Origin: a virus
Length of the DNA: 64,000 nucleotides
IMG/VR virus record: IMGVR_UViG_3300035092_000015
Location: 16,876-80,875 of that record
Strand: one strand, 5' to 3'
The translations under genes were made by a program, and so were the position numbers. Positions 1 to 64,000 of this stretch are shown piece after piece. Numbering within the stretch: the first letter of the stretch is position 1; each line of letters starts with the position of its first letter. A model generated the notes under the pieces. It had not been told where the DNA came from. It was given only the letters and a program-made list of their open reading frames with translations, and ran no database searches.

Positions 1-10
1 AGGAGAAGCC

Positions 11-781
11 ATGAGCGGCAGCAAGATCGTCACCGACCAGACCAGCTACAACGGCGAACCTCGGGCCCTGCCCGATGTGGCCAGCGAGCACTACACCGCG
101 ATCGACGGGGTGGAGGTCATCGCCCGCGAGTTGGCGGTCTCGCCGCACCCCCGGTGGAAGGACCAACACCCGCAGACCCACCATTTCATCACCAAGCTGC
201 TGCTGGCCGACGGGCGCGAGGTATACGAGTGCAACCACTGCCACCTGCACGATCCGGAGTTGAAGTCGATCAAGGCCCACCTGACCAAGCACCGGCCCAA
301 CCCGCCGCAGCCGTTGACCGACGTGGAGACGATCCGGACGGTGCTGCGGGAGGTCGAGCGGGCCCGCCGGCTGTACGGGGTGGGCCGGTACGGTAAGTAC
401 GCGGTGGACGCGCTGACCCGGCTCGGGGTCCGTCCGGCGACCGGCGATGAGTGGACGGTGGCGAAGGTGACCAGCCTGTACGGTGCCTACAAGGACCGCT
501 ACCCGGTCCGGGCGCCGAAGGTTACCGCCCGCCCCGTGCAGCGGCGCCCCCGGGTCGTCGCGGCTGCCGTCCCGCCGGCCCCCGAACCGACGGTGGTGGT
601 GTCCGGCAGCAACCGCGACCTGATGCAGCTGCTGGTCCAGATCGACGCCATCGTCCACCACGCGATGCGGGCGGTCGCGGCAGCAACCGACCCGGATGAG
701 CAGATCGTGGAGAAGGCCGCCAAGCTGGACCAGCTGGTCGCCGGCCTGGGCGAGGACACGATCAACAAACTGCTGGCTTAG
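11..781 (+). CDS. C2H2-like zinc-motif protein, unknown function
   Basis: A 256-residue protein whose ATG follows an AGGAGA ribosome site at the window edge. C74 and C77 with H90 and H94 form one C2H2-type zinc motif, so nucleic-acid or protein binding is likely. A Pro/Arg-rich linker (about 165-195) leads to a helical C-terminal tail. It is the only rightward gene left of 16.8 kb and meets the leftward gene tail to tail, with stop codons overlapping at 778-781. It ends in TAG. I do not recognise the family; the gene is convincing, its role unknown. Confidence 0.75.
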   Translation: MSGSKIVTDQTSYNGEPRALPDVASEHYTAIDGVEVIARELAVSPHPRWKDQHPQTHHFITKLLLADGREVYECNHCHLHDPELKSIKAHLTKHRPNPPQPLTDVETIRTVLREVERARRLYGVGRYGKYAVDALTRLGVRPATGDEWTVAKVTSLYGAYKDRYPVRAPKVTARPVQRRPRVVAAAVPPAPEPTVVVSGSNRDLMQLLVQIDAIVHHAMRAVAAATDPDEQIVEKAAKLDQLVAGLGEDTINKLLA

Positions 782-1179
782 ACCCCATCCTCCGGCACCT
801 CTCTGGCCTCGGCCGGGGGGGTGTCGCTGTAGGTGGGTTCGGTGTTGTCCGCCGCGTTCAGGTCCAGCGCCAGCTGCTCCGCCTCGTTCTCGTCCTTCTC
901 GTCCTTAGGGACGCGGATGACCACACAGGTCGCCAGGGTGGCGATCGAGTTCGCGTCGACCGACAGGAACACCGGGTCGCCGGTGCGCATGTCGGTTGCC
1001 CGGCTGAACACCAGCAGCGTCTTGCCCTGGCGGGCTTCGGCCCACGTCCGGGTCATGTGCTCGTGGACCTGGTCCTCCTGCGCGTCCGGGTCGGTGTCGT
1101 CGGGCAGCTCCAACGAGTCGATCACCTGCGCGCGGTGTCCGCTGGCCAGGGTCATGTCAACCACATACTCAACCTTCAC
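778..1179 (-). CDS. Hypothetical acidic protein
   Basis: A 133-residue protein. GTG is chosen because AGGAGAGG lies 5 bases upstream. The first 85 residues alternate strands and helices; the tail after about residue 90 is rich in Glu, Asp and Pro and probably disordered. It is the last leftward gene in view and overlaps the stop of the rightward gene. No catalytic motif or membrane segment is visible, and the family is not recognised. Confidence 0.65.
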   Translation of the reverse strand: MKVEYVVDMTLASGHRAQVIDSLELPDDTDPDAQEDQVHEHMTRTWAEARQGKTLLVFSRATDMRTGDPVFLSVDANSIATLATCVVIRVPKDEKDENEAEQLALDLNAADNTEPTYSDTPPAEAREVPEDGV

Positions 1180-1877
1180 GGTGCCTCTCCTTGTGTCTCC
1201 GACGGTGGGGGGCTATCGACATCCCCCCGTGGGGGTTTCAGTGTCTCCGTGACCAACGGGAGTACCTTCGCGATACCTTCGGACAGCGACCCGTGCGGGT
1301 CCAGTGCTGCCATCCGGGCGACGTTGATGAACAGAGCGCCGGTGGGCAGGCCGTGGCTGCGGACCGGGATGGTGTTGATGATCGGACGCCACGCCGCCTC
1401 AACTGCCTTCCACACTCCGGGCGACCCGGCGACCCGGATCTGCTCGGTCGGGTTGACCAGCCGCTCCAACGGGTTCGGCTGGGTGTCCCAGATCGGGCTG
1501 TACCCCAGATCGAGTGATTCGCACATCCCGGCGAGGCTGTCCAGTTCGGGTTGGGCTATCGGGTAGGTGACGACGGTGGGCAGCGGTCGGACCCGGATCG
1601 GGCCGGTCGCCAGGTGCAGCCACATCTCCGGTTCGGCGGGTTGGCACACGAACACCAGGTCGCAGTAGTCGGCGAGCGTGTCGAGCCGGCTGGTGGTGGG
1701 GATGGCCCACCGCTCGAGCAGATCCACCGTCTCGGGTGGGGTGCCATCGGGGGGGGCCCAGACCATCCCGTGGGGGTGGTAGGCGATCACGGAGTGGTAC
1801 CCGTAGTCGCGCATGGCGAGCGCGAGCGGGATGCCGCGTTCCCAGTCGAGCCCGATGACCCCGATGCGTCGTTTCAC
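1176..1877 (-). CDS. Rossmann-like protein of the glycosylation block
   Basis: A 233-residue protein starting at GTG 1877 after GAGAGGCGG; the open frame upstream of this start overlaps neighbouring genes and is not used. The N-terminus (RRIGVIGLD, then a glycine-containing turn and a helix) and DLVFVCQPAEPE near residue 72 are the first and later strands of a Rossmann fold, as in nucleotide-sugar dehydrogenases. The canonical GxGxxG is not complete, so cofactor binding is uncertain. It is 4 bases from the downstream gene and sits beside glycosyltransferases and an epimerase, which suggests a part in sugar-nucleotide chemistry. Confidence 0.6.
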   Translation of the reverse strand: MKRRIGVIGLDWERGIPLALAMRDYGYHSVIAYHPHGMVWAPPDGTPPETVDLLERWAIPTTSRLDTLADYCDLVFVCQPAEPEMWLHLATGPIRVRPLPTVVTYPIAQPELDSLAGMCESLDLGYSPIWDTQPNPLERLVNPTEQIRVAGSPGVWKAVEAAWRPIINTIPVRSHGLPTGALFINVARMAALDPHGSLSEGIAKVLPLVTETLKPPRGDVDSPPPSETQGEAP

Positions 1878-1888
1878 CCTGCCGCCTC

Positions 1889-2065
1889 TCAGACCGCCGA
1901 TGAGAACCCGGACACGGCCTCGCGCGGGTGATCGACCTCGCGTTGTAGCCGGCGCAGCGTGGCCTCCAACGCTGGATTGCCGGCCAGTTCGGGCAGCTTC
2001 GCGAGGCGCGCGCCGTCCAGCCGGGCCACCGTGGTCGGGACGTCCGCCGGATCCGGGTTCGTCAC
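1889..2065 (-). CDS. Small hypothetical protein (58 aa)
   Basis: GTG 2065 overlaps the upstream stop by 4 bases (GTGA) and is preceded by AAGGAG. The protein is mostly helical, with repeated Leu-Ala-Xxx-Leu spacing in residues 10-40. The overlap and ribosome site support it as a real, translationally coupled gene. No family recognised. Confidence 0.55.
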   Translation of the reverse strand: MTNPDPADVPTTVARLDGARLAKLPELAGNPALEATLRRLQREVDHPREAVSGFSSAV

Positions 2066-2754
2066 CGGGCGTCTCCTTGTCCCGGGACCCCGGAGGTGTT
2101 CCCGCCGTCGGCGTGGTATCGCCAGGTCCGCTCCGCCAGGTGCACCATCTGCTGGCTGTTCCTGACCGCGTACTGCGACAACCCGATGATGTGGTACCAA
2201 TCCTCGTTGCCGTACTTCTGCGAGTCGCCCTGGAACGGGTCGTTGATGAACCCGACCGCCTGGGCGGCGTCGGTCCGGACCAGGAACGTGATCGTGGTGT
2301 GGTGCGGGGTGGCCGGGTTGAACGGGATCCCGAAATGCCCGAGCGGGTCATTGTCCTCGGTCATCCACGGGAACACGAACATCGCCCCGGTCGCCTCCGC
2401 GACCTCCAGACACCGTTGCAGGTGCTGCGGCAGCCACTCGTCGTCCGAATCGCACCACGCCATCCACTCGGTCTGGACCTGGTCCAGGATCTGCTGGCGG
2501 GTCCAGCCGGCGCCGTGTCCGTCGCGGTCGTTTACGACCAGGATCCGGTCGGGTTGGCGGGTCTGGTTGACGATCGACCGGAGTGTCCGCTCGAGCTTCC
2601 CGTTCACGTACCGGGCGGGGTGGGCGGCGACGCAGGCGGTGACGGTGCCTGGGATCAAGGTGCGGACGGCCCGGTCCAGGTAGTGCTCTAGCGAGTACTC
2701 CGTCTCGGTCTCGGCCTCGGTCGCGTCGGTCGCGTCGTCGATCAACTCACCCAT
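2062..2754 (-). CDS. GT-A (family 2-like) glycosyltransferase
   Basis: A 230-residue protein with the N-terminal strand TVTACVAAHPAR (38-49), LERTLRSIVNQT (54-65), ILVVND (71-76) and a DxD-type motif CDSDDEW (101-107), the metal and nucleotide-sugar site of GT-A enzymes. An acidic stretch occupies the first 20 residues. It probably transfers a sugar from a nucleotide donor in the cytoplasm. The target is unknown; phage DNA, a virion protein or a wall glycan are all possible. It is one of at least four transferases in the same leftward operon. Confidence 0.8.
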   Translation of the reverse strand: MGELIDDATDATEAETETEYSLEHYLDRAVRTLIPGTVTACVAAHPARYVNGKLERTLRSIVNQTRQPDRILVVNDRDGHGAGWTRQQILDQVQTEWMAWCDSDDEWLPQHLQRCLEVAEATGAMFVFPWMTEDNDPLGHFGIPFNPATPHHTTITFLVRTDAAQAVGFINDPFQGDSQKYGNEDWYHIIGLSQYAVRNSQQMVHLAERTWRYHADGGNTSGVPGQGDAR

Positions 2755-2866
2755 GGTGCCCCCTCCACTTCTCTCCGAGCCACTCCGCCAACGCTACCGC
2801 CGCTAGGCCCACCAACAAGATGATGATGCCGCCCAGACCTTGTGGGTCGTCCCAGCCGCCGTTCAC
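2747..2866 (-). CDS. Tiny single-pass membrane protein (39 aa)
   Basis: GTG 2866 overlaps the stop of the preceding gene (GTGA), and its own stop runs into the next gene. One hydrophobic segment, LGGIIILLVGLAAVALAEWL (about 11-30), is followed by a basic tail. Translational coupling at both ends supports expression. No function can be assigned. Confidence 0.5.
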   Translation of the reverse strand: MNGGWDDPQGLGGIIILLVGLAAVALAEWLGEKWRGHHG

Positions 2867-3558
2867 CCGCCACCGCCGTGTTCGTGCAGAATCCACCAGG
2901 TCGCCCACGGCAGATCCATATTCCACCGGACCGGCGCCGGCCCCAGCTGCGACAGCCGCAACAACACCGGCAGCGACAGCTGGTCCTGATGCGACCAGTT
3001 CACACACTCAACCCACCACAGATCCGACAGCGCGATCACCCCCGGGGTGTGCCGGCGTACATTCGCCCCCGTCGCGACCAACCCCCACCCGCCCGGGTGG
3101 AACGAACGGTACGCCTCAATCTGGCGCAGCACCGACGCCGGGTCGTACCGCCAGGTCAACGTCGCCGAGTATTCCCCCTCGGTGTAGATACAGTCCCGCC
3201 ACGGGTGGCGCATACAGGACCAGTCGTCCGACCCGAGCGCCTGCAGGCATTTCTCCGGGTAGTCCGGGAACAGCAGCTGCATCGACCCGTCGATCCACAA
3301 GCTGACATCCACCCCGGGGCAGGCAAGCTCCGGGTGGGTCTTCCACCATTTGTGTGCCAACATCGGCCCGGTCACGGCCGGGTCGCCGTTCAGGGTGGCG
3401 ATCCCGTGCCGGACGATCCGGGGTTCCCACCCGGCGGCGGCTGCCTTCTCCGCCGTCACCTCCGAATCGGTGTACAGGTAGGCGGGGATCCCGAGGAACG
3501 GCAACGGTTTGACCCAATCGTACGGGCCGTAGATCGCGGTGTACAGCGCGAGGTTCAT
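2863..3558 (-). CDS. DUF616 (TOD1/MUCI70-like) glycosyltransferase
   Basis: A 231-residue protein with the family's signposts in order: YTAIYGPYDW at the N-terminus, a HKWWKTHPE segment near residue 69, SLWIDGSM near residue 86 (the D acts like a DxD strand) and a HPWRDCIYTE segment near residue 118. These match the DUF616 glycosyltransferase-like family found in bacteria and plants. It overlaps both neighbours by 4 bases, so it is co-translated with the rest of the glycosylation block. Donor and acceptor are unknown. Confidence 0.72.
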   Translation of the reverse strand: MNLALYTAIYGPYDWVKPLPFLGIPAYLYTDSEVTAEKAAAAGWEPRIVRHGIATLNGDPAVTGPMLAHKWWKTHPELACPGVDVSLWIDGSMQLLFPDYPEKCLQALGSDDWSCMRHPWRDCIYTEGEYSATLTWRYDPASVLRQIEAYRSFHPGGWGLVATGANVRRHTPGVIALSDLWWVECVNWSHQDQLSLPVLLRLSQLGPAPVRWNMDLPWATWWILHEHGGGG

Positions 3559-3773
3559 CGGCCGGCCAGGAAACGTTCAACCGTGGCTGAGTTGCGGTCG
3601 GTGTACGTCTGCGCTGTCACCCGGGCGACCTTGCGCAGCCAGTGCGCCCCCGACGGTCCGACTGGCCGGCTGGTTTCGAGCGCGTTGGCGTATTCGATCA
3701 ACGATTTGACCGACGGCGGTGCGGGTACCAGCTGGACGTCGACCCACCACAGCAGCCGGTTGAGCAGCTTCAT
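3555..3773 (-). CDS. Small hypothetical protein (72 aa)
   Basis: The ATG overlaps the preceding stop by one base (TGATG) and the stop overlaps the next start (ATGA). The protein is amphipathic, with an N-terminal LLNRLLWWV stretch and a basic C-terminal helix. It is coupled to the DUF616 transferase downstream; a membrane-associated partner is possible but not shown. Confidence 0.5.
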   Translation of the reverse strand: MKLLNRLLWWVDVQLVPAPPSVKSLIEYANALETSRPVGPSGAHWLRKVARVTAQTYTDRNSATVERFLAGR

Positions 3774-4312
3774 CACTCGTACCCCCGGACCGGTGCGTGG
3801 GCGGCGATCGCCTGCAGGTTGACGTGTAGCCGCCAGTTCCACTCCGCATCCGCCAGTGCGTTGTGCCGGTCCTTCGCAGGCGGCAGGATCTGCTCCGGGT
3901 CGACCCCCAACCGGTGCGCCTCCTGCTGCAGGTCGTTGGTCCACATCGGGATCCCGTTCGGATGGTCGTTCATCGTCCCGTATAGCTGGCACAACACCAC
4001 ATGGTCGTAGGCGCCGTACCAGGCCCACAACTCGACCGGTTCGCCCGGCCCGGTCAGGAACTGGTGGACCTGCTCGGCGATGGTCTCCCGTTCGCGGAAC
4101 ACTGGGTTGTATTCATCCAGACGCCCGTCGGGGGTGTGTGGGAGGCTCGGGAGGACGTTCTCGACCAGCCACGGGTGTCTCCGGATCCGCCGCCACGGCG
4201 CGTCCAAGTCGACCGCGTAGTACATATCGCCTCGGTCGTTGACAATCCCGATCGAGATCAGATCGACCGTCCGGCCGTCCTCCAGGAACTCACAATCGTA
4301 GTAGAACCTCAC
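3773..4312 (-). CDS. DEDDh 3'-5' exoribonuclease, Rv2179c (RNase AS)-like
   Basis: A 179-residue protein, the normal size for the RNase AS family. D6 and E8 lie in the first motif (FYYDCEFLEDGRTVDLISIG, 3-22), D103 in WYGAYDHV, and H150 with D155 in DRHNALADAE, completing the DEDDh metal site. The mycobacterial Rv2179c enzyme trims 3' ends rich in A. A phage copy could act on host or phage RNA. It lies within the glycosylation operon, overlapping the epimerase by 4 bases. GTG start. Confidence 0.78.
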   Translation of the reverse strand: MRFYYDCEFLEDGRTVDLISIGIVNDRGDMYYAVDLDAPWRRIRRHPWLVENVLPSLPHTPDGRLDEYNPVFRERETIAEQVHQFLTGPGEPVELWAWYGAYDHVVLCQLYGTMNDHPNGIPMWTNDLQQEAHRLGVDPEQILPPAKDRHNALADAEWNWRLHVNLQAIAAHAPVRGYE

Positions 4313-5136
4313 CCCAACGCCTCATTCCGGTAAGTCAGGACAGCCTCACGCATCAAGTCCAGATCGTACCGGGGCCGCCAACCGAGCAGATCCCACCCCT
4401 CGCCCGCCGCGTGGATCTCCGACTCGATCTCCCCCTGGCGCATCGGCAGGAAATCGAACCGTGGCATCTTCCACCCGGTTGCACTGGCCGCCACCCACGC
4501 GACCTGCTTCACCGTCATCGGCACCCCGGTCCCGCCGTCGAACACCCGATCCGCGTCGCAGTGCTCGACCGCATCCACCAACATCCGCGCGAGGTCGTCC
4601 ACGTGGATCATGTCGACGGTCTGCTCGCCCGACCCCCAGACCGGCAGCGGTTCCTGGCGCCACGCCTTCACCGCGAACGTCGGCAGGATCTTCTGCGGGT
4701 GTCCCGGGCCGTGTTTCTGCCCCGGCCCGTACGCGTTGAACGCCCGCACATGCGCCACCTGCAGCCCCCGGTTGTGGTGCAGCGCGGTGGCGATCCGCTG
4801 GGCGGCGATCTTGGTCGCGGTGTACAGCGACGGGAACACGTCCGGCATCAAGATCCCGACGTACCGGGCGCCGTTGCGGATACACCACTGCATCACGTTC
4901 AACGCCCCCAGGACGTTCACCTTGACTGCTTCGTTGGGGGTGTCGAACAGTTCTGCTGTCCCGAGCACCCCGGCGAGGTGGATGACCGCGTTGGCCCCCT
5001 CAAGCCCGCCGAGGTGACCGAGGACATCCCCGCCGTGGGTCCGGTCGACTGACCAGGCTTGGTGGCCGGCTTTGCGGGCGGCGACCACGGTGGGTGCGCC
5101 GATGAACCCGGATCCGCCGGTGACTGCGATCTTCAT
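4309..5136 (-). CDS. NAD-dependent epimerase/dehydratase (extended SDR)
   Basis: A 275-residue protein starting at ATG 5136 after GAGGAG, with ATGA overlap to the gene before. It has the NAD motif TGGSGFIG near residue 7, VIHLAG near residue 50, the YxxxK catalytic pair in LYTATK near residue 110, and RAFNAYGPGQ as in sugar epimerases and dehydratases of the GalE/RmlB type. It most likely supplies or alters a nucleotide sugar for the adjacent glycosyltransferases. Substrate cannot be told from sequence alone. Confidence 0.85.
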   Translation of the reverse strand: MKIAVTGGSGFIGAPTVVAARKAGHQAWSVDRTHGGDVLGHLGGLEGANAVIHLAGVLGTAELFDTPNEAVKVNVLGALNVMQWCIRNGARYVGILMPDVFPSLYTATKIAAQRIATALHHNRGLQVAHVRAFNAYGPGQKHGPGHPQKILPTFAVKAWRQEPLPVWGSGEQTVDMIHVDDLARMLVDAVEHCDADRVFDGGTGVPMTVKQVAWVAASATGWKMPRFDFLPMRQGEIESEIHAAGEGWDLLGWRPRYDLDLMREAVLTYRNEALG

Positions 5137-5795
5137 GCCCACTCCTCGGTGAGTTCGGCCAACGCCTGTTCGGGGGTGATAGCGGTGACCCGGTCCAGTA
5201 CCGCAGGGGGGACGGTGGTCCAGTCCTGCCAAATCTCGACCAGCCGCCGGTCCGGTGCCCACTCCTGGGGGTGGGCTGGGAACCCTGACACTACCAGACA
5301 CCCGGTGGGCCAGGTGTCGACCAGGCGCAGCCGCAGATCCGGTCGGTATTCGGCGAGCATCCGGCGGATCTTCCACACGTCGCCGGTCCAGTCCCCCAGG
5401 ATGGGGGTGCCGACGGGGATCCGGCGGGCTTCTTCCTGGTTACGGGGCAGGACGTCGTCGAGCGCGACGATCGAGCGGGGGTGGCAGTACCGGGCGATGT
5501 TCTGGAAGTCCCGTACGACGTATTCGATCAGGTGCATCCCGTCGATGTACGCCAGGTCGATCTGCCACCCATCAGGTCGGGGGTCGGCGAAGAACTCATC
5601 GGAGGTCATGCTGTGGATCTTCTGGTTCGCGGTCTCCACGACCAGCGGCTGCGGGTCGATCCCGATCGCGACCTCGGCTGCGAACGCCAGGTTCAGGCTG
5701 TACCCGTGTTGAACCCCGACCTCCAGGTAGGTTTTCGGCCGGACCAGCCGGTGCAGCCCGGTCAGGAACCCACGGGTGTCGCTTAGATCGACCAT
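5133..5795 (-). CDS. Class I SAM-dependent methyltransferase
   Basis: A protein of about 220 residues. The SAM-binding strand and loop are YLEVGVQHGYSL, the acidic strand is AIGIDPQ, and DLAYIDGMHLIEYVVRDF plus ALDD resemble Methyltransf_24-type enzymes acting on small molecules or sugars. The start is uncertain: GTG 5810 adds five residues, but ATG 5795 has a better purine stretch upstream. Its position between the epimerase and a glycosyltransferase points to methylation of a sugar. Confidence 0.75.
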   Translation of the reverse strand: MVDLSDTRGFLTGLHRLVRPKTYLEVGVQHGYSLNLAFAAEVAIGIDPQPLVVETANQKIHSMTSDEFFADPRPDGWQIDLAYIDGMHLIEYVVRDFQNIARYCHPRSIVALDDVLPRNQEEARRIPVGTPILGDWTGDVWKIRRMLAEYRPDLRLRLVDTWPTGCLVVSGFPAHPQEWAPDRRLVEIWQDWTTVPPAVLDRVTAITPEQALAELTEEWA

Positions 5796-6466
5796 GGCCG
5801 GAACCCCCACTTCTCGACAAACAACGCCATGTCGACCCCGGTCCTGGCCTGCAACTCCGGGCGGGTCGAGGTCGACTGGTCCGGATACAGATGCCGGACC
5901 TCATCCCGGGGCATGATCAACGTCCCGCCCAACCGGCGGGCCTGCATGTCCAGGTCGTTGTCCCCGCACCACCAGGCGAACCGTTCGTCGGCCCGCAGGT
6001 TCCCCTCGCCGCGCAGCAGGAACGCCCACCCGGGCATCCGTTCATGCAACGCCGTCAACCCCGGTTCGCGGTGGAATACCGGCTCGTGGACCGGGCCGAA
6101 CCCGGCAGCATAGCACCCCCCCAGGCGCATCGGGGTCGACAACCGGTCGAACCAGTCCGGCGGAAGGATCGCATCGTCGTTGCACACCGCCACGTCGTAC
6201 ATCGTCCGGTTAGTGCTCGACATGTTGGCGACCGCGACCCGCCCGAGCCCGACGTTCCACAGCCGGGACAGGTTCGGCGGCTGCTCCGGGTGGTGCTCCA
6301 CCACAACCAGCGGGTGCCGGTGATCGTCGAAATAGCCGCCCAAGTCGGAGTTGTCCACTACCACCACCCACGCGTTCTGGGCCTGGGCGGCGGCGATCGC
6401 TTCGCGCAGTTCTTTGTCCCGTTCGCCTCGGGTGGTGATCACCGCATACCGGGGGATCCGGTCCAT
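5783..6466 (-). CDS. GT-A-like glycosyltransferase
   Basis: A 227-residue protein starting at ATG 6466 after AAGGAG, overlapping the upstream stop by one base. RYAVITTRGERDKEL at the start, VVVVDNSD near residue 38 and CNDDAILPPDWFDRL near residue 95 (a DD metal motif) follow the GT2 pattern. GWAFLLRGEG and WWCGDNDLDMQARRLG near residues 145-180 match the acceptor-side ED/ND helix of such enzymes. It is the second GT-A enzyme of the operon. Confidence 0.75.
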   Translation of the reverse strand: MDRIPRYAVITTRGERDKELREAIAAAQAQNAWVVVVDNSDLGGYFDDHRHPLVVVEHHPEQPPNLSRLWNVGLGRVAVANMSSTNRTMYDVAVCNDDAILPPDWFDRLSTPMRLGGCYAAGFGPVHEPVFHREPGLTALHERMPGWAFLLRGEGNLRADERFAWWCGDNDLDMQARRLGGTLIMPRDEVRHLYPDQSTSTRPELQARTGVDMALFVEKWGFRPWSI

Positions 6467-6966
6467 CAACGCTCCTTGTCGGGGTAGACGAGTTGGCCGT
6501 CGTACATCAGCCACATCCTGGACAGCTGGACCTCCATGTCCTGGATAGCCGACAGGAGCCACCTCCGGAACTCCTCAGCGGTAACTCTGTCCCGGTTGAA
6601 GATCGGCAGCCGGATAATCAGCCCAAGCCGGTCGGTCAGCGACTTGTGCGGCGGGATGGTCTGCGACAGGTAGTGCCGTTCTTCCGGCTCGGGGTCGGTG
6701 TAGCCGTTCATAGCCGGGAACCGCATGCGGTGCAAGAACCGGTTCGGGTCCCGCACCTCGACCCGCAGCACCATCCAATCGACCATATAACCCGGAGGCG
6801 TAAACAGTGGGCTGGACGGGTCGACCTGGTCCGGAGACAGCAACTCGAACCGCCACCCCGGTTTGTAACTGTGCCGGCGCAGCTGGGCCCGGTACCAACC
6901 ATCGGTACCCGGCGGGGACAGAGCATCCAGCACCTGCTCGCGGCGTTCCTGGACCGGGTCTTTCAC
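6466..6966 (-). CDS. Hypothetical protein in glycosylation operon
   Basis: A 166-residue protein; GTG 6966 overlaps the GT-B gene's stop by 4 bases. A longer upstream frame exists but runs through that gene and is rejected. The sequence is mixed alpha/beta with several Trp and Tyr residues and no obvious catalytic signature. Co-translation with two glycosyltransferases suggests an accessory role, which is inference. Confidence 0.6.
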   Translation of the reverse strand: MKDPVQERREQVLDALSPPGTDGWYRAQLRRHSYKPGWRFELLSPDQVDPSSPLFTPPGYMVDWMVLRVEVRDPNRFLHRMRFPAMNGYTDPEPEERHYLSQTIPPHKSLTDRLGLIIRLPIFNRDRVTAEEFRRWLLSAIQDMEVQLSRMWLMYDGQLVYPDKER

Positions 6967-7946
6967 GACTGGTACGCCTTCAGCCAACGCCAAGCGTTCC
7001 CCTCCACCGTCCGGGTCGCGGCCCACTCCCGACCCGCCTGCGCCATCTCGTCGCGCAGCTGCGGCGATTTGGTCAACGTCCACAGGTGTTTATCCCACTG
7101 TTTCGGGTCAGACACCAGGAACCCGGTCTTGCCGTGTTGGACCGACTCGCGGTACGCGACCACATCCGACGCGACCACCGGGAACCCCAGCGCGTTCGCC
7201 TCCAGACAGCGCAGGTCCGACTTGGAGGTGTTGAACACCGTCGGCGCCAGCGGCGCCACCGCGAAATGCCAATCCAGCAGGTGGTAGAACCGGTCGTGTC
7301 CGACCCAATCGGTCCTGCGGTGCGGGTGGACGCTGGGGAACGACGGCGGGGTCGATCCGACCGTGTGGAACTCCACCGGGACCCCCTGCTGCCGGGCCTG
7401 GTTGAACCAACGCCCGATCGGGTTCGCGGCGCGGGCCCAGTCGCCGGTGTGGGTGGCCGACCCTTGCCAGCCGACGGTGATCCGGTCGACGTGGTACCCG
7501 TGTTGCCAGTCCAGTAACGCCGCCGGGATGCAGTTCGGTACGACGTGGATGTTCCGGTTGTACTGGGCTAGCCGTTCTGCCAGCGGGGCGGTGGAGACGG
7601 TGACCACGTCGGCGACCTGCAGGTTGGCGATGATGTTCGCCTGGATCTGCGGGTTGTTGAAGAACTCGACGCTCGGGTTGTGCTGGTCCAGGTTCAACAG
7701 GTCGTCGTCGACCTCGTACACCAGTTTCGGCCGGTTCCCTTTCGACCGGGCCATCCGCTGGAAGATCCCGGTCGGGCCTTCCAGGCAGGTCCGTTGGGCG
7801 ATCACCACGTCGTAATCCCAGAACTCCTCCTTCAAGGTGTTCCCGAACCGGGTGTGTTCGCCCTGCTCGCGCAAAGCCGCCAGCGGCAGTAGGATCCGGT
7901 ACCAGGCACAGCCGGCGAAATCGGCCTGCCAGCCGAAGATCTTCAC
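6963..7946 (-). CDS. GT-B glycosyltransferase (GT1/GT4-like)
   Basis: A 327-residue protein; GTG 7946 overlaps the preceding stop (GTGA). The N-terminus KIFGWQADFAGCAWYRI, the mid-protein HVVPNCIP, ITVGWQGSATHTGDW, and the C-terminal NTSKSDLRCLEANALGFPVV followed by GKTGFLVSDP are the donor-domain landmarks of GT-B transferases; the usual E-x7-E is represented by CLEANALG. This is the largest transferase of the block and is likely its central enzyme. Confidence 0.8.
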   Translation of the reverse strand: MKIFGWQADFAGCAWYRILLPLAALREQGEHTRFGNTLKEEFWDYDVVIAQRTCLEGPTGIFQRMARSKGNRPKLVYEVDDDLLNLDQHNPSVEFFNNPQIQANIIANLQVADVVTVSTAPLAERLAQYNRNIHVVPNCIPAALLDWQHGYHVDRITVGWQGSATHTGDWARAANPIGRWFNQARQQGVPVEFHTVGSTPPSFPSVHPHRRTDWVGHDRFYHLLDWHFAVAPLAPTVFNTSKSDLRCLEANALGFPVVASDVVAYRESVQHGKTGFLVSDPKQWDKHLWTLTKSPQLRDEMAQAGREWAATRTVEGNAWRWLKAYQS

Positions 7947-8788
7947 AAGACCACCCCGGGGTGTAGTTGACGCATGATCTCGATCGGCACCGGGCGGTAC
8001 CGGTCGCGGAAGCTGCGCGGGCTGCGCCCCGCCTGCAGATGGGCCTGGTATAGCGCGTTCTGCTCGGCGAAGGTCAGATCTTCGAACTCCACCCGCAGAC
8101 TGTGCCGGGGCGGTAGCTTCGCCCGGTCCAGCTTCTCCCAATCGATGAACCCGACCGCCTCGGGGTCGCTGTACGGCCCAGCCTGCGGGTCGTCGATAGT
8201 CCGGTCGGTCCAGGCTTCGAACGGCTGCCACCCCCGGGCGGTCGCGGCGGCAGCGGCGCCCCGGTCTGGCCCGTCGACGCACCACAGCTGCTGGTACAGC
8301 CGGTCGATCCGGTTGTGGGTGCGGGCGGTGACCCGGTCGAACGTTGCATGCCGCCACAGGTGCAGGTTCGACCGGGGCAGGTCACTGATACTGGACAGGT
8401 AGACCAGCCCGTACCCGCCGCGTCCCATCGCCTGCAACCGGCGGGCCACCCCGATCGGGTCGACCAGTGCCAGGACCGGGGCGACCCGGGCGATCCGCTG
8501 TGCGATCGCCGGGGTGACGCTGGCCTGCCGCCCGCTGTGTAGCCCTTCGACGGTTTTACCCCAGACGGCTGCCTCGAGCGCGATCTGGTACAGGCTCATT
8601 CCCTGCTCAAGCAGCGCCTCGATGTGCAGCCGGGTGGGGAGGGCGTTGATCCGTGACTGCCAGGTCCCGTAGGCGAGGGCCCGGGTGCGGCGGGCTTTCA
8701 ACTGCCGCCGGTATTCGGCGCAGTCGGTGCAGCCGACGTGGTAGCGGGCTCGGTGGTTGGGGCAGATTCGTGGCTGTGGCGGGACCAT
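7943..8788 (-). CDS. HTH DNA-binding protein with N-terminal Cys/His motif
   Basis: A 281-residue protein starting at ATG 8788. Residues 8-21 (CPNH...HVGCTDC) hold Cys and His that could bind a metal. Residues about 60-95 (LLEQGMSLYQIALEAAVW, then a VEGLHSGRQ turn) form a helix-turn-helix like those in actinophage regulators. The C-terminal half carries no enzyme motif that I recognise. It lies at the junction of the glycosylation and DNA-metabolism parts of the operon, so a regulatory role is plausible. Confidence 0.6.
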   Translation of the reverse strand: MVPPQPRICPNHRARYHVGCTDCAEYRRQLKARRTRALAYGTWQSRINALPTRLHIEALLEQGMSLYQIALEAAVWGKTVEGLHSGRQASVTPAIAQRIARVAPVLALVDPIGVARRLQAMGRGGYGLVYLSSISDLPRSNLHLWRHATFDRVTARTHNRIDRLYQQLWCVDGPDRGAAAAATARGWQPFEAWTDRTIDDPQAGPYSDPEAVGFIDWEKLDRAKLPPRHSLRVEFEDLTFAEQNALYQAHLQAGRSPRSFRDRYRPVPIEIMRQLHPGVVL

Positions 8789-9237
8789 GGATCTCTCCGG
8801 GGTGGCGGGGCGTCGAACAGGGTGGCGGGTGGTTCGGCCAACTCGGTGGCTCCCCACGGGGTGAGCCAGACGGGGCAGTTGTGGATGCGGGCCCGTTCGA
8901 CACAATCGGCGGTGCCGGACGACTGGCCGGGCGGACCCGGGAAGGCCAGGCAGCAGTACGCGTAGGGCCAGTTCTCGGCCCACATGTGGGCGTTACGGAT
9001 CGGACCGGCGCGGCGACCCATCCGCCAATCAGCCGGATACGGAACCTGGTAGACGTCGGGGTGGTCCTGCTCTTCGACCCAAACCCGGACGATCTCATCC
9101 AGCCCCCGCTCCGCAGCACCGTGCACGACCTTGAACAGCTCACCTCGGGCGATGGCCACGTCGCGCAGCAGCCCGAGCGCCTGCCGGGGCAGGGTCGGTG
9201 GGGCGTAGAACCGCCAGCCGGTGGCGACGATCAACAT
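8698..9237 (-). CDS. SLOG-family (DUF2493-like) nucleotide-binding protein
   Basis: A 179-residue protein starting at ATG 9237 after GGAGAG; an in-frame ATG 12 bases upstream lacks this spacing. The N-terminal LIVATGWRFY, HGAAERGLDEIV and a RRAGPIRNAHM segment match DUF2493/SLOG proteins, which bind nucleotides or related ligands. The Pro/Thr-rich C-terminus (after about 145) looks disordered and overlaps the start of the next gene by 91 bases, an unusually long overlap that could mean the neighbour starts further in. Confidence 0.7.
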   Translation of the reverse strand: MLIVATGWRFYAPPTLPRQALGLLRDVAIARGELFKVVHGAAERGLDEIVRVWVEEQDHPDVYQVPYPADWRMGRRAGPIRNAHMWAENWPYAYCCLAFPGPPGQSSGTADCVERARIHNCPVWLTPWGATELAEPPATLFDAPPPRRDPWSRHSHESAPTTEPATTSAAPTAPNTGGS

Positions 9238-9407
9238 GCGGCTCTCCATCCCGGGCGGGATTCGCGGGCGACAGTGGCCATGATCTGCTCGGCGCAGCGG
9301 CGGTGCAGGTAGCGGGTACCGTCCAGGGTTTCGAGGGTGCTGCACGGTTGGCGGCAGCCGGCGCACAAGCCCACCCGGGGCGGGGTGGATCTGCGCAGCC
9401 AGTTCAT
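9231..9407 (-). CDS. Small zinc-motif protein (58 aa)
   Basis: The ATG at 9407 overlaps the preceding stop (ATGA) and the stop overlaps the next gene. The sequence has LCAGCRQPC near residues 14-22 and HRRC at 35-38, giving a C-x2-C...H-x2-C metal-binding pattern, followed by a basic helix. It fits exactly between two other genes, which supports its reality. Role unknown; probably nucleic-acid or protein binding. Confidence 0.65.
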   Translation of the reverse strand: MNWLRRSTPPRVGLCAGCRQPCSTLETLDGTRYLHRRCAEQIMATVARESRPGWRAAC

Positions 9408-9682
9408 GGCAGGTCCTGCTCCGGCGGGCCGGTCTCACCCTCGTCCGCCTCGTCCGGCGGTTCGGGGGTTGGGGCGGTGGCGACGTCACCAGCGGGGTCG
9501 ATGTCGCGCCAGCGGCTGTCGCCGGGGCGGGTCCCGCCGTGTCCGAGCGGACCCTCATATTCGGCTAGCCACGTCTTGGCCTTGTCCAGCCAGGGCGTGG
9601 CGTCGCCTGGCTGGATCCCACGGGCGATGCTGTTGAAAAGCCCGGCGGCCCGCTCGAGCAGGTCCTGGTCCTTGCTATTCAC
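9404..9682 (-). CDS. Hypothetical protein (92 aa)
   Basis: GTG 9682; the reading frame overlaps the preceding stop by 8 bases. The first 50 residues are helical; the rest is Pro, Glu and Asp rich and probably disordered. No family recognised. Confidence 0.55.
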   Translation of the reverse strand: MNSKDQDLLERAAGLFNSIARGIQPGDATPWLDKAKTWLAEYEGPLGHGGTRPGDSRWRDIDPAGDVATAPTPEPPDEADEGETGPPEQDLP

Positions 9683-10184
9683 CCTCGTCCTCCTTGCCCG
9701 GGTTCAACACCCGCTCCAAACCGGACTGGATCGCCTCCAGTTCGTGACGCAACTCGGCCTCGCTGATCCTATCGGTCTGGAACACCCGGCGGGTGTAGTC
9801 CGCCCAATGCCGGACCCCCACCCGCAGCCGGGCCACTTCCATGTCCGACAGCCGGTCAGCCGCCAGCCGCAGCGTCGTCGCGGACAGCTCAACATCGCCG
9901 TCCTCGTCCAGCGTCCCCTGCGCGGTCCGCGAGACGTACAACGCCCGCATCACCTTGCGCAGCGCCTCGTCCTGCTCCGGGTTCGCGACCTCCAGCCCGG
10001 TGATCCGCAGTTCGACCGACCGGTCCTTGTCCTCGTCCGGGGCGGGTTCGTTGCGGACTGCGTGCTTCAACTCCCCGACCACCATGATCCGGGCGCCCTG
10101 GTTGCGGTACAGCCGGTCGGCGTAAAGCTCGACCGCCTCCTGGGCGGAGGTGGACGGTTTGCCGCTGATCTTAACGGTGGTCAC
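9675..10184 (-). CDS. Hypothetical protein (169 aa), first gene of a promoter-proximal unit
   Basis: GTG 10184 follows AGGAGG. The protein is charged and mostly helical after residue 85 (a LRLAADRLSDMEVARLRVG stretch and onward), preceded by a beta-rich segment with LRITGLEVANP. It ends in TAG. It sits directly downstream of a clear leftward promoter (10215-10243), so it is the first gene of a sub-operon running left through the glycosylation block. Its function is not recognised. Confidence 0.65.
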   Translation of the reverse strand: MTTVKISGKPSTSAQEAVELYADRLYRNQGARIMVVGELKHAVRNEPAPDEDKDRSVELRITGLEVANPEQDEALRKVMRALYVSRTAQGTLDEDGDVELSATTLRLAADRLSDMEVARLRVGVRHWADYTRRVFQTDRISEAELRHELEAIQSGLERVLNPGKEDEGE

Positions 10185-10214
10185 GACTGGTTTCCCTCCT
10201 GGATGGTTCCCGCA

Positions 10215-10243
10215 AGCAAAACATGTGTCACACTGGATGTCAA
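10215..10243 (-). promoter_or_regulatory. Sigma70-like promoter for leftward genes
   Basis: Reading leftward: -35 TTGACA (10243-10238), 17-base spacer, -10 TTTGCT (10220-10215), about 25 bases before the GTG at 10184. The spacer carries CCAGTGTGACACA, the reverse complement of a motif (TGTGTCACACTGGATGTCA) that recurs in the promoter at 26135, so both may bind the same regulator. Confidence 0.7.
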
Positions 10244-10900
10244 TCAGGCGGGGTCGGGTTCAAGACTCCAACACGGGGTCACCCGCGCCAACGCCCGCGA
10301 CTGCTGCCGGTCGACCTCGGTGAACGGATGCTGCAGCATCGCCGCCGCGATCGCACAACACACCGCCGCCTCGGCCAGGTTGTGATCCGCCTGCCCGTTC
10401 GCCCGGTCGATCTGGAAGAACGGCCACTGCTCCCGGACCGCCTTGACCATCCTGGTTTTAGCCACCGCCCCCGACCCCAGCTGACCCGTCCCGGTTGCGT
10501 AGATCTTCAACTGTGGCGACGGGGCGATATACACCGGGATCCGGTCGGTCAGCAGAACGTCGATGATCAGACACCACATGTACGACCGTTCGATCTGCCC
10601 CCCGTACGATTGGGCCATGTCCAGCCCCTCGATGCACACCGCGTCCGGTTTGAACCCAGCTGCGTACCCGCCGATCTGCAACGCGAGTGCGGTCAGCTTC
10701 GGGATCCGTATCCCCCACGGCTGGATGGTCAGTTTGTCCTCGCCGAACAGACGGCATTCGCCGCTGGACAGCGCCACCCCGGTTGCGCGCAGCGACATGT
10801 CGATCCCGGCTGTCCGGATCGCGGGCTGGCTCGAGCGAAGCGGCAGGATCTGTGCGTCTACAGCCGGGCGTTCGATGGTAGCAGCGGTCTGATCGGCCAT
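10244..10900 (-). CDS. RuvC/RNase H-fold nuclease (Holliday-junction resolvase-like)
   Basis: A 218-residue protein starting at ATG 10900 after AAGGAG. RTAGIDMSLRATGVAL (29-44) carries the first catalytic Asp (D34), AVCIEGL (87-93) the Glu (E91), and NGQADHNLAEAAVCC near residue 185 the last acidic pair (D and E), the layout of RuvC-type resolvases. Phage versions cut branched DNA during recombination or before packaging. The gene's start overlaps the DnaQ-like gene by 43 bases. Confidence 0.78.
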   Translation of the reverse strand: MADQTAATIERPAVDAQILPLRSSQPAIRTAGIDMSLRATGVALSSGECRLFGEDKLTIQPWGIRIPKLTALALQIGGYAAGFKPDAVCIEGLDMAQSYGGQIERSYMWCLIIDVLLTDRIPVYIAPSPQLKIYATGTGQLGSGAVAKTRMVKAVREQWPFFQIDRANGQADHNLAEAAVCCAIAAAMLQHPFTEVDRQQSRALARVTPCWSLEPDPA

Positions 10901-11583
10901 CGCCCGTCCACTCCTTCTGTCGGTTTCTGGTTCTTGCGCAGGTACTCGGCGAACGACGCGTCCTGCTTCTGCTTCCACTCGACCTGCAGCTGGTGCAGCT
11001 GCGGTACCGTCAAGCTGCCCAGGGCGGGGTAGAGCCGTCCGATCCGCCACACCACCCGGGCGGCTGCGAACGCATCATAGGCCGACCCGTGTGCAGATGC
11101 AGCATCCCAGGGGATCCGGTATTGGTTCGCGAGGGTCTCGAGCTTACGGCTGCCTTTACGGTACGGGTCGACTGCTTTGTCCAGGACGAACGCATCCAAC
11201 GCGAAGATCTGGCACCGGTCGGTCAACGGCGCCACCCCGTACAGGCGGCAGTTCCGGTCCAACATGGTCAGGTCGAACGGGACGTTCATCCCGACCAGCG
11301 GGGTGTGTTCGTCGACCATGATCGACAGGACCTGGCACAACGCCTCGAGCGTCTCGGCCGGGTCCGCGCCGTTCTCCTTCAGGAACTGCAGCGAGATTTT
11401 GTGTATCTCATACCCACCGGGCGGGTCAGTCAGACCCGGGTGCAGCAGGTATTCGGTGGTTTCGGCGGGCGGGGCGGTCCGGGGGATATTGATGACCGAC
11501 GCCGACAGGATCAGATCCCGCTCGGTGTCGACACCGGTCGTCTCGCAGTCGAACCCAACCATCGGCCCGTCGGTCCAGGTCAT
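10858..11583 (-). CDS. DnaQ-like DEDDh 3'-5' exonuclease
   Basis: A 241-residue protein with ATG overlapping the preceding stop. MVGFDCETTGVDT (8-20) gives D12 and E14; a MNVPFDLTML segment gives the second Asp; HGSAYDAFAAARV gives the His and last Asp of DEDDh exonucleases. Likely a proofreading or DNA-processing nuclease that would serve a polymerase encoded outside the window. It ends in TAG. Confidence 0.85.
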   Translation of the reverse strand: MTWTDGPMVGFDCETTGVDTERDLILSASVINIPRTAPPAETTEYLLHPGLTDPPGGYEIHKISLQFLKENGADPAETLEALCQVLSIMVDEHTPLVGMNVPFDLTMLDRNCRLYGVAPLTDRCQIFALDAFVLDKAVDPYRKGSRKLETLANQYRIPWDAASAHGSAYDAFAAARVVWRIGRLYPALGSLTVPQLHQLQVEWKQKQDASFAEYLRKNQKPTEGVDGRWPIRPLLPSNARL

Positions 11584-11933
11584 CGCCGGACCCACCCGGC
11601 TTGGCGCAGCCCCTCGAACAGCTGCTCGGCCGGTTGGTGCCAACGCATCCACACCTGGCCGTTGGTGTATGCGCTGGTCTGGGTGGGGATCGGGCCTTGC
11701 CGGTCCAGGACCATCCTGGACAGTTCGACCTGCCATCCGCCGTCCGCGTCCATGTATCGGCGTCGAACCTCGACCATCGGCCCGTCGCCCGGGTCGTCCT
11801 CGTGCGGGAACAGCACCACCCCGTCGCGGCCGTCCGGCAGGGCTCCGGTGGTCCGCTGGACGTGCCACAACTCATCGGCGTTGGACATCTCGCTGGCCGT
11901 CTCGTAGACCGGCAGCCACAGGGTGATCTTCAT
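11580..11933 (-). CDS. Hypothetical protein (117 aa)
   Basis: ATG 11933 overlaps the upstream stop (ATGA). It is beta-rich with many Trp and charged residues (MKITLWLPVYE, then a DADGGWQVELSRMVLD strand pair). It sits between the exonuclease and a membrane protein in a tightly coupled run. No family recognised. Confidence 0.6.
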   Translation of the reverse strand: MKITLWLPVYETASEMSNADELWHVQRTTGALPDGRDGVVLFPHEDDPGDGPMVEVRRRYMDADGGWQVELSRMVLDRQGPIPTQTSAYTNGQVWMRWHQPAEQLFEGLRQAGWVRR

Positions 11934-12148
11934 GCCGCGAACCACATGAACAGGTGGATCAGCCCGAACACGCACGCGACCGGGATCAAAGTGACCAGCC
12001 CGATCACGGAGCCAGCGTCCAGCTTCGGACGCCACCACTCCCACGAACACAGGCACCGGCCGGCGTACCGCAGCTGGTCCTGCCAGACCCACAACAACAT
12101 CGGGCCGACCACAGCCACGACCGGCAACATGAGATAGAGGGCGATCAC
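11930..12148 (-). CDS. Two-pass membrane protein (72 aa)
   Basis: GTG 12148 follows GGAGG and overlaps the preceding stop (GTGA). Two hydrophobic segments (about 2-20 and 46-70) flank a short loop with CLCSWEWW. Probably an inner-membrane protein with both ends on the same side. Role unknown. Confidence 0.6.
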   Translation of the reverse strand: MIALYLMLPVVAVVGPMLLWVWQDQLRYAGRCLCSWEWWRPKLDAGSVIGLVTLIPVACVFGLIHLFMWFAA

Positions 12149-12423
12149 TTTTTCCTCCGGTACCGTTTGGCGTCGGGGCAGGTTGCGAAATGCGGCAGGT
12201 GCAACGTCCCCGGGGTTTTGGTCGCGATCTGGGTGTTGGTCAGGACCACCGCGAGCGGCGAGTCGAGCCCGGTGTCGCGCAGCTGAATGTTGCCCTTCGG
12301 GTCGGGGTTGGCCTCGACCAGCATTCGGTCTCTGCTGGTCGCGGCCCACACCAGCTGGGCGTCGGTGCATTTCGCCGAGTCGCACCACGGCCCGACCGGG
12401 AACCGGCTACCGGTCAGATCCAC
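12145..12423 (-). CDS. Hypothetical Cys-containing protein (92 aa)
   Basis: GTG 12423. WCDSAKCTDAQLVWAAT near residue 13 and HFATC near residue 78 hold paired Cys/His. The middle has ANPDPKGNIQL and VVLTNTQ strands, a pattern I associate with small actinophage proteins of unknown role. The tail is very basic (a KRYRRKK end). Metal binding is possible. Confidence 0.6.
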   Translation of the reverse strand: MDLTGSRFPVGPWCDSAKCTDAQLVWAATSRDRMLVEANPDPKGNIQLRDTGLDSPLAVVLTNTQIATKTPGTLHLPHFATCPDAKRYRRKK

Positions 12424-12769
12424 CGTCGTCCCCGTCCAGTTCGGCTGCGATCTGCCCGTAGCGGCGTTGGTACACCTCGACCAGCGGTTCGGCCTTCTCC
12501 CGCTCCCACCAGCTGTTCAGATATATCAAGGTCCGTTCAAACTCGGCCCGTTCGACGAAGATCGCGCTGTGCACGACCCGGCGCAGCGGGTAGGCCGGGT
12601 CGGGGCAGCTGCCGATGAAGATCCCGACCTTTCCGTCCTCCATGATGGCCGACCACATGATCTTCGTGTGGTTCTCCTCCGCCAGGTGGGCGAAAAGCTC
12701 GTACGCGACGGGGAACCCGTCGGGCTGCGCTTTACCGTCCCAACCGAACGGGGCAGGTTCACGAGCCAT
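12407..12769 (-). CDS. Hypothetical protein (120 aa)
   Basis: The ATG at 12769 lies inside the end of the preceding gene (11-base overlap). The protein has alternating strands and helices (MWSAIMEDGKVGIFIGSC, then a long WWEREKAEPLVEVYQRR helix) and an acidic C-terminus. No catalytic motif visible. It is coupled to the RDF-like gene. Confidence 0.55.
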   Translation of the reverse strand: MAREPAPFGWDGKAQPDGFPVAYELFAHLAEENHTKIMWSAIMEDGKVGIFIGSCPDPAYPLRRVVHSAIFVERAEFERTLIYLNSWWEREKAEPLVEVYQRRYGQIAAELDGDDGGSDR

Positions 12770-13991
12770 GACGCGACCCCAACCAGGGCAAGAACCCCTC
12801 AAGCTCGACGGCGGTCGCCCGAGCCAACTCGCCGGGCTGCCCGCGCCACTCGCCGTACAACTCCCGCAGCTTCGACATAGACCACTGCCGGGCGCCGGCC
12901 AACGTCGCGACCTGGTTCCACAGGGCCATACGGTCGGGGGATGGTGAACTCGACGGTGCGGGTGAGGAGGTCGACGAACTGGTTGATCCCGGTCCGGCAG
13001 TACCGGCAGGGGCAGCGGCGTTGCCCGACGGCGGCGGGTCGGCGAGCGATGCCCGGCGGGACTGCCACGCTTGCCGCAGCGCGTCCACCTGCTCCGGTTG
13101 GAGCTTGCCGATGTTGTCCTGGATGTGGCCGCTGACCTGCTTGAGCTTGTCCAGTGTGTCCGCCTGGGCGATCCCACGCCACAAGCTGTTGAAGTCCCAT
13201 GTGTCCTCGGCGGGGGTTGCGGCGGCGGGCAGTGCGAGCGGTTGCGGGCCGGGCTCGAGCGCGGGGGCGGGGCGGGCCTCCAATGCCGGCGCGGCGGGTG
13301 CGCCGAGCAGCGCCACCGCCGGGGTCATGTCGATGTGCAGGACCGGGACCATGAACCGGGAGATCATCGTCTTATCTGGGTTGCGCGGATCCGGGACCTC
13401 CGCCTGCCGTTCCTCCATCTCCAGCCGGGCCGGGATGTGGCGGCCCAACGCAGTCAGCAGATCCACCGCGCCGGGCAGTTCGGCAGCCGCGTTGTACCCG
13501 TGCGACTCCAAACGCCACACACCCATCCCAGGGGTGTCGGCGAGCATCAAGGACACCCGGGTGGTCGGTTTACAGCCGGCTTGTTTCTTGTCCGCCGGGT
13601 CCGGCCCGCAGACACACGGCTGGTCCTCCAAAAGCTCCCGCAGCCCGTCGCAACGACGGGAACACCGGCCGTTGGTCCACTGCTCGTAGTATTGGCTGCA
13701 GGCGTTCGGCGGGACGATGACCTGCAAGCTGGTCTTGTCGATCACCACCTGGTGCTGCAGGGCGCCGTGGTCGGGTTGCCACGGTTCAGGTTCTCCGCCG
13801 TACACCAACGCGACCTGTTGGATCAACGTCTCGGACCGGGAGGTCAGCCGGAACCGGTCGAGTTTGACCGGCTCCTTGTATTCCTTGCCGGCGCGGCTGG
13901 TTTTCGGGCGGCTGGTGCCGAGCCGGATCCGGCCCACTTCGACCTGCCGCGCCTGCACGTCGGCCAGCCGGCGGGGGGTAGGAAGCGTCAT
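12759..13991 (-). CDS. phiC31 gp3-like recombination directionality factor homologue
   Basis: A 410-residue protein. The first about 225 residues follow the phiC31 gp3-like family: VGRIRLG, VKLDRFRLTSRSETL, VALVYGGEPEPW, a Cys-rich middle (RCSRRCDG, CVCGPD, KPTTRVSLML), GMGVWRLESHGYNAAAEL and a closing MVPVLHIDM strand. In phiC31 this protein makes the serine integrase run excision. Here a C-terminal extension of about 180 residues, with a Ser/Pro-rich linker and two helical segments, roughly doubles its length. No integrase is visible in the window, so whether it still acts as an RDF is open. Confidence 0.7.
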   Translation of the reverse strand: MTLPTPRRLADVQARQVEVGRIRLGTSRPKTSRAGKEYKEPVKLDRFRLTSRSETLIQQVALVYGGEPEPWQPDHGALQHQVVIDKTSLQVIVPPNACSQYYEQWTNGRCSRRCDGLRELLEDQPCVCGPDPADKKQAGCKPTTRVSLMLADTPGMGVWRLESHGYNAAAELPGAVDLLTALGRHIPARLEMEERQAEVPDPRNPDKTMISRFMVPVLHIDMTPAVALLGAPAAPALEARPAPALEPGPQPLALPAAATPAEDTWDFNSLWRGIAQADTLDKLKQVSGHIQDNIGKLQPEQVDALRQAWQSRRASLADPPPSGNAAAPAGTAGPGSTSSSTSSPAPSSSPSPDRMALWNQVATLAGARQWSMSKLRELYGEWRGQPGELARATAVELEGFLPWLGSRHGS

Positions 13992-14368
13992 GTGTTACGC
14001 ACCGCCTCGAGGGTCTGTTCGAATGTCGGCTCGTGTGGTTTGCGGTTGACCTCGCCGACCAGCGTCAGCCAGGCGGCGAGCCGGAACGCGGCGGCGCTGT
14101 CGAGCTTCCGGCCGGACGGGTTGAGCAGGATGGTGGTCTGCAGGCCGGTGCTGCCGACCATGAAGTCGTTGGTCGCGTCGACCGGGGTGGCGAACTTGGC
14201 GGTCTGCAGCCGCAGACGTTCGACCTCGGTATTCTGGTAGCCGGTGTACCCGCTGCGAGCCTGCGCCGCAGCCTTGTCCACGACGCCTTTCGGGGGCGGT
14301 TCGGTGTACACCCCATGCACCACCGCGCCGTTCAACCCGATGTCTGACACTAGCACAAACACATCCAT
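13988..14368 (-). CDS. Hypothetical protein (126 aa)
   Basis: ATG follows GAGAGG. It begins as MDVFVLVSDIGLNGAVVHG, a beta hairpin-like start, followed by a helical region (an EVERLRLQTAKFATPVD stretch) and a helical C-terminus. Its stop overlaps the RDF-like gene by 4 bases. No family recognised. Confidence 0.6.
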   Translation of the reverse strand: MDVFVLVSDIGLNGAVVHGVYTEPPPKGVVDKAAAQARSGYTGYQNTEVERLRLQTAKFATPVDATNDFMVGSTGLQTTILLNPSGRKLDSAAAFRLAAWLTLVGEVNRKPHEPTFEQTLEAVRNT

Positions 14369-14379
14369 GGCGGTTCCTC

Positions 14380-15756
14380 TCAGAACGGCAGCGGCTCGTC
14401 CAACAGAGCCAGCTGTGGCGGGCCGATCTTGAACTTAGACGACATCGTGGCGGTGGTCACCGACCCGGCGGCTTTGATCAACTCCGCGTTGGCGGCGAGG
14501 TCAGCCGCGATCGCCGCTTGGACGCGGGCTTTCTGCGCCTGCGCGACCGGCGCCAGCGGCAGGTCGGGCAGCGGCGGTTCCTCCTCGGACAGCCAGGAAT
14601 CGAGCGGATCCGGCCCGTTCGACATGTTCTCGGTGCCGGCGAAATGCTCCTGCGCAGTCCGGTGGACCCCATGCGGGTCGCCCATCTCACACAGATAGCA
14701 GCCCGGCTCGAGAGCCAACTCGATTGCCTCTTGGACCGCCGCGAAGTCCACCCCAGCCGGGTCGTCCTCCGCGACATCCATCACGGCCAGCGCCGCGTCC
14801 GACACCTGCGCCCGGATGGGCATCTGATCCAACGGCGGATCGAACGGCTTCTTCCCGATCCCGGTGATCCACCGGTACGCCGTCAACACCCCCAGGAACG
14901 CGTCGAACGCACCATCGTCCGACAACATCGCCTTGAACGTGTACGATTCCGGGCGCAGCTGCAACACCGCCCGCGCCCAGGTCGACGGCGCCTCGAACTC
15001 CTGCCCGTCCGACAACATCGCCACCTGGCACCGCTCGTACGCTACCGCCTGCAACGGCATGTCGTAGTACAGCCGCTCGTCCGGCTTCTCCCGGGTCTTG
15101 TAGTCCACCCGGATAAGCTCCGCGTCCCCACCGCCGACCCGGTCCAGGAACTCATCCGCCCACCGCGACGCGCCCCGCCGGACCCACACCGCCCCGTCCG
15201 ACGTGCCGGCGTAGCCGTGCAGGCGGTTCAACAACGTCACCTCGGTCTGCTCCCACGAACCGGCCCCATCCGGGCCATTCGGGTGTAGACCGTAGTCGGT
15301 CACCCACTGGTGGAACTGGTCCATGTACGGGCGGACCTCCGGACGGATCGAGATCTGCGACCCACCCCCGAGAATCCACGCGTTGATCGCCTCGTGCACC
15401 TCCGTCCCCTCCTGCGATCGGCGGTTCGACTCCGCCTCATGCCGCCACGCGACGCGGCGCCACCAGCAACGTTCGCACCGGCCACACGGGCAACGTTCGC
15501 AGGTCTGGCCCCGGCCGTGTTTCAGGTAGCACTTGTTGAACGTGTTCCCGCACGCTGGGGTCATCTGCGCAGCCCAGATCGCCGGCAGGTTGTCCACCGC
15601 ATAGTCCGCCGCGACCATTCCGGCCCAGATCTTCAACGCCGCCTTGTCCACCAGGTCCAGGATGGTGGTGACCGAGTCGAACCGTTCATTGGTCAACGGA
15701 TGCACGTAGTACTTGCCACCGGCTGGGTTGGTCTGACGGTTGGCCGGTTCAGCCAC
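14380..15756 (-). CDS. RecB/Cas4-like PD-(D/E)XK exonuclease
   Basis: A 458-residue protein. H121 lies in GTEVHEAINAW, D187 in GYAGTSDGAVW, D218-Y-K220 in RVDYKTREK, and the Q236...Y240 pair in DMPLQAVAYE; this His-Asp-DxK-QxxxY order is the RecB/Cas4 nuclease motif set. An unusual Cys cluster (C69, C76, C86, C89, C91, C94, C97) lies upstream of the nuclease core and could hold a zinc or iron-sulfur centre. Probably processes DNA ends in recombination together with the RuvC-like and DnaQ-like enzymes. Confidence 0.82.
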   Translation of the reverse strand: MAEPANRQTNPAGGKYYVHPLTNERFDSVTTILDLVDKAALKIWAGMVAADYAVDNLPAIWAAQMTPACGNTFNKCYLKHGRGQTCERCPCGRCERCWWRRVAWRHEAESNRRSQEGTEVHEAINAWILGGGSQISIRPEVRPYMDQFHQWVTDYGLHPNGPDGAGSWEQTEVTLLNRLHGYAGTSDGAVWVRRGASRWADEFLDRVGGGDAELIRVDYKTREKPDERLYYDMPLQAVAYERCQVAMLSDGQEFEAPSTWARAVLQLRPESYTFKAMLSDDGAFDAFLGVLTAYRWITGIGKKPFDPPLDQMPIRAQVSDAALAVMDVAEDDPAGVDFAAVQEAIELALEPGCYLCEMGDPHGVHRTAQEHFAGTENMSNGPDPLDSWLSEEEPPLPDLPLAPVAQAQKARVQAAIAADLAANAELIKAAGSVTTATMSSKFKIGPPQLALLDEPLPF

Positions 15757-15943
15757 TGGACAGCTCCTGTTCGAACAGACGGTGCACGGCTGCGGCGGGG
15801 ATCCGCCACCGCTTGCCTGGACGGATGGCCTCGATCCGGCCGGTCCTAGCCCAATCGGACACAGTCCGGCGGGACAGGCGCAGCATCTTGGCGACCTCGC
15901 CGGTGGTGTAGGTGCAACGTTCGCGTGGCGGGTGGTACGTCAT
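15749..15943 (-). CDS. Excisionase-type (MerR/HTH_17) DNA-binding protein
   Basis: A 64-residue protein, about one winged-helix domain: YTTGEVAKMLRLSRRTVSDW (12-31), then the wing RTGRIEAIRPGKRWRIPAAA. This is the HTH_17/excisionase pattern. It could bend DNA for prophage excision with the RDF-like protein or regulate transcription; no binding site can be identified by eye. It overlaps the nuclease gene by 8 bases. Confidence 0.8.
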   Translation of the reverse strand: MTYHPPRERCTYTTGEVAKMLRLSRRTVSDWARTGRIEAIRPGKRWRIPAAAVHRLFEQELSSG

Positions 15944-15971
15944 CGGAGGTGGCGCTCCTGCGGGTCCGGTG

Positions 15972-16511
15972 TCAGGTCACGTGGCTGACTGGGGTGGCGG
16001 TGCCGATCCAACTGTGGATCTGCCCGTCGGTCACCACCGGGTCGGCGGTGTTGGACAGCAGCCACTCCTGGGCTGCTGCCTTGCGGGCCTGCTCGTTCTC
16101 GGCCCGAACCCGTCTCTGGTTGGCCGCCCCGGTGATCTCATACCGGGAGAACCGGTCCCACCGGTGTTGCCCGATCCGCTCCTGGTAGTGCTCGTCACGT
16201 CGGCGCAGCCAACGCTGCGCCAACCCGTCCAACACCCAGTACGACCGGTCGGACAAGGACTGCCACAGCAGCGACAGCACAGCCACGGTCGGGCGGATCA
16301 GCCGCTGCGGTGCCGGTTCGGATCGGGTCCGCAGCAGCGCACCGAGTTCGTCTTCCAACAGCCGCAGCTTGTAATGCGCCAGAGTGGCCTCCACCCCCGA
16401 ACCGATCGTGTACACCACGGCCAGGACCGGCAGCCAGTACACGCCGGTCAAGAGCGCGGCGACGATCAACACGGACACGGCGGGTACGGTACGGACCAGC
16501 CAGGACAACAT
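15972..16511 (-). CDS. Membrane protein with cytoplasmic helical tail
   Basis: A 179-residue protein. Residues about 8-40 are hydrophobic (VSVLIVAALLTGVYWLPVL onward), consistent with one or two membrane passes. The remainder is charged and helical, with several Trp and Arg residues. It is among the first genes of the leftward operon, separated from the excisionase by 28 bases. Function unknown. Confidence 0.6.
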   Translation of the reverse strand: MLSWLVRTVPAVSVLIVAALLTGVYWLPVLAVVYTIGSGVEATLAHYKLRLLEDELGALLRTRSEPAPQRLIRPTVAVLSLLWQSLSDRSYWVLDGLAQRWLRRRDEHYQERIGQHRWDRFSRYEITGAANQRRVRAENEQARKAAAQEWLLSNTADPVVTDGQIHSWIGTATPVSHVT

Positions 16512-16525
16512 CGGAACCTCCGGGG

Positions 16526-16789
16526 TCAGGCCGCTTGCTGCTGGGGATTACTGTTCTCGTGCACGCGCAGCCAACGACGCGGCACTTCGTGGGTGATGTA
16601 GACCCGGGACTTCGAATCGGTCACGTTCCGGTTGATGATCTCCATCATCTCGTCCCGAATAGCAACGAAGGTAGCGGGCGGGTCGCCGCCGCGCCGCTTC
16701 TGGATGAACTCGATCGGGTCGCACCCGAGACGAGAGGCGACCAGCTGGTACAGCGGCCGGTCGGCCAGAGGTGTGGGGGTATCTGCCAT
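16526..16789 (-). CDS. First leftward gene, small hypothetical protein
   Basis: An 87-residue protein whose ATG at 16789 lies where the leftward promoter should start transcription, so its mRNA is probably leaderless. The protein has a helical core (YQLVASRLGCDPIEFIQKRR) and a strand-turn C-terminus. Its position as first gene of the operon facing the rightward genes is typical of a regulator, but no clear helix-turn-helix can be assigned. Confidence 0.6.
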   Translation of the reverse strand: MADTPTPLADRPLYQLVASRLGCDPIEFIQKRRGGDPPATFVAIRDEMMEIINRNVTDSKSRVYITHEVPRRWLRVHENSNPQQQAA

Positions 16790-16791
16790 CG

Positions 16792-16852
16792 GTCAAGCAA
16801 ACCACGGCAAAGTGAAACCCGTCAAGCAACCTGGCGTGGCACGTCGCTTGAC
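16792..16852. repeat. GTCAAGC operator-like repeats in divergent promoter region
   Basis: Three copies of GTCAAGC: direct copies at 16792-16798 and 16821-16827 and an inverted copy (GCTTGAC) at 16846-16852. The middle and right copies form an inverted repeat with 18 bases between arms and overlie the two -35 boxes; the left copy overlies the leftward -10. This is the expected layout for a repressor that would shut both operons, but no binding protein is identified. Confidence 0.55.
16796..16825 (-). promoter_or_regulatory. Leftward leaderless promoter
   Basis: Leftward -35 TTGACG (16825-16820), 18-base spacer and -10 TTTGCT (16801-16796). A start about 7 bases on falls at 16789, the A of the ATG of the first leftward gene, implying a leaderless mRNA. 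Confidence 0.6.
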
Positions 16853-16876
16853 ACACCAGCTGTGGGTTGGTATGCT
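16848..16876 (+). promoter_or_regulatory. Rightward leaderless promoter
   Basis: Consensus -35 TTGACA (16848-16853), 17-base spacer and -10 TATGCT (16871-16876). The expected start point (16883-16884) coincides with the ATG at 16884, and there is no ribosome site, so the first rightward mRNA is probably leaderless, as is common in actinobacteria. It drives the purZ operon. Confidence 0.8.
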
Positions 16877-16883
16877 CGGACCC

Positions 16884-17240
16884 ATGACCCTGACACCGAC
16901 TGACCCTGCCCTGCCCACCGCCCACGACCTCGGCCTGCAACGGTTCGACGAAGTCATCGCCCGTCTGGAGCAGCTGGGCTGGCGCCGCCTGCGCGTCGAC
17001 ACCCTCGTGTGGGAGGCCGACCAAGCCAACCACCCCCGGGCGCTGCCCACCGTCCGGCACCACTACGACCACGGGGTGTGGGAGCTGTACTACGAACTGG
17101 ACCGGTACTGGAACCACGACACCAAGCCGTTCTCGATCGCTCGGCTCGACCAGGCCGACCTGCCCACCGTCAACCAGGTGCTGGCCCAGCTGTTCGGCAA
17201 ACACCTGCGTCGGTACGTCACAACCCAACGCAGCGCATGA
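16884..17240 (+). CDS. First rightward gene, hypothetical protein
   Basis: A 118-residue protein read from a probable leaderless ATG. Mixed alpha/beta: LQRFDEVIARLEQLGWRRLR, then a strand pair with VWELYYELDRYWNH, and a C-terminal helix ending basic. No known motif. As the first gene of the operon leading into purZ it may be regulatory, which is only inference. Confidence 0.65.
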   Translation: MTLTPTDPALPTAHDLGLQRFDEVIARLEQLGWRRLRVDTLVWEADQANHPRALPTVRHHYDHGVWELYYELDRYWNHDTKPFSIARLDQADLPTVNQVLAQLFGKHLRRYVTTQRSA

Positions 17241-17467
17241 TCCAGGAGCTTAGCGCCGTCGAACGGACCGCGCTGCACATCGTGGTCGAAGGCGCCAAAA
17301 CCGCCGTCGAGATGTTCCAGGAACAACCAGCCAAAACCGCCGACGGGACCTTGGTCGACGACACCACCTGCCGTCAGATCGCGCTGCTCGCCGCGAACCT
17401 CACCCACGCCATCGCCTGCTACCCCCACGTCCTGCTCGAACTCGCCGCCCAGGAGGAACCGACATGA
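17237..17467 (+). CDS. Small helical protein (76 aa)
   Basis: ATG 17237 overlaps the preceding stop (ATGA). It is almost wholly helical (VERTALHIVVEGAKTAVEMF, then a loop and IALLAANLTHAIACYPHVLL). Its stop overlaps the purZ start. Unknown function. Confidence 0.6.
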   Translation: MIQELSAVERTALHIVVEGAKTAVEMFQEQPAKTADGTLVDDTTCRQIALLAANLTHAIACYPHVLLELAAQEEPT

Positions 17468-18513
17468 CCCGAGGCACCATCCAAGTCATCGCAGGCGGAC
17501 AGTACGGATCCGAAGCGAAAGGCGCCGTCGCCGGCTACCTGGCCGCCGAACAGGAACAGATGCTCGCGATCCGGGTCGCTGGCCCCAACGCCGGACATTC
17601 GGTGGTCGACCCGATCACCGGCGAGAAGTACGCCCTGCGGCAGATCCCCGCCGCCGCTGTTACCAACCCCGGCGCGTCGCTGTGCATCGCCGCCGGATCC
17701 GAGATCGACCCGTACGTGCTGCACGAAGAGATCGCCTGGCTCGAACGCGGCGGGATCCACGTCAAGGACCGGTTGTTGATCGACCCGGCCGCGACCTGGC
17801 TCACCCAGGACCACAAAGACCGCGAAATCACCGCCGGGATCGTCGGGCGGATCGGGTCCACCGGGAAAGGGATCGGCGCTGCCCGCGCCGCCCGGATCAT
17901 GCGCGAAGCCCGCACCGTCGGACAGCACCGGTCCGAGTTCGAACAGTACGGACACATCGGGTCCGTTGCTACCGCCGCCCGGTCCGTACTGCGCGGCGGG
18001 GCCACGGTCCAGATCGAAGGGACACAAGGGTACGGGTTGGGGCTGCACGGGGAACACTACCCGCAATGCACCTCCTCGGATTGCACCGCGTTGGATTTCC
18101 TGCAGATGGCCCGGGTCAACCCGTGGGAAGCCGACCAGCTGCAGGTGTGGCTGGTGTTCCGGCCCTACCCGATCCGGGTCGCCGGCAACTCCGGATATCT
18201 GTACGGCGAGACCAGCTGGGAGGCACTCGGGCTGGCACCGGAGATGACCACCGTCACCAAGAATATCCGCCGGGTCGGGCAGTGGGACGGCGGGCTGGCG
18301 TACGCCGCGATGCAAGCCAACGGTGGGTCGCGTGTCGTGTGGCCGGTGCTGACCATGGCCGACCAGATCGACCCTGCCCTGGCCGGGGTGACCGACTCTG
18401 ACACGGTGCTCGGGTCGGATCTGCTCGGGCAGTTCCTGAAGATCTTCGAAGCCGACGTCGGGCTCGAACCGTGCATGATCACCACCTCCGACCGCACCTG
18501 CGTGAGGCTGTGA
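17464..18513 (+). CDS. purZ: PurZ-type N6-succino-2-amino-2'-deoxyadenylate synthase (PurA homologue)
   Basis: A 349-residue PurA-fold enzyme, shorter than the bacterial enzymes of about 430 residues as in phage PurZ. The P-loop reads GGQYGSEAKG (11-20): the PurA catalytic Asp (G-D-E-G-K-G) is replaced by Ser16, the known hallmark of phage PurZ, which joins aspartate to dGMP instead of IMP. Other PurA landmarks are PNAGHSV (41-47), GSTGKGIGAA (131-140), EGTQGYGLGLHGEHYP (185-200) with TSSDCT, and RPYPIRVAGNSG. ATG follows AGGAGG. It is immediately followed by a MazG-like gene and shares the operon with purB, the set needed to make dZMP for 2-aminoadenine DNA. Classical PurA is less likely because of Ser16. 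Confidence 0.88.
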   Translation: MTRGTIQVIAGGQYGSEAKGAVAGYLAAEQEQMLAIRVAGPNAGHSVVDPITGEKYALRQIPAAAVTNPGASLCIAAGSEIDPYVLHEEIAWLERGGIHVKDRLLIDPAATWLTQDHKDREITAGIVGRIGSTGKGIGAARAARIMREARTVGQHRSEFEQYGHIGSVATAARSVLRGGATVQIEGTQGYGLGLHGEHYPQCTSSDCTALDFLQMARVNPWEADQLQVWLVFRPYPIRVAGNSGYLYGETSWEALGLAPEMTTVTKNIRRVGQWDGGLAYAAMQANGGSRVVWPVLTMADQIDPALAGVTDSDTVLGSDLLGQFLKIFEADVGLEPCMITTSDRTCVRL

Positions 18514-19088
18514 TGGCCAAGAAGAAGCTCCCCCTGCAGGTCGCCTGCTCGACTTGCCACCGGCAGTACAAACCCCGACCCAACAACACCCTGCCCCGCC
18601 ACAAAGACGGACTGCGGTGGTGCCCCGGCAGCTACCAGCCGCCCGCCGCACCCGACGACAACGCCACACCCGGCGGCAGTGGGTTTGCTTGGCTGCCCAC
18701 CCCCGAACCGATCCTGATCGAAGTGCCCCGAGTCGGGGCGAAAGCACAACCACTGGCCGATTGGTGGGCCGCCCGCGCCCTGGCCGAGATCGAGATGGTC
18801 GTGGCGAAAGCCGTCGAATACGGCGCCACCGACCTGCGCGACCTGGGCTACCAGATGCTGGACATGGCCGGGCGGCGCGAGCAGTTCATGGACCCGGAGG
18901 ACCTGCACTACAGCGACGCCTACGCCACCGAGGTCGGGATCGTCTTCTACGCCCAAGGGAAACTCGCCCGCGCCGTGGCCGCGATCAAAGAAGGCCGACG
19001 GCCCTCAGTCGATACCTGGCTGGACCTCGGGGTGTACGCCCGGATGGCCCAACGGGTCCACGACCGAGGCGGCTGGCCCGGTGTCTAG
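18513..19088 (+). CDS. mazZ: MazZ-like (MazG-fold) dNTP pyrophosphohydrolase with N-terminal zinc motif
   Basis: A 191-residue protein overlapping the purZ stop (TGATG). Residues 10-37 hold CSTC...H...C, a zinc motif ending in PGS. The C-terminal two thirds is an all-alpha MazG-like domain: ALAEIEMVVAKAVEYGATDL, EVGIVFYAQGKLARAV and GRRPSVDTWLDLGVYARMAQ provide the acidic metal ligands. In Z-genome phages MazZ cuts dGTP to dGMP, the substrate of PurZ; the direct linkage here supports that role. The substrate is inferred. It ends in TAG, and the frame beyond stays open into the gene at 19167. Confidence 0.68.
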   Translation: MAKKKLPLQVACSTCHRQYKPRPNNTLPRHKDGLRWCPGSYQPPAAPDDNATPGGSGFAWLPTPEPILIEVPRVGAKAQPLADWWAARALAEIEMVVAKAVEYGATDLRDLGYQMLDMAGRREQFMDPEDLHYSDAYATEVGIVFYAQGKLARAVAAIKEGRRPSVDTWLDLGVYARMAQRVHDRGGWPGV

Positions 19089-19164
19089 CCGGCACTGGTT
19101 CGACCCGATCCCCGCCTGCATCTACTGGGTGTGGTTCATCCTGACTTACTGCACTGGCAGCTGA
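19081..19164 (+). CDS. Possible tiny membrane peptide (27 aa)
   Basis: GTG 19081 lies just before the mazZ stop and the frame ends at 19164, directly before the next gene. The peptide is hydrophobic from about residue 10 (PACIYWVWFILTYC). The gapless fit argues for a gene; the small size means it could be chance. Confidence 0.3.
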   Translation: MSSRHWFDPIPACIYWVWFILTYCTGS

Positions 19165-19166
19165 CC

Positions 19167-19412
19167 ATGCCCACCCGGATATCCACCGCAGACGAACACT
19201 ACTGGGAGCAGCAAGCCCGACACCTGGTCGCCTGCGACACCTGCCCCGCCCCGATCGACCAACCATGCCACTACCCGACCAGCGGAGTCGAAGCGTCAGT
19301 GTGCTGCCACACCAGCCGGATGGTCAAAGCCGTCAACCACCCCGACTGGGCCGGAAGGAAACCCAAATGGCTACCGACGAAACAATGCGCGACTGGCTCG
19401 CCCCCCAGATGA
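19167..19412 (+). CDS. Zinc-finger-like protein (81 aa)
   Basis: The ATG at 19167 is chosen from the start of the conserved-looking region; the upstream open frame reaches the amber stop of mazZ. CDTCPAPIDQPCHYP (about 24-38) followed by CCHTSR (about 47-52) gives a Cys/His metal-binding pattern seen in many small actinobacterial proteins. Unknown partner. Confidence 0.6.
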   Translation: MPTRISTADEHYWEQQARHLVACDTCPAPIDQPCHYPTSGVEASVCCHTSRMVKAVNHPDWAGRKPKWLPTKQCATGSPPR

Positions 19413-19657
19413 GACGCGCCGACTGCCCCGAACCCGACTGCAACATGTGGGCCGGACATCAAGGGCTACACTCCATCGCCCCCCGGGCTAGGCACACCAT
19501 CCCCGGCTGGGCAGTGACCCTGTTCGCACTCACCGCCGGGCTGGCCATGCTAGCCGCCGCCGCCCGGATCCATCTGGAAACCGCCCTGCTCGCCGGCTGC
19601 GGGACGCTGCTGGTCGGCACCGCCATCGCCGCGATCAACGAGATGAGGAGACACTGA
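19367..19657 (+). CDS. Membrane protein with N-terminal Cys/His segment
   Basis: A 96-residue protein; ATG 19367 follows AAGGAA and lies inside the preceding gene (46-base overlap). CPEPDCNMWAGHQGLH (20-35) may bind zinc. Two hydrophobic segments follow (WAVTLFALTAGLAMLAAAA and TALLAGCGTLLVGTAIAA). It overlaps the next start (TGATG). Confidence 0.6.
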   Translation: MATDETMRDWLAPQMRRADCPEPDCNMWAGHQGLHSIAPRARHTIPGWAVTLFALTAGLAMLAAAARIHLETALLAGCGTLLVGTAIAAINEMRRH

Positions 19658-20610
19658 TGGGCACACCCTGGGGCGACCAACCCCCACTCGTCTACTTCGC
19701 CGAACCGATCGACAAAGCCCACGGGCAGAACTTCGCCATCGCCGCCACCATGCACGGCGCACTCACCACCTGGGGCTGCACCACCTACCGCCCCAGCGCA
19801 GCCTGGAAAGCCACCCACCTGGACTGGCGGGTCGACCACCTCAACCGGCAAGCGCTACGCCTGGCCGACCTGATCGTCGCCTACCTCGACGAACACACCC
19901 CATCGATCGGAGTCCCCGCCGAGATCGAAGCCGCCACCGCCCAGAAAATCCCCGCCATCGTGCACTACACCGGCACCTCGTTCGTCCTGGCCGGCAACCC
20001 CCTGGTCACCGTCATCACCAAAACCGAAGACCTGGTCGCAGCGGTGATGCGAGCATTGAAAGACCACCCCCGGCCCGACCGGGCCGCCGACCACCAACTG
20101 GCCCGGACCCTCGCATCGGGTGGTTCGGTCAGCCTCGGCACCATCACCCCCGCACAGGCCACCGCCCTGGTCGCCAAGATCAACGGCCCCGAACCGATCC
20201 GGCTGGTCGTCACCGAAGGCGCCGCCCCACCCCAGCGGGTCTACCAAGACGACGCCGGAATCGACCTCACCACCGCCGCCGAGATCGTCATCAACCCCGG
20301 ACAGTACGTCGACGTCCCCACCCAGGTCGAAGCCACCCAACTCCCCTCCGGATACTGGGGGTTGATCACCGGCCGCTCGAGTGCGCTGCGGAAATGGCGC
20401 CTGCACATCCCCATCGCCGTGATCGACCCCGGCTGGCGCGGCCCGCTGTTCGTCGGGGTGTGGAACCTCGGCGGGAACCCCGTCACCGTCAAAGCCGGCG
20501 ACCGGCTCGGCCAGCTGATCCTCATCCCCAACCACACCGCCCCGATCGAAGTCGTCGCGGCGGTTGAAGACCACCCCCGGGGTTTGAAAGGATTCGGCTC
20601 GAGCGGATGA
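19657..20610 (+). CDS. Fusion of deoxyribosyltransferase-like domain and dUTPase
   Basis: A 317-residue protein. Residues 10-135 resemble nucleoside 2-deoxyribosyltransferase/dNMP N-hydrolase proteins: VYFAEPIDKAHG, then DLIVAYLDEHTPSIGVPAEI (71-90), where the acidic residues would face the sugar. Residues 178-317 are a trimeric dUTPase: DAGIDL (199-204), GRSS (239-242), AVIDPGWRG (254-262), GDRLGQ (281-286) and GFGSSG (312-317), all five motifs in order. It hydrolyses dUTP; the first domain may exchange or remove bases on deoxynucleotides. I know no standard fusion of these two. It sits between mazZ and the primase. Confidence 0.85.
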   Translation: MGTPWGDQPPLVYFAEPIDKAHGQNFAIAATMHGALTTWGCTTYRPSAAWKATHLDWRVDHLNRQALRLADLIVAYLDEHTPSIGVPAEIEAATAQKIPAIVHYTGTSFVLAGNPLVTVITKTEDLVAAVMRALKDHPRPDRAADHQLARTLASGGSVSLGTITPAQATALVAKINGPEPIRLVVTEGAAPPQRVYQDDAGIDLTTAAEIVINPGQYVDVPTQVEATQLPSGYWGLITGRSSALRKWRLHIPIAVIDPGWRGPLFVGVWNLGGNPVTVKAGDRLGQLILIPNHTAPIEVVAAVEDHPRGLKGFGSSG

Positions 20611-21050
20611 AACCCAGCCACCAATGCCGGGTCTGCGGACGGTGGCTCGAAGGCGAGTGGAACCGGACCACCGACCCAGACCTGCAGGCCGCCCTGCAAC
20701 GGCAGATGAACCAAGGCCACTGCGACGGGTGCACACCCGACCTCGAACGGCCCCACCAATGGCGACCCACCCGGCTCGGCGTCACCCGGATCCTGCAAAC
20801 CGAACGGCTGGCCATCCACCGGATCAACTACCTGTGGTGGTGCGCCTGGTGCGGCACACAGACCAGACAACCCGACTACCCCGGCGGGACCTGCAACCAA
20901 CACCGCCTGGCCGAACTGACCGGCCGGACCTACACCGTCGACACCAAACCGACCCTCCCAGGAAGGCCACCCAACCGGACATGGCACTCGACTACCAATG
21001 CGTGTACTGCCGCCCCCAACCCCACGCACGATTCCACAACGGGACATTGA
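20607..21050 (+). CDS. Protein with several CxxC zinc ribbons
   Basis: A 147-residue protein, ATGA overlap with the dUTPase fusion. Cysteine pairs at CRVCG (7-11), CDGC (39-42) and CAWCG (78-82), plus C95 and H98, suggest two zinc ribbons. The C-terminal 45 residues are Thr/Pro/Asn rich and low complexity. Likely nucleic-acid binding. Confidence 0.65.
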   Translation: MKPSHQCRVCGRWLEGEWNRTTDPDLQAALQRQMNQGHCDGCTPDLERPHQWRPTRLGVTRILQTERLAIHRINYLWWCAWCGTQTRQPDYPGGTCNQHRLAELTGRTYTVDTKPTLPGRPPNRTWHSTTNACTAAPNPTHDSTTGH

Positions 21051-21271
21051 TCGAGATCGCCCTACACCACACCGGACGGCGCTGCCACGGCGACATCACC
21101 CGGCTCACACCCACCGAATGGGACAGTTACGCCCCCGCACACGTGGACACCGAGCTGCGCCAGAAATGGGTCCGAGGGTGGCAGGCAACCCAATCACCCG
21201 ACGCGAAACCACCCAAACCCGACCGGGTACGCCCCGCCGGGACCGTCCGCCGGCCCACCCCCCGCCGGTAG
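20981..21271 (+). CDS. Small Cys/His protein (96 aa)
   Basis: ATG 20981 lies within the end of the preceding gene. CVYC near residue 7 and HHTGRRCHGD near residue 29 form a possible metal site. The central stretch LTPTEWDSY resembles linkers of small phage proteins; the tail is Pro/Arg rich. It ends in TAG. The frame beyond is broken only by a second TAG (21302) before the primase start. Confidence 0.5.
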   Translation: MALDYQCVYCRPQPHARFHNGTLIEIALHHTGRRCHGDITRLTPTEWDSYAPAHVDTELRQKWVRGWQATQSPDAKPPKPDRVRPAGTVRRPTPRR

Positions 21272-21329
21272 GGTGTTGTCCCGCCAGAACCAGCGGTACG
21301 ATAGACGATCCGCGTCCGGGGACAGGAGC

Positions 21330-21359
21330 GGGGGGCTGCGCCGCCACGCGCAACCCCCC
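21330..21359 (+). terminator. GC-rich hairpin before primase gene
   Basis: Arms GGGGGGCTGCGC (21330-21341) and GCGCAACCCCCC (21348-21359) pair over 11 of 12 positions with a 6-base loop. No T run follows, so it may pause or attenuate rather than terminate. It lies in the 180-base gap between 21271 and the primase start, which otherwise shows no feature. Confidence 0.45.
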
Positions 21360-21451
21360 ACCTGCTGACACCGGAACCCGCAAGACCACCCGGATCAATC
21401 CTAGCACAACCGGCCCCCGACGGCCGCCAACCACAACAAGAGGGGGGACGA

Positions 21452-23599
21452 GTGGAACGTACCCCGCTGCAGGTCGTGCTCGACGCCATCACCACCCGCA
21501 CCGGGACCGGGCAGCTGCAGAACGGGCAATGGCGACTGCACTGCCCCGCCCACCCAGACCGAAACTCCAGCCTCGGACTGGCCGAAACCCCAGCCGGACA
21601 TGCGCTGCTGTACTGCCAAGCCGGCTGCCGCACCGAAGACGTCCTCGCATCCGTCGACCTGCAGATGCGCGACCTGTACCCCATCACCAACGGCGACCGG
21701 CGCGAAGACCCCATCGTCGCCACCTACCCATACGTGGACGAAACCGGGCAGCTGCTGTACCAAGTGCTGCGGACCGCCAACAAACGGTTCATGCAACGCC
21801 GCCCCGACCCCACCCAACCCACCAAATGGATCTACAAACTCGACGACACCCGCCGGGTCCTGTACCGCCTCCCAGCCGTGCTGCAAGCCATCCGCGAAGG
21901 CCAAACCATCTACCTCGTGGAAGGCGAGAAAGACGTCCACACCGTCGAACAAGACGGCTGCGTCGGGACGTGTAACCCCGGCGGAGCCGGGAAATGGCGA
22001 CCCGAATACACCGACCAGCTACGCGGCGCCCACCTCGTGATCGTCGCCGACATCGACCCCACCGGGGTCGGGATGCGCCACGCCCGAACCCTACACCAAC
22101 AGCTACAACCAGTAGCAGCCAGCCTGCTGCTGTGCCAACCCGCCGCCGGGAAAGACACCACCGACCACCGGCTCGCCGGGTTCGCCCTGGACGAGCTGAC
22201 CATCGTCGACCCCAACCCCCCAACCCCCACCCCGCAGGCCGTCCCGCTGCCCCCGGAGGCCATCGACGGGCCGCCCGAGCCGGTATCACCCGCAACCACC
22301 GACATGGGGAGAGCGAGGATCCGGTTGACCCCCGCATCGGCGTTCACCATCAAACCCGTCCGGTGGGTCTGGGACGGACGGATGCCACTCGGCGAGATCT
22401 GCCTCATCGCCGGACGCGAAGGCGTCGGCAAATCCACCTTCCTGGCCTGGCTCACCGCCGCCATCACAAACGGTAACCTCCCCGGGGTGTACGAAGGCGA
22501 ACCCCGGGCCGTCCTGTACAGCGCCTCCGAAGACGCCTGGAGTTACACCATCGCCCCCCGGATGGTCGCCGCCGGAGCCAACCTCGACCTGGTCTACCGG
22601 ATCGACACACTCGACGACGACGGCACCCCAGGGAAGCTGATCCTCCCACGCGACAGCCGATACCTGCCCGAGATCGCCGAAGAAACCAAAGCCGCCGCAC
22701 TCATGTGCGACCCCATCCTCAGCCTCGTCGACGGAAGGATCAACCCCAACCAAGCCCAAGAACTGCGCTCCGCACTCGAACCGTTGAAACACGCCGCCGA
22801 AACCGCCGGGATCGTCGTCCCCGCACTCGTGCACTTCAACAAAACCCGCGACGTGGACATCCTGTCGATGATCGCCGGGTCGAGATCGTGGTCCGAAGTC
22901 GCCCGCGCCGCCCTGGCGATCGCCGAGGACAAAGAAGCCGAAGAATACACCTGTGTCGTCTCCCAGGGCAAGAACAACCTCGGCCGTAAAAACCTCCCCA
23001 ACCTGCTGTACACCATCGACGACGTAGCGTTGGAGACCGAGGACGGACCACCTGCCAGGGTCGGCCGGCTGCGGTGGACCGGCGAGACCGAACTGGAGGC
23101 GGAAGAGGTGCTGCAACGCAAACCGACCAGCCAAGCCAACCGGGAGAACATGAACCGGACCCAGGCGGCGATCTTGGACTGGCTGGACGAACAGGGCCGC
23201 GCCTGCAGCCCCCGCGAGGTTGCCGATGGGCTGCCGGACGTCCTGAACTATGAGAACGCGAAGAAAACCCTCGCCCGGCTGGCGTCACGCGGCGTAATCC
23301 AACGGGTAGGGACAGGCTTGTATCGCACCGAACCTGCTGTCCCTGCCGCTGGAGCCGGGTCAACGCCCATGCGTACGCGCGACCCCCTCGGAAAACAGTC
23401 CCCGTCCCCCGCCCAAGTCAAGGGGGGTGGAGGGACTGGAAGTAAGGGTATACTTGTCCCCGCAGGGACTGGAGGAGGGACTGGGACGCAGGGGGCGGGC
23501 AAGTTGTCCCCCGAGGTGGTAAGGAGTTGCACGGTCTGCTACGGACCGTTAACGATCACCGAGCCCGGCCAGACCACCCACCCCACCTGCGAGCCCTAG
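21452..23599 (+). CDS. Primase-helicase (CHC2/TOPRIM plus RepA-like AAA ATPase)
   Basis: A 715-residue protein, GTG after GGGGGGA. C31/H34 with C55/C59 make a primase zinc finger. A TOPRIM domain follows, with YLVEGEKD (154-161, E158) and VADID (198-202). A RecA-like helicase domain has Walker A GREGVGKST (321-329), a likely Walker B at ALMCDPILSLVD and the sensor-like VVPALVHFNKTRD. Residues about 555-625 look like a winged helix (ILDWLDEQGRACSPREVAD). The C-terminal tail is Gly/Thr rich with a CxxC...C end. It primes and unwinds DNA for phage replication. It ends in TAG. Confidence 0.85.
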   Translation: MERTPLQVVLDAITTRTGTGQLQNGQWRLHCPAHPDRNSSLGLAETPAGHALLYCQAGCRTEDVLASVDLQMRDLYPITNGDRREDPIVATYPYVDETGQLLYQVLRTANKRFMQRRPDPTQPTKWIYKLDDTRRVLYRLPAVLQAIREGQTIYLVEGEKDVHTVEQDGCVGTCNPGGAGKWRPEYTDQLRGAHLVIVADIDPTGVGMRHARTLHQQLQPVAASLLLCQPAAGKDTTDHRLAGFALDELTIVDPNPPTPTPQAVPLPPEAIDGPPEPVSPATTDMGRARIRLTPASAFTIKPVRWVWDGRMPLGEICLIAGREGVGKSTFLAWLTAAITNGNLPGVYEGEPRAVLYSASEDAWSYTIAPRMVAAGANLDLVYRIDTLDDDGTPGKLILPRDSRYLPEIAEETKAAALMCDPILSLVDGRINPNQAQELRSALEPLKHAAETAGIVVPALVHFNKTRDVDILSMIAGSRSWSEVARAALAIAEDKEAEEYTCVVSQGKNNLGRKNLPNLLYTIDDVALETEDGPPARVGRLRWTGETELEAEEVLQRKPTSQANRENMNRTQAAILDWLDEQGRACSPREVADGLPDVLNYENAKKTLARLASRGVIQRVGTGLYRTEPAVPAAGAGSTPMRTRDPLGKQSPSPAQVKGGGGTGSKGILVPAGTGGGTGTQGAGKLSPEVVRSCTVCYGPLTITEPGQTTHPTCEP

Positions 23600-23628
23600 C
23601 CGTCGGGACCGCGTGATAGAGTGCAGGG

Positions 23629-23892
23629 ATGGCAACCCAGATCCAACCGGGACAACCCGGTGACCTGCCCGACCACCCACGCCCCATCAGCAGCACCACC
23701 TACCCCTGGGACCAATGGGCCGACGGACACACCTGGCTGCTCACCCGAGACACCGACTACACCGACACCACCCACAAAGTCACCGAAGCCGCCAAGAAAC
23801 ACGCCCAACGCCACGGCTACCACCTGCGCTACGCCACCACCCCCAACAGCATCCGCCTACGATTCATCCCGAAGGAACCCGCCACACCATGA
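23629..23892 (+). CDS. Small hypothetical protein (87 aa)
   Basis: ATG 23629, with a stop that overlaps the purB start (ATGA). Pro and Thr rich N-terminus, then a helix (HKVTEAAKKHAQRHGYHLRY) and a strand (SIRLRFIP). The coupling to purB suggests co-expression, but no function is visible. Confidence 0.55.
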   Translation: MATQIQPGQPGDLPDHPRPISSTTYPWDQWADGHTWLLTRDTDYTDTTHKVTEAAKKHAQRHGYHLRYATTPNSIRLRFIPKEPATP

Positions 23893-25331
23893 GCCGACGT
23901 ACACCCACCCCAGACATCGACCGCATCTGGACCACCACCTGGACCACACACCTGTGGCACCAACAATGGCTCGCCCATTTATACACCCAAACCCGAGCCA
24001 ACCCCAACCACCCAGGACACGACCACCTCGACCACTACCACCAAGCCGCCCAGCAATACGCCGACAACCCCACCCCGTGGTTGATCGAACAAGGGCACCA
24101 AGAACAGATCACCCGACACGACCTCCAAGCCGCCCTCGACATCTACAACCAGCACGCCGGACACGACACCGCCCACCTCGGACTCACCAGCCACGACATC
24201 ACCGACCCCACCACCCAGATCCAGATCCGAGACAGCGCCAACCACATCCTGCGGCAGATCACCGAACTCGCCCACCTGCTCGGACAGCAAGCCCAAACCT
24301 GGCGCCTGCAACCGCTGCTCGCCCGCACCCACGGCCAACCCGCCCAGACCACAAGCTACGGACACCGGATCGCCGCCACCATCACCCCGCTGCTGGCGGC
24401 CGGGGCCCGGCTCGAGGCCGCGATCCAGAACTACGACTTCCGCCCCCCGCACGGTGCGGTCGGCACCTCTGCTGACCTGAACCGCGTCCTGCACGGGTGG
24501 GCCGGGCACGGGAACGGCCCGACGACGGCCTCGGAGGGGTCTCCGAGCGCCTCGGAGCCCCCAGCGGGTATTTCGGGCCCCCCAGGAGCTTCGGAGGCCG
24601 CCGGAAAGGCTTCCGAAGCCGTCGACCTGTACGGCGTTTTGATCGCCAAAGCGGCCGGGTTCCAGTTCGTGATGCCCACCACCCGTCAGATCTACCACCG
24701 GTCCTACGACCTGCCGATCGCCTCGGCGATGGTGGAGATCGCGGCGGTCGCGCAGACCTGGGCCACCGACCGGCGGCTGGAGGCGATGCTCGGGTTGGGC
24801 AACGAGGCCCGCGACCCGGGGCAGGTCGGTTCGTCTGCGATGGCGCATAAGACCAACCCGGTCCTGTGCGAACGGATCTGCAGCCTGACGTCGGTTACTC
24901 GGAGTCACTACACCGGGTTGGCGGAGATCGCCGGGCAGGGGTGGCTCGAGGGGGATGTGTCGACCTCTGCAGCCCGGCGGTTGTTGCTGCCGCAACTGTT
25001 CTCGAATGTCTCGGCGATCTTGATCAACTGGCGCGACGCCGCCCTGCGGTGGGAGCCGGATTGTAAGCAGCTGTCCCGTGAGTTGGAGTTACACAACCAG
25101 GAGGTGTCGACGGGGGCGTTGCTGCACTACCTGGTCGAGTCGGGGGTGCCACGGTCGGAGGCCCACCGGCGGCTGCGTGGGGGGGTGTTGGGGCTGCTGG
25201 CCGATGCGGATGGCGAGGAGCATGATCGGTTACTGGCTGTGATGGTGGATGCGTCTCGGATCCCGGTGCAGGCGTTGGTCGAGGTCGATGTGATTGTGGC
25301 GGCGACGGCATCGCTCGGCCCGTCCAGTTGA
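23889..25331 (+). CDS. purB: Adenylosuccinate lyase-like (PurB)
   Basis: A 480-residue fumarase/aspartase-superfamily lyase. GLTSHDITD (98-106), ARTHGQPAQTT (145-155, with the His of the THG motif at 148), HGAVGTSADL (188-197) and the signature GSSAMAHKTNP (314-324; the catalytic Ser loop) are in PurB order. PurB normally reads S-A-M-P-x-K-R-N-P; here Ala319 and Thr322 replace the Pro and Arg, possibly tuning the enzyme to the phage substrate. A 38-residue Ala/Ser/Gly/Pro insert (about 208-245) follows HGAVGT. It should release fumarate from the PurZ product to give dZMP. ATGA overlap with the preceding gene. Confidence 0.85.
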   Translation: MSRRTPTPDIDRIWTTTWTTHLWHQQWLAHLYTQTRANPNHPGHDHLDHYHQAAQQYADNPTPWLIEQGHQEQITRHDLQAALDIYNQHAGHDTAHLGLTSHDITDPTTQIQIRDSANHILRQITELAHLLGQQAQTWRLQPLLARTHGQPAQTTSYGHRIAATITPLLAAGARLEAAIQNYDFRPPHGAVGTSADLNRVLHGWAGHGNGPTTASEGSPSASEPPAGISGPPGASEAAGKASEAVDLYGVLIAKAAGFQFVMPTTRQIYHRSYDLPIASAMVEIAAVAQTWATDRRLEAMLGLGNEARDPGQVGSSAMAHKTNPVLCERICSLTSVTRSHYTGLAEIAGQGWLEGDVSTSAARRLLLPQLFSNVSAILINWRDAALRWEPDCKQLSRELELHNQEVSTGALLHYLVESGVPRSEAHRRLRGGVLGLLADADGEEHDRLLAVMVDASRIPVQALVEVDVIVAATASLGPSS

Positions 25332-25391
25332 CACCCGGGGTGGCACGGTGGTTTCCTGGCGGGCGGGATGAGCGAGAGCTAAGCTGGATCT

Positions 25392-25574
25392 ATGGCAGCC
25401 GATGTCTCCGCCCGAGTCCGGATCGTCAAAGTCTTCAACCTCGAAGAACAACTCCGCGACCAGGTCCAAACCCTGCGCGACCAGGTCCAAACCATGCAGG
25501 GGCAAATCCAGACCCTGCAGGGCCAGGTCCAGAACCTGAACCAACGAGTCACCGCACTGGAGAACGCACCTTGA
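25392..25574 (+). CDS. Short coiled-coil protein with 7-residue repeats
   Basis: A 60-residue protein whose residues 16-55 are four to five tandem heptads of the form L-R-D-Q-V-Q-T / M-Q-G-Q-I-Q-T / L-Q-G-Q-V-Q-N, ideal for a parallel coiled coil. The DNA repeats every 21 bases (25460-25545). Probably an oligomerising accessory or fibre-like peptide. No ribosome site is obvious; a TAAGCT 7 bases before the ATG could be a leaderless -10, but I see no -35. Confidence 0.6.
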   Translation: MAADVSARVRIVKVFNLEEQLRDQVQTLRDQVQTMQGQIQTLQGQVQNLNQRVTALENAP

Positions 25575-25587
25575 GAGGACGGCATCT

Positions 25588-26130
25588 GTGGTAAGCGACG
25601 GATACTGGCTGGCCGCCCCCGGCCACGACTGGCGGCGGGTCAAGCTCGAGGACTACCTGACCGCAGCCGGCAACGCCGGACTGTACCGTACCGTCACCGA
25701 CCGGCCTCCCGAGGCGTTCACCGACATCGCCTCCGGGATCCGAGGAACCACGTCCGACCCGAACGCGGACCCGCAGGAGATCCCCCGGTTGCACGTGCAA
25801 GGCCGGACGTTGAACGAGCAACAACTAGCTGCCTTGCGCACTGCGTGGGGCCAGGTCGGCGCTGTGCTCGCACAGGTCCGTGCCGACACCATCGCGGCGA
25901 TGCGGGTTGTTGCCGAAGCAATGGGCGCCGCTGTCGATGAGGCTCAGAAGGTCCGGGAGGCTGCGACGATCAGGAACCAACCCTGCACGGCCGCACCCGA
26001 CGATGTGCTCCGCCGTGTGTGCTACGTCTGGACGACCCACGAACATCCCGACCTGCCCGGGGTTCAGGTCGAGACCTGTATGCGGTGCGGGGAGCCCAAC
26101 TGGGAGGCTCTAGCTAAACTCCTCCAATAA
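25588..26130 (+). CDS. Hypothetical protein with C-terminal CxxC
   Basis: A 180-residue protein; GTG 25588 after GAGAGGA. The N-terminal YWLAAPGHDWRRVKLEDYL is followed by a long helix (QLAALRTAWGQVGAVLAQV) and a C-terminal region with CYVWTTHEHPDLPG and CMRCGEPNWEA, suggesting one zinc ribbon. No recognised family. Confidence 0.6.
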   Translation: MVSDGYWLAAPGHDWRRVKLEDYLTAAGNAGLYRTVTDRPPEAFTDIASGIRGTTSDPNADPQEIPRLHVQGRTLNEQQLAALRTAWGQVGAVLAQVRADTIAAMRVVAEAMGAAVDEAQKVREAATIRNQPCTAAPDDVLRRVCYVWTTHEHPDLPGVQVETCMRCGEPNWEALAKLLQ

Positions 26131-26134
26131 CACC

Positions 26135-26163
26135 TTGTGTCACACTGGATGTCACGCTAAGAT
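26135..26163 (+). promoter_or_regulatory. Leaderless promoter with GTGTCAC motif
   Basis: -35 TTGTGT (26135-26140), 17-base spacer, -10 TAAGAT (26158-26163); the start point falls on the GTG at 26170. The stretch TGTGTCACACTGGATGTCA is shared base for base with the leftward promoter at 10215-10243, implying co-regulation. Confidence 0.65.
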
Positions 26164-26169
26164 GGTGGT

Positions 26170-26805
26170 GTGAATCTATCGACCCGCACCGCCACCGCCA
26201 CCCTGGCCGCCCTGACCACACTCACCCTCACCGCTGGATGTGACACCGACTTCTGGGGCAACCCACAACCCGGCCCCAGCGACGAAGGCACCAGCTGCCC
26301 CGTAGGAGAAGGACCCGTGGCCCCACCCCTGCCATTCGACCCCGCCGCCCAGCAGAAACCCGACGGCGTCACCCCCGGCAACAGCTGGATCGTGTTCGAA
26401 CTCGAGGTCAGGGCGTTGGGCGGCGACGGGGACCGCGACTACTGCGTCCCGTTCGCCGGGCACGTCTACGCCCGGTCCGGCGAAGCCGACACCGTCACCC
26501 TCGACGGTGCCGGGCTGCCCGGCGGGCCGCACGACTTCATCGGGACCACCCCCTGGACCGGGCGGTACCTCGCCCTGCAGTACAACCCCACCGAGCAGCG
26601 GTTCGCCGGAACACCCCCCGCCTATGAGGTCCACCTCGACGCGACCTACCTGGCCGATCGGGACGCCCACAACCCCCCACCTGCAGCCCTGCGGTGTGCG
26701 ATCCGACTGCGCGGGGCGACCGTCGCGCAGGACCTGTCGGTGATCGCGAAAGGCAGCAACGTCCGATGCGAGCTGCGCAGCAACGACTACTGGATCCACG
26801 CATGA
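26170..26805 (+). CDS. Secreted lipoprotein
   Basis: A 211-residue protein from a probably leaderless GTG. A signal peptide (basic start, hydrophobic 8-20) ends in lipobox LTAGC (20-24), so C24 should be lipidated and the protein anchored outside the membrane. The mature part is beta-rich with four Cys that may form disulfides. An early-expressed phage lipoprotein with its own promoter suggests superinfection exclusion or surface alteration in a lysogen; this is inference. Confidence 0.75.
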   Translation: MNLSTRTATATLAALTTLTLTAGCDTDFWGNPQPGPSDEGTSCPVGEGPVAPPLPFDPAAQQKPDGVTPGNSWIVFELEVRALGGDGDRDYCVPFAGHVYARSGEADTVTLDGAGLPGGPHDFIGTTPWTGRYLALQYNPTEQRFAGTPPAYEVHLDATYLADRDAHNPPPAALRCAIRLRGATVAQDLSVIAKGSNVRCELRSNDYWIHA

Positions 26806-26888
26806 AGATCTCGATCCTGTTGGTCGCTCTGGCGGCGGCGTTCTGCGTGGTCATGGCGGTCGGGTTCCTGGCCGGGTACATCCGATGA
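26802..26888 (+). CDS. Tiny membrane peptide (28 aa)
   Basis: ATG 26802 overlaps the lipoprotein stop (ATGA) and the peptide's stop overlaps the next ATG. It is one hydrophobic helix (ISILLVALAAAFCVVMAVGF). Coupling at both ends supports it as a gene. Confidence 0.5.
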   Translation: MKISILLVALAAAFCVVMAVGFLAGYIR

Positions 26889-27247
26889 ACCGGGTACTGT
26901 ACGGCGACGCCCAGGGCCGGTGGGCGCAATTGATCTGGCCGGATGGGCTGGTGTCCCCTCCGGCGCTGGCGATGCACCAGCCGCTGGTCGGGCCGGCCGG
27001 GTTGATCCACCTCGGGCATCCGTGTGAGGTGGTGGGCCAGATCTGCGCCCGGCACGGCGGGAATAAACGCCCGGTCCAGCAGGCGATCGCCGGGCTGCTC
27101 GGGGTGACGCAGCAGCAAGTGTCGCGGTATGCCCTGGGGCAGTCGTTGCCGCCGCCCGTTGTCCTGCCGGTGGTCGTCCGGATGTGGTTCGATCCGCAGC
27201 TGGTCGAAGACGTGATAGCCGGGATCGAGGAGGTCGACGGTGGGTGA
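26885..27247 (+). CDS. HTH (XRE-like) DNA-binding protein
   Basis: A 120-residue protein. VQQAIAGLLGVTQQQVSRYA (about 63-82), flanked by GNKRP before and LPPPVVLPVVVRMW after, has the spacing of an XRE-type helix-turn-helix. It lies just upstream of DUF6221 and two DUF397 genes; in streptomycetes XRE regulators are often paired with DUF397 proteins. ATGA overlap with the membrane peptide. Confidence 0.6.
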   Translation: MNRVLYGDAQGRWAQLIWPDGLVSPPALAMHQPLVGPAGLIHLGHPCEVVGQICARHGGNKRPVQQAIAGLLGVTQQQVSRYALGQSLPPPVVLPVVVRMWFDPQLVEDVIAGIEEVDGG

Positions 27248-27605
27248 TCTTCACGGCGAGATCCGGGTTCGGGTCGAGGCCCGGCAGCAACGGGCCCGAG
27301 AAGTTGCCCCGACCTGGGGGAAAAGCGTCCGCAATGGCGGGGTCGGTACGACCTTCACCCACCAGGCTGGGCAGTGGGAGGCGGCCGAGGCGACGAAGGT
27401 GTTCGTCTATCATGAGAACCCGACCGTCGTCCTGCGCAACTGCGCCGAAGACCTGCGGATCCTGGACGAGCACCGTCCGTGCGCCTGCGACTTGGCCCGG
27501 GAGGTTCCGCACTGTGTCACCCACCGCTGCCCGGCCAGACGGCCGCACACCGCGCTGTCGTCGCTCGCCCGTCGCTACGGAATTGAGGAGAACGATCATG
27601 ACTGA
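27240..27605 (+). CDS. DUF6221 family protein
   Basis: A 121-residue protein. The segment NPTVVLRNCAEDLRILDEHR, then Cys residues and a LSSLARRYG end, matches the DUF6221 family found in actinobacteria and their phages. Function of the family is unknown. Overlaps both neighbours by 8 bases. Confidence 0.65.
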   Translation: MGDLHGEIRVRVEARQQRAREVAPTWGKSVRNGGVGTTFTHQAGQWEAAEATKVFVYHENPTVVLRNCAEDLRILDEHRPCACDLAREVPHCVTHRCPARRPHTALSSLARRYGIEENDHD

Positions 27606-27801
27606 CGAACTCACCTGGTTTAAGAGCACCTACTCTGCCGACAGCGCCGCCTGCGTCGAGGTCGCCCGCACCGACACCGAGGTGTGGCTGCGGGACTCGA
27701 AACACCCCACCGGGCCCGTGCTGCGGCTCGACCCGGACGTGTGGCGCCGGTTCGTCCAAGACGTGAGCGCGGGAGCGTTCGACATTGGGACGAAGCCGTG
27801 A
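27598..27801 (+). CDS. DUF397 family protein (first copy)
   Basis: A 67-residue protein; ATG 27598 after GAGGAG. LTWFKSTYSADSAACVEVAR, WLRDSKHPTGPVL and WRRFVQDV are the DUF397 signature. DUF397 proteins accompany XRE regulators in streptomycetes and influence development or resistance; some pairs behave like regulator/antiregulator sets. Overlaps the second DUF397 gene (GTGA). Confidence 0.85.
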   Translation: MTDELTWFKSTYSADSAACVEVARTDTEVWLRDSKHPTGPVLRLDPDVWRRFVQDVSAGAFDIGTKP

Positions 27802-27977
27802 GCGGCGAAGCCCAGGACATCCCCTGGACCAGCCCGTGCGACACCGGTACCTGCATCCAGACCCGCACCGTCGGCGGCCAGGTCGAGATCCGCGACTCCG
27901 AAAACCCAAACGCTACGCTGCTCGTACCGGCGCAGGCGTGGGAGCGGTTTCTCGCCGCTGTCGTAGCAGACCGTTGA
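27798..27977 (+). CDS. DUF397 family protein (second copy)
   Basis: A 59-residue divergent copy: IPWTSPCDTGTCIQTR, VEIRDSENPNATLLVPAQAW and a short C-terminal helix. It lacks the WFKSxYS start of the first copy but keeps the V-x-I-R-D-S and W-x-x-F positions. Tandem DUF397 genes suggest duplication or a two-partner complex. Confidence 0.75.
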   Translation: MSGEAQDIPWTSPCDTGTCIQTRTVGGQVEIRDSENPNATLLVPAQAWERFLAAVVADR

Positions 27978-28354
27978 TGGCTGGCGAACGCCCTTACCAG
28001 GACGGGCTGGTCGTGGTCAACTCGGACGGGACCGACACCGGCGGGCCGTTGCAGTTCCTGGCCGACGCACTGCTCGCGAACGGGGTCGACCGGCAGGCTG
28101 CCGCCCTGATCATCTCCACCATGGCCGACACCCTCGAGGTCGAGCGGAAAGCCGCTGACATGAACGCCTGGCGGCAAGGACGGGCCACAGCCACCGAACT
28201 GGTCCGCAAAGTCGACCAATCCCACCAGCTGTACACCGTGCGTTGGCAAGAAGCCTGGGACGCGCACGAGATCATGCAAGCCGTGCGGTGGCGCGGCGTG
28301 GCGGAGGGTCTGCAGATCGCACTGTCGATCCTGGCCGGACCGGAGGACCAGTAA
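27977..28354 (+). CDS. Hypothetical helical protein (125 aa)
   Basis: TGATG overlap with DUF397. Mostly helical, with a long charged segment (STMADTLEVERKAADMNAWR) likely to pair as a coiled coil. No motif recognised. Confidence 0.6.
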   Translation: MAGERPYQDGLVVVNSDGTDTGGPLQFLADALLANGVDRQAAALIISTMADTLEVERKAADMNAWRQGRATATELVRKVDQSHQLYTVRWQEAWDAHEIMQAVRWRGVAEGLQIALSILAGPEDQ

Positions 28355-28884
28355 TGGCTGGCTGGTGGGACCACTTGCTGCACACCCCGATGCGTGACCT
28401 GGCGTGGTATGACTGGATCGCCGCGATCGCGGCGATCCTGATGTCCGTCGCGGGCATGATCGGTGGGGCGACGGCCGTCCGATGGGGGCTGCAGCGGTGG
28501 CGCCCGGGGCCCACCCCGGAGCAGCTGATCGCCGCGATCAAAGCCAACTACGCCGGCCAGTGGGTCGCTGTGCACGGCGGGAAGGTCATCGGGCACAGCC
28601 AATACAACACCCGGGTCCTGCCTGACGCTGTTGGTCGTGCCGGGACGACTATCGCCTACGTCTGCCGCCCGGAGGAGATCCCCAAGTGGGCAGCCAGGTT
28701 CGACCGGGAAGGACGGATCGGACCGAACGACGAGCACGAAACCCGCGAAGAGGCCGAACGTTGGGCGCAGTCCTGGGTTCGGTCGCGCGGCCCGGCGACG
28801 TTGATGCAACGGGTGGACGACCCGATGCACCTGTGCGGGGTGTGGGTCGAGGTCGGACCGATCGAGGTGGGGCGGGATGCTTGA
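28354..28884 (+). CDS. Membrane-anchored hypothetical protein
   Basis: A 176-residue protein. WIAAIAAILMSVAGMIGGAT (about 21-40) is a single membrane span; the soluble part (AGQWVAVHGGKVIGHSQ, then a helical EHETREEAERWAQSWV stretch) looks like a small alpha/beta domain. Unknown function. Confidence 0.6.
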   Translation: MAGWWDHLLHTPMRDLAWYDWIAAIAAILMSVAGMIGGATAVRWGLQRWRPGPTPEQLIAAIKANYAGQWVAVHGGKVIGHSQYNTRVLPDAVGRAGTTIAYVCRPEEIPKWAARFDREGRIGPNDEHETREEAERWAQSWVRSRGPATLMQRVDDPMHLCGVWVEVGPIEVGRDA

Positions 28885-29044
28885 CCGTTGGTACGGGGTC
28901 AGCTGCGATGGGTGCGGCGCAACTCAGGAGATTCTGCCTTCTGGTCGTGCGGCTCGAGCAGCGGCGAAGAGGAGAGGCTGGCGGCGGATCCTGGGCCGAG
29001 ACCTGTGCCCGCGATGTCTGGCGAAGGAAGCTGAAGATGCCTGA
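28877..29044 (+). CDS. Small zinc-ribbon protein (55 aa)
   Basis: ATG 28877 inside the end of the previous gene. VSCDGCGA (8-15) and LCPRCLA (43-49) are two CxxC knuckles separated by a basic helix, the treble-clef/zinc-ribbon pattern. It fills an otherwise empty 150-base space, overlapping both neighbours by 8 bases. Confidence 0.65.
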   Translation: MLDRWYGVSCDGCGATQEILPSGRAARAAAKRRGWRRILGRDLCPRCLAKEAEDA

Positions 29045-29246
29045 CGGGGGGCAGGAGGAGCAGGAGGGTGGGGCTATGGTCCTGACGTTCCGCGACGAGG
29101 CAGGCCGGGAATGGCTCGCCGCCGCCCTGGTTGGCCCGCTGTACCGGTATGAGGGCGCCGACCCGGTCCCGGTCGAAACCATCCCGGTCTCGTTGTTGAA
29201 AGACCGCCCGTTCACCCTGTGCCGGATCACGGTGGTCGACCAGTGA
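29037..29246 (+). CDS. Small hypothetical protein (69 aa)
   Basis: ATG 29037 after AAGGAAG; ATG 29076 is an alternative with a stronger purine run. The core is beta-rich (MVLTFRDEAGREWLAAALVG, then PVSLLKDRPFTLCRITVV). It overlaps the next start (TGATG). No family recognised. Confidence 0.5.
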   Translation: MPDGGQEEQEGGAMVLTFRDEAGREWLAAALVGPLYRYEGADPVPVETIPVSLLKDRPFTLCRITVVDQ

Positions 29247-29656
29247 TGGACGGACGCGGGACCGGGCTGTGGAGCCGCGACAACGACACCTACCGGATGT
29301 TGTCCTACGTCGCCAACCGCAGGAAAGGCTGGAGCCTCCAACCCGGCCAATGGTACTACCGCTGGCCTGGCAAGGCAGTCGCTGCCGCACTCCCGAACCT
29401 GCCCTACGGGCGGGCGTCGGCGAAACCCCACACCGACCGGACGGTTGCGCACATCTCACATCTGGTCCTGCTGGGGTGGCGCGGTGGGCAGCTGCTCGGG
29501 ACGATGGCGGTGTGGCTGTGCGGCTCCACCACCACCCAGTTCGTCCTCGAGCAGGATCTACAGTCCCGTCCGTGTCCGATGTGCTTCCTGCGCCGGGATG
29601 GGCTCGGGATCCTGATCCAGAACAGCATCGTCGTGATCGGAGGCCGCAGTGGCTGA
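29246..29656 (+). CDS. Hypothetical protein with CxxC (136 aa)
   Basis: ATG 29246 at a TGATG junction. Contains SWYYRW-like aromatic motifs (GQWYYRWPGKAV), a hydrophobic VAHISHLVLLGWRG and SRPCPMCFLRR near residue 112, a single zinc knuckle. Unknown function. Confidence 0.55.
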   Translation: MDGRGTGLWSRDNDTYRMLSYVANRRKGWSLQPGQWYYRWPGKAVAAALPNLPYGRASAKPHTDRTVAHISHLVLLGWRGGQLLGTMAVWLCGSTTTQFVLEQDLQSRPCPMCFLRRDGLGILIQNSIVVIGGRSG

Positions 29657-29870
29657 ACCGCGACACCGTTGCCCCGGGCTGTGCGGCAACACCGTCCCGA
29701 ACCATCTGCTGGCCTGCGGGCCGTGCTGGTGGCGCCTGCCGGCGCAGCTAAAACGGACGGTCGGGCGGGCCTACCACCGCCGGGAACACGACCCGACCGG
29801 GCACCAGCAGGCGGTCGCGGCAGCGGCGGCGTGGTACCGACAGCAGAAAGAGGGGCAAGCGAATGGCTGA
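29649..29870 (+). CDS. Zinc-ribbon protein (73 aa)
   Basis: GTG 29649. RCPGLCGNTV (7-16) and LACGPCWWRLP (21-31) are two Cys pairs, followed by a basic helix. This pattern is common in small actinophage proteins. Probably nucleic-acid or protein binding. Confidence 0.65.
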   Translation: MAEPRHRCPGLCGNTVPNHLLACGPCWWRLPAQLKRTVGRAYHRREHDPTGHQQAVAAAAAWYRQQKEGQANG

Positions 29871-30420
29871 GGTCGATCTGGAGAAGGTCGAGGGCCGTCG
29901 GGCGCGGGCAGCTGCCTGGATGAACGGGCAGGACCCGCCGGAGGGTGCGGGGGAACGCGCGGCATGGCTGGTCGTGACGGGTGATGTTCCGGCGTTGATC
30001 GCCGAACTGGAGCAGATCCGACGTGACATGGCCGACCTGCGGGTCGAGCGAGATCAATACTGGAGCCGGTTCAACAGTTCCCAGGACTCGAACAGGACCC
30101 TTGCGACTATGGCGCGGGAGGAGCGTGACCGGGCTAACGAGGCTGCCCGGTTGAGCGCTGAGGCCCGCGACCTGCGAACAGAGATCGCCGAGATGGAGGA
30201 GGTGATCCAGGACCTGCGGCAGGATCTGCAGCGGCACAGCGACGCCCGGATTGTCGAGACCCGCGCCCGGTGCCGGGCCGAGCAGGTTCAGTTCACCCAC
30301 TCCATGTTCGCCTACCCCCACCTGTTCCTGTGGCATGCCCTGTTCGACGGGACCCCGCTGTGCCGGTGTTGGCACAGCCGCGAGATGAGGGAGCACGCCC
30401 GTGCACTGGATGTGGAGTGA
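29863..30420 (+). CDS. Coiled-coil protein (185 aa)
   Basis: Residues about 45-135 are one long charged coiled coil (PALIAELEQIRRDMADLRVE, and a LSAEARDLRTEIAEMEEVI stretch). The C-terminus carries CRCWH. Likely oligomeric; function unknown. Confidence 0.6.
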   Translation: MAEVDLEKVEGRRARAAAWMNGQDPPEGAGERAAWLVVTGDVPALIAELEQIRRDMADLRVERDQYWSRFNSSQDSNRTLATMAREERDRANEAARLSAEARDLRTEIAEMEEVIQDLRQDLQRHSDARIVETRARCRAEQVQFTHSMFAYPHLFLWHALFDGTPLCRCWHSREMREHARALDVE

Positions 30421-30601
30421 CTTCGTCCCGAACGTCCTGGCCAACATCGCCGGGACCGGGACCGTCGCCCTGGCCGTCGCCGGGTTGATCAAACTCGACA
30501 CCGTCCGGGCCAGACGTCGCGCCGCCCAGGCCCGCGCCGAGCGCGCCGCATCGAACCTGTCCCCCGCTCCGTCCGCCACACCCGAAGGAGACAACCAGTG
30601 A
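30401..30601 (+). CDS. Small membrane protein (66 aa)
   Basis: GTG 30401 (ATG 30410 is an alternative) overlapping the coiled-coil gene. One membrane span (NVLANIAGTGTVALAVAGLI) is followed by a basic helix and a Pro/Ser tail. Its stop overlaps the next GTG. Confidence 0.5.
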   Translation: MHWMWSDFVPNVLANIAGTGTVALAVAGLIKLDTVRARRRAAQARAERAASNLSPAPSATPEGDNQ

Positions 30602-31104
30602 CCCAGCCCGACGACCGGCTGTACCAAGACCTGCGGCAGGCGTTGAACCGCAACAGCGCCGAGAACGGCAGCAACACCCCCGACTTCATCCTGGCCGAAT
30701 ACCTGCAGTCTTGCCTGCGGGCGTTCGACCACGCTGTGCGGACCCGGGCGTCCGCGACCCAGTTGAGCCCGCTGGACCCGAACCCCGGGTCGACCCTGTT
30801 CGCGCGTTTCGACCCTGTCGAGCAGCCACTGGCTGTCCTCCCGGGGATCCAGACGCTGCTCGAGCAGCACGTCAAAGCTGTGGAGGAGTTGCTGCGGACG
30901 GCGGCGTGTGCGGTGTGCGGCGACCCTGCGGTCATGCTGATGCAGACCAAGCCGGCGCGGATCGGGTTCCGCCGGGATGCGACGGACGACCTGGCGTTGA
31001 GGATCACGGAGGAGGTCCGGCCGTTGTGCGCCGCCCACTCAGACACACCGATCCAGACGCCGGACGTCCCGTCTGACCCGTACCTGTGGGAGTCCGGGAC
31101 ATGA
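30598..31104 (+). CDS. Hypothetical protein with CxxC (168 aa)
   Basis: GTG 30598. Mostly helical, with ACAVCGDPAVML near residue 103 and CAAHSD near residue 142 as possible zinc ligands. It ends the tightly overlapping early run; its stop overlaps the next start (ATGA). Confidence 0.6.
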   Translation: MTQPDDRLYQDLRQALNRNSAENGSNTPDFILAEYLQSCLRAFDHAVRTRASATQLSPLDPNPGSTLFARFDPVEQPLAVLPGIQTLLEQHVKAVEELLRTAACAVCGDPAVMLMQTKPARIGFRRDATDDLALRITEEVRPLCAAHSDTPIQTPDVPSDPYLWESGT

Positions 31105-31445
31105 CCGGCAAGATCCCAGAGAGCGTCTTCATCGACGCCAACCGGGCCCGCAACAGCGAAGTGCACGGGCTGAACAACGGCGGGCTCGAGCGTCTGATCG
31201 TCATCGGCGCCCGCGAACGCGGATTCCGCGCCGCCGTCGCCGCCGCCTACCGCGCCGGCCAGGCCAGTACAATAGACCCATGCACCCACACGTGTGGAAC
31301 CCCCGGCTGCACCCCCGCGACCGGATCGGCCAGTTCACCGACACACCCGGCAGCGGGTCGTGGCTCTCCCGGGCTGCCGAGCAGGCCCGGCGCGGGTTCA
31401 CCGACGCCGAGCTTGCACAGCGCGAGCAGGACGTCAACGACCTGA
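31101..31445 (+). CDS. Hypothetical protein (114 aa), end uncertain
   Basis: The first 55 residues (VFIDANRARNSEVHGLNNGG and a helical RERGFRAAVAAAYRAG) look coding. From residue about 60 on it overlaps the zeta-like kinase gene in another frame for 166 bases and becomes low complexity. Either the overlap is real or only the N-terminal part matters. Confidence 0.45.
   Translation: MTGKIPESVFIDANRARNSEVHGLNNGGLERLIVIGARERGFRAAVAAAYRAGQASTIDPCTHTCGTPGCTPATGSASSPTHPAAGRGSPGLPSRPGAGSPTPSLHSASRTSTT
31268..31273 (+). promoter_or_regulatory. Putative leaderless -10 box
   Basis: TACAAT lies 6 bases before the ATG at 31280, so the start point would coincide with it. No good -35 is seen. It fits the recurring TA-x-AAT boxes at 32687, 33289, 41496 and 57613. 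Confidence 0.4.
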
Positions 31446-32197
31446 TCGCCGGGAGCCGCCATCTGGACACCCACCGGGTGCACAAACCGAACGGACGCTG
31501 GTCCGACGAACGGGCCGCCGCTCACCGGGAGATCTTGGACAGGGTGTGGGCGGAGAAAGCCACCCGGGTGCCGAACGAACACCGGGCGGTGATGACCGGC
31601 GGGTTGATGGGCGCCGGAAAGACCACCGTCCTAGCCGGACACCCCGAGATCGACATGTCCGACTACCTGATGGTGTCGGCCGACGACATGAAAGAGGAGA
31701 TCATCCGCCACGGTCTGGTCCCGCGCATCCCGGGCGCCGAACACCTGTCGCCGATGGAGCTGTCGGCGATGTACCACGTCGAATCGGCCTACCTGGCGGA
31801 CGCACTGGCCGAACGCGCCTACGCCGAAGGGAAGAACGTGATCCTGGATGCGTCGATGGGCGACCGGACTGCCCCGGCGGCGCGGCTGGCGCGGCTGCGC
31901 GACATGGGCTACCAGGTCCGGGGGGTGTTCGTCGACATCCCGGTCGAGACGAGCCTGCAACGGGCGTCGGCCCGGTACCGGTCGGGGATGCAGCAGTGGG
32001 GCAGCGGTACCGGCCCGGGCGGGCGGACGATCCCTCCGGCGTTGATCGAGGGGCAACGCGGCCCGGGTGGGATGACGAAGAACCGGGTGGTGTTCGACCA
32101 GCTGCGCGAGGAGGGGTTGTTCGGGGCGGGGTGGGAGGTACACGACAACACCGGGTCGGCGCCGGTGCTGTTGAAGCGCGGAGGAATACAGACGTGA
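31280..32197 (+). CDS. Zeta-toxin-like P-loop kinase with N-terminal HPRD tag
   Basis: A 305-residue protein. Residues 11-20 read HPRDRIGQFT, the tag shared with many late proteins in this window. GGLMGAGKTT (107-116) is a Walker A loop, followed by a zeta/Chl-P-kinase-like arrangement: VSADDMKEEI, a long helix with HVESAYLADALAERAYAEGK and VILDASMGD. Zeta enzymes phosphorylate UDP-N-acetylglucosamine or related sugars and can block wall synthesis. No antitoxin (epsilon-like) gene is obvious next to it. If injected with DNA it would act on the host at once; that is inference. Confidence 0.72.
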   Translation: MHPHVWNPRLHPRDRIGQFTDTPGSGSWLSRAAEQARRGFTDAELAQREQDVNDLIAGSRHLDTHRVHKPNGRWSDERAAAHREILDRVWAEKATRVPNEHRAVMTGGLMGAGKTTVLAGHPEIDMSDYLMVSADDMKEEIIRHGLVPRIPGAEHLSPMELSAMYHVESAYLADALAERAYAEGKNVILDASMGDRTAPAARLARLRDMGYQVRGVFVDIPVETSLQRASARYRSGMQQWGSGTGPGGRTIPPALIEGQRGPGGMTKNRVVFDQLREEGLFGAGWEVHDNTGSAPVLLKRGGIQT

Positions 32198-32230
32198 CAC
32201 GGAGCGTTGCACTTAGAGGAGGAGTGTCGC

Positions 32231-32497
32231 ATGGGCAGCAGCAGGACGGTGCAGCAACTGGTGGACGATCTCGCATCTGGCAGGATCAACCTGGATCTGG
32301 CGGTGAGGGATTTTGGGACCCGCCGTTGGCCCGGCCCGGCGCCGGAGACCGCGCAGCAGCGGCACGGGGTGCACGACGCGGACCTGCCCGACCCGAACAG
32401 TATCGATTGGGTGCAGGTGAGCCCCGGGCTGTCAGACGAGCAGCGTCGCGCGTTGCTGCGCGTGTACGACCAGCGTACGTCCCGCTCTGGGCGTTGA
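32231..32497 (+). CDS. Hypothetical protein (88 aa)
   Basis: ATG 32231 is preferred over an in-frame TTG because AGAGGAGGAG lies just upstream. VQQLVDDLASGRINLDLAVRD is a helical segment, then WVQVSPGLSDEQRRALLRVY. No family recognised. Confidence 0.6.
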   Translation: MGSSRTVQQLVDDLASGRINLDLAVRDFGTRRWPGPAPETAQQRHGVHDADLPDPNSIDWVQVSPGLSDEQRRALLRVYDQRTSRSGR

Positions 32498-32736
32498 TCG
32501 CGGTCCGCGAGCTGTGTTTCGCGGTGATGGTCGCGGCGTGTGGGTGGTTGGCGGTGTATGCGGTCTGGCCGTGGTCGCCGTTGCCGGCGCTGCTGGTGTT
32601 GTGGTTGGGGACGCAGGTGGTGCCGTGGTTCCGGCGGCTGTCCCACCCCCGCCGCCCCCGGGTTGCACCCGAGGTGTCACCTGTGGTACAATGGTGGGGT
32701 AAGGGACAACTACAGAGAGGACCCTGCAATGAGTGA
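32494..32736 (+). CDS. Possible membrane protein (80 aa)
   Basis: TTG 32494 overlaps the preceding stop (TTGA). Residues 6-42 are hydrophobic (LCFAVMVAACGWLAVYAVW, LPALLVLWLGTQVVPWF), two probable spans. Its end runs through the promoter at 32663 and into the next ATG. A TTG start lowers confidence. Confidence 0.4.
   Translation: MIAVRELCFAVMVAACGWLAVYAVWPWSPLPALLVLWLGTQVVPWFRRLSHPRRPRVAPEVSPVVQWWGKGQLQRGPCNE
32663..32692 (+). promoter_or_regulatory. Promoter with AGGTGTCACCT palindrome (copy 1)
   Basis: -35 TTGCAC (32663-32668), 18-base spacer, -10 TACAAT (32687-32692). The spacer contains the perfect palindrome AGGTGTCACCT, an operator-like site. It precedes the gene at 32729 and is repeated almost exactly at 33265. 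Confidence 0.7.
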
Positions 32737-33028
32737 GAGCCAGGGCTACAGCGCCCCCGACGCCACCTCGCCCGAGTACCGGGCAGGCTGGGCCGCCGAG
32801 AGCGCCAGCCAGGCAACGACTCTGGTCGGAGAGGATCTGGACGACGATGAGCTGGGCATGTTCGCCAGCCGGCTGCTGGGATGGCTGCGCAGTCAGCCGG
32901 ACGTGATCAGCGCCGAGATCGTGATGGACACCGGCAAGGACGACCGCAAGACCAGCGCCGACATCATCCTCGGGGTGGATGTCGCCGCGATCGGCGGAGT
33001 CAGCATGACGATGAACATCACCCCGTGA
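32729..33028 (+). CDS. Small acidic hypothetical protein (99 aa)
   Basis: ATG 32729 after GAGAGG. Acidic middle (VGEDLDDDELGMFASRLLGW), then strands (VISAEIVMDTG, TSADIILGVDVAAIGG). It is a single-gene transcript between its own promoter and a terminator. Unknown function. Confidence 0.65.
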   Translation: MSESQGYSAPDATSPEYRAGWAAESASQATTLVGEDLDDDELGMFASRLLGWLRSQPDVISAEIVMDTGKDDRKTSADIILGVDVAAIGGVSMTMNITP

Positions 33029-33050
33029 CCTTGTTCCCTCTCTGATGGGC

Positions 33051-33092
33051 CCGGCCCCCCGGCGCGACGACGCCCGGGGGGCCGGTGCTTTT
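33051..33092 (+). terminator. Rho-independent terminator
   Basis: A 14-base stem (CCGGCCCCCCGGCG with CGCCCGGGGGGCCGG, one bulged C), 6-base loop, followed by TGCTTTTCT. It closes the transcript from 32663 just before the tRNA, whose expression would need readthrough or processing. Confidence 0.75.
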
Positions 33093-33095
33093 CTC

Positions 33096-33166
33096 GGCTG
33101 CTTAGCTCAACGGCAGAGCAGGCGTCTCTAACACGCCGGTTGCGGGTCCGACTCCCGCCGCAGCCT
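33096..33166 (+). tRNA. tRNA with anticodon CTA (amber suppressor)
   Basis: Acceptor 33096-33102 pairs with 33159-33165 (6 of 7 pairs; the T-C at the inner end mismatches). D stem GCTC/GAGC (33105-33108, 33116-33119) encloses AACGGCA. Anticodon stem GGCGT/ACGCC encloses CTCTAAC, placing T33 before anticodon C34-T35-A36, which reads UAG. The T stem GCGGG/CCCGC encloses TCCGACT; C at position 55 is unusual. Discriminator T; no encoded CCA. The aminoacid identity cannot be read by eye. It sits between two palindromic promoters, right after a terminator. Confidence 0.8.
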
Positions 33167-33264
33167 CGCACCGCGCGTGGCCCGGACAGCCGGGTAACGC
33201 GGCGGGTCAGGGCGCCGGGCTGGCTGGGCGCCTTGTCGACTTGGCCCGCCGGGGCCACGAGCGG

Positions 33265-33294
33265 TTGCACGCGAGGTGTCACCTGTGATATAAT
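33265..33294 (+). promoter_or_regulatory. Promoter with AGGTGTCACCT palindrome (copy 2)
   Basis: -35 TTGCAC (33265-33270), 18-base spacer with the same AGGTGTCACCT palindrome, -10 TATAAT (33289-33294). It drives the gene at 33354. Differs from the copy at 32663 by only a few bases. Confidence 0.78.
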
Positions 33295-33353
33295 GGAGGT
33301 GCCCGGCCGGACGTCGGTCGGGCGGGTTGGCAACTCCAGAGAGGGAGAACAGG

Positions 33354-33758
33354 ATGTCTGTGACAGTGGGCGCAGGAGCCACCGAACAGGGCCGCGACTG
33401 GAAGATCATCCAGGGTGACCGGCCGCAGAGTGGCGCCTACGACAACCACGTCTGGCAGGAGTTCGCCGGGCTGGCCATCGAGGTGGGCGGCTACAGCGAC
33501 CTGACTGCCATCGACCCCTACAGCGGGCGCAGGTTCTGGCTGGGCGACGCCTACCGGTGCAACACGCACACGGCGATGCTGAAAGCCGCCAAGCCCGGCG
33601 AGGAGGCTCTCGCGGTCTACCAGGCGTCACACGAGTGCGGCGACTGCGGCGGCACGATGATCGCCGCGATCCGCCGGCTGTTGGACGCGATGGAGGCCGT
33701 CGGGTTCCCCGGCGAGCCGGCCGACGAGCCCCGCAGGGCGAACGTGGCCAGCGCCTGA
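33354..33758 (+). CDS. Hypothetical protein with Cys/His residues (134 aa)
   Basis: ATG 33354 after GAGAGGGAG. It has WKIIQGDRPQSGAYDNHVW, a FWLGDAYRCNTHTAML segment and HECGDCGGTMIAAIRRLLD near residue 97, so C/H ligands for one zinc are possible. Single-gene transcript between promoter copy 2 and a perfect hairpin. Role unknown. Confidence 0.65.
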   Translation: MSVTVGAGATEQGRDWKIIQGDRPQSGAYDNHVWQEFAGLAIEVGGYSDLTAIDPYSGRRFWLGDAYRCNTHTAMLKAAKPGEEALAVYQASHECGDCGGTMIAAIRRLLDAMEAVGFPGEPADEPRRANVASA

Positions 33759-33770
33759 CCAACCCAACAC

Positions 33771-33800
33771 GACGCCCCCCAGGGCAACCTGGGGGGCGTC
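33771..33800 (+). terminator. Perfect 13-bp hairpin between convergent genes
   Basis: GACGCCCCCCAGG (33771-33783), GCAA tetraloop, CCTGGGGGGCGTC (33788-33800). It lies exactly between a rightward gene and a small leftward gene, so it probably ends both transcripts. No long T run follows. Confidence 0.7.
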
Positions 33801-33803
33801 GCC

Positions 33804-33950
33804 CTATCCGGGGATGTGTTCGATCAGCACCGCGACCACAAACGCACAGAACCCGCCCCAACCCAGCCGCTCCGGGATCAACCCGAACGCAGCCAGCCCC
33901 GACAGGACCAACGCCAACAGCAGGAACAGCAAAACCAACACGGTTGCCAT
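33804..33950 (-). CDS. Reverse-strand small membrane protein (48 aa)
   Basis: ATG 33950, stop TAG at 33804. Two hydrophobic segments: TVLVLLFLLLALVLSGLAAF and GGFCAFVVAVLIEH around an LIPERLG turn. A TAAACA placed 6 bases before the ATG could be a leaderless -10. It is convergent with the upstream gene at the hairpin and divergent from the terminase genes. Small reverse-strand membrane proteins may be morons expressed in a lysogen; here that is inference. Confidence 0.55.
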   Translation of the reverse strand: MATVLVLLFLLLALVLSGLAAFGLIPERLGWGGFCAFVVAVLIEHIPG

Positions 33951-33967
33951 ACCGGGTGTTTACCCAC

Positions 33968-34009
33968 CGCGACCCCCGGGCATGCTACCATCGGGTAGCC
34001 AGGGTCGCG
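33968..34009. repeat. Nested inverted repeat before small terminase
   Basis: Outer arms CGCGACCC (33968-33975) and GGGTCGCG (34002-34009) enclose inner arms GCTACC (33984-33989) and GGTAGC (33994-33999). The element ends 26 bases before the small-terminase ATG. It could be an operator, a terminator, or part of the packaging recognition site. Confidence 0.5.
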
Positions 34010-34035
34010 ATGACCCCTGGATAGGGAGAGTCGAG

Positions 34036-34572
34036 ATGACCAAACCCGCCGAAGGTAAACGGCTAAGCGGCAACCCCGTCGGGATCCGGGTCAGCCCCAA
34101 CAAAGACAGCCTCATCGCCCGCCGGATCCGCGCGGTTGAACTGCGCGTCCAAGGCATGACCCTCAACCAGGTCTCCCAGGCCACCGGCGTCAACCCACGG
34201 ACCGTCCGGATCGACATCGACACGGTGTTGCGCGAGCGGGACGCGGAGACCATCCCGAAGCTGCGCGCGCTGGAAGAGGAACGGCTCGACCTGGCCGTCC
34301 GGACCGCGACCGCGATCATCGAAGCCCACCCCGGGACTGAACTGGCGTTGAAGGCCGTCGACCGGTTGATCCGGGCATCGGCCCGCCGCGCCGGGCTGCT
34401 CGGGTTGGACGCCCCGGTGGAGTTGAACATCCGCAGCACCGAGGTGACCCAGGCAGACCTCGAGTTGGACGAGCTGATCCGGGAGGCGCAGGCACGTAAC
34501 GCGAACACCCGGGAACAGCTGATCGCGCAGGCAGGCGGTGGCGGTGACGACACGGCAACCCCGGTGGCCTAA
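34036..34572 (+). CDS. terS: Terminase small subunit
   Basis: A 178-residue protein. The N-terminal half has a helix-turn-helix (ELRVQGMTLNQVSQATGVNP then RTVRIDIDTVLRE), the usual DNA-recognition element of small terminases, followed by helices (LEEERLDLAVRTATAIIEAH) for ring assembly. It is two genes ahead of the large terminase. It recognises the packaging site. Confidence 0.75.
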   Translation: MTKPAEGKRLSGNPVGIRVSPNKDSLIARRIRAVELRVQGMTLNQVSQATGVNPRTVRIDIDTVLRERDAETIPKLRALEEERLDLAVRTATAIIEAHPGTELALKAVDRLIRASARRAGLLGLDAPVELNIRSTEVTQADLELDELIREAQARNANTREQLIAQAGGGGDDTATPVA

Positions 34573-35068
34573 GGGTACGCCGTGGCAGCGGCAGGGACCT
34601 GGCCCGGGACGTTGGGCTGAGCAGCTGTCGGCGCAGCTGCCCGGCCACGTCGAAGAGCCTGACTACCGGGGGGTGCACCAACCACCCGACCCCCGTGGCG
34701 CCGACACCGTGATGCGGCTGGACGACCTCGAAGCTGACATGCCCGACGTGTACGAACACCCCGAATACTACCTGTCCAGAGAAACCGAGGGCTGGCGGGA
34801 AGCAGTCCGCGCGATGCGCGCCGTCCGGGGCCGACCCGACGCTACGATCACAATCTACCGGGCCGCACCGCCCGAGGCGGGGGCGATCAACCCCGGCGAC
34901 TGGGTCAGCACCAGCCGGGCCTACGCCGCGACCCACGGTAGACACGCCCACGACCCCGCCCAGGACTGGCCGGTCATCTCGATGCAGGTTCCGGTCAGGG
35001 ACGTGTACTGGGGCGGGAACGACTTCACGGAGTTCGGGTACTGGCCCGGTGTTGAGGAACGGCCGTGA
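34544..35068 (+). CDS. ADP-ribosyltransferase-like protein with tag
   Basis: About 174 residues from GTG 34544 (GTG 34538 adds two). Starts with VTTRQPRWPKGTP and a GPGPGRWAEQLSAQLPG segment, the late-protein tag. The rest resembles an R-S-E ADP-ribosyltransferase: TIYRAAPPEAG (Arg), GDWVSTSRAYAATHG (S-T-S) and GGNDFTEFGYW (Glu). It would transfer ADP-ribose from NAD to a host target, as T4 Alt does after injection. The position between the two terminase genes is unusual. ART assignment rests on motif order only. Confidence 0.68.
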   Translation: MTTRQPRWPKGTPWQRQGPGPGRWAEQLSAQLPGHVEEPDYRGVHQPPDPRGADTVMRLDDLEADMPDVYEHPEYYLSRETEGWREAVRAMRAVRGRPDATITIYRAAPPEAGAINPGDWVSTSRAYAATHGRHAHDPAQDWPVISMQVPVRDVYWGGNDFTEFGYWPGVEERP

Positions 35069-36684
35069 CTGCCGTTCTGCCTGGGCTCGAGCTTGAGCTT
35101 GACGCCCCGCCGCTGCCCTGGATCACCGACCCGTACCACCCCGAGGTCAACGCTGAGAACTTCGACCTGTACGGGTATCTGGCCCAGTTCGACCCCAGGC
35201 TGTTCACCCACAGCCGAGGCCGGCGTGAGATCACCCGGTACGACCCGATCCTGTTCGCGATCGTTTACTTCCCGCACCACATCCGCACCGACGGGCGGAT
35301 CTCATTCGCCGACCCGCATTTCCAGTGGGCCGGCGCCGCCCGACGGTGGATCGTCCCCGCCGGGCTGAAGCAAGACCGGCACGCCTACGTCGCCCCCCGC
35401 GACACCGGCAAGTCGACCTGGTGGTTCCTGCTGCTGCCGATGTGGGCCGCCGCGCACGGGCACATCAAGTTCGCCGCCGCGTTCGCCCACTCCGGCACCC
35501 AATCCGAGACCCACCTGCACGCGTTCCGCTCGGAACTGGCCGAGAACCAACGGCTGCGGCAGGACTACCCCGACCTGTGCACCCCCGCCAGGAAGCCGAA
35601 CGGGAAAACCACCGCCGACAACATCCAGATGTTGCGAACCAAGGCCAACTTTGCGTTCGCTGCGCGTGGGGTGGACGCGGCGAACCTCGGGTTGAAGGAG
35701 AAAGACACCCGCCCCGACCTGATCCTGCTGGACGACGTCGAACCGGACGAAGCCTCGTACAGCCAGTACCAGATGGAGAAACGACGCGGGACCATCATCG
35801 AGGCGATCCTGCCGATGAACCTGCGCGCCCATGTCGTGCTGGTCGGGACCGTCACCATGCCCGGCAGTATCGTCCACCAGCTGGTCGCAGTCGCGAGAGG
35901 CGACACCGAGGTCGAAGCGTGGGTCGGGGAGGAGAACTTCGCCCCGCACCACGCCCTGCCGATCTGTCTACGCGACGACGGGACCGAACGAAGCATCTGG
36001 CCCGCGAAATGGCCCCTGTCGTTCCTGATCTCGATCCGCCGGACCCGATCCTACCTGAAGAACTTCGCCAACGACCCGATGGGCACCGAGGGCGGGTATT
36101 GGACGTTGGAAGATTTCACCTACGGCGAACTGGGCAACCCGACCCGCTGGTTCCTCGCGTTGGACCCGACGATCACCACGAAAACCCGCTCCGACCCGGC
36201 CGGGGTCGCGGTCATCTCCTATGCCCCCGGCTATGTGATCCCGGCCGAGTCGCCGCGCAGGCTGCCGGCGAAGGTCCCGAGCCGGTGTCTGGTGGAGTTC
36301 GCAGCGGAGGTGAAGCTGGTCGGGGAGGGTCTGCGCCGGTACCTGTTGAAGGTCTTGCAGCGGTACCCGAGGGTCAAGGCGATCATCGTCGAAGGCAACC
36401 AGGGCGGGGAGAACTGGCACGCGATCCTGCACGATATGCCGGTCCGGGTGGTTGTCGTGTGGTCGGAGGAGAAGAAGGAGGTCCGGGCGGCGAACCTGCT
36501 GGAGCTGTACCAACACAACCCGCCGAGGGTCCTGCACCCGGAGCCTGGGGCGGTGGTGGCGCTGGAGCAGCAGATGGCGTCTTTCCCCCGGGGCAAGGAC
36601 GACATGGTGGACGCGGTCGGGTCGGTGTGTCTGCGTGTCCTGGGGAAGCCGCCGAAGAAGGGCCAGACGTTCTTCCCGGTCTGA
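35065..36684 (+). CDS. terL: Terminase large subunit
   Basis: A 539-residue packaging motor. ATPase: Walker A variant APRDTGKST (110-118) and Walker B LILLDDVE (219-226). C-terminal nuclease: FLALDPTIT, a KAIIVEGNQGG strand and DDMVDAVGSV provide the acidic metal ligands. It translocates DNA into the prohead and cuts the concatemer. GTG start overlapping the preceding stop. Confidence 0.92.
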   Translation: MTAVLPGLELELDAPPLPWITDPYHPEVNAENFDLYGYLAQFDPRLFTHSRGRREITRYDPILFAIVYFPHHIRTDGRISFADPHFQWAGAARRWIVPAGLKQDRHAYVAPRDTGKSTWWFLLLPMWAAAHGHIKFAAAFAHSGTQSETHLHAFRSELAENQRLRQDYPDLCTPARKPNGKTTADNIQMLRTKANFAFAARGVDAANLGLKEKDTRPDLILLDDVEPDEASYSQYQMEKRRGTIIEAILPMNLRAHVVLVGTVTMPGSIVHQLVAVARGDTEVEAWVGEENFAPHHALPICLRDDGTERSIWPAKWPLSFLISIRRTRSYLKNFANDPMGTEGGYWTLEDFTYGELGNPTRWFLALDPTITTKTRSDPAGVAVISYAPGYVIPAESPRRLPAKVPSRCLVEFAAEVKLVGEGLRRYLLKVLQRYPRVKAIIVEGNQGGENWHAILHDMPVRVVVVWSEEKKEVRAANLLELYQHNPPRVLHPEPGAVVALEQQMASFPRGKDDMVDAVGSVCLRVLGKPPKKGQTFFPV

Positions 36685-36719
36685 TACCCTGGTCGTAACC
36701 GACAGAGAGGGGGCCGGCG

Positions 36720-38729
36720 TTGACCAGAGCGCTCACCCCGGCCCACGCCGCCCAGCTGCAGGTCGGAACCATGACCACCGCCGGCTACGGCACCCCCGCC
36801 CTGGTCAACCCCGGCAACCCGGTGGAGATCACAGTCACCCCCGACAGCGACGGCGACGGACAGCACCTCGATACTGGCGCCACCGGGCTGTTGATGCGCA
36901 GCCTCGCCGAACTGGACGCCGCCCGCCCCGAATACGCCCTAGCGGACGAGATGTACGACGGGACCGTCGAAGAACTGCACGTATCCGACGCCATCGCCCG
37001 GCTGCTGGCACAATCCGGCGTGAACAACATCGAAAACCTGAACTACGCGAAAGTCCCAGTCGACACCATCGCCGAGAAGCTGCAGATCCGCGCGATCACA
37101 GTCTCTGCCGGCGACCTGGCCGAGGACGACAGCCACGACCCCGACCGGGAGATCGGCGAAGCCGACCGCGACATCGAAGACGACCCTGAGGTCGACGAGC
37201 AGAAAGAAATCAGCAGTCACGCGCAGGAGCTGCTGGACGAGATCCGCAAACGCAACCAGCTCGACGCGGAAGAACCCGAGCTGATGAAAACCTGCTCCCG
37301 CTACGGCGAAGGCTACCTGTTCGTCTGGCCGGTGGTGGCCGACCCGGAAGGCTACGAAGAAGCCTCACCGCTCGAGCCGGACCAACCCGCCCGGATCGTC
37401 GGGGTTGACATGTTCGTCAACAGCCCGTACACCACCCGGGCGTACTACGACGCGGAGAACCCGCTGCGGATGACCCACGTCCTGAAATCGTGGGAGTGGT
37501 ACGACGAGGCCAACGACGCCGACCGGCTCCGCGCCACCCTGTACTTCCCCGACCGGATCGAACGTTGGGTGGTCAAGCTGCAGGGCGACCAGGCCCGCCG
37601 CGAAGACTGGGAGCACTACGTCGAGGGCGACGAGCAGTGGCCGTTGGACAACCCGACCGGCGAGATCCCGTTCTTCCACCTGCGCAACGCCCGCCCCTAC
37701 GGCGTGCCCGAACACCGGGCAGCGTACGGGCCGCAACGGTTGATCAACAAACTGGTCAGCACCCACGCGGCGACGATCGACTTCCAGGGCTGGCCGCAGC
37801 GGTACTTCCTGATCGACCCTAAAGCCGACGACCCGATGATGAACCTGCTCGACCCGGACAACCCCGAGGACGATGGGGACGACCCGGAAGGCAGCGGACG
37901 CAGCCCGTTCCGGGCCGACCCGGCAGCGGTGTGGAAGATGTTCGCCAGCGCGGTCGGGCAGTTCCAGGCCGCCGACCCGCAAGTGTTCATGGCGCCGCTG
38001 GACCGGTACATCAAGTCGATCTCCGAACTGTGCGGGATCCCGCTGGACCGGTTCGTCGGGTATTCGACCCCGCCGTCGGGGGAGTCGCGGAAGGCCGCGA
38101 ACGAACCGCTGTACGAGAAGGCCGGGTCGCGGCAGGACTCGTACGGGCCGGTGATGGAGGACGCGTACGAGTTCGCGCTGCAGCTGCTGGGTGTGACCGA
38201 TGTGACGGTCGACGTGAAATGGAAGCCGCTGCAGGTCGCGGTTGGGCTCGAGGATTGGAACATCATCCAGGCGAAGATCGGCAACGGTGTCCCGGTCCGG
38301 CAGGCGTTGATCGAAGCCGGCTACCCGGAGGACGAGGTCGACATCTGGCTGGTGGATGAGACCGGCGCGGACCTGGTCCGGCGGGTGGCGTTGTTGAACT
38401 CGATCGGGACCGCGATCCAGGCGATGTCGGCCGGTGTCGCGGTCGGGATGGTCTCTCCGGAGCAGGCCGGCGACATCATCGCCCGGATCATTGGGGCGGT
38501 TGGGGAGAACCTGCCGCGTCTGGCGAAGCCGGTCGCGTTGCATCCGCAGATGCAGCAGATGGCGGACCAGATGCAGAAGGACGCCCGGGGTCAGCAGGTG
38601 GCTGAGCATATCGCGTCCGCGCCGCCGCAGCCGCAGTTCGACCCGGAGGGTAAGCCTATCCCGCCGCCGCCTGACCGGCCGTTGCCGCCGATGCCGCCCC
38701 CGCCGCCGCCAGTAAGGGTCGGACGATGA
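36720..38729 (+). CDS. Portal protein
   Basis: A 669-residue protein, a typical size for actinophage portals. Placed directly after the large terminase. Features: VADPEGYEEASPL, TRAYYDAENPLRMTHVLKSW, VSTHAATIDFQGWPQRYF and GIPLDRFVGYSTPP (SPP1/HK97-type portal landmarks), with a helical crown and a Pro-rich C-terminus. TTG start at 36720 has AGAGAGGGGG upstream; ATG 36771 is an alternative. It forms the dodecameric DNA gate. Confidence 0.85.
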   Translation: MTRALTPAHAAQLQVGTMTTAGYGTPALVNPGNPVEITVTPDSDGDGQHLDTGATGLLMRSLAELDAARPEYALADEMYDGTVEELHVSDAIARLLAQSGVNNIENLNYAKVPVDTIAEKLQIRAITVSAGDLAEDDSHDPDREIGEADRDIEDDPEVDEQKEISSHAQELLDEIRKRNQLDAEEPELMKTCSRYGEGYLFVWPVVADPEGYEEASPLEPDQPARIVGVDMFVNSPYTTRAYYDAENPLRMTHVLKSWEWYDEANDADRLRATLYFPDRIERWVVKLQGDQARREDWEHYVEGDEQWPLDNPTGEIPFFHLRNARPYGVPEHRAAYGPQRLINKLVSTHAATIDFQGWPQRYFLIDPKADDPMMNLLDPDNPEDDGDDPEGSGRSPFRADPAAVWKMFASAVGQFQAADPQVFMAPLDRYIKSISELCGIPLDRFVGYSTPPSGESRKAANEPLYEKAGSRQDSYGPVMEDAYEFALQLLGVTDVTVDVKWKPLQVAVGLEDWNIIQAKIGNGVPVRQALIEAGYPEDEVDIWLVDETGADLVRRVALLNSIGTAIQAMSAGVAVGMVSPEQAGDIIARIIGAVGENLPRLAKPVALHPQMQQMADQMQKDARGQQVAEHIASAPPQPQFDPEGKPIPPPPDRPLPPMPPPPPPVRVGR

Positions 38730-39199
38730 CCTGGGGACCAAGCGACGAGCAGAAACACCCTCGCGACCGGGCTGGGCGGTGGGCCGAGAAGCTGTCCGAT
38801 CTGATCGGCCAGCGCCGTTACCGTGGCATGCTCGCTGACTTGGCGGCGATGTCCGCAGACACCCCGGAGCACCGACAACAGGGGGCGGCGGCCCGCCGGG
38901 AGACGGCTGAGTGGTTGCGTGGTCTTCTGTCCGACCCGGAGTCCGGGCACGCTACGATCCCGGTCGGTGTTGGTGTCCTGCTCGACTTGGCTGACGTGAT
39001 CGCGGGTGGGGAGTGGCAGGTCGCCCCGGCGTGGGGGTCGGGTGAGCCGGGCGGGGTGATCCGCCGGGTGTACACCGGCGGGCCGGGCGCCGGGTCGCTG
39101 CGGATTGAGACCGACGGGGGGAATCTGGATTTCCCGATCCCCGAGCCGTGGTCACGGGGCGAAGAGATCCGCATCCAACGCGCCTTCCGTCGGGGGTGA
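38726..39199 (+). CDS. Tagged late protein (157 aa)
   Basis: ATGA overlap with the portal. Starts MTWGPSDEQKHPRDRAGRWA then EKLSDLIGQ: the complete bipartite tag. The remainder is helical (RRETAEWLRGLLSDPESG) and then beta-rich (WQVAPAWGSGEPGGVIRRVY). No catalytic motif found. First of a 17-kb run of tagged genes between portal and scaffold. Confidence 0.65.
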   Translation: MTWGPSDEQKHPRDRAGRWAEKLSDLIGQRRYRGMLADLAAMSADTPEHRQQGAAARRETAEWLRGLLSDPESGHATIPVGVGVLLDLADVIAGGEWQVAPAWGSGEPGGVIRRVYTGGPGAGSLRIETDGGNLDFPIPEPWSRGEEIRIQRAFRRG

Positions 39200-39202
39200 C
39201 CT

Positions 39203-40048
39203 GTGACGTGGGGACCGGAGGAGGAGCGGGCACACCCGCGCGACGCTGAAGGCCGTTGGACTGACCGGCTCGATGCCCGGCTGCGTCGGCTGCCGGATTT
39301 TCCGGCCGATGGGACGCGGATGCAAGCATCCGAGATGGCGTACCGTAAACGCTGGCTGGACGAACACGGTCGGTACAGCGGGCTGGAGATCTGGCACCCG
39401 AACCAGGGCACTTGGGCGGACGCAGCCGACGCCTTCCCAAAGGGCCGCTCCTACGGGCCAGCTGACGAGGACGACCCGATGAAGGGTATCAAGCTGGACG
39501 ACCCGTACGGGATCGGGATGGAGGCGCATTGGACCCCCTCCGCTCCGATCCACGTCCGCAGGAAACTCGAGCCGGTCCGCCGGGTCGACCAGACGCGGGA
39601 GAAACCCAACCCGAGGATGGAGTACCTGCACGAGGAGACCGGCGTGTGGGTGCCAGGGGCTAGGCTTGACGTTGACCCTGACACGGGGATGTGGGATGCG
39701 TTCGGCAGCCCGTTCGGCTCGGGGAAGGTTGCCGAACGGCCGCACTACCCGCCGACGAACTTCGACAAGCAGACCGTCGCCTACGGGTTCACCCCGGAGG
39801 ATCACGCGTTCAACGGGATGATCCGAACCATCCACCTGCAGGACGTGGTCGACCAGCCGTCTTACCTGCAGGGCGGGTACCAGATGCTCGGGCAGGACGG
39901 GCAGTGGCACACCCTGGAAGAGGCGTACCAGGTCTATCCGGAGCTTGAAGACTCGGATCTGTTCGAGTTGATCGCGGGGGATCTGCATTTCCCGGAGATC
40001 GAAGCGTCGTCGGAGTTGACGGTCCGCCGCACCCCGATGGACTACTGA
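39203..40048 (+). CDS. Tagged protein with beta module (281 aa)
   Basis: GTG 39203; starts MTWGPEEERAHPRDAEGRW with TDRLDARL after it. Two copies of the beta-rich module seen across this block: one around residues 33-113 (ending IHVRRKL) and one near the C-terminus (GYQMLGQDGQWHTLEEAY, then a strand and SELTVRRTP). The repeated W...LEE...VRR pattern suggests a small beta-barrel, perhaps for capsid or DNA contact. Confidence 0.62.
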   Translation: MTWGPEEERAHPRDAEGRWTDRLDARLRRLPDFPADGTRMQASEMAYRKRWLDEHGRYSGLEIWHPNQGTWADAADAFPKGRSYGPADEDDPMKGIKLDDPYGIGMEAHWTPSAPIHVRRKLEPVRRVDQTREKPNPRMEYLHEETGVWVPGARLDVDPDTGMWDAFGSPFGSGKVAERPHYPPTNFDKQTVAYGFTPEDHAFNGMIRTIHLQDVVDQPSYLQGGYQMLGQDGQWHTLEEAYQVYPELEDSDLFELIAGDLHFPEIEASSELTVRRTPMDY

Positions 40049-40059
40049 CAGGAGGAGAA

Positions 40060-40233
40060 ATGGCAACCTACGGAGCACCCCGGCAGGTGCCGGGCCGTAA
40101 CAGTACCGGCCGCAGCCGCCAGACGAGCAGCGCGAAGCGTAAGGGGATGAAGGCGCTGCCGCCGCGACGGACCGGCGGGTCGAAGATGACCCGCGACGGG
40201 TCGAACCCGATGGCCCACGGCGGGAACTGCTAA
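40060..40233 (+). CDS. Small highly basic protein (57 aa)
   Basis: ATG 40060 after AGGAGG. Rich in Arg, Lys, Gly and Ser (SGRSRQTSSAKRKG-like run), ending in NPMAHGGNC. It shares the AHGGN motif with the protein at 41513. The charge suggests binding to packaged DNA or to the acidic capsid interior. Confidence 0.6.
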   Translation: MATYGAPRQVPGRNSTGRSRQTSSAKRKGMKALPPRRTGGSKMTRDGSNPMAHGGNC

Positions 40234-40245
40234 GGAGAGATGGCG

Positions 40246-41094
40246 ATGCGCCGTTGGAACGAGAAGGACCACCCCCGCAACCCCGAGGACGGTAGGTTCC
40301 GGGACAAGATCGGCGGCGGCGGGTGGGCGCGGCGTATCTCCGACGCGATCGGGCGACGCCGAGGCGAGCGTGACCAACGCCGCGAAGACGCCCAGTACGA
40401 ACGCGACCGGCGCGAACACATGCGCACCCACCCTGGCGCGACTGCCCGGCAGGCGGCGATCCATGCGTCGATGCAGCAGTCGTTCCGCCGGGAGGAGCAG
40501 GCCAGGGCGGCGGGCGACACCGCGCGGGCGGACAAGCTGAAGGCCCAGGGGTTCGATTTCATGCAGTCGTACCACCAGCCTGACCCGGGTGGGCCGTCGC
40601 GGCTGTCCCGGATGGAGGACGGCACCGGTTCGCGTGACCCCAGGCAGGTCGGTGGGCGTCCGATCGAGATCAACGGCCAGACGGTCGGGTACGAATCGAC
40701 CGGGCCTGGGATCCGGGGCGTCAACCAGGACGAGGAGGGGCTGCCCCGGGGTCGGCTCGAGCGGGAGTTCGCCGATGTGGTTAAGGCCGACGAGGCCGCC
40801 CACGTCGGGGCGTTGAACGAGTCGAAACACCAGATCATCACAACCTACGTCGATGACCTGTTCGAGGTCGCGGAGGACATCCAGAACGGGGTCTTCCAGC
40901 ATGATTTCGAGGAGGACCCGGATCTGGAGGATCTGGTGAATGCGATGGCGGATGTGGTGATGGACCGGCCGGACAACTGGGGGGCGATGCAGTCGGCGGC
41001 GGAGCGGCTGCGCAAGTACATCATCCGCAGCGGCTATGCGAATGTGGCGAAGCTGCCGCGACGCCCGCCGGAGTCGACCTGGAGGAGGGACTAG
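40246..41094 (+). CDS. Tagged helical protein (282 aa)
   Basis: ATG 40246 is favoured over 40240 because AAGGAG then has 8-base spacing. It starts RRWNEKDHPRNPEDGRFRD, then GGGGWARRISDAIGRR, the bipartite tag. Two helical stretches, then acidic C-terminal helices (VDDLFEVAEDIQNGVFQHDF). It ends in TAG, and the next gene begins in the same frame 3 bases later, so amber readthrough would fuse them. Confidence 0.62.
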   Translation: MRRWNEKDHPRNPEDGRFRDKIGGGGWARRISDAIGRRRGERDQRREDAQYERDRREHMRTHPGATARQAAIHASMQQSFRREEQARAAGDTARADKLKAQGFDFMQSYHQPDPGGPSRLSRMEDGTGSRDPRQVGGRPIEINGQTVGYESTGPGIRGVNQDEEGLPRGRLEREFADVVKADEAAHVGALNESKHQIITTYVDDLFEVAEDIQNGVFQHDFEEDPDLEDLVNAMADVVMDRPDNWGAMQSAAERLRKYIIRSGYANVAKLPRRPPESTWRRD

Positions 41095-41097
41095 TTC

Positions 41098-41475
41098 GTG
41101 TCGTGGGGCCCGGACGACGAGCGCAACCATCCACGCGACCCTGCGGGGCGGTGGGCGGAGAAACTGTCTGCCAGGATGATCCATCCGTTCGACGATTTGG
41201 ACTACCCGGAACCCCGCCCACATGGGAACCGGTCGTTTGCTGGGGCGAAGATGGTCCCGGTGTCGGCGATGTTGCAACGGCTGGAGCTGTGGAGTGGGCA
41301 GGTCGATGTGTACGACCAGCGCAGCGACCGGTGGGTGAACCTGGGCGAGGTCCGGCCGGGCCGGGGTACCGACCGGGTGCAGTTTCGGGGCCGGGGTCCG
41401 GGTCCGGCGTTGTTCTCCCGGAATCGGACGGATAGCGTGATTGTCCGGAGGGCTACCGGACAAGCAGGGGCGTGA
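41098..41475 (+). CDS. Tagged protein with one beta module (125 aa)
   Basis: GTG 41098 after GGAGGAGGG. Starts MSWGPDDERNHPRDPAGRWA and EKLSARM. The remainder is one beta module (VPVSAMLQRLELWSGQVDVY, RSDRWVNLGEVRPG, ending DSVIVRR). It could be made alone or as an amber-readthrough fusion with the upstream protein. Confidence 0.62.
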   Translation: MSWGPDDERNHPRDPAGRWAEKLSARMIHPFDDLDYPEPRPHGNRSFAGAKMVPVSAMLQRLELWSGQVDVYDQRSDRWVNLGEVRPGRGTDRVQFRGRGPGPALFSRNRTDSVIVRRATGQAGA

Positions 41476-41501
41476 CACATACGGTGTCACTCTGGTAGAA
41501 T
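41472..41501 (+). promoter_or_regulatory. Promoter with GTGTCAC motif
   Basis: -35-like GTGACA (41472-41477), 18-base spacer containing GGTGTCACTCTGG, -10 TAGAAT (41496-41501). It precedes the basic protein gene at 41513; the start point would lie about 5 bases before its ATG. Related to the promoters at 32663 and 33265. Confidence 0.55.
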
Positions 41502-41512
41502 GGGAGTATGCA

Positions 41513-41695
41513 ATGGCAGTCACCGTCAAACCCCTCGGGCGGGTCGGTAAGTACACCGCCCGAGGCCACCACGCCCACACCGCGATCGGCTACCTCAACA
41601 GCGGCGCCCCCCTCGCCCACGGCGGGAACTGGCGCGGCGGGGCAGCCGCACCCCGGGCCCGCCGTGGTGGCGGACGTCGACGCAGCAGCTACTGA
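41513..41695 (+). CDS. Small highly basic protein (60 aa)
   Basis: ATG 41513. Basic and Gly rich, with APLAHGGNWRGG like the AHGGN end of the 40060 protein, then an Arg-rich C-terminus. Second of several small basic proteins in the late region. A frame starting at ATG 41508 is also open but less basic. Confidence 0.55.
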   Translation: MAVTVKPLGRVGKYTARGHHAHTAIGYLNSGAPLAHGGNWRGGAAAPRARRGGGRRRSSY

Positions 41696-41710
41696 CGCCA
41701 GGAGTCACGC

Positions 41711-42712
41711 GTGAGCCGCTGGAACGAACGCGAACACCCCCGATGGCCCGCCGGTACACCAACCTCCGGGAACATCGGGGGTGGCCGGTTCGCCGGAGCA
41801 CCCCGACCCGGTGTCCCATCGTCGGGCGGACACGCGTGGGCCGACCAACTGTCCGGGCAGATCGGACGGCGGATGCTCGACCTGGGCCGCGACCGAGGCG
41901 ACGGCACCCGGACCGTCACCACCGAGCAGATGCTCGCCGCCCGCGCCTCGATCCGCCCCGGGATGTACGACTACCAGGACCGGTGGACCGGCGAGTGGCG
42001 TCCGCTGCACGGGGTTGACCCGCACGGGGTCGCCGCAGCGCACGGGATGGCGCTGTCCAGCAGCCCAACCTCCGCACAGATCTACTGGGATCGGGTCCGG
42101 ATCAAACCAGCCGGCCAGCCGGTCCAACCCCATGCCGAACCGACCCCCCGGATCGGCATCCCGCAGGGCGACGGGACCTACCTGATCACCGGGCAGGAGC
42201 TTGCCCAACACGGCGCCGAGCTTGAAGGCCGGATCGACTACATCCCGCGAGGGGGCGCCGGGGACTCGCGGCTCGAGCCGCGCGAGGTGGTGTTCATAGA
42301 GCCCGGCAAAGGCAGCGGGGTGTTCTTGGGCCAGTTCGGGTCCACCAGCCTGCTGCGCGGCGACAGCGAGGTGCTGATCAGCTACCACGGCGAACCGACC
42401 GACGACCAGCAGTTCTTCGAGATGCGGATGGCCACCGGGCTCGAGAGTGACGAGGACCCGGAGGATCTGTTCACCCACGACCGGCGTTACATCGGCAACA
42501 TCGAGGTGCAGGACCCGCAGACCGGCCAGTGGGGTGTGTACCGGGGCGGGGAGTACGAGGAGGACGAGCTGACCGGGCAGGACGTGATCCACATCTGGGT
42601 CGGGGAGCCCGGCGGCGAGTCGAAGATCGTCCTGCCGGACAACCCTCGTGGCGGGTATGGGCGGATCCGGATCCGGCCGATCTCTGGGCAGGCCGGGGGG
42701 GGTCCGCGATGA
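41711..42712 (+). CDS. Tagged protein with beta modules (333 aa)
   Basis: GTG 41711. Starts MSRWNEREHPRWPAGTP, then GNIGGGRFAG and HAWADQLSGQIGRRML, the long form of the tag. At least three beta-rich segments follow: one with DRWTGEWRPLHGVDP, one with GTYLITGQELAQHG, and one with IGNIEVQDPQTGQWGVYRGG near the C-terminus. Same module as the neighbours. No enzyme motif. Confidence 0.62.
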   Translation: MSRWNEREHPRWPAGTPTSGNIGGGRFAGAPRPGVPSSGGHAWADQLSGQIGRRMLDLGRDRGDGTRTVTTEQMLAARASIRPGMYDYQDRWTGEWRPLHGVDPHGVAAAHGMALSSSPTSAQIYWDRVRIKPAGQPVQPHAEPTPRIGIPQGDGTYLITGQELAQHGAELEGRIDYIPRGGAGDSRLEPREVVFIEPGKGSGVFLGQFGSTSLLRGDSEVLISYHGEPTDDQQFFEMRMATGLESDEDPEDLFTHDRRYIGNIEVQDPQTGQWGVYRGGEYEEDELTGQDVIHIWVGEPGGESKIVLPDNPRGGYGRIRIRPISGQAGGGPR

Positions 42713-43581
42713 AGTGGGACGAGCGGAAACACCCCCGCGACCCGCGCGATGGGCAGTTCACCGAGTCGTGGGCCACGGCTATCTCCGACCGGATCGCCGG
42801 GGCGGTCGGCAGAGCAACGTCCAGCCCGAACCTGCCCCGGCTGCAGCCCGGCGGCGGGCTGCCCGCTGACACCCCTGCCGACGGGCGGGTCGACAAGATC
42901 GACGACCTGGTCGACGCTACCGCCCACCTGGACGAAGGCGAGGGGTTCGGCAGGTTCGACGGCATCGAGTTCTACGTGGGAGATGTCGGCTGGGTCAACG
43001 CCGACGAGGCACGGGTGTTGCGCCTCGGCCTTGACGAGGCCCATCGCTCCCACATCATCCACCTGGACAACTCGGAGATGACCATCCCTGGCGGGCTGGG
43101 TGGCGCGGTCGACGTGAGTCTCGAGGGCAAAGTCCGGTGGCGCCACGCCGACATCCGGCCGGTGGACACCAGCCAACCGCCGAACCCCGGCTGGGAATAC
43201 CTGGTCGACTTTTACGACGAGTCGGAGTGGATCGACGCCCCGCAGATCGATGCGGTCGATGGGGAGTGGGTGTACGACGCGGAGATCCTGACCGCTGTCC
43301 TCGGGGGCCGGCCGATGATCGACCCGCCCGAGATGGAAGGTCTGCACACCCACCCGCAGAAGACCACCGTCGGCGCCCGGTTGTTGGACGACCTGCCCGC
43401 CTGGACCGGCGGCGGGTACCAGATCTACAACCCCGACACCGGGACCTGGCACACGATCGAAGAGATCTACCAGGACGACCCGGATGAGGAGGAGATCGAA
43501 CTGATCGCCGACGGGTACCACCTGCCGCACCTGGACACTTCGGACGAGATCGTCGTCCGTCCGATACCCGTAGGGGACTGA
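42709..43581 (+). CDS. Tagged protein with beta modules (290 aa)
   Basis: ATGA overlap. Starts MKWDERKHPRDPRDGQFTES and continues WATAISDRIAG, the tag. Two to three acidic beta modules follow, the last as GGGYQIYNPDTGTWHTIEEI then strands ending SDEIVVRPIP, clearly related to the C-terminal module of the 39203 protein. Function unknown. Confidence 0.62.
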   Translation: MKWDERKHPRDPRDGQFTESWATAISDRIAGAVGRATSSPNLPRLQPGGGLPADTPADGRVDKIDDLVDATAHLDEGEGFGRFDGIEFYVGDVGWVNADEARVLRLGLDEAHRSHIIHLDNSEMTIPGGLGGAVDVSLEGKVRWRHADIRPVDTSQPPNPGWEYLVDFYDESEWIDAPQIDAVDGEWVYDAEILTAVLGGRPMIDPPEMEGLHTHPQKTTVGARLLDDLPAWTGGGYQIYNPDTGTWHTIEEIYQDDPDEEEIELIADGYHLPHLDTSDEIVVRPIPVGD

Positions 43582-43583
43582 CA

Positions 43584-44330
43584 ATGGCCCGCGATTGGCG
43601 TGAACAGGACCACCCACGCAACCCAGCCGACGGCCAGTTCGTCGACAAGGCCGGCGCCGGACGGTGGGCCAGCCGAATCTCCGACGCGATCGGGCAGATG
43701 CGAGGCGAGCCCGGCCGCAGCCGCCGCCAGCGCACAGCCGGTGCCGCCAACGCTGACCCCGCCCCGGGTGAAGTCCGGGCAGCGCTGCACGGGCTGGTGC
43801 GCGACTCGGACCTGGCAGCCCTGAACGACGACATGATCCGGGAGGCGATCGAGCAGGCCAAAGTGGATGTCGGAACGAACCCGCTGCGGGGCGGGATGAC
43901 GTTCGATCGGTTTGTCGTGGACCAGATGCAGCAGTACCTGTCCAATCAACACCCGGACGAGATCTGGCCGCATCTGGCGGAGGTCACCGCCCGCCGCGAG
44001 GCTGTGCTCGAGGCGTTCAACCCTGAGGCGGCGTTCCGCAGCAAATACGCCGCGCTGCTGACCGAACTGGTCCCCGGCATCAGCCAAGCCAGCATCGACG
44101 ACGCCGCCCAGGACCACCTCAAGTACGCCAGGGCGGGGCTGCAAGCCCCGATCACTGATGAAGATCTGGACTGGGGTCTCGCCTCCTACATCTCGCTGCT
44201 GGACGGCGACTCGATCATGAACGTCTACGACGCGCTGATGGAGTTGCAACAGCGGACCGGCCGGAGCTTCCCGAACACGATCGACGCCATCGACGAGATG
44301 GGGCTGCTCGACGACGAGGAGGATTACTGA
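43584..44330 (+). CDS. Tagged helical protein (248 aa)
   Basis: ATG 43584. Starts with REQDHPRNPADGQFVDKAG and RWASRISDAIGQMRG, very like the tag of the 40246 protein (both GGGxWAxRISDAIG). The rest is helical (ALNDDMIREAIEQAKVDVG, FVVDQMQQYLSNQHPDE) with an acidic C-terminus. Overlaps the next gene (TGATG). Confidence 0.62.
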   Translation: MARDWREQDHPRNPADGQFVDKAGAGRWASRISDAIGQMRGEPGRSRRQRTAGAANADPAPGEVRAALHGLVRDSDLAALNDDMIREAIEQAKVDVGTNPLRGGMTFDRFVVDQMQQYLSNQHPDEIWPHLAEVTARREAVLEAFNPEAAFRSKYAALLTELVPGISQASIDDAAQDHLKYARAGLQAPITDEDLDWGLASYISLLDGDSIMNVYDALMELQQRTGRSFPNTIDAIDEMGLLDDEEDY

Positions 44331-44554
44331 TGGTGTACAAGGCGAACAAGACCTTCCGACGCCAGGTAGGCCGGGGCGTCCGGGCGTTGGGCCGCGCCAT
44401 CGCCGCCGGGATCCGGCTGACCCGGCAGAAACGGCTCCAACGGATCCGCACCGGCGAACTGCAAGGATCGGTCCCGCGCCGGCACAGCCGCGCCCGGGGC
44501 CGTGTCACAGCCACCCGCCACGGGATCCGCACCGCCCGCCGCAAACGCCGCTAG
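44330..44554 (+). CDS. Small highly basic protein (74 aa)
   Basis: Starts MVYKANKTFRRQVGRGVRAL; about a third of residues are Arg or Lys, predicted as one or two basic helices. Ends in TAG. Probably DNA-binding, possibly packaged with DNA. Confidence 0.6.
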   Translation: MVYKANKTFRRQVGRGVRALGRAIAAGIRLTRQKRLQRIRTGELQGSVPRRHSRARGRVTATRHGIRTARRKRR

Positions 44555-44562
44555 GAGTCGAG

Positions 44563-47500
44563 ATGGCACGACGCCGGTACGGGATGCACCCCGGGGATGA
44601 CGACCAACCCCGCTGGCCCGAAGGCACCCCGGTCCGCCCGGATGGGCACGGGCCGGGTGGTGGGCGTTTCCGTGGCACCGGCGATGTCGGCGGGGCTGAT
44701 GTTGGCGACCTCGTGTCCGGGCTGCAGGGGGCGTCTAGCCGGCCGTGGTACGAGACCGCAGCGGGGCAGATCGCGCAACAGCGCGGCGGTGGGCACCCGA
44801 GGGTGGCGTACAACCTGGCTGTGATCAACGCCGCCCAGGCGCAGTACAACGAGAACCGGGGCGACGGGTTCCACGACGAACAGCTGCCGCAGCTGATCGG
44901 GCAGTACAACGTCGCGGAGGCGCAGGGCAACCCGGCTGGGCAGGATGTCGCGGTCGACCAACTCCGGTTGTGGATCGACTCGCATTACCCGGAGCAGTGG
45001 GCTGGTGCTCTGCCGGCGCGGGTGGAGGCCAGGGAGGCGCCTCGGGCGGCGGACCAGGACCAACGTAACAGCGCTGCCTTGGATCTGGCCCGGACAGCCC
45101 AGGCGAATATCGAGGTGAACACCGGCGACCCGGATGATGCTCTGGCGATCCGGATCGAAGCACTCGAGCGGCACCTCGGGCGGACTGGGCATCGGGTGGA
45201 GGCGGATCGGGAGGCAGCTGCTCTGCGCCGATATATGGACCACGAGATGGACCAGGAGGCGGCGTCGCCGCCGGGCACTGCGGTGATGCATGCCCGGCTC
45301 GAGGCGTCTCGACCGTCGGGCGAGGGTCAAGAGCTACGGGCGAGCGAGATCGCTCTGCAGTACATGTCGGGCAGGCCGCTCGAGTTGAACCTGCTCGACG
45401 GGCGCGGCTGGGGCCGGATCACCGATTACAGTGAAGAGAGCGGCGGGACCGAGCACCGGTTCGAGCTACAGTACGAAGACGGCGGCGGCGACGAGATCTT
45501 CATGGGGTCGACCGATCGGTTGATCGCCCGACGTGTACCCGGCAGCCTCCCCGATCAGGCCCAGCAGCCGGAGATGGACCACGACCGGAACCTGCGACTG
45601 GTCAACGCGATGGAAACCCCCGAAGGTGGCGAGGTCACCGCTGCTGAACTGCTTGAGCTGGTCGGCAACGGGCACCGGCTGGAGGTCCTGGGCCGGCACG
45701 GGTGGGATCGAGTTGAGACGGTCGACGTTTCCGGCGAGGGCGACCATTTCATCTACTTGGAGAACGACCCGGAGCCGATCTCGATGTCGCCGGAGGGTCG
45801 GGTGGCGATCCGATTCCCCCAGACACCCGAGCCGGCCACGGCCAGTACCGGTCTCAGTCTCGGCGGGAACCCTCTCACCGATCGCGACGCGTGGAACCGG
45901 CTCGTCGTACACCTGGCCCGCCAGCACAACGACAACCGCGCACGCGACGGGCTGGGCCGCGACGAGGTCATGGACCAGATGGTCGCCGACATCGAACACC
46001 CCGACGTCACCGACGTGCAGGGGGTGGCGGACAGCAACGCGGAGGTCCTGCGGCAACGGCTGGAGCGGATGTACCGGGCATCGATCATCGACCCACCAAC
46101 CCGCCGCGCCGAGCCGCAGTTCACCATCCCCGAGACTGGGGTCATCTCCGCCGCCGAGGACGTGAACCGCGTCCGCCGGGTGACGGGCCAGGCGGAGGAC
46201 GCCCACCTCGCCGATATGCTGCGGGTGGTGCGGGGTGAACTCCCGGGCGACCCTCACGGCATGGTGGCGGCGATGCGGCAGCGGCTGCAGCAGATCCACG
46301 GCGTGACCGTTCCTGGCGGCGACGATCTGGAGGCCCTGAACGACCGCGACCTGCGCGACCTCGGCATCGAATACGACATCGCCGTCCCCGCACCGCCGCT
46401 GGCCCCCGACTACCGCGCCGACCTGATCGCCCGCATCCGCTACCGGCAACAGGCCGACGCCAACCGTGGAGTCTCACGGGCTGCCGCCCATAGCAACGTC
46501 AACTGGGCCGACACCCACATCAGCCACCAACGCCCCAGGTTCTACCGCCAAGCGGTCGACGACTACCAGATGCCGTTGCAGATCCGCGACGCGCAGGGCC
46601 AATGGCGCACCGTCACCTCGATCGGCTACCCCACCAACGGGCAGTACGAGATCACCCACGACGGACCAACCGGCCACACGTTCGTCCCTGAGAACCACAC
46701 GATCACCGCCCGGTTCGGGTCGGACCGCAGTGGCACCACGAACCAGGACCGGCAGCGGTTCAACCAGCAGGTCGCGGTGGTCGCCGAGTCGATGCTCGAA
46801 CAGGTGGCTCCGGAGGACCGGGCGGACGACGAAGGCTACACCCGGCTGCGCGCCGCACTCGACAGCTACAACGACACCACCTCCAACCCGAACGACCAGG
46901 AGTCGATCGACTCGGCGGTGGACGATTTGGTGAACGAACTGGCCGACTGGGATATCTACTTCGACGTCCCGCCGTACCAGGACTACGACAGCGGCGGGCC
47001 CAGCTACCTGCCGCCGAGCCGGTACAACGGCGGGGTCTACACCGGGGACGACGAAGAAGACGACTACTACGACCAGCCGGCAATCCCCGAGATCTACGGC
47101 AACACGCTCGCCGCCGCGATAAGCCAATGGCCACAGGACAACGACGGCGACCTGCCGTCGGGGTACGAGGACCGGGCGGCGGAGATCTGGGACTGGCACG
47201 ACCCGGTCACCGGGTACCGCGCCGAGGTCACCAGCGTCGGCGTCGACGGCGACGGGCTGTCTGTCGAAGGCCGGGTGTACGACGGGGACACCGAGATCGG
47301 GAAGTTCACCCGGACTATCAACTCCAGCAGACCGCAACGGATCTACCACGCCTACTTCAAGATGTACGACAACCAGGGCGGCGGGTTCGCCACCCGATGG
47401 CTGGACCAGGTCAAACAGCAATACCGTGACCAAGGGTTCACCGAGATCGGGGTCTCGGCCGACATAGACGTCGGCGGGTACGCCTGGGCGAAGATGGGGT

Positions 47501-47805
47501 TCGACTTCGCTACCCGCGACAGCGCCCGGTTCACACTCATGGGGATGACCAGCCAGATTGTCGGCGCCCACCAGGCAGGCCGGATCGACGACCGGACGCT
47601 GCATGAGGCGCAGGAGCTGCAACGGCGGTTCGACGCCGGGGAGCACATCACCCCGTTGGAGATCGCGATGGTCGGCTGGCGGTCCCGGGCCGAGTTCGTC
47701 GACTTAGAGCCGGCGCCGTTGGATCCGAACGGCGACCCGATCGAGATGTGGTGGGGTAAGAGGTTCCTGCTGGGCAGGAGTTGGTCAGGGGTGATGCAGC
47801 TGTGA
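44563..47805 (+). CDS. Large tagged multi-domain protein with C-terminal GNAT-like domain
   Basis: A 1080-residue protein, the largest complete gene here. Starts with DDQPRWPEGTPVRPDG and HGPGGGRFRGTG, the long tag. Helical region (about 60-240), three beta modules (around 255-330, 350-425 and 650-725, ending LIARRVP, VAIRFP and TITARF), an Asp/Tyr-rich stretch, then near residues 895-985 a region like an acetyltransferase (YHAYFKMYDNQGGGFATRWL, then SADIDVGGYAWAKMGFDF). GNAT assignment is tentative. It may be an internal virion protein delivered with DNA. Confidence 0.62.
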   Translation: MARRRYGMHPGDDDQPRWPEGTPVRPDGHGPGGGRFRGTGDVGGADVGDLVSGLQGASSRPWYETAAGQIAQQRGGGHPRVAYNLAVINAAQAQYNENRGDGFHDEQLPQLIGQYNVAEAQGNPAGQDVAVDQLRLWIDSHYPEQWAGALPARVEAREAPRAADQDQRNSAALDLARTAQANIEVNTGDPDDALAIRIEALERHLGRTGHRVEADREAAALRRYMDHEMDQEAASPPGTAVMHARLEASRPSGEGQELRASEIALQYMSGRPLELNLLDGRGWGRITDYSEESGGTEHRFELQYEDGGGDEIFMGSTDRLIARRVPGSLPDQAQQPEMDHDRNLRLVNAMETPEGGEVTAAELLELVGNGHRLEVLGRHGWDRVETVDVSGEGDHFIYLENDPEPISMSPEGRVAIRFPQTPEPATASTGLSLGGNPLTDRDAWNRLVVHLARQHNDNRARDGLGRDEVMDQMVADIEHPDVTDVQGVADSNAEVLRQRLERMYRASIIDPPTRRAEPQFTIPETGVISAAEDVNRVRRVTGQAEDAHLADMLRVVRGELPGDPHGMVAAMRQRLQQIHGVTVPGGDDLEALNDRDLRDLGIEYDIAVPAPPLAPDYRADLIARIRYRQQADANRGVSRAAAHSNVNWADTHISHQRPRFYRQAVDDYQMPLQIRDAQGQWRTVTSIGYPTNGQYEITHDGPTGHTFVPENHTITARFGSDRSGTTNQDRQRFNQQVAVVAESMLEQVAPEDRADDEGYTRLRAALDSYNDTTSNPNDQESIDSAVDDLVNELADWDIYFDVPPYQDYDSGGPSYLPPSRYNGGVYTGDDEEDDYYDQPAIPEIYGNTLAAAISQWPQDNDGDLPSGYEDRAAEIWDWHDPVTGYRAEVTSVGVDGDGLSVEGRVYDGDTEIGKFTRTINSSRPQRIYHAYFKMYDNQGGGFATRWLDQVKQQYRDQGFTEIGVSADIDVGGYAWAKMGFDFATRDSARFTLMGMTSQIVGAHQAGRIDDRTLHEAQELQRRFDAGEHITPLEIAMVGWRSRAEFVDLEPAPLDPNGDPIEMWWGKRFLLGRSWSGVMQL

Positions 47806-48038
47806 ACAGACAGGAATACCTGCGGCGGGCGTCGGAGATCCACACCGCATGGTCCGCCCGATACGCGGACCGGATCGAACCGGCGACGGGTGCGTCCAGC
47901 CCGCACGAACCAGGCGGCGAGTCGGATTTCGCCGAACACCACCACGATGTGTCGGCGCCGCCGCATTTCGCGGATCTGCTGGACGAGCAGCTGCAGGCGT
48001 TGACGCAGGAGTACCAGGCCAGCCCCGACCGGGGGTGA
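47802..48038 (+). CDS. Small hypothetical protein (78 aa)
   Basis: GTG 47802 (GTGA overlap). Helical start (EYLRRASEIHTAWSARYAD), a His/Glu-rich loop and a helical end. It follows the large protein and could be its partner. Confidence 0.5.
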   Translation: MNRQEYLRRASEIHTAWSARYADRIEPATGASSPHEPGGESDFAEHHHDVSAPPHFADLLDEQLQALTQEYQASPDRG

Positions 48039-48098
48039 GACAATAGGCGGGAACAGCCGCCCACCACCCGACGTTGAACCACCGGAGGTGTAACACCA

Positions 48099-48311
48099 AT
48101 GCGCAAGGTGAGGATTTTGACCATCCCCGAGCCCGGCAGCCACGAGAAGCCGCAAGAACTCGGGCAGCTGGTCGACAACAACGGCCAGATCGTCGGCACC
48201 ACCCCCGCCGCCGAGGAGATCCTCGGCTCTGACCCTGCCCAACGCCAGGTCAAGTTCGACCGGTACCACCGTGGCTGGTCCAACGGGTACGTCGAGACCA
48301 AGGCAGCGTAG
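48099..48311 (+). CDS. Small hypothetical protein (70 aa)
   Basis: ATG 48099 after GGAGG. Beta-rich with VRILTIPEPGSHEKPQELG and a C-terminal WSNGYVETKAA. Ends in TAG, 2 bases before the next start. No recognised family. Confidence 0.55.
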   Translation: MRKVRILTIPEPGSHEKPQELGQLVDNNGQIVGTTPAAEEILGSDPAQRQVKFDRYHRGWSNGYVETKAA

Positions 48312-48313
48312 CT

Positions 48314-49330
48314 GTGCCGGCGCCCCGCGACCAGCCGCGTTGGCCCCGGGGATCGCCCGACGACCCGGAGGGTAGAGGCCAGGGCGGACGGTGGCGTGAA
48401 CGCAACGCCGCCACCATGTGGTCCGACCAGCTGTACACCCGGATCGGCGGGATCCCGCCCTGGGCCGATCGCTCGTACATCGCCCGGTTGGCGTTGCTAC
48501 GTCCGAAACGGGAAGGCCGGATATCTGGCGGGTCGGTGGCGCAGACCCAGCAGCTGGACTACGACGGCGGCGGGGTCGCCATCCGTAAGACCTTCTCCGA
48601 CGACGACGACGGGAAACGGGCAGCATCGGCCGAATACCTGTCGTCGTTGGTGTCCGACGTCGTGGGGGCGATGGCCCCGGCAGTGGTGAAAGACCCGACC
48701 GACCCGGAACACGCGGTGATCATGGGCCGGGTCAACGGCGACCTCGGGACGATGCACACCGGGTCGAAGGACGCCACCGAATGGGGCGAGGCCCGGTACT
48801 GGTACGCCGAGTCCGACGCCGGCCGTAGGATCGGGCTGTTGGATGTCCTGATCGCGAACCGCGACCGGCATTCGATGAACTGGATCATGTCGAACGAACT
48901 GGACGCCCCCCACGCGTGGCGGCCGGACCAGGGCACGATACGTCGGCCGATCCCGATCGACCATTCGGAGGCATTCCAGGACACGTTGATCGCCGGGGCC
49001 GGGTTGAAGATCGTCAGCCCTGAAGGGCAGTACACCGCCCCGATGGAGCTTCTGGCGTACCGTGGTTTCACCGGTGCGTGGCTGCAACGCGCGGGGGAAC
49101 TGGCCGACGAGTCGGGGGTGGCGATCGACGCCCACTCGGTCGGCGGGACCCTGGCATACCAGGAGAAGAACCCACTACACCCGGACGATGTTCCGGTCCT
49201 ACGGGCCCGGTTGGAGGCTCTGCGACCGAGGTTCGCCGACGAGGATATGCTCGAGCAGTACACGTTGATGATGCGCCGGTTCGAACACCTCGCGCGGCGG
49301 GCTGCCGGGACCGAGCGGATGTTCCCATGA
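48314..49330 (+). CDS. Tagged PI3/4-kinase-like protein 1 (338 aa)
   Basis: GTG start. Tag: RDQPRWPRGSPDDPEG, RGQGGRWRERN, then MWSDQLYTRIGG. N-lobe strands SVAQTQQLDYD and VAIRKTF (possible ATP-site Lys), a hinge-like HAVIMGRVNG, catalytic loop ANRDRHSMNW (about 180-189) and metal-loop IPIDHSEAF (about 213-221). This DRHxxNW...IDH arrangement is that of PI3/4-kinase-like enzymes. It likely phosphorylates a protein or lipid in the host after injection (inference). First of four related neighbours. Confidence 0.68.
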   Translation: MPAPRDQPRWPRGSPDDPEGRGQGGRWRERNAATMWSDQLYTRIGGIPPWADRSYIARLALLRPKREGRISGGSVAQTQQLDYDGGGVAIRKTFSDDDDGKRAASAEYLSSLVSDVVGAMAPAVVKDPTDPEHAVIMGRVNGDLGTMHTGSKDATEWGEARYWYAESDAGRRIGLLDVLIANRDRHSMNWIMSNELDAPHAWRPDQGTIRRPIPIDHSEAFQDTLIAGAGLKIVSPEGQYTAPMELLAYRGFTGAWLQRAGELADESGVAIDAHSVGGTLAYQEKNPLHPDDVPVLRARLEALRPRFADEDMLEQYTLMMRRFEHLARRAAGTERMFP

Positions 49331-50244
49331 GCCGCGACTGGGACCCCGACAAGCACCCCCGCGACCCGGACGACGGACGATTCACCGAGACGTGGGCCGC
49401 CCAGGCAGTGGCCAGACTCTGGCGGCCCAGGACTCACAACGAACTGGCCGACCTGGTCAAACGGGACGATTACACCGAATCTGACCTCGCAGGCGGCAGT
49501 TCCTCCCACACTCGGCTGTACACCTACAGCACCGGAGAACGGGTGGTGCACAAAACCGCCTTCGGTCAAGAAGACGAAGATTTCGATGAGTTCAGCCGGG
49601 ATGATTATGAAGGCGGCTACGGGCCGCCGCCCGGCGAAGAGAACAGCGTCACCTGGGACCAACTGGACGCGATCCAACAGGCCGAAAACGAAACCATCGC
49701 CAGCCTGATCGGACGCGCCATCGGCGCTCCCGTCCCCGCTGCCGTGTACGACCACAGCCGCCGCGATTCGATCTACATGGACTACGTGCCCGGCCGGACT
49801 GCTTGGGCCGAGTTCCAGCACCGCAACCCGCGCGGCAGGCACACCGAGTTCTACCAGATGCAGCAGCAGCTGGCTGCCACCGATCAGGGCCGGCTGTTGG
49901 GGCTGCTGGACCTGTTGATCGGCAACGGTGACCGCAACGGCAACAACTGGATCATCGACCCCGACGGGCGGATCTGGGGGATCGACCACGCGCACAGCTT
50001 CGACCAGGGCGACGGCGGCGGTGTGTCGGATTTCGCCGACCCGATCATGATCCGGCGTCTCGACCCGGACGATAAGATCGTCGACTTTCATCCAGACGAT
50101 GCCCGCGAAGCCGCCCGGCGGATCGCCGAACTGCGACCAGCGATCGACCGGCCCGGAGTGTGGCCGAGTGTCAACGATATGCTGGACACTCTGGAGCAGC
50201 TGGCCCGGCACGGCGACCCAGACGCCCCCCGGAGGATCTTGTGA
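49327..50244 (+). CDS. Tagged PI3/4-kinase-like protein 2 (305 aa)
   Basis: ATGA overlap. Tag: DPDKHPRDPDDGRFTETWAA. N-lobe: SSSHTRLYTYSTGERVVHKT (Lys), GRAIGAPVPAAVYD, IYMDYVPGRTAW. Catalytic loop GNGDRNGNNWI (from residue 199), metal-loop GIDHAHSFDQGD (from residue 218). An acidic insert lies between the N-lobe strands. Same family as the neighbours. Confidence 0.7.
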   Translation: MSRDWDPDKHPRDPDDGRFTETWAAQAVARLWRPRTHNELADLVKRDDYTESDLAGGSSSHTRLYTYSTGERVVHKTAFGQEDEDFDEFSRDDYEGGYGPPPGEENSVTWDQLDAIQQAENETIASLIGRAIGAPVPAAVYDHSRRDSIYMDYVPGRTAWAEFQHRNPRGRHTEFYQMQQQLAATDQGRLLGLLDLLIGNGDRNGNNWIIDPDGRIWGIDHAHSFDQGDGGGVSDFADPIMIRRLDPDDKIVDFHPDDAREAARRIAELRPAIDRPGVWPSVNDMLDTLEQLARHGDPDAPRRIL

Positions 50245-51023
50245 CCCGCGACTGGGACGAGGCCGAACACCCCCGCGACGAGGCCGGGCGGTTCACCGAA
50301 GCCTGGGCCGCATCACTGCACGGGCTGATGTTCCCGGGCAACGGGCTGATGACCCACGACGACCTGGACAAATACCGCGACCGGACCGACTACACCGCCG
50401 AACGGCTCGGCAACTCGTCCAACCCGGTGCACCTGCGGACCTACAGCGACGGGCGGCAGCTGGTCCACAAAGAACACGAACTCGACCATCAGGCCGACAA
50501 CGAGATCCGGGCCTCCTGGATGGGTTGGGCCGTCGGCGCACCCGTCCCGGCCGTGGTGTCCGACCCGGAAGACCCCGAATACGGCACCCTGTCGGAGTAC
50601 ATCGACGGGCTCACCCCGTCCTGGCACTCCAGCCCGGAGATGGTCCAGTGGGCCCAGGGACGGACTGGCGCCGACCGGTTGGGGCTGTTCGACCTGCTGG
50701 CCGGCGCCGCCGATCGGCACAACTTCAACTGGTTGGTCGACGACGACGGGCACGTCTATGGGATCGACCACGCCGACGTTGAGTTCGGGAGGGAGAACGT
50801 AGCGATCGGGCCGTTCGTCCAGTTGTACTACTACAGAGACAGAGGTTCGGCCAATCCGGCTGTCCCCGGTCGGTACATCCAACCGCCACTGACCCAGGCC
50901 CAGCTGCAGGTCGTGGAGCAGCGGCTGGAGCACCTGCGGTACCAGCGTAAGATGTTCAGCCCCGGCGAGTGGCGCGGGATCCGTAAGATGCTCGAGCAGG
51001 TCAAACAGAAAGCTATGCCATGA
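50241..51023 (+). CDS. Tagged PI3/4-kinase-like protein 3 (260 aa)
   Basis: GTG (GTGA overlap). Tag: DEAEHPRDEAGRFTEAWAAS. N-lobe VHLRTYSDGRQLVHKE, then GWAVGAPVPAVVSD and LSEYIDGLTPSW. Catalytic loop AADRHNFNWLVDDDG (about 156-170), metal-loop GIDHADVEF. Shortest of the four; its C-terminus is a helix pair. Confidence 0.7.
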   Translation: MTRDWDEAEHPRDEAGRFTEAWAASLHGLMFPGNGLMTHDDLDKYRDRTDYTAERLGNSSNPVHLRTYSDGRQLVHKEHELDHQADNEIRASWMGWAVGAPVPAVVSDPEDPEYGTLSEYIDGLTPSWHSSPEMVQWAQGRTGADRLGLFDLLAGAADRHNFNWLVDDDGHVYGIDHADVEFGRENVAIGPFVQLYYYRDRGSANPAVPGRYIQPPLTQAQLQVVEQRLEHLRYQRKMFSPGEWRGIRKMLEQVKQKAMP

Positions 51024-51895
51024 CCGACCAGCCGCGTTGGCCCGGAGGAACCCCAGTCGCCCCCGACGGGAAAGGCCCTGGTGGCGGCCGGTTCCGCGAC
51101 AGCGTCCCCGAAGGGTGGGCGTTGCAGACCGCGCTAGTGCTCGGGCAGAAACAACCCTGGAAGCGGATCTCACGCGGCGAGCTGAGCCTGGCCGTACGGC
51201 GCGGCACCGACGCCGCTGCCGCCGACAAACTGCACGGCGGGGAGATGGCCCAAACCCAGATCTTCACCCACCCCGACGGGCAGGCGGTCGTCAAGAAGAC
51301 CTACGGCCGGTTCGACCACGACTCAGTCGACTCGGAATACCTGACCGGGTTGGTGTCGGAGGCGATCGGCGCACCCACCCCGGCGGTGGTCCGCGACCCC
51401 GACGGCGACCCAGCTGTCGTGTGGATGCAGTACGTGCCGGGTTCGTTGGCTGCGTCGCAGCTGCCCCGACGGTTGACCCCCGACCCGTACGCGTCTGATG
51501 ACGCGGCGCTGCTCGGGCTGCTCGACATCCTGACGTTGAACTGGGACCGCAACGCCGGCAACTGGAAGCACGCCCCCGGGAACAGGATCGTCGGGATCGA
51601 CCACGGCGAGGCGTTCAAGATCTCAGCCCCGGACAACCCGGACGGATCGCCCGGCATCCCCCGGCAGATGCGCGACTCCGGGTTCACGAAGCTGTACGCC
51701 GACCGGGGTGTCCTGGGTTGGTCCTGGAGGGACAACGACCTGCACCCCGACGACCTGGAGGCGCTGCGGCCGAGGCTGCAGGCGCTGCGGGCACAGTTCG
51801 TCCAGGGCCACCGGGGCAGCTACCACGACGCGATGATGCGCCGACTGGATGAGCTGCAACGCCGCGCCCGGGGGACCCGCCGGAGGATCCAATGA
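51020..51895 (+). CDS. Tagged PI3/4-kinase-like protein 4 (291 aa)
   Basis: ATGA overlap. Tag in long form: TDQPRWPGGTPVAPDG and GKGPGGGRFRDSVPEGW. N-lobe: AQTQIFTHPDGQAVVKKTYG, EAIGAPTPAVVRD, VVWMQYVPGSLAAS. Catalytic loop LNWDRNAGNWKH (about 173-184) and metal-loop GIDHGEAFKI. It shares SVAQT/MAQT and IDH(S/G)EAF with kinase 1, so 1 and 4 may be closest. Confidence 0.7.
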   Translation: MTDQPRWPGGTPVAPDGKGPGGGRFRDSVPEGWALQTALVLGQKQPWKRISRGELSLAVRRGTDAAAADKLHGGEMAQTQIFTHPDGQAVVKKTYGRFDHDSVDSEYLTGLVSEAIGAPTPAVVRDPDGDPAVVWMQYVPGSLAASQLPRRLTPDPYASDDAALLGLLDILTLNWDRNAGNWKHAPGNRIVGIDHGEAFKISAPDNPDGSPGIPRQMRDSGFTKLYADRGVLGWSWRDNDLHPDDLEALRPRLQALRAQFVQGHRGSYHDAMMRRLDELQRRARGTRRRIQ

Positions 51896-52956
51896 CCCTG
51901 CCGGTAGGACCGACAGACGAGCAACTCGGCGTCGAACTGCGCGCCGCCGCGATCCTCACCAACGAACTGCGCCAACAGCTGGAGGTCGCCACCCGGCAAA
52001 TCGCAGCTTTGTACATCGGGCTGGCCGGCAGTTTGAGCCAACCGCTGCCGCCGCCGGTCCGCCGCCGGTTCGCCGACGCTGCCGGGCAGATCATCGCCCG
52101 GGTGGCGGTCGACATCCGGGTTCCGTTGTGGGAGATGGTCCTGCAGGCGTTGGATCTGGGGCAGCAGTCGGCGACTCCGTTTGTGCAGCAGGTCCCGGCC
52201 CGGCTGCGCAGCTACAGCCAACACACCTACGACCAGCTGGTCGCTGGATTGCAGCAGCTGGAACGCCCACCGGCGACGGTACACCAGTGGGTGGTTGCGT
52301 TGGCGGCGGCTGCCCAGGCAAGGATCGACGCGCAGTTGTTGTCCGCGCAATCAGCCGGTCAGGTCGGGGCGCCTCCGGCGGATTTCGCGGAGGTCCTGGC
52401 GCGGATCATCGCCCCGGCCGAGCAGGCGTTGACCGGGCTTGAGCGGGACGCGCGGTGGGCGACCAACGCCGGGTTCAACATGGGGGTCCGGGAGGTTGCG
52501 GACCTGGCCGGGGTGTCGCGGATGTGGATCGCCGAACGCGACGCGTGCCTGCACTGCTTGGCGTTGTCCGGTGAGATCGCCGGGCCGGGTCAGCCGTACA
52601 ACGCGAGCCTGACGTTCTACATCGGGCCGAACGGGCTGTTCAAACCGCTACCGGTCTATCCGGTCGGCCCGTTGTGGGGTCCGCCCCGGCACCCGAACTG
52701 CCGGTGTTTCCAACGACCCGCGCCGGTGCTAGCCGGGTACCCGGTCCAGCCGTGGGAGTCGGGGCCGTACACCCCGTCGCAGGCGTTGAAGCGCGAAGCC
52801 CGCCGGTCAGTTCTGCGCGGGGTGAGCGGGTCGGATTCGCTGCCGGCCCGGTTGCGCGCCACGGATGCTTTACTGGCCGTGGGTGCTGGGCTGCCGGTGT
52901 CGGTGGAGCGGCGGGCCCGGCAGGCGGTGCGTCGCGGCGGATACGGGGGGAGGTGA
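51892..52956 (+). CDS. MuF-like minor head protein
   Basis: A 354-residue protein. The MuF core is clear: VSRMWIAERDACLHCLALSG, then GPPRHPNCRCF, the W-x-A...D-x-C-x-x-C...P-P-x-H-P-x-C-R-C pattern. N-terminal helices may contact the portal. MuF proteins sit inside the capsid near the portal and are often fused to toxins. Here it lacks the HPR tag, while the neighbours carry it and the enzyme domains. Confidence 0.8.
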   Translation: MTLPVGPTDEQLGVELRAAAILTNELRQQLEVATRQIAALYIGLAGSLSQPLPPPVRRRFADAAGQIIARVAVDIRVPLWEMVLQALDLGQQSATPFVQQVPARLRSYSQHTYDQLVAGLQQLERPPATVHQWVVALAAAAQARIDAQLLSAQSAGQVGAPPADFAEVLARIIAPAEQALTGLERDARWATNAGFNMGVREVADLAGVSRMWIAERDACLHCLALSGEIAGPGQPYNASLTFYIGPNGLFKPLPVYPVGPLWGPPRHPNCRCFQRPAPVLAGYPVQPWESGPYTPSQALKREARRSVLRGVSGSDSLPARLRATDALLAVGAGLPVSVERRARQAVRRGGYGGR

Positions 52957-52961
52957 TTGGG

Positions 52962-53051
52962 ATGGCGAAGAAGGGCCGGTTGGGCAACTTCGGCGGGAAG
53001 AAGGCCCCGCCGTTCACGAAGAAGAGCGGCAAGGGCGGTAAGAAGAAGTGA
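52962..53051 (+). CDS. Tiny Lys/Gly-rich protein (29 aa)
   Basis: ATG 52962 after GGGAGG, stop overlapping the next GTG (GTGA). Sequence is almost only Lys, Gly and a few Phe/Pro (MAKKGRLGNFGGKKAPPF then a Lys-rich end). Probably DNA-binding. The overlap supports translation. Confidence 0.5.
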   Translation: MAKKGRLGNFGGKKAPPFTKKSGKGGKKK

Positions 53052-53809
53052 CGCAGCAGCGTTGGCCCCGGGGCACCCCGATTGCCCCGGGCGGCCACGG
53101 CCCAGGTGGCGGACGTTACCGGGGTGTGTCCAGTTCGGCGTTCGACGATGATGATCATGACGTGTGGGTCAGCACCGTGTCGGACCGGATGGAGGCGTTG
53201 AAGCGGACCCCGCCGTGGATCTCCGGCCGGGCCGAGTGGAAGCAGCACCACCGCGACCAGTGGGTGGCCAAAGCGGCCGAGACGTTGAACGAACTGGGCT
53301 ACCAGGCGGTGGACGCGCCGAACGGCGGGCTGTTGCCCCACCCGCAGGGCTACCCGGGTGCGGCGGGATCCTACCACTACCGGTTCTCTCCCGAGACCCT
53401 CGGCGAGGTCTACGACCAACATGCCTACCGGTACTACCCGCACGACTACATGATCGACGCCATCGGCATCCTCGAGGACGGGTCGCCCGTCGGCTTGGCC
53501 GAGCTGCGCAGCGCCCGAGGCGACTGGCGGGTCTCGATGCAAGCCTACGGCGAAGGACCGGACACGAAAGAGATCCTCGGGCATGCCCTGGCTGCGCACC
53601 CCGACTACGCCACCTCCGGGGACTTCTCTATCCGGACACCGTCCGGCGAGTGGGCGATGCTGGAGGAGATGTACGTCGACCCGGAAGACCCGGACACGGT
53701 CGAGTTGCATGCCGGGGATCAGGTGTGGGAGATCGACACCAGCGACGATGTCCTGATCCGGCGGGACTGGGAGCCGAAGTACCGCAGCCCTGAACTCGGG
53801 AAGAGGTAA
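53048..53809 (+). CDS. Tagged protein with C-terminal beta module (253 aa)
   Basis: GTG. Tag: TQQRWPRGTPIAPGGHG and GPGGGRYRG. Middle part is alpha/beta (YHYRFSPETLGEVYDQHAYR, MIDAIGILEDGSPVGLAEL). The C-terminal module SIRTPSGEWAMLEEMYVD, ending in DDVLIRRDW, matches those of the 39203 and 42709 proteins. Enzyme activity not recognised. Confidence 0.6.
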   Translation: MTQQRWPRGTPIAPGGHGPGGGRYRGVSSSAFDDDDHDVWVSTVSDRMEALKRTPPWISGRAEWKQHHRDQWVAKAAETLNELGYQAVDAPNGGLLPHPQGYPGAAGSYHYRFSPETLGEVYDQHAYRYYPHDYMIDAIGILEDGSPVGLAELRSARGDWRVSMQAYGEGPDTKEILGHALAAHPDYATSGDFSIRTPSGEWAMLEEMYVDPEDPDTVELHAGDQVWEIDTSDDVLIRRDWEPKYRSPELGKR

Positions 53810-53811
53810 CC

Positions 53812-55446
53812 GTGGCCCGCAGGTTCGTCGAACACGACCACCCCCGGTGGCCAGCTGAAGCCCCGGACGGCAAAGGTGGGGAGTTCCGCGACAAAACCCC
53901 CGACATCGGCGGCGGCGGGGATTGGGCCGATCGGCTGTCCGGACGGATCGGGGTGCAGTCGGCGGGCCGGCACGGGTCGGTCGCGACCGGGCTGCGCCAG
54001 ACCTGCCCGGTGTGTTACCGGCAGGTGAAGGTGGTCGGGTCGGGGAAGCTGTCGACCCACAACGGGCACGACGGGAAACGCTGCCCCGGGTCCGGCCAGC
54101 CGGCTACAGTCAAACCACCGGCGGACATCCAACGAGCCCCGAGCCGGGCGACCGGGGTGAAGCCGCCCGCGAAGAAGGCCACCCGCCGCGCGGCTGGCGG
54201 CACGTTGCGGCCACCGCCGCCGCCGAGGGTCACCCCCGGGGCGTGGGACGCACCGGTCACTGGTGCGGCCGAGACCCGGATGGCCGATTGGCGGTCCCGG
54301 ACCATGCACCGTCAGGCCGACGGGTCGATGTACCACCCGAACACCGCCGCGACCCGGGCGGCGGAGATCCAACGGTTGCACCACGACATCCAGGCCGAGG
54401 AGAAGAACCTGGAGGGCCGGCGCAACACAGCGGTGTACAACGCCGCGAGGATCGACCTCGGGTTGAAGCACTGGGAGATCATCCCGTACGGTAAAGAGAA
54501 GGACTACGCCGACGCCGCCGACGCCGACCCGCAGGTGCTGGCGGCGGAGGCCAGGCTCCAGTCGCTGCGCAACCAGCTGGACTACGCCGAGTTGGCGATC
54601 AAACACGACCGGCCGTTCGACCCGACCAACCCGCTCGCGTACTACGGGTCGATGCTGCACATCGAATCGAACGACTGGTTCGCCTACGGGGTCCTGGACC
54701 AACTGGAGCAGCGTGTCCCGCCCGCGTTCCACAAAGCAGTCGCGGAGTGGCTGGCGTTCCAGAGCCGGCACAACAACAGCGCAGGGATCTGGGTCGGATC
54801 CACCCACAGCATCCGCGACCTGGACAACCTCAGACGGCAGATCACCAAACCGCCGCGCGGGTGGGGCAAGAAAGCCACTATGGCCACCTGGGACGACGTG
54901 GACGGGGTGGTGTCCGGCAGCGCCGTCTACGCGGTGGTCCACACCGACAACAGCGAATCGCACCTGCGCAGCCGCCGCCGGAGCCACCAGATGGCCGGCA
55001 TCCCGCAGGACCTGGCCGTCGGTGATGCCGGACTGCACGAGTTCGGCCATGTCCTGGACGCCGCGATGGGGTTCTTCAACACCAGCCGGGCCTACCGGTG
55101 GGACGACGCGTCGGCCCAGCGGAAGTGGCGTTTGATCCATGGTCGGATCAAGCGAGGGTCTCGGCGGCTGTCGCCGTACTACCGGCAGAAAGGCGACGCC
55201 GGCCCAGAGGAGTTCTGGGCGGATACGTTCTTCACTTGGGCATCGGCTGACCCGACTCCGACAACCGACCCGTTCTATGCTGGGGGCAGAGCCGGACGGG
55301 CGGTCACCACACGGGATTTGCTGATGCTGGAGACGTATGGCGGGCAGATCGAAGATGTTATGTCGATCTCGGACTACTTCGACGGGCTGCACCGGGATCT
55401 GGTCAGTGGGCGGCGGCTGCCCAGGATCGAACAGAGGAGGCCGTAA
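53812..55446 (+). CDS. Tagged zinc metalloprotease-like protein (544 aa)
   Basis: GTG. Tag: EHDHPRWPAEAPDG, GKGGEFRDK and GDWADRLSGRIG. Residues about 64-98 form a CPVC...H...C zinc motif ending in PGSG. The C-terminal third has HEFGH (409-413) with AGL before it and PEEFWADTF (from 465) downstream, the HExxH plus distal Glu layout of gluzincin/anthrax-lethal-factor-like proteases. A protease inside the capsid could process head proteins or be injected as an effector; I cannot tell which. Confidence 0.72.
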   Translation: MARRFVEHDHPRWPAEAPDGKGGEFRDKTPDIGGGGDWADRLSGRIGVQSAGRHGSVATGLRQTCPVCYRQVKVVGSGKLSTHNGHDGKRCPGSGQPATVKPPADIQRAPSRATGVKPPAKKATRRAAGGTLRPPPPPRVTPGAWDAPVTGAAETRMADWRSRTMHRQADGSMYHPNTAATRAAEIQRLHHDIQAEEKNLEGRRNTAVYNAARIDLGLKHWEIIPYGKEKDYADAADADPQVLAAEARLQSLRNQLDYAELAIKHDRPFDPTNPLAYYGSMLHIESNDWFAYGVLDQLEQRVPPAFHKAVAEWLAFQSRHNNSAGIWVGSTHSIRDLDNLRRQITKPPRGWGKKATMATWDDVDGVVSGSAVYAVVHTDNSESHLRSRRRSHQMAGIPQDLAVGDAGLHEFGHVLDAAMGFFNTSRAYRWDDASAQRKWRLIHGRIKRGSRRLSPYYRQKGDAGPEEFWADTFFTWASADPTPTTDPFYAGGRAGRAVTTRDLLMLETYGGQIEDVMSISDYFDGLHRDLVSGRRLPRIEQRRP

Positions 55447-55643
55447 TGTCGGTCGGTGAACCGTGGCAGGACAAGAACGGCCAGTGGATGGTCCCGACCC
55501 GGGTTGAAGGCGACGACGAGGACGACCAGCGGGTGGTGGGGATGGGTTGGGCTCCGTTGACCCCGGACCATCCGTTGTACGAGCAGTGGCTGCAGTACAT
55601 CCGGGCCGGTTGGGCACGCGAGGTCGACGCCCGGATCAGCTAG
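55446..55643 (+). CDS. Small hypothetical protein (65 aa)
   Basis: ATG 55446. Starts MSVGEPWQDKNGQWMVPTR, acidic middle (VEGDDEDDQRVVG), helical end. It ends in TAG and the frame remains open through the scaffold gene's start 33 bases later, so amber readthrough would extend the scaffold. Untagged. Confidence 0.55.
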   Translation: MSVGEPWQDKNGQWMVPTRVEGDDEDDQRVVGMGWAPLTPDHPLYEQWLQYIRAGWAREVDARIS

Positions 55644-55676
55644 AATGGCAGGATCCCCCGGGATGGGGGGGCTGGC

Positions 55677-56504
55677 GTGATGCCGGCACTTTTGCGAACA
55701 GGAGCGGTCGGGATGACCAGACGAGACGGCGCGATCGTGGCCGGGCCGGACGACGACGACCTGGACCCCAACGGCCCGGACGATGACGACGAGCTCGACG
55801 AGGACGAACTGGAAACACCGCCGGCCCAGCAGCAGGGGCCGACCCGTGAGGAGCTTCTGGCGGAGGTCCAGCGGCTGCGCCGGGGCAACACCCGCAACAA
55901 CCGGGAGCTGCAGAAAACCCGCCAGGTCACGGCGTGGATGAAGAAACACGGCATCGTCGACCTCGAGCAGTGGCTGGCCGACCAGCAGACCCCGTCCGGT
56001 AGCCCCGGAGAGGTATCTGGGAGCCCCACGGAGACACTCGGAACGCCACCCGGGCATGTCGATAACCCTCCGGCCCCTCCAGCGCCTCCGGCGCCGCCTG
56101 CGCCGAACGAGGCGGAAGTCGAACGGCGGGTCCGGCTCGAGTTGGAGCGGCAGCGGGCGCAGGACGAAGAGCGGGTCGACAAGCTCACCAACTCGCTGCG
56201 CGCGAGCGCCATCCAGGCAGCCCTGTCCGGCGCCCGGTTCAGCGGGACCGTCGCGACCGCGTTGAAGGTCATCGACCAGTCGAAGATCGAGGTCGACGCC
56301 GACGGGAACGTCACCGGGGTCGATGACGCTGTGGCCGAACTGCGCGCTGAGATCCCCGAATGGTTCCGCCGCCCCACCCAACCCACGGCCAGCAGTCCGA
56401 CCCGCAACGGCGGCGCGGTCGACGGTGGGGAGAAGCGCCCACCACCTGCGAAGCCGCGACGTTGGGAAGACCAGATCGTTGACCGGTGGCGAGGCGGCCG
56501 GTAA
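55677..56504 (+). CDS. Scaffolding protein
   Basis: A 275-residue protein. Very acidic N-terminus (GPDDDDLDPNGPDDDDELDE), a helical segment (TREELLAEVQRLRRGNTRNN), a Pro-Ala linker, a second helix (NEAEVERRVRLELERQRAQD) and a basic C-terminus. This charge layout and place just before the major capsid fit a capsid scaffold that binds the shell by its basic end. GTG 55677 precedes an ATG by one codon; GGGGGG upstream. Confidence 0.72.
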   Translation: MMPALLRTGAVGMTRRDGAIVAGPDDDDLDPNGPDDDDELDEDELETPPAQQQGPTREELLAEVQRLRRGNTRNNRELQKTRQVTAWMKKHGIVDLEQWLADQQTPSGSPGEVSGSPTETLGTPPGHVDNPPAPPAPPAPPAPNEAEVERRVRLELERQRAQDEERVDKLTNSLRASAIQAALSGARFSGTVATALKVIDQSKIEVDADGNVTGVDDAVAELRAEIPEWFRRPTQPTASSPTRNGGAVDGGEKRPPPAKPRRWEDQIVDRWRGGR

Positions 56505-56573
56505 GATCGAGCCTGGGTTCACACCCCCCCTCAACCGCCCCCGCGCAAAACCCTCCGGGGACCTGGACAGCGA

Positions 56574-56617
56574 GCCGCCCCCGTGCTCGCCGGTGGTCCG
56601 GTCGGCGCGGGGGCGGC
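56574..56617. terminator. Long hairpin between convergent genes
   Basis: GCCGCCCCC (56574-56582) pairs with GGGGGCGGC (56609-56617) around a 26-base loop that can itself pair. It lies between the scaffold gene and a convergent reverse-strand gene, as expected for a two-way terminator. No T run. Confidence 0.5.
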
Positions 56618-56642
56618 CCTATCCCGGGGTGAACCTGTGGGA

Positions 56643-57167
56643 TCAGACGTCCGGCGTGACTTCCTCGTCCGGGGAGTCGGTCGCCGCGAAACCCTCCGCC
56701 GCGCCGGCCGTGACGTTGATCGTGTCCTCGATCACGACCGGGGCGCCGCCGCCGTCCGGGGTGGCCGTGAACGTGAGCGCAGCCGCGCCGAGCGCGCCGC
56801 TGCCGACCGCCGCGATGACCGCGCTGCCGTCGCCGTTGTCGGTGACGTTGATCAGCTCCGGGTTGGCGGTGGTGAACACCTGGGTGCCGACGAACGGCGC
56901 GCTGGCCGGAGCGCCGAACTCGTCGACCGGGGCGTAGGTGCGGGTGAACTTCTTGTCCTGGGCGAGGTCACGCACGGTGTGGATCCTTCCATCTGTGGTG
57001 GGTACCGCTGGGGTGCTGTTCGGCACCCGGTCGGATGCGACGGTGTCTCTGTCAGTCCCGTCGTGCAGCTGGAACTGGGGGCGTCGGCCCTTGACAATGC
57101 GTCGCACCTGGAGAAAGGTGTCACCCTCGTCGGTGATCTGCCCCAGCGGGTAGAGGTCGCTTAGCAC
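56643..57167 (-). CDS. Reverse-strand protein with Ig-like domain (174 aa)
   Basis: GTG 57167 after GGGAG; an upstream GTG (57206) is possible. Residues about 72-160 are beta-rich: FVGTQVFTTANPELINVTDN, SAVIAAVGSGALGAAALTF, VVIEDTINVTAG, resembling a bacterial Ig-like (Big_2) domain. Such domains occur on capsid decoration proteins. It lies on the strand opposite to all head genes, between scaffold and capsid, so it is transcribed separately. Confidence 0.6.
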   Translation of the reverse strand: MLSDLYPLGQITDEGDTFLQVRRIVKGRRPQFQLHDGTDRDTVASDRVPNSTPAVPTTDGRIHTVRDLAQDKKFTRTYAPVDEFGAPASAPFVGTQVFTTANPELINVTDNGDGSAVIAAVGSGALGAAALTFTATPDGGGAPVVIEDTINVTAGAAEGFAATDSPDEEVTPDV

Positions 57168-57349
57168 TGCGCCGGCTCCCCTCTCTTGTCTCCGGCATCG
57201 TACCACCGGCTACCGTCGGCTGCCCGTTCGTACCGGTCGGCTATCCGCCGTTCGGTCACCCGTGGGTACGATCGCCCCCCGGTGTTCACCCTCCGCCCAG
57301 CAGAACACCCCCCGGCCCGTCCGCGACGGGCGGTGCAGACGCGGCCGGA

Positions 57350-57580
57350 TCACCGCCTGCGACGGCGGGCCGGCGCCCGGCGCTTCTTGCCCCCAACCGC
57401 CATGCTCGGGTACCTCGCCCGGACCGCTGCCGCAACCCGCGCATATACCCCGTTGCGCCGTGCATAAGCCAACGCCGCCCTAGCGTGAGCCCGATCATGG
57501 ATCGGGTACTTACGCGTCTTCGGGTACACGAACGCACTCGCCGGTAGTGCGCGGCGAGAAGCAGCCGTCAACTTCGCCAT
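57350..57580 (-). CDS. Reverse-strand basic phage protein (76 aa)
   Basis: ATG 57580. Starts MAKLTAASRRALPASAFVYP, then YPIHDRAHARAALAYARRNG and RVAAAVRARYPSM, ending in an Arg run. This matches a small family seen in phages and prophages of actinobacteria, function unknown. Its promoter is probably leaderless (57588-57617). Confidence 0.68.
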   Translation of the reverse strand: MAKLTAASRRALPASAFVYPKTRKYPIHDRAHARAALAYARRNGVYARVAAAVRARYPSMAVGGKKRRAPARRRRR

Positions 57581-57587
57581 ACGACCA

Positions 57588-57617
57588 ACGGTACCCCCGA
57601 CGCACCACGTGTTACAA
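57588..57617 (-). promoter_or_regulatory. Reverse-strand leaderless promoter
   Basis: Leftward -35 TTGTAA (57617-57612), 18-base spacer, -10 TACCGT (57593-57588); the ATG is 7 bases downstream. A rightward -10-like TACAAT (57613-57618) for the capsid gene overlaps its -35, so the two directions may compete. Confidence 0.5.
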
Positions 57618-57618
57618 T
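57613..57618 (+). promoter_or_regulatory. Putative -10 box upstream of major capsid gene
   Basis: TACAAT 138 bases before the capsid GTG, of the recurring TA-x-AATGG type. No clear -35. It would give a long leader (57625-57756) in which I see no obvious structure. Confidence 0.35.
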
Positions 57619-57756
57619 GGCAGCGGCAGAGCACCTGTTCGACCTCGTGTCAAGTGGCTGCGACCCTGCCGGTTCGTGATGAACCCGGCCCCTGCTCGCG
57701 ATGAGCGAATCCCAGCAATCTCGGATCTCGCTGCGACAGCGGGAAGGAGTCTACAC

Positions 57757-58839
57757 GTGAGCAAGACTGCACTGCCCGAATGGGTCATCGGCCTCGACGA
57801 GAGCAACGAGGGCCCCCAGTATCGCCCTGGCACCATCGTCGGGTTCCGCAAGGACGGCACCCCGCTGTACATGGTGGCCGGTGGCGCCGCCGCGAACGTC
57901 GCCGACTGGATCCCGATCGAGTACGACTCGGAGGTCATCCAGCGGGTCCTGATGGAGTCCGCGATCGAGCGGTTCGGCAGCCGCGTCCCGATGCGGTCCA
58001 AGACCAAGTCGATCCCCCGCTCCGCAGGGATCACGGTCACCGCCGGGACTACCTACGTCGACGACACCTCGACCAACGACGAGGTCACCATCACCGCCCG
58101 CCGGTTCATCGCCCGGTTCAAGATCGACGAGGACGACCTCGCCGACGCTTCGACCCGCATGGACGTGATCCGGACCAAGGGCATCGACTGGGCGATCTCG
58201 TACGCCGATGTGTTCGACAACGCGTGTCTGGCGGTCACCGGCGCCGAGAACGGCACCACCGTCCCGTTCACCTCGGTGTACCGGGCGCTGCGTTCGACCA
58301 ACTCCGACACCAGCTACACCGCCGACGACAACTACCTGACCTGGGACGACGACCTGATCAACATCGCGTCGACCCCGCTCGGGACGTCGCTGTACGAGAA
58401 GCTGTCGGCTCTGTTCAAGAAGGTCGAGACCGGCAAGTACTGGTCGCCGGCCGACATGCTCGTCATCGCCCACCCAGGGTGGCGTGACGCGCTGCGGCTG
58501 TGCCTGGACTCGCAGGGCCGGCCGATCTTCCAGCCGGGTGTCGGGTTCGGTCTGCCGGGCAACGGCACCCCGGATGCGCTGTTCAACACCCCGATCGTGT
58601 GGACCCGTGGCGCGAAGACCAGCCCGACCAACACCGGTTCGCCGGGCGGCAACGACGTGCTGTTCTTCGCGAACGCTCGGTTCCTCAAGCGCGGTGACCG
58701 GTCGGGCCCGGAGACGCTGACCGACGACGCGCGGGCGCAGGACGACACCGACGACTACGCGATCAAGTTCCGCACCCGTCGCGGGTTCGTGGTCGCGCAC
58801 GAGAAGGCGATGGCGGTTCTGGAGCGCATCACCGACTAA
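57757..58839 (+). CDS. Major capsid protein (HK97 fold)
   Basis: A 360-residue protein; GTG 57757 after AAGGAG, and the open frame upstream is ignored. RFIARFKIDEDDLADAST, SYADVFDNACLAVTG, MLVIAHPGWRDALRLCLDSQ and FRTRRGFVVAHEKAMAVLER are the spine helix, A-domain and C-terminal strand landmarks of HK97-type capsids. Position after scaffold and before connectors supports this. No separate prohead protease gene is visible in the window. Confidence 0.88.
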   Translation: MSKTALPEWVIGLDESNEGPQYRPGTIVGFRKDGTPLYMVAGGAAANVADWIPIEYDSEVIQRVLMESAIERFGSRVPMRSKTKSIPRSAGITVTAGTTYVDDTSTNDEVTITARRFIARFKIDEDDLADASTRMDVIRTKGIDWAISYADVFDNACLAVTGAENGTTVPFTSVYRALRSTNSDTSYTADDNYLTWDDDLINIASTPLGTSLYEKLSALFKKVETGKYWSPADMLVIAHPGWRDALRLCLDSQGRPIFQPGVGFGLPGNGTPDALFNTPIVWTRGAKTSPTNTGSPGGNDVLFFANARFLKRGDRSGPETLTDDARAQDDTDDYAIKFRTRRGFVVAHEKAMAVLERITD

Positions 58840-58842
58840 CGG

Positions 58843-58871
58843 CACCCCCCCGTTCTCGGGGGCCGGTGTTT
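58843..58871 (+). terminator. Terminator after major capsid gene
   Basis: CACCCCCCCG (58843-58852), TTCT loop, CGGGGGCCGGTG (58857-58868), then TTT. Imperfect GC stem. It may limit downstream expression relative to the capsid gene. Confidence 0.5.
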
Positions 58872-58958
58872 CGGGGACCCCGACCCCCGAGCCCGGCCCC
58901 CGAGCCGTATCCGGCTGGTACACTGGTGGCGATCGGACAACCAAGTCGGGAGGATCCA

Positions 58959-59420
58959 GTGGGAGTGTACGACGATTGGCGGCAGCCGCAGCTGCAGGCC
59001 GAGGCTGGCAAGCGGGGTCTGTCCGCAGGCGGGTCGAACGACGAGATCAAGGCTCGACTCGAGCAGGACGACGACGAGAAGCGGATCGCGGCGCTGCTCG
59101 GCGACGACACGGCACCGCCGGAGACCAGCCCGGCCCAGCCAGCCAGCCAACCCACTGCGACCCCACCCGCAGCTCCCCCAGAGCCAGCAGCGACCCAGGC
59201 CGAACCGACGCCGCCACCGCACGAATACACCGCCCGATATGAATGTCGCGGCGAGCTGTCGACCGGGACCCACGAAGACAACCGGTTCCGCGCCTACGAG
59301 CAAGCCATCCGCGACGGATACGTCCCGCGCGGTGGGCTGTCGGCGGTGTACCGGTCCGGATTCGAAACCGTCAACGGCGTCCGGCACGCAGTGTACAAGG
59401 TGACCCTCAAGAAGCAGTAG
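58959..59420 (+). CDS. Head protein with SAP/HeH-like domain (153 aa)
   Basis: GTG 58959 after GGGAGG. LQAEAGKRGLSAGGSNDEIK then ARLEQDD is a SAP/HeH helix-extended-loop-helix, common in small phage proteins after the capsid gene. A Pro/Ala/Thr linker leads to a C-terminal domain (YECRGELSTGTHEDNRFRAY, VRHAVYKVTLK). Ends in TAG. Perhaps a DNA- or capsid-binding head protein. Confidence 0.65.
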   Translation: MGVYDDWRQPQLQAEAGKRGLSAGGSNDEIKARLEQDDDEKRIAALLGDDTAPPETSPAQPASQPTATPPAAPPEPAATQAEPTPPPHEYTARYECRGELSTGTHEDNRFRAYEQAIRDGYVPRGGLSAVYRSGFETVNGVRHAVYKVTLKKQ

Positions 59421-59430
59421 GAGGCCGCCG

Positions 59431-59877
59431 GTGACCGAGCCACTCGAGGCGTGGGCCGACAGCGACGACGTGGACCTGTTGACCGGCGTCACCGTCGACG
59501 ACGACGCTGTCCTGCGCGCCCAGGACATCATCGAGATCTTCGCCGGCACCACCTGGCTGGCCACCGACCAGATCTCCCAGCGGAACCTGCGGCTGTTGAA
59601 CCGGGCCGTGGCGTACCAGACCGCGTGGATGGCCAGCCGACCCGACATGTACAGCCATTTCGACGTCGACACCGTTTCGCAGGACGGGGCCAGCTTCACC
59701 CCCGCCACCGTGAACGCCCAGCTTCTCGCCCCGCTCGCGCAGCGGTGTCTGCGCCGGCTCACCTGGGGTTGGAAGCCGCTGCGGGTCCGGCGCGGCTACA
59801 ACGAACCGGACTACAACGACCTGGGGCCGCGTGACTCGGCAGTGGCCGACGACAACAAGGTCTGGACCCCGATGTGA
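59431..59877 (+). CDS. Head-tail connector (adaptor) protein
   Basis: A 148-residue protein. Helical N-terminal part with QDIIEIFAGTTWLATDQISQ and a RNLRLLNRAVAYQTAWM helix, then LAQRCLRRLTWGWKPLRVRR. Size, helix content and place right after the head genes match gp6/gp15-like adaptor proteins that dock on the portal. GTG start. Confidence 0.72.
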   Translation: MTEPLEAWADSDDVDLLTGVTVDDDAVLRAQDIIEIFAGTTWLATDQISQRNLRLLNRAVAYQTAWMASRPDMYSHFDVDTVSQDGASFTPATVNAQLLAPLAQRCLRRLTWGWKPLRVRRGYNEPDYNDLGPRDSAVADDNKVWTPM

Positions 59878-60209
59878 GAGCAGTCGCCACCACCACCATA
59901 TCGATCCTGCGCGGCACCGTCACCGATGGCTACGGCGACACGGTGGACGACAACACCGGGCAGCCGGTCGCGACCGGGGTGCCGGCGTCGATCCTTGAAC
60001 AGAACCGGCGGGTGTTCCTGCCGGCCGAGCAGGCATTCCGGATTGTCCGGACCTATGCCGGGCGGGTCGGCCCCGAGATCGACATCCGCAAAGACGACCG
60101 GGTGAAAGACGAACAGACCAACACCGTCTACCTGGTGACCGACCTGTCAGATCCGCACGCGTCACCGCTGCACCCCGACTATCAACTCCAGCTGTCCCGC
60201 ACCACCTGA
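59874..60209 (+). CDS. Head-tail stopper-like protein
   Basis: A 111-residue beta-rich protein (TTTISILRGTVTDGYGDTVD, VPASILEQ, VYLVTDLSDPH), of the size and order of phage stopper proteins (gp16/gpFII-like) that seal the portal channel. GTGA overlap with the adaptor. Confidence 0.68.
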   Translation: MRAVATTTISILRGTVTDGYGDTVDDNTGQPVATGVPASILEQNRRVFLPAEQAFRIVRTYAGRVGPEIDIRKDDRVKDEQTNTVYLVTDLSDPHASPLHPDYQLQLSRTT

Positions 60210-60212
60210 TGC

Positions 60213-60218
60213 TACAAT
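60213..60218 (+). promoter_or_regulatory. Putative -10 box before tail-neck genes
   Basis: TACAAT in a 91-base gap before the gene at 60301. Matches the recurring late -10-like boxes, but no -35 is evident. The gap otherwise holds no gene. Confidence 0.3.
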
Positions 60219-60300
60219 CGGGCTAGACAGGGGGATCCTCGGGCGGGTCAACCGACCGCCCCTGCGGAGCAGTCCGGCTTGGTAGACAGGCGGGTGAGCA

Positions 60301-60690
60301 GTGGTCGTTATCTACGTCGAGAGCCCGCTCGCCCAGGTGCACATCGACGATATCCGTGGCGACCTGCGTGAGTGGCTTGCGAAAGAAATCGCCGCCGACG
60401 CCCGCCGGTACGCCCCTGTCCGCACCGGCTACCTGTCGACCCACATCTGGCCCAACCGCGACTCGAGCCGGGTCATCGCCTCCGGCGCCGGTATGCCCCC
60501 CAACGCTGACGCCCCCGCCTACGTCGAATACGGCACCCGGCCACACGACATCCCGAACGCATTCGGGTGGGGCTTCACCGCCCACCACCCCGGCACCCAC
60601 CCGCAGCCGTACCTGCGGCCAGCTGCGTACACCCGGCGGGTCATCCCACCGTCGGCGGTCCATTCGATCTCCAACCGGGCACCGCGATGA
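60301..60690 (+). CDS. HK97 gp10-like tail completion/neck protein
   Basis: A 129-residue protein. AKEIAADARRYAPVRTGYLS, a VEYGTRPHDIP segment and THPQPYLRPAAYT follow the gp10 pattern (Pro-x-x-T-G-x-L-x-x-S...Y-V-E-x-G-T...Q-P-x-L-R-P-A). These proteins join head and tail. GTG start. Confidence 0.78.
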   Translation: MVVIYVESPLAQVHIDDIRGDLREWLAKEIAADARRYAPVRTGYLSTHIWPNRDSSRVIASGAGMPPNADAPAYVEYGTRPHDIPNAFGWGFTAHHPGTHPQPYLRPAAYTRRVIPPSAVHSISNRAPR

Positions 60691-61157
60691 GCACCCCGCT
60701 GCTGCCCACCGCCGAACTGGTCGCCGTCAGGTGGCTGCTCGCCGCTGTGTCCGGGTTAACCGGGAAAGTCGCCACCACCCTGCCCGACACGCCATGGACC
60801 GACAACGAGTTCGTCCAGGTCATGGCCGTCGGCGGCAGCCCCGACCCGGACGTGCCGATGTTCCACCCGGTAGTCACCGTGAATGTCTACGCGGAGAAAC
60901 CCGGCAGCCGCAAACCGCCGTGGGGGCAAGCGTTCCAGCTGGCGCAGCGGATCGTGATGGCCACCTACACTAAACGGTGGGCGCCCGACCCGGCGGTCGA
61001 ACTGACCGGGCTGCCGGCCAACTACGGCCGGGCAGTGGTCGGGTCGGTGTTCCCGGTCAGCGAGATCCGCAAGCTCCCGTCGGACCCGTCGCAATACGCG
61101 GTGTACACGGTGGATCTGCAGTTCAACTGGGTCCCCGCATCGGTGGTGATCGCATGA
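60687..61157 (+). CDS. Tail terminator-like protein
   Basis: A 156-residue protein (ATGA overlap). ELVAVRWLLAAVSGLTG, PMFHPVVTVNVYAEKPGSRK and YTVDLQFNWVP; an alpha/beta protein at the position where the tail terminator that caps the tube lies in siphoviruses. Confidence 0.65.
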   Translation: MSTPLLPTAELVAVRWLLAAVSGLTGKVATTLPDTPWTDNEFVQVMAVGGSPDPDVPMFHPVVTVNVYAEKPGSRKPPWGQAFQLAQRIVMATYTKRWAPDPAVELTGLPANYGRAVVGSVFPVSEIRKLPSDPSQYAVYTVDLQFNWVPASVVIA

Positions 61158-61399
61158 GTCGCACCGTGTCGGACCGGTACGGGCTGGTCGGTGCCTCGTC
61201 GGGGCAGCTGCTGACCTACCAGGGCAGGGCGATCCTGCACGACAACCGGCGGGAGATGGAGTTCCTGTTCCCCAACACCCGGGTCGTCCGGGTCACCCGG
61301 GGCGAGTTGGGCCAACCGTGGATGTGGCTCAAACATCACCCGGCGATGGAGAAGACTACGTTCCCGCTGCAACGGGAGGAGTTCGTCGATGCCCGGTAG
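61154..61399 (+). CDS. Small hypothetical tail-region protein (81 aa)
   Basis: ATGA overlap. Beta-rich (GQLLTYQGRAILHDNRREME, TRVVRVTRGELGQPW), ending in TAG. Between tail terminator and tail tube. Not recognised. Confidence 0.55.
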   Translation: MSRTVSDRYGLVGASSGQLLTYQGRAILHDNRREMEFLFPNTRVVRVTRGELGQPWMWLKHHPAMEKTTFPLQREEFVDAR

Positions 61400-61601
61400 A
61401 CGTGGGCACCACCGGGGCAGTCACACCTACCCGGGGTTCCGCAGCAAGAAGCAATGGCGGTGGGCGTTCGCCACCCACCAGAAGTTCGCCCACAAGTGGG
61501 CGCACGAGACACCCGGCGGCAAGAAGGTCAGGTACCGGCGGCTGCCGACCCGGGTCGGCCGTCCGACAGCACGAACGCTACGCAGCAAGAAAGGAAGATG
61601 A
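61389..61601 (+). CDS. Small highly basic protein (70 aa)
   Basis: ATG 61389. Rich in Arg, Lys and His (GRRGHHRGSHTYPGF, WAFATHQKFAHKWAHE, ending KKGR). Another basic small protein of the late region, overlapping the previous stop by 11 bases. Confidence 0.5.
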   Translation: MPGRRGHHRGSHTYPGFRSKKQWRWAFATHQKFAHKWAHETPGGKKVRYRRLPTRVGRPTARTLRSKKGR

Positions 61602-61604
61602 GCA

Positions 61605-62189
61605 ATGGCCGTAACCGTGCTGAACCTGATCCAGGGACCCGGCACTCTCTACAAGGGTACGCAGTATTCGAACACGACTGCGTACACCACCACCGCAGAG
61701 CCGTTGGACGCGGCAGTCAACACCACCCCCCAATCGTCGTCGTGGACCGACGTCGGCGGGACCCGGGATGGTGTGACGATCGAGATCGGCCGGGAGTACT
61801 CGGAGCTTGAGGTTGACCAGCTGGTCGACACCCCGGACCGGCGGATGACCAAGCGGGAGATGAGCATCGCCACCAACCTGGCGGAGGCGACGCTGGAGAA
61901 CTACGCTCTGGCGAACAACGAATCCCCCCCGACCACCGCGTCCGGTTACAAGGTGACCGAGCCGGTGACGACCACGGCGGCGACCCAGCCGACGTTCGTC
62001 CCGTTGATCTTCGACGGGTTCGCGCCGACGGCGTTCCGGCGGCGGGTCATCGGCCGCAGGATGTTGTCCACCGAGCCGGTGCAGGTCGCGTACAAGAAGG
62101 ACGGGCAGACGGTCTACGCGGTCAAGTGGGCGTCGCATTACGTCTCGTCCAGCATCGCACCGTACAAGTTCGTCGATCAGACTTCGTAA
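61605..62189 (+). CDS. Major tail tube protein
   Basis: A 194-residue protein. Beta-rich with SSSWTDVGGTRDGVTIEIGR, VDQLVDTPDRRMTKREM, ATNLAEATLENYALANNE and VAYKKDGQTVYAVKW, a pattern of siphovirus tube proteins. It lies directly before the frameshifted chaperone pair and tape measure, as expected. Confidence 0.82.
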   Translation: MAVTVLNLIQGPGTLYKGTQYSNTTAYTTTAEPLDAAVNTTPQSSSWTDVGGTRDGVTIEIGREYSELEVDQLVDTPDRRMTKREMSIATNLAEATLENYALANNESPPTTASGYKVTEPVTTTAATQPTFVPLIFDGFAPTAFRRRVIGRRMLSTEPVQVAYKKDGQTVYAVKWASHYVSSSIAPYKFVDQTS

Positions 62190-62206
62190 CCCCAGGAGAA
62201 CAGGAC

Positions 62207-62611
62207 ATGACTATGGTCGGGGAGTCGGCAGGCGGCAGCGGCGGCGGGTTCTCGGTGAACCCGTCGCTGTTGGCCGACGGCGATGAGGAGACAGCAGACG
62301 GTGGGCTGCCGGACGGGGTGTACCCGGAAGGCACCGTGGTCCCGCCGGAGCGGGAGGAGCTTTTCCGGGTCGAAGGGAAGATCTACACGGTCCCGAAGAG
62401 GATCGACCCGGGGATCGCGTTCCGGTATATGAAAAGCGTCCGCAAGGGCAGAGGCGACCAAGCCGCCGCCGACATGTTGTATGACGTGCTCGGCGAGGCC
62501 GTGATCGATGTCCTGGCTGCGGACAAACTGGACCAGGACCAGGTGGCGGCGGTGATGAAGGCGGCCGAGAAGTACGCCATGTCGGCCATCCGCAAGACCC
62601 TGGGAAACTGA
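62207..62611 (+). CDS. Tail assembly chaperone (G)
   Basis: A 134-residue protein; ATG 62207 after AGGAGAAC. Gly/Ser N-terminus, then LFRVEGKIYTVPKRIDPGIA and helical repeats (DQVAAVMKAAEKYAMSAIRK). The stop follows a slippery GGGAAAC, so a fraction of ribosomes continue in -1 into the T part. G and GT bind tape measure and tube proteins during tail assembly. Confidence 0.78.
   Translation: MTMVGESAGGSGGGFSVNPSLLADGDEETADGGLPDGVYPEGTVVPPEREELFRVEGKIYTVPKRIDPGIAFRYMKSVRKGRGDQAAADMLYDVLGEAVIDVLAADKLDQDQVAAVMKAAEKYAMSAIRKTLGN
62602..62608 (+). other. -1 ribosomal frameshift site
   Basis: GGGAAAC, the X-XXY-YYZ heptamer, with the G-gene stop TGA at 62609-62611 immediately after. A -1 slip joins G to the frame ending at 62934, giving a 242-residue GT protein. 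No downstream pseudoknot was searched. Confidence 0.8.
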
Positions 62612-62934
62612 TCCAGCGCGCCGCCGAGATGTCCTGGATGCTGGACCTGGACTACGACATCGAGTCCGACCTGCACCGGTTCCACGGGCTGGAGGTTGAC
62701 CTCGACGAGGACCAGTACGCCGGGCTGTCGGCGGAGCGGCTGTTCGGCCTGATCGAACGGCTCGGCGCCTACGACGGCGCGCTGGCAGGCAGGATCCACC
62801 AGCTGGTGGAGGAACAACGGGCACAACACCCAAGCGCCCAGGCTCTGCAAAAGCCCGGGACGACCCAGATCGACGCGACCACAGCAGACGTCGCCGAGCA
62901 ACTGGGTGATTGGGTGGAGATCTCTAAGGTGTAG
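62608..62934 (+). CDS. Tail assembly chaperone T part (made as G-T fusion)
   Basis: The -1 frame adds 108 residues, with SWMLDLDYDIESDLHRFHG, VDLDEDQYAGLSAERLFGL and an acidic C-terminus. An internal ATG (62629) has no strong ribosome site, so this part is probably only made by frameshifting. Ends in TAG. Confidence 0.75.
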   Translation: MIQRAAEMSWMLDLDYDIESDLHRFHGLEVDLDEDQYAGLSAERLFGLIERLGAYDGALAGRIHQLVEEQRAQHPSAQALQKPGTTQIDATTADVAEQLGDWVEISKV

Positions 62935-62948
62935 GCGGGAGGCGGAAG

Positions 62949-64000
62949 GTGGCAGCCGGGTTCAAGGTCGCCGACGCCTACATCGAGGTCCATGTCGACG
63001 ACGACACCAAAAAGGGCCGGCGTGACATCGACCGCGACACCCGCCGGTGGGCTGATAACCTCGGCAAGGGGATCGGCGAGAAGTTGCTGTCCGGGCTAAC
63101 CACCGGCTTGCGCGGGCTGTTCACAGTGCTCAAAGGATCGATCGCGCTGATCGCGTTCACCGCCCGCATGGCGCTGCTCGGGTTGGTCATCGGCACCGTC
63201 GTCTCCGCCGTCGCCGGGCTGCTCGGCGCGCTGGTCAACCTCATCCCAGTCCTGCACGAGCTGGTCGTGGTTTTGATCCAAGCGGCCGGTGTGTTACTGC
63301 TGTACCCGGCGGCGATCGCGTCGGCGTTGATCGCGTTCGGTACGTTGAAGCTCGGATTCCAAGGGATATCGGCTGCGTTGAAAGCCGGCCTATCGGGCGA
63401 CCTGCAGGCGTTGAACAAAGCCCTGGAGAAGCTGGCCCCCAACGCGGCGGCGTTCGTCAGCGAGATCATCAAAGCCAAACCGGCGTTCGACCGGATGAGG
63501 CTGCAGATCCAGAACAGCCTGTTCGAGGACCTGGCCGAGCTGCTGCGGAAGATGTCCCAGGTGTACCTGCCGATCCTGACCCACGGGTTGGACACCATGG
63601 CGATCGCGCTGAACCAGGTGTTCAAAAACATCGGGCAGTTCCTGCTGGGCGCCCAAACCCAGAACGACATCGGCACCATCATGCAGAACGCCGCCCGCGC
63701 CGCGACCGAACTCGGCGCGGTGCTCACCCCGGCGTTGGCGATCCTGCGCGATGTGCTGGTTGTGTCGACAAAAGTCCTGGCCGATCTGACCGCGAAGCTG
63801 GTCCCGATCTTCCAAGTCTGGGCCGACTCGATCGAACGGATGCGCGCCGACGGGTCGCTGGAGAAGCTGATCCTAGACGGTGTCGAGGCGTTGAAGCTGT
63901 TCGCCAGCCTGGCCGGCGACCTGATCGGGATCCTGGGCGGGATCTCCCGGGCAGCCGGCGAAGGCGGCGGGCTGTTCAGCTTCTTCGACCGGTTGAACAC
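62949..64000 (+). CDS. Tape measure protein (5' part, cut by window end)
   Basis: GTG 62949 after GGGAGGCGG; at least 350 residues. Starts VAAGFKVADAYIEVHVDDDT, typical of tape measures, then hydrophobic spans (about 60-130: IALIAFTARMALLGLVIG, VVSAVAGLLGALVNLIPV) and long helices (LEKLAPNAAAFVSEIIKAK, IGTIMQNAARAATELGAVL). It sets tail length. Runs off the right edge. Confidence 0.85.
   Translation, partial: MAAGFKVADAYIEVHVDDDTKKGRRDIDRDTRRWADNLGKGIGEKLLSGLTTGLRGLFTVLKGSIALIAFTARMALLGLVIGTVVSAVAGLLGALVNLIPVLHELVVVLIQAAGVLLLYPAAIASALIAFGTLKLGFQGISAALKAGLSGDLQALNKALEKLAPNAAAFVSEIIKAKPAFDRMRLQIQNSLFEDLAELLRKMSQVYLPILTHGLDTMAIALNQVFKNIGQFLLGAQTQNDIGTIMQNAARAATELGAVLTPALAILRDVLVVSTKVLADLTAKLVPIFQVWADSIERMRADGSLEKLILDGVEALKLFASLAGDLIGILGGISRAAGEGGGLFSFFDRLN

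What the first reader, a model, noticed from the sequence alone, without database searches (positions are those of the whole stretch)
31280..55446. Sixteen proteins share an N-terminal HPR tag: a likely capsid-targeting signal for injected effectors
Sequence shows two tag forms at residues 2-30: HPR[DN]..GR[FW] (31280, 38726, 39203, 40246, 41098, 42709, 43584, 49327, 50241) and [HQ]PRWP.GTP...GGGRFR or a close variant (34544, 41711, 44563, 48314, 51020, 53048, 53812). Most are followed by a W-A-x-x-[LI]-S-x-x-I-G helix. Bodies differ completely: zeta-like kinase, ART-like, GNAT-like, PI3/4K-like, metalloprotease, beta modules. The untagged neighbours are the portal, MuF, terminase and small proteins. 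A shared N-terminal address on unrelated enzymes, encoded between terminase and scaffold, parallels the T4 capsid-targeting sequence on Alt and internal proteins. Inference: the tag loads cargo into the procapsid for injection.
Basis: partly seen in the sequence, partly recalled or inferred. Interest (0 to 1): 0.93.

Follow-up and report, generated by a model that had tools for sequence, protein, structure and literature searches.

The report
Shared address tag on phage cargo proteins
Sixteen otherwise different proteins of this uncultured, actinophage-like virus begin with the same short sequence, and the same sequence marks head-gene-linked enzymes in unrelated phages of several bacterial phyla, so it is probably an address label that puts proteins into the phage head for delivery into the next host.

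Summary
Nine ORFs start with HPR[DN]..G[RQ][FW] and seven with the longer [HQ]xRWP form. The short form occurs nowhere else in six frames. A profile built only from other phages finds tags in the 80.9-kb record only on these genes.

The motif is widespread: [WF][DN]Exx-[HQ]PR-(Dxx or WPxGTPxxG)-G[RK][FW]. It occurs as an N-terminal tag, or inside proteins at the junction between a portal/MuF/minor-head domain and an effector domain. Across 46 records the best tag lies within 5 kb of portal or MuF in 36 (9.8 expected). In GTDB genomes, 32 of 33 hits are in frame, beside prophage portal, terminase and capsid genes.

Close relatives swap bodies while keeping tags. The same kinase is tagged in some phages and fused to MuF or portal in others. 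The same zeta-kinase body sits on the short or the long tag.

Best reading: a short capsid-loading (or ejection) signal, functionally like the T4 CTS but unrelated in sequence. No virion proteomics, receptor or structure exists, so loading and injection remain inferred. I found no published description in the held library. Bodies are not all different: four are paralogous atypical kinases and several share beta modules.

The parts
31280..32197 (+). Tagged (short form HPRDRIGQF, residues 11-19) zeta-type kinase
   Evidence: Pfam Zeta_toxin E=9.7e-15; tag
34544..35068 (+). Tagged (long form QPRWPKGTP...GPGRW) ART-like protein
   Evidence: PHROG 2579 'ParB C-terminal domain' E=2.5e-33; ART-like assignment from sequence inspection only
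38726..39199 (+). Tagged (short form) protein, unknown body; absent from two close relatives
39203..40048 (+). Tagged (short form) beta-module protein
40246..41094 (+). Tagged (short form) protein; tag kept and body largely replaced in two relatives
41098..41475 (+). Tagged (short form) small protein; absent from the three closest relatives
41711..42712 (+). Tagged (HPRWPAGTP...GGGRF) protein, weakly related to the beta-module group
42709..43581 (+). Tagged (short form) beta-module protein
43584..44330 (+). Tagged (short form) protein, unknown body
44563..47805 (+). Tagged (long form) 1080-aa protein; C-terminus GNAT-like by eye only
48314..49330 (+). Tagged (long form) atypical kinase
   Evidence: PI3/4-kinase Pfam E=2e-5, below curated cut-off; conserved DR..NW and IDH
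49327..50244 (+). Tagged (short form) atypical kinase, RIO/Bud32/HipT-like fold
50241..51023 (+). Tagged (short form) atypical kinase
51020..51895 (+). Tagged (long form) atypical kinase
53048..53809 (+). Tagged (degenerate long form QQRWPRGTP...GGGRY) protein, weak beta-module similarity
53812..55446 (+). Tagged (HPRWPAEAP...GGEF) protein with HExxH (HEFGH), zincin-like
   Evidence: sequence; Pfam hit sub-threshold
33907..34572 (+). Untagged small-terminase-like gene
   Evidence: PHROG 645 E=9.7e-26 (annotated 'Rnase E'); a similar gene precedes terminase in Zuko
35065..36684 (+). Untagged terminase large subunit
   Evidence: about 45% identical to Streptomyces phage terminases
36720..38729 (+). 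Untagged portal (SPP1 gp6-like)
   Evidence: Pfam SPP1_portal E=1.6e-8
51892..52956 (+). Untagged MuF-like minor head protein
   Evidence: PHROG 2662 (C-terminal part) and 115; resembles Zuko/Dryad minor capsid proteins
55677..56504 (+). Untagged head scaffolding protein
   Evidence: PHROG 194 E=5e-10
57661..58839 (+). Untagged major head protein
   Evidence: PHROG 10 E=3.7e-15

Best explanation
The [WF][DN]Exx[HQ]PR...G[RK][FW] sequence is a short linear address shared by tailed phages. It is carried at the N-terminus of separate effector genes, or sits at the junction between a head protein (portal, MuF, minor head) and a fused effector. During head assembly a head component, most plausibly the portal/MuF complex or the scaffold, binds the tag and draws the cargo into the procapsid. 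The cargo then leaves with the DNA and acts in the new host as kinases, ADP-ribosyltransferase-like, zeta-type or peptidase-like enzymes. Shown: the motif, its conservation, its head-module location, carrier exchange and body swapping. Inferred: binding partner, encapsidation, injection and host targets.
For: In the record, tags occur only on head-module genes. Across 46 records (motif-scan contigs, the window record, one relative, three isolates) 36 best tags lie within 5 kb of portal/MuF (9.8 expected; maximum 22 in 20,000 random draws); after removing homologous groups, 15 of 25 against 5.0. Isolated phages Sixama, GodonK and Gilgamesh carry one clear hit each in 115-129 kb, directly after the portal or one gene beyond it. 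Where the motif is internal, upstream parts match portal, MuF, minor head or maturation protease families, and downstream parts match zeta, Nudix, GNAT, ParB-like or DarB-like domains. Relatives of the same kinase are fused to Phage_Mu_F (L156), Phage_min_cap2 (L161) or portal (L163), or carry the HPRD tag (L158). Head genes 94-98% identical flank cargo that is gained, lost or swapped with tags kept. Zeta bodies occur on short, long and intermediate tags. In GTDB genomes, the commonest identifiable phage families among neighbours are portal, terminase and major head genes.
Against: No virion proteomics, binding data or solved structure containing the motif. Some motif proteins already contain portal or MuF, so a loading signal would be redundant there. 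The phages have diverse portals, so a single conserved receptor is not obvious.
Confidence: 0.68

Rival explanations
1. The tag acts at ejection rather than loading: a starter or docking segment that lets cargo unfold and thread through the portal and tail, so both separate cargo and portal/MuF-fused effectors need it.
For: Explains the motif between already encapsidated head domains and effectors, and repeats inside one polypeptide (L031, L061). Often followed by Gly-rich linkers.
Against: Does not explain how separately encoded tagged proteins get into the head; kinase-MuF (L156), kinase-MuF2 (L161) and kinase-portal (L163) fusions carry no detected motif.
Confidence: 0.13
2. The motif is a processing site: a protease cuts at it and frees effectors from head carriers or trims the N-terminus.
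For: Position at carrier-effector junctions; T4 capsid targeting sequences are cleaved (general knowledge).
Against: No S78, S77 or ClpP-type protease found in the window's record (the S77 search had no positive control); no consistent [LI]xE near the tags; removing about 20 residues from a separate protein has no obvious purpose.
Confidence: 0.08
3. The tag is an evolutionary cassette edge: homologous N-termini persist because cargo genes shuffle by recombination, with no delivery role.
For: Cargo turnover with tags kept.
Against: Codon choice varies and the motif is shared by phages of different phyla with different DNA; residues outside the DNA probe are conserved: aromatic at -5 in 72 of 105 (6 expected) and E at -3 in 58 (7 expected).
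Confidence: 0.04
4. Tagged proteins are late proteins that bind portal or terminase to regulate packaging or block competitors, and are not delivered.
For: Gene position beside terminase and portal.
Against: The same domains occur fused to portal and MuF, and phage effectors with such fusions are widely predicted to be injected (PMC5512222, PMC9503650).
Confidence: 0.05

Closest known systems
T4 capsid targeting sequence (CTS) on the internal proteins
   Same: Short N-terminal sequence shared by a diverse, fast-changing set of head-packaged proteins; per PMC3012670 the T-even internal proteins are highly diverse with only the CTS conserved.
   Different: Different sequence, no consistent cleavage consensus, no S77 hit; also occurs internally, and in phages and prophages of several host phyla.
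MuF polymorphic toxins
   Same: Head-linked phage effectors with an exchangeable C-terminal domain, coded beside portal and terminase (PMC5576092).
   Different: Carrier here is a motif of about 15 residues, not a MuF domain; many cargo genes per phage.
Polyvalent proteins of phages and conjugative elements
   Same: Overlapping effector types (ART, peptidase, ParB-like and LPD domains) predicted to be packaged (PMC5512222).
   Different: There the domains are fused in one polypeptide; here mostly separate genes with a shared tag. The paper's text has no HPR term.
Encapsulin cargo-loading peptides
   Same: Short peptide that brings enzymes into an HK97-fold shell (general knowledge; PMC8346489 abstract describes a dedicated cargo-loading mechanism).
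   Different: Different system: a DNA-filled phage head, cargo presumed to be ejected; no sequence comparison was made.

Membership tests
T4-type capsid targeting sequence | short shared N-terminal sequence on otherwise diverse proteins | tested here: met
T4-type capsid targeting sequence | [LI]xE-type cleavage site next to the signal | tested here: not met
   no consistent site in 16 tags
T4-type capsid targeting sequence | prohead protease of the gp21 (S77) type | tested here: inconclusive
   no hit, but the control search rang nowhere
T4-type capsid targeting sequence | carries foreign proteins into heads | not testable with these tools
   needs a bench test
MuF polymorphic toxins | N-terminal MuF domain | tested here: not met
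   no MuF domain in the tagged proteins
MuF polymorphic toxins | coded next to portal/terminase | tested here: met
MuF polymorphic toxins | conserved N-terminus with variable C-terminus | tested here: met
Polyvalent proteins | two or more effector domains in one polypeptide | tested here: not met
   no window protein shows two annotated effector domains; other phages with repeated motifs may qualify (L031, L061)
Phage head-packaged effectors in general | presence in the virion | not testable with these tools
   no proteomics found

The most novel reading that the evidence does not exclude
One short address code, [WF][DN]Exx[HQ]PR...G[RK][FW], with interchangeable short and long forms, directs effector proteins into the heads of tailed phages across several bacterial phyla, so that injected effectors can be listed from sequence alone.
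Probability: 0.5. Interest if true: 0.92.

Novelty: new variant of a known kind. Interest (0 to 1): 0.8.

Why it matters
Which phage proteins enter the host with the DNA is mostly unknown outside a few models, because no general sequence signal has been available. A recognisable address would turn this into a search, would give many uncharacterised phage enzymes a first hypothesis (early host takeover or counter-defence), and could serve as a handle for loading proteins into phage heads. It also links two known ideas, the T4 internal-protein signal and MuF/portal effector fusions, as alternative carriers for the same cargo.

Tried and rejected
A tblastn search with one window tag alone was too short to be informative. 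The Microbacterium phage Pavlo hit (E=8) has no motif in its protein and was rejected. A few pattern hits are chance or not credible genes: L033, L043, L083, the tandem repeats in L090, the out-of-frame L184, and probably L201 and L227. The Pfam MuF model does not find the window's own MuF-like protein, so MuF counts are low. Foldseek on the low-confidence beta-module model was inconclusive. No PDB chain has the motif; the best hits are two phage tail/baseplate proteins at E 0.8-2.9. Full-text searches for the motif returned only unrelated papers, and in the papers searched for the term HPR it does not occur. The protease-site idea was tested and not supported. MuF relatives at 42-45% identity (L136-L138, L140) carry no tag and no cargo block; their matched portal and MuF segments lie only about 0.5-0.8 kb apart.

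Full report
OBSERVATION. I re-read all 16 N-termini. Nine match HPR[DN]x2-4G[RQ][FW] and seven carry the longer [HQ]xRWP form. In six frames of the 64 kb the strict short form occurs nine times, only at these gene starts. Codons for the motif vary (H 2, P 4, G 4 and R/Q 5 codon types; the first R is CGC in all nine), so the protein is conserved, not the DNA. The record is an 80,875-base IMG/VR virus. A profile of 59 tags taken only from other phages (A3), run on the whole record, matched only between window 31295 and 50310.

SURROUNDINGS. Small-terminase-like gene 33907, terminase 35065 (about 45% identical to Streptomyces phages such as Zuko and Dryad), SPP1-type portal 36720, MuF-like 51892, scaffold 55677 and major head protein 57661. 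In Zuko, Dryad and OscarSo these head genes are compact, with no comparable cargo block, and no credible tag was found in them.

CARGO. 31280 is a zeta-type kinase. 48314, 49327, 50241 and 51020 are paralogs with invariant DR..N and IDH residues. The model of 49327 (pTM 0.77) matches RIO, Bud32/PRPK, CtkA and HipT kinases, 41 PDB chains at E<=0.001, so these are atypical kinases. 34544 matches a phage family annotated 'ParB C-terminal domain'; it looks ART-like by eye. 53812 has HEFGH. 39203, 42709 and more weakly others share beta modules. The bodies are therefore diverse but not all different.

THE MOTIF ELSEWHERE. In 105 non-redundant instances, columns outside the probe are conserved: aromatic at -5 in 72 (6 expected) and Glu at -3 in 58 (7 expected). 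Downstream bodies form 61 clusters. When the motif is internal, upstream segments match portal, MuF, head morphogenesis and maturation-protease families; downstream segments match zeta, Nudix, GNAT, LPD3, ParB and DarB-like families. A scan for the long form gave 39 stretches, nearly all in frame, several reading like FDESKHPRWPKGTP..GGKF or WNEKLHPRWPKGTP..GGEF. The two forms thus share one skeleton.

POSITION. With portal and MuF Pfam models on the same records, the best tag is within 5 kb of portal or MuF in 36 of 46 records (9.8 expected, maximum 22 in 20,000 draws); with homologous groups reduced to one, 15 of 25 (5.0 expected, maximum 13). Isolates: Sixama gp73 and GodonK gp67 directly follow the portal, Gilgamesh gp48 lies one gene after the portal-MuF fusion, each the only clear hit in its genome. 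In GTDB (about 85,000 genomes) the form W-x-[DE]-x-x-HPRDxxG[RS]F gave 33 hits, 32 in frame, 18 within 32 residues of the earliest possible start, in Treponema, Clostridia, Gastranaerophilales, Actinobacteria, Proteobacteria, Planctomycetes and others. The commonest phage families among 131 neighbours are portal, terminase, major head protein and head morphogenesis. PHROGs holds only phage families, so this shows which phage module, not that non-phage neighbours are absent.

SWAPPING. In three relatives with head genes 94-98% identical, cargo is gained and lost. One has two further tagged genes between terminase and portal (L142:5693 and 6265). 41098 is missing in all three. 40246 keeps 90-95% identity over its tag in two relatives while the body changes. 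Relatives of the tagged kinase are fused to MuF (L156), Phage_min_cap2 (L161) or portal (L163), or carry HPRD (L158). The zeta body sits on the short tag here, on the long tag in L231, and on QPRDPHSGQW in L199. Tag and head-protein fusion therefore look like alternative carriers, and the two tag forms like equivalents.

MECHANISM. Most likely a head component (portal/MuF or scaffold) binds the tag during procapsid assembly and the cargo leaves with the DNA. The closest parallel is T4, where diverse internal proteins share only a capsid targeting sequence (PMC3012670). A processing site is less likely: no S78, S77 or ClpP protease found in the record (the S77 search without positive control) and no consistent [LI]xE. 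An ejection role is not excluded and would explain the motif inside portal/MuF fusions. Binding, loading and injection are inferred.

NOVELTY. No paper in the held library was found to name the motif; most subscription papers and all preprints are outside it. Head-packaged effectors and targeting sequences are known kinds; a short address shared across phyla appears new.

Noticed in passing
window 17464-18510 and 23892-25331, + strand: Adenylosuccinate-synthetase-like gene (Pfam E=7.6e-32) with GSEAKG where cellular PurA usually has GDEGKG (from memory), plus an adenylosuccinate-lyase-like gene and a dUTPase gene (19657): possible PurZ-type pathway, i.e. a 2-aminoadenine genome. DatZ and the polymerase were not checked.
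   Followed up: partly
window 33096-33167, + strand: A tRNA-like gene with CTA anticodon (labelled tRNA-Pyl by ARAGORN) folds as a cloverleaf (-31.7 kcal/mol); candidate amber suppressor. Not found in the relatives scanned; TAG ends 2 of 24 genes checked.
   Followed up: partly
L142:11383-11442 (record 3300017605_000880): An orphan tag, MRSWVPGDHPRGRGGRFRKK, ended at once by a stop (TAG): possibly a tag whose body was lost.
   Followed up: no
L031 (G010) and L061/L052 (G017): Up to 14 and 11 profile matches to the motif in one record, several inside single ORFs of 2770-3918 aa: possible effector polyproteins with repeated tags.
   Followed up: no
L129:15917-29791 (Streptomyces phage Gilgamesh gp48): A 4625-aa protein with a tag near its N-terminus, annotated hypothetical, one gene after the portal-MuF fusion.
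   Followed up: no
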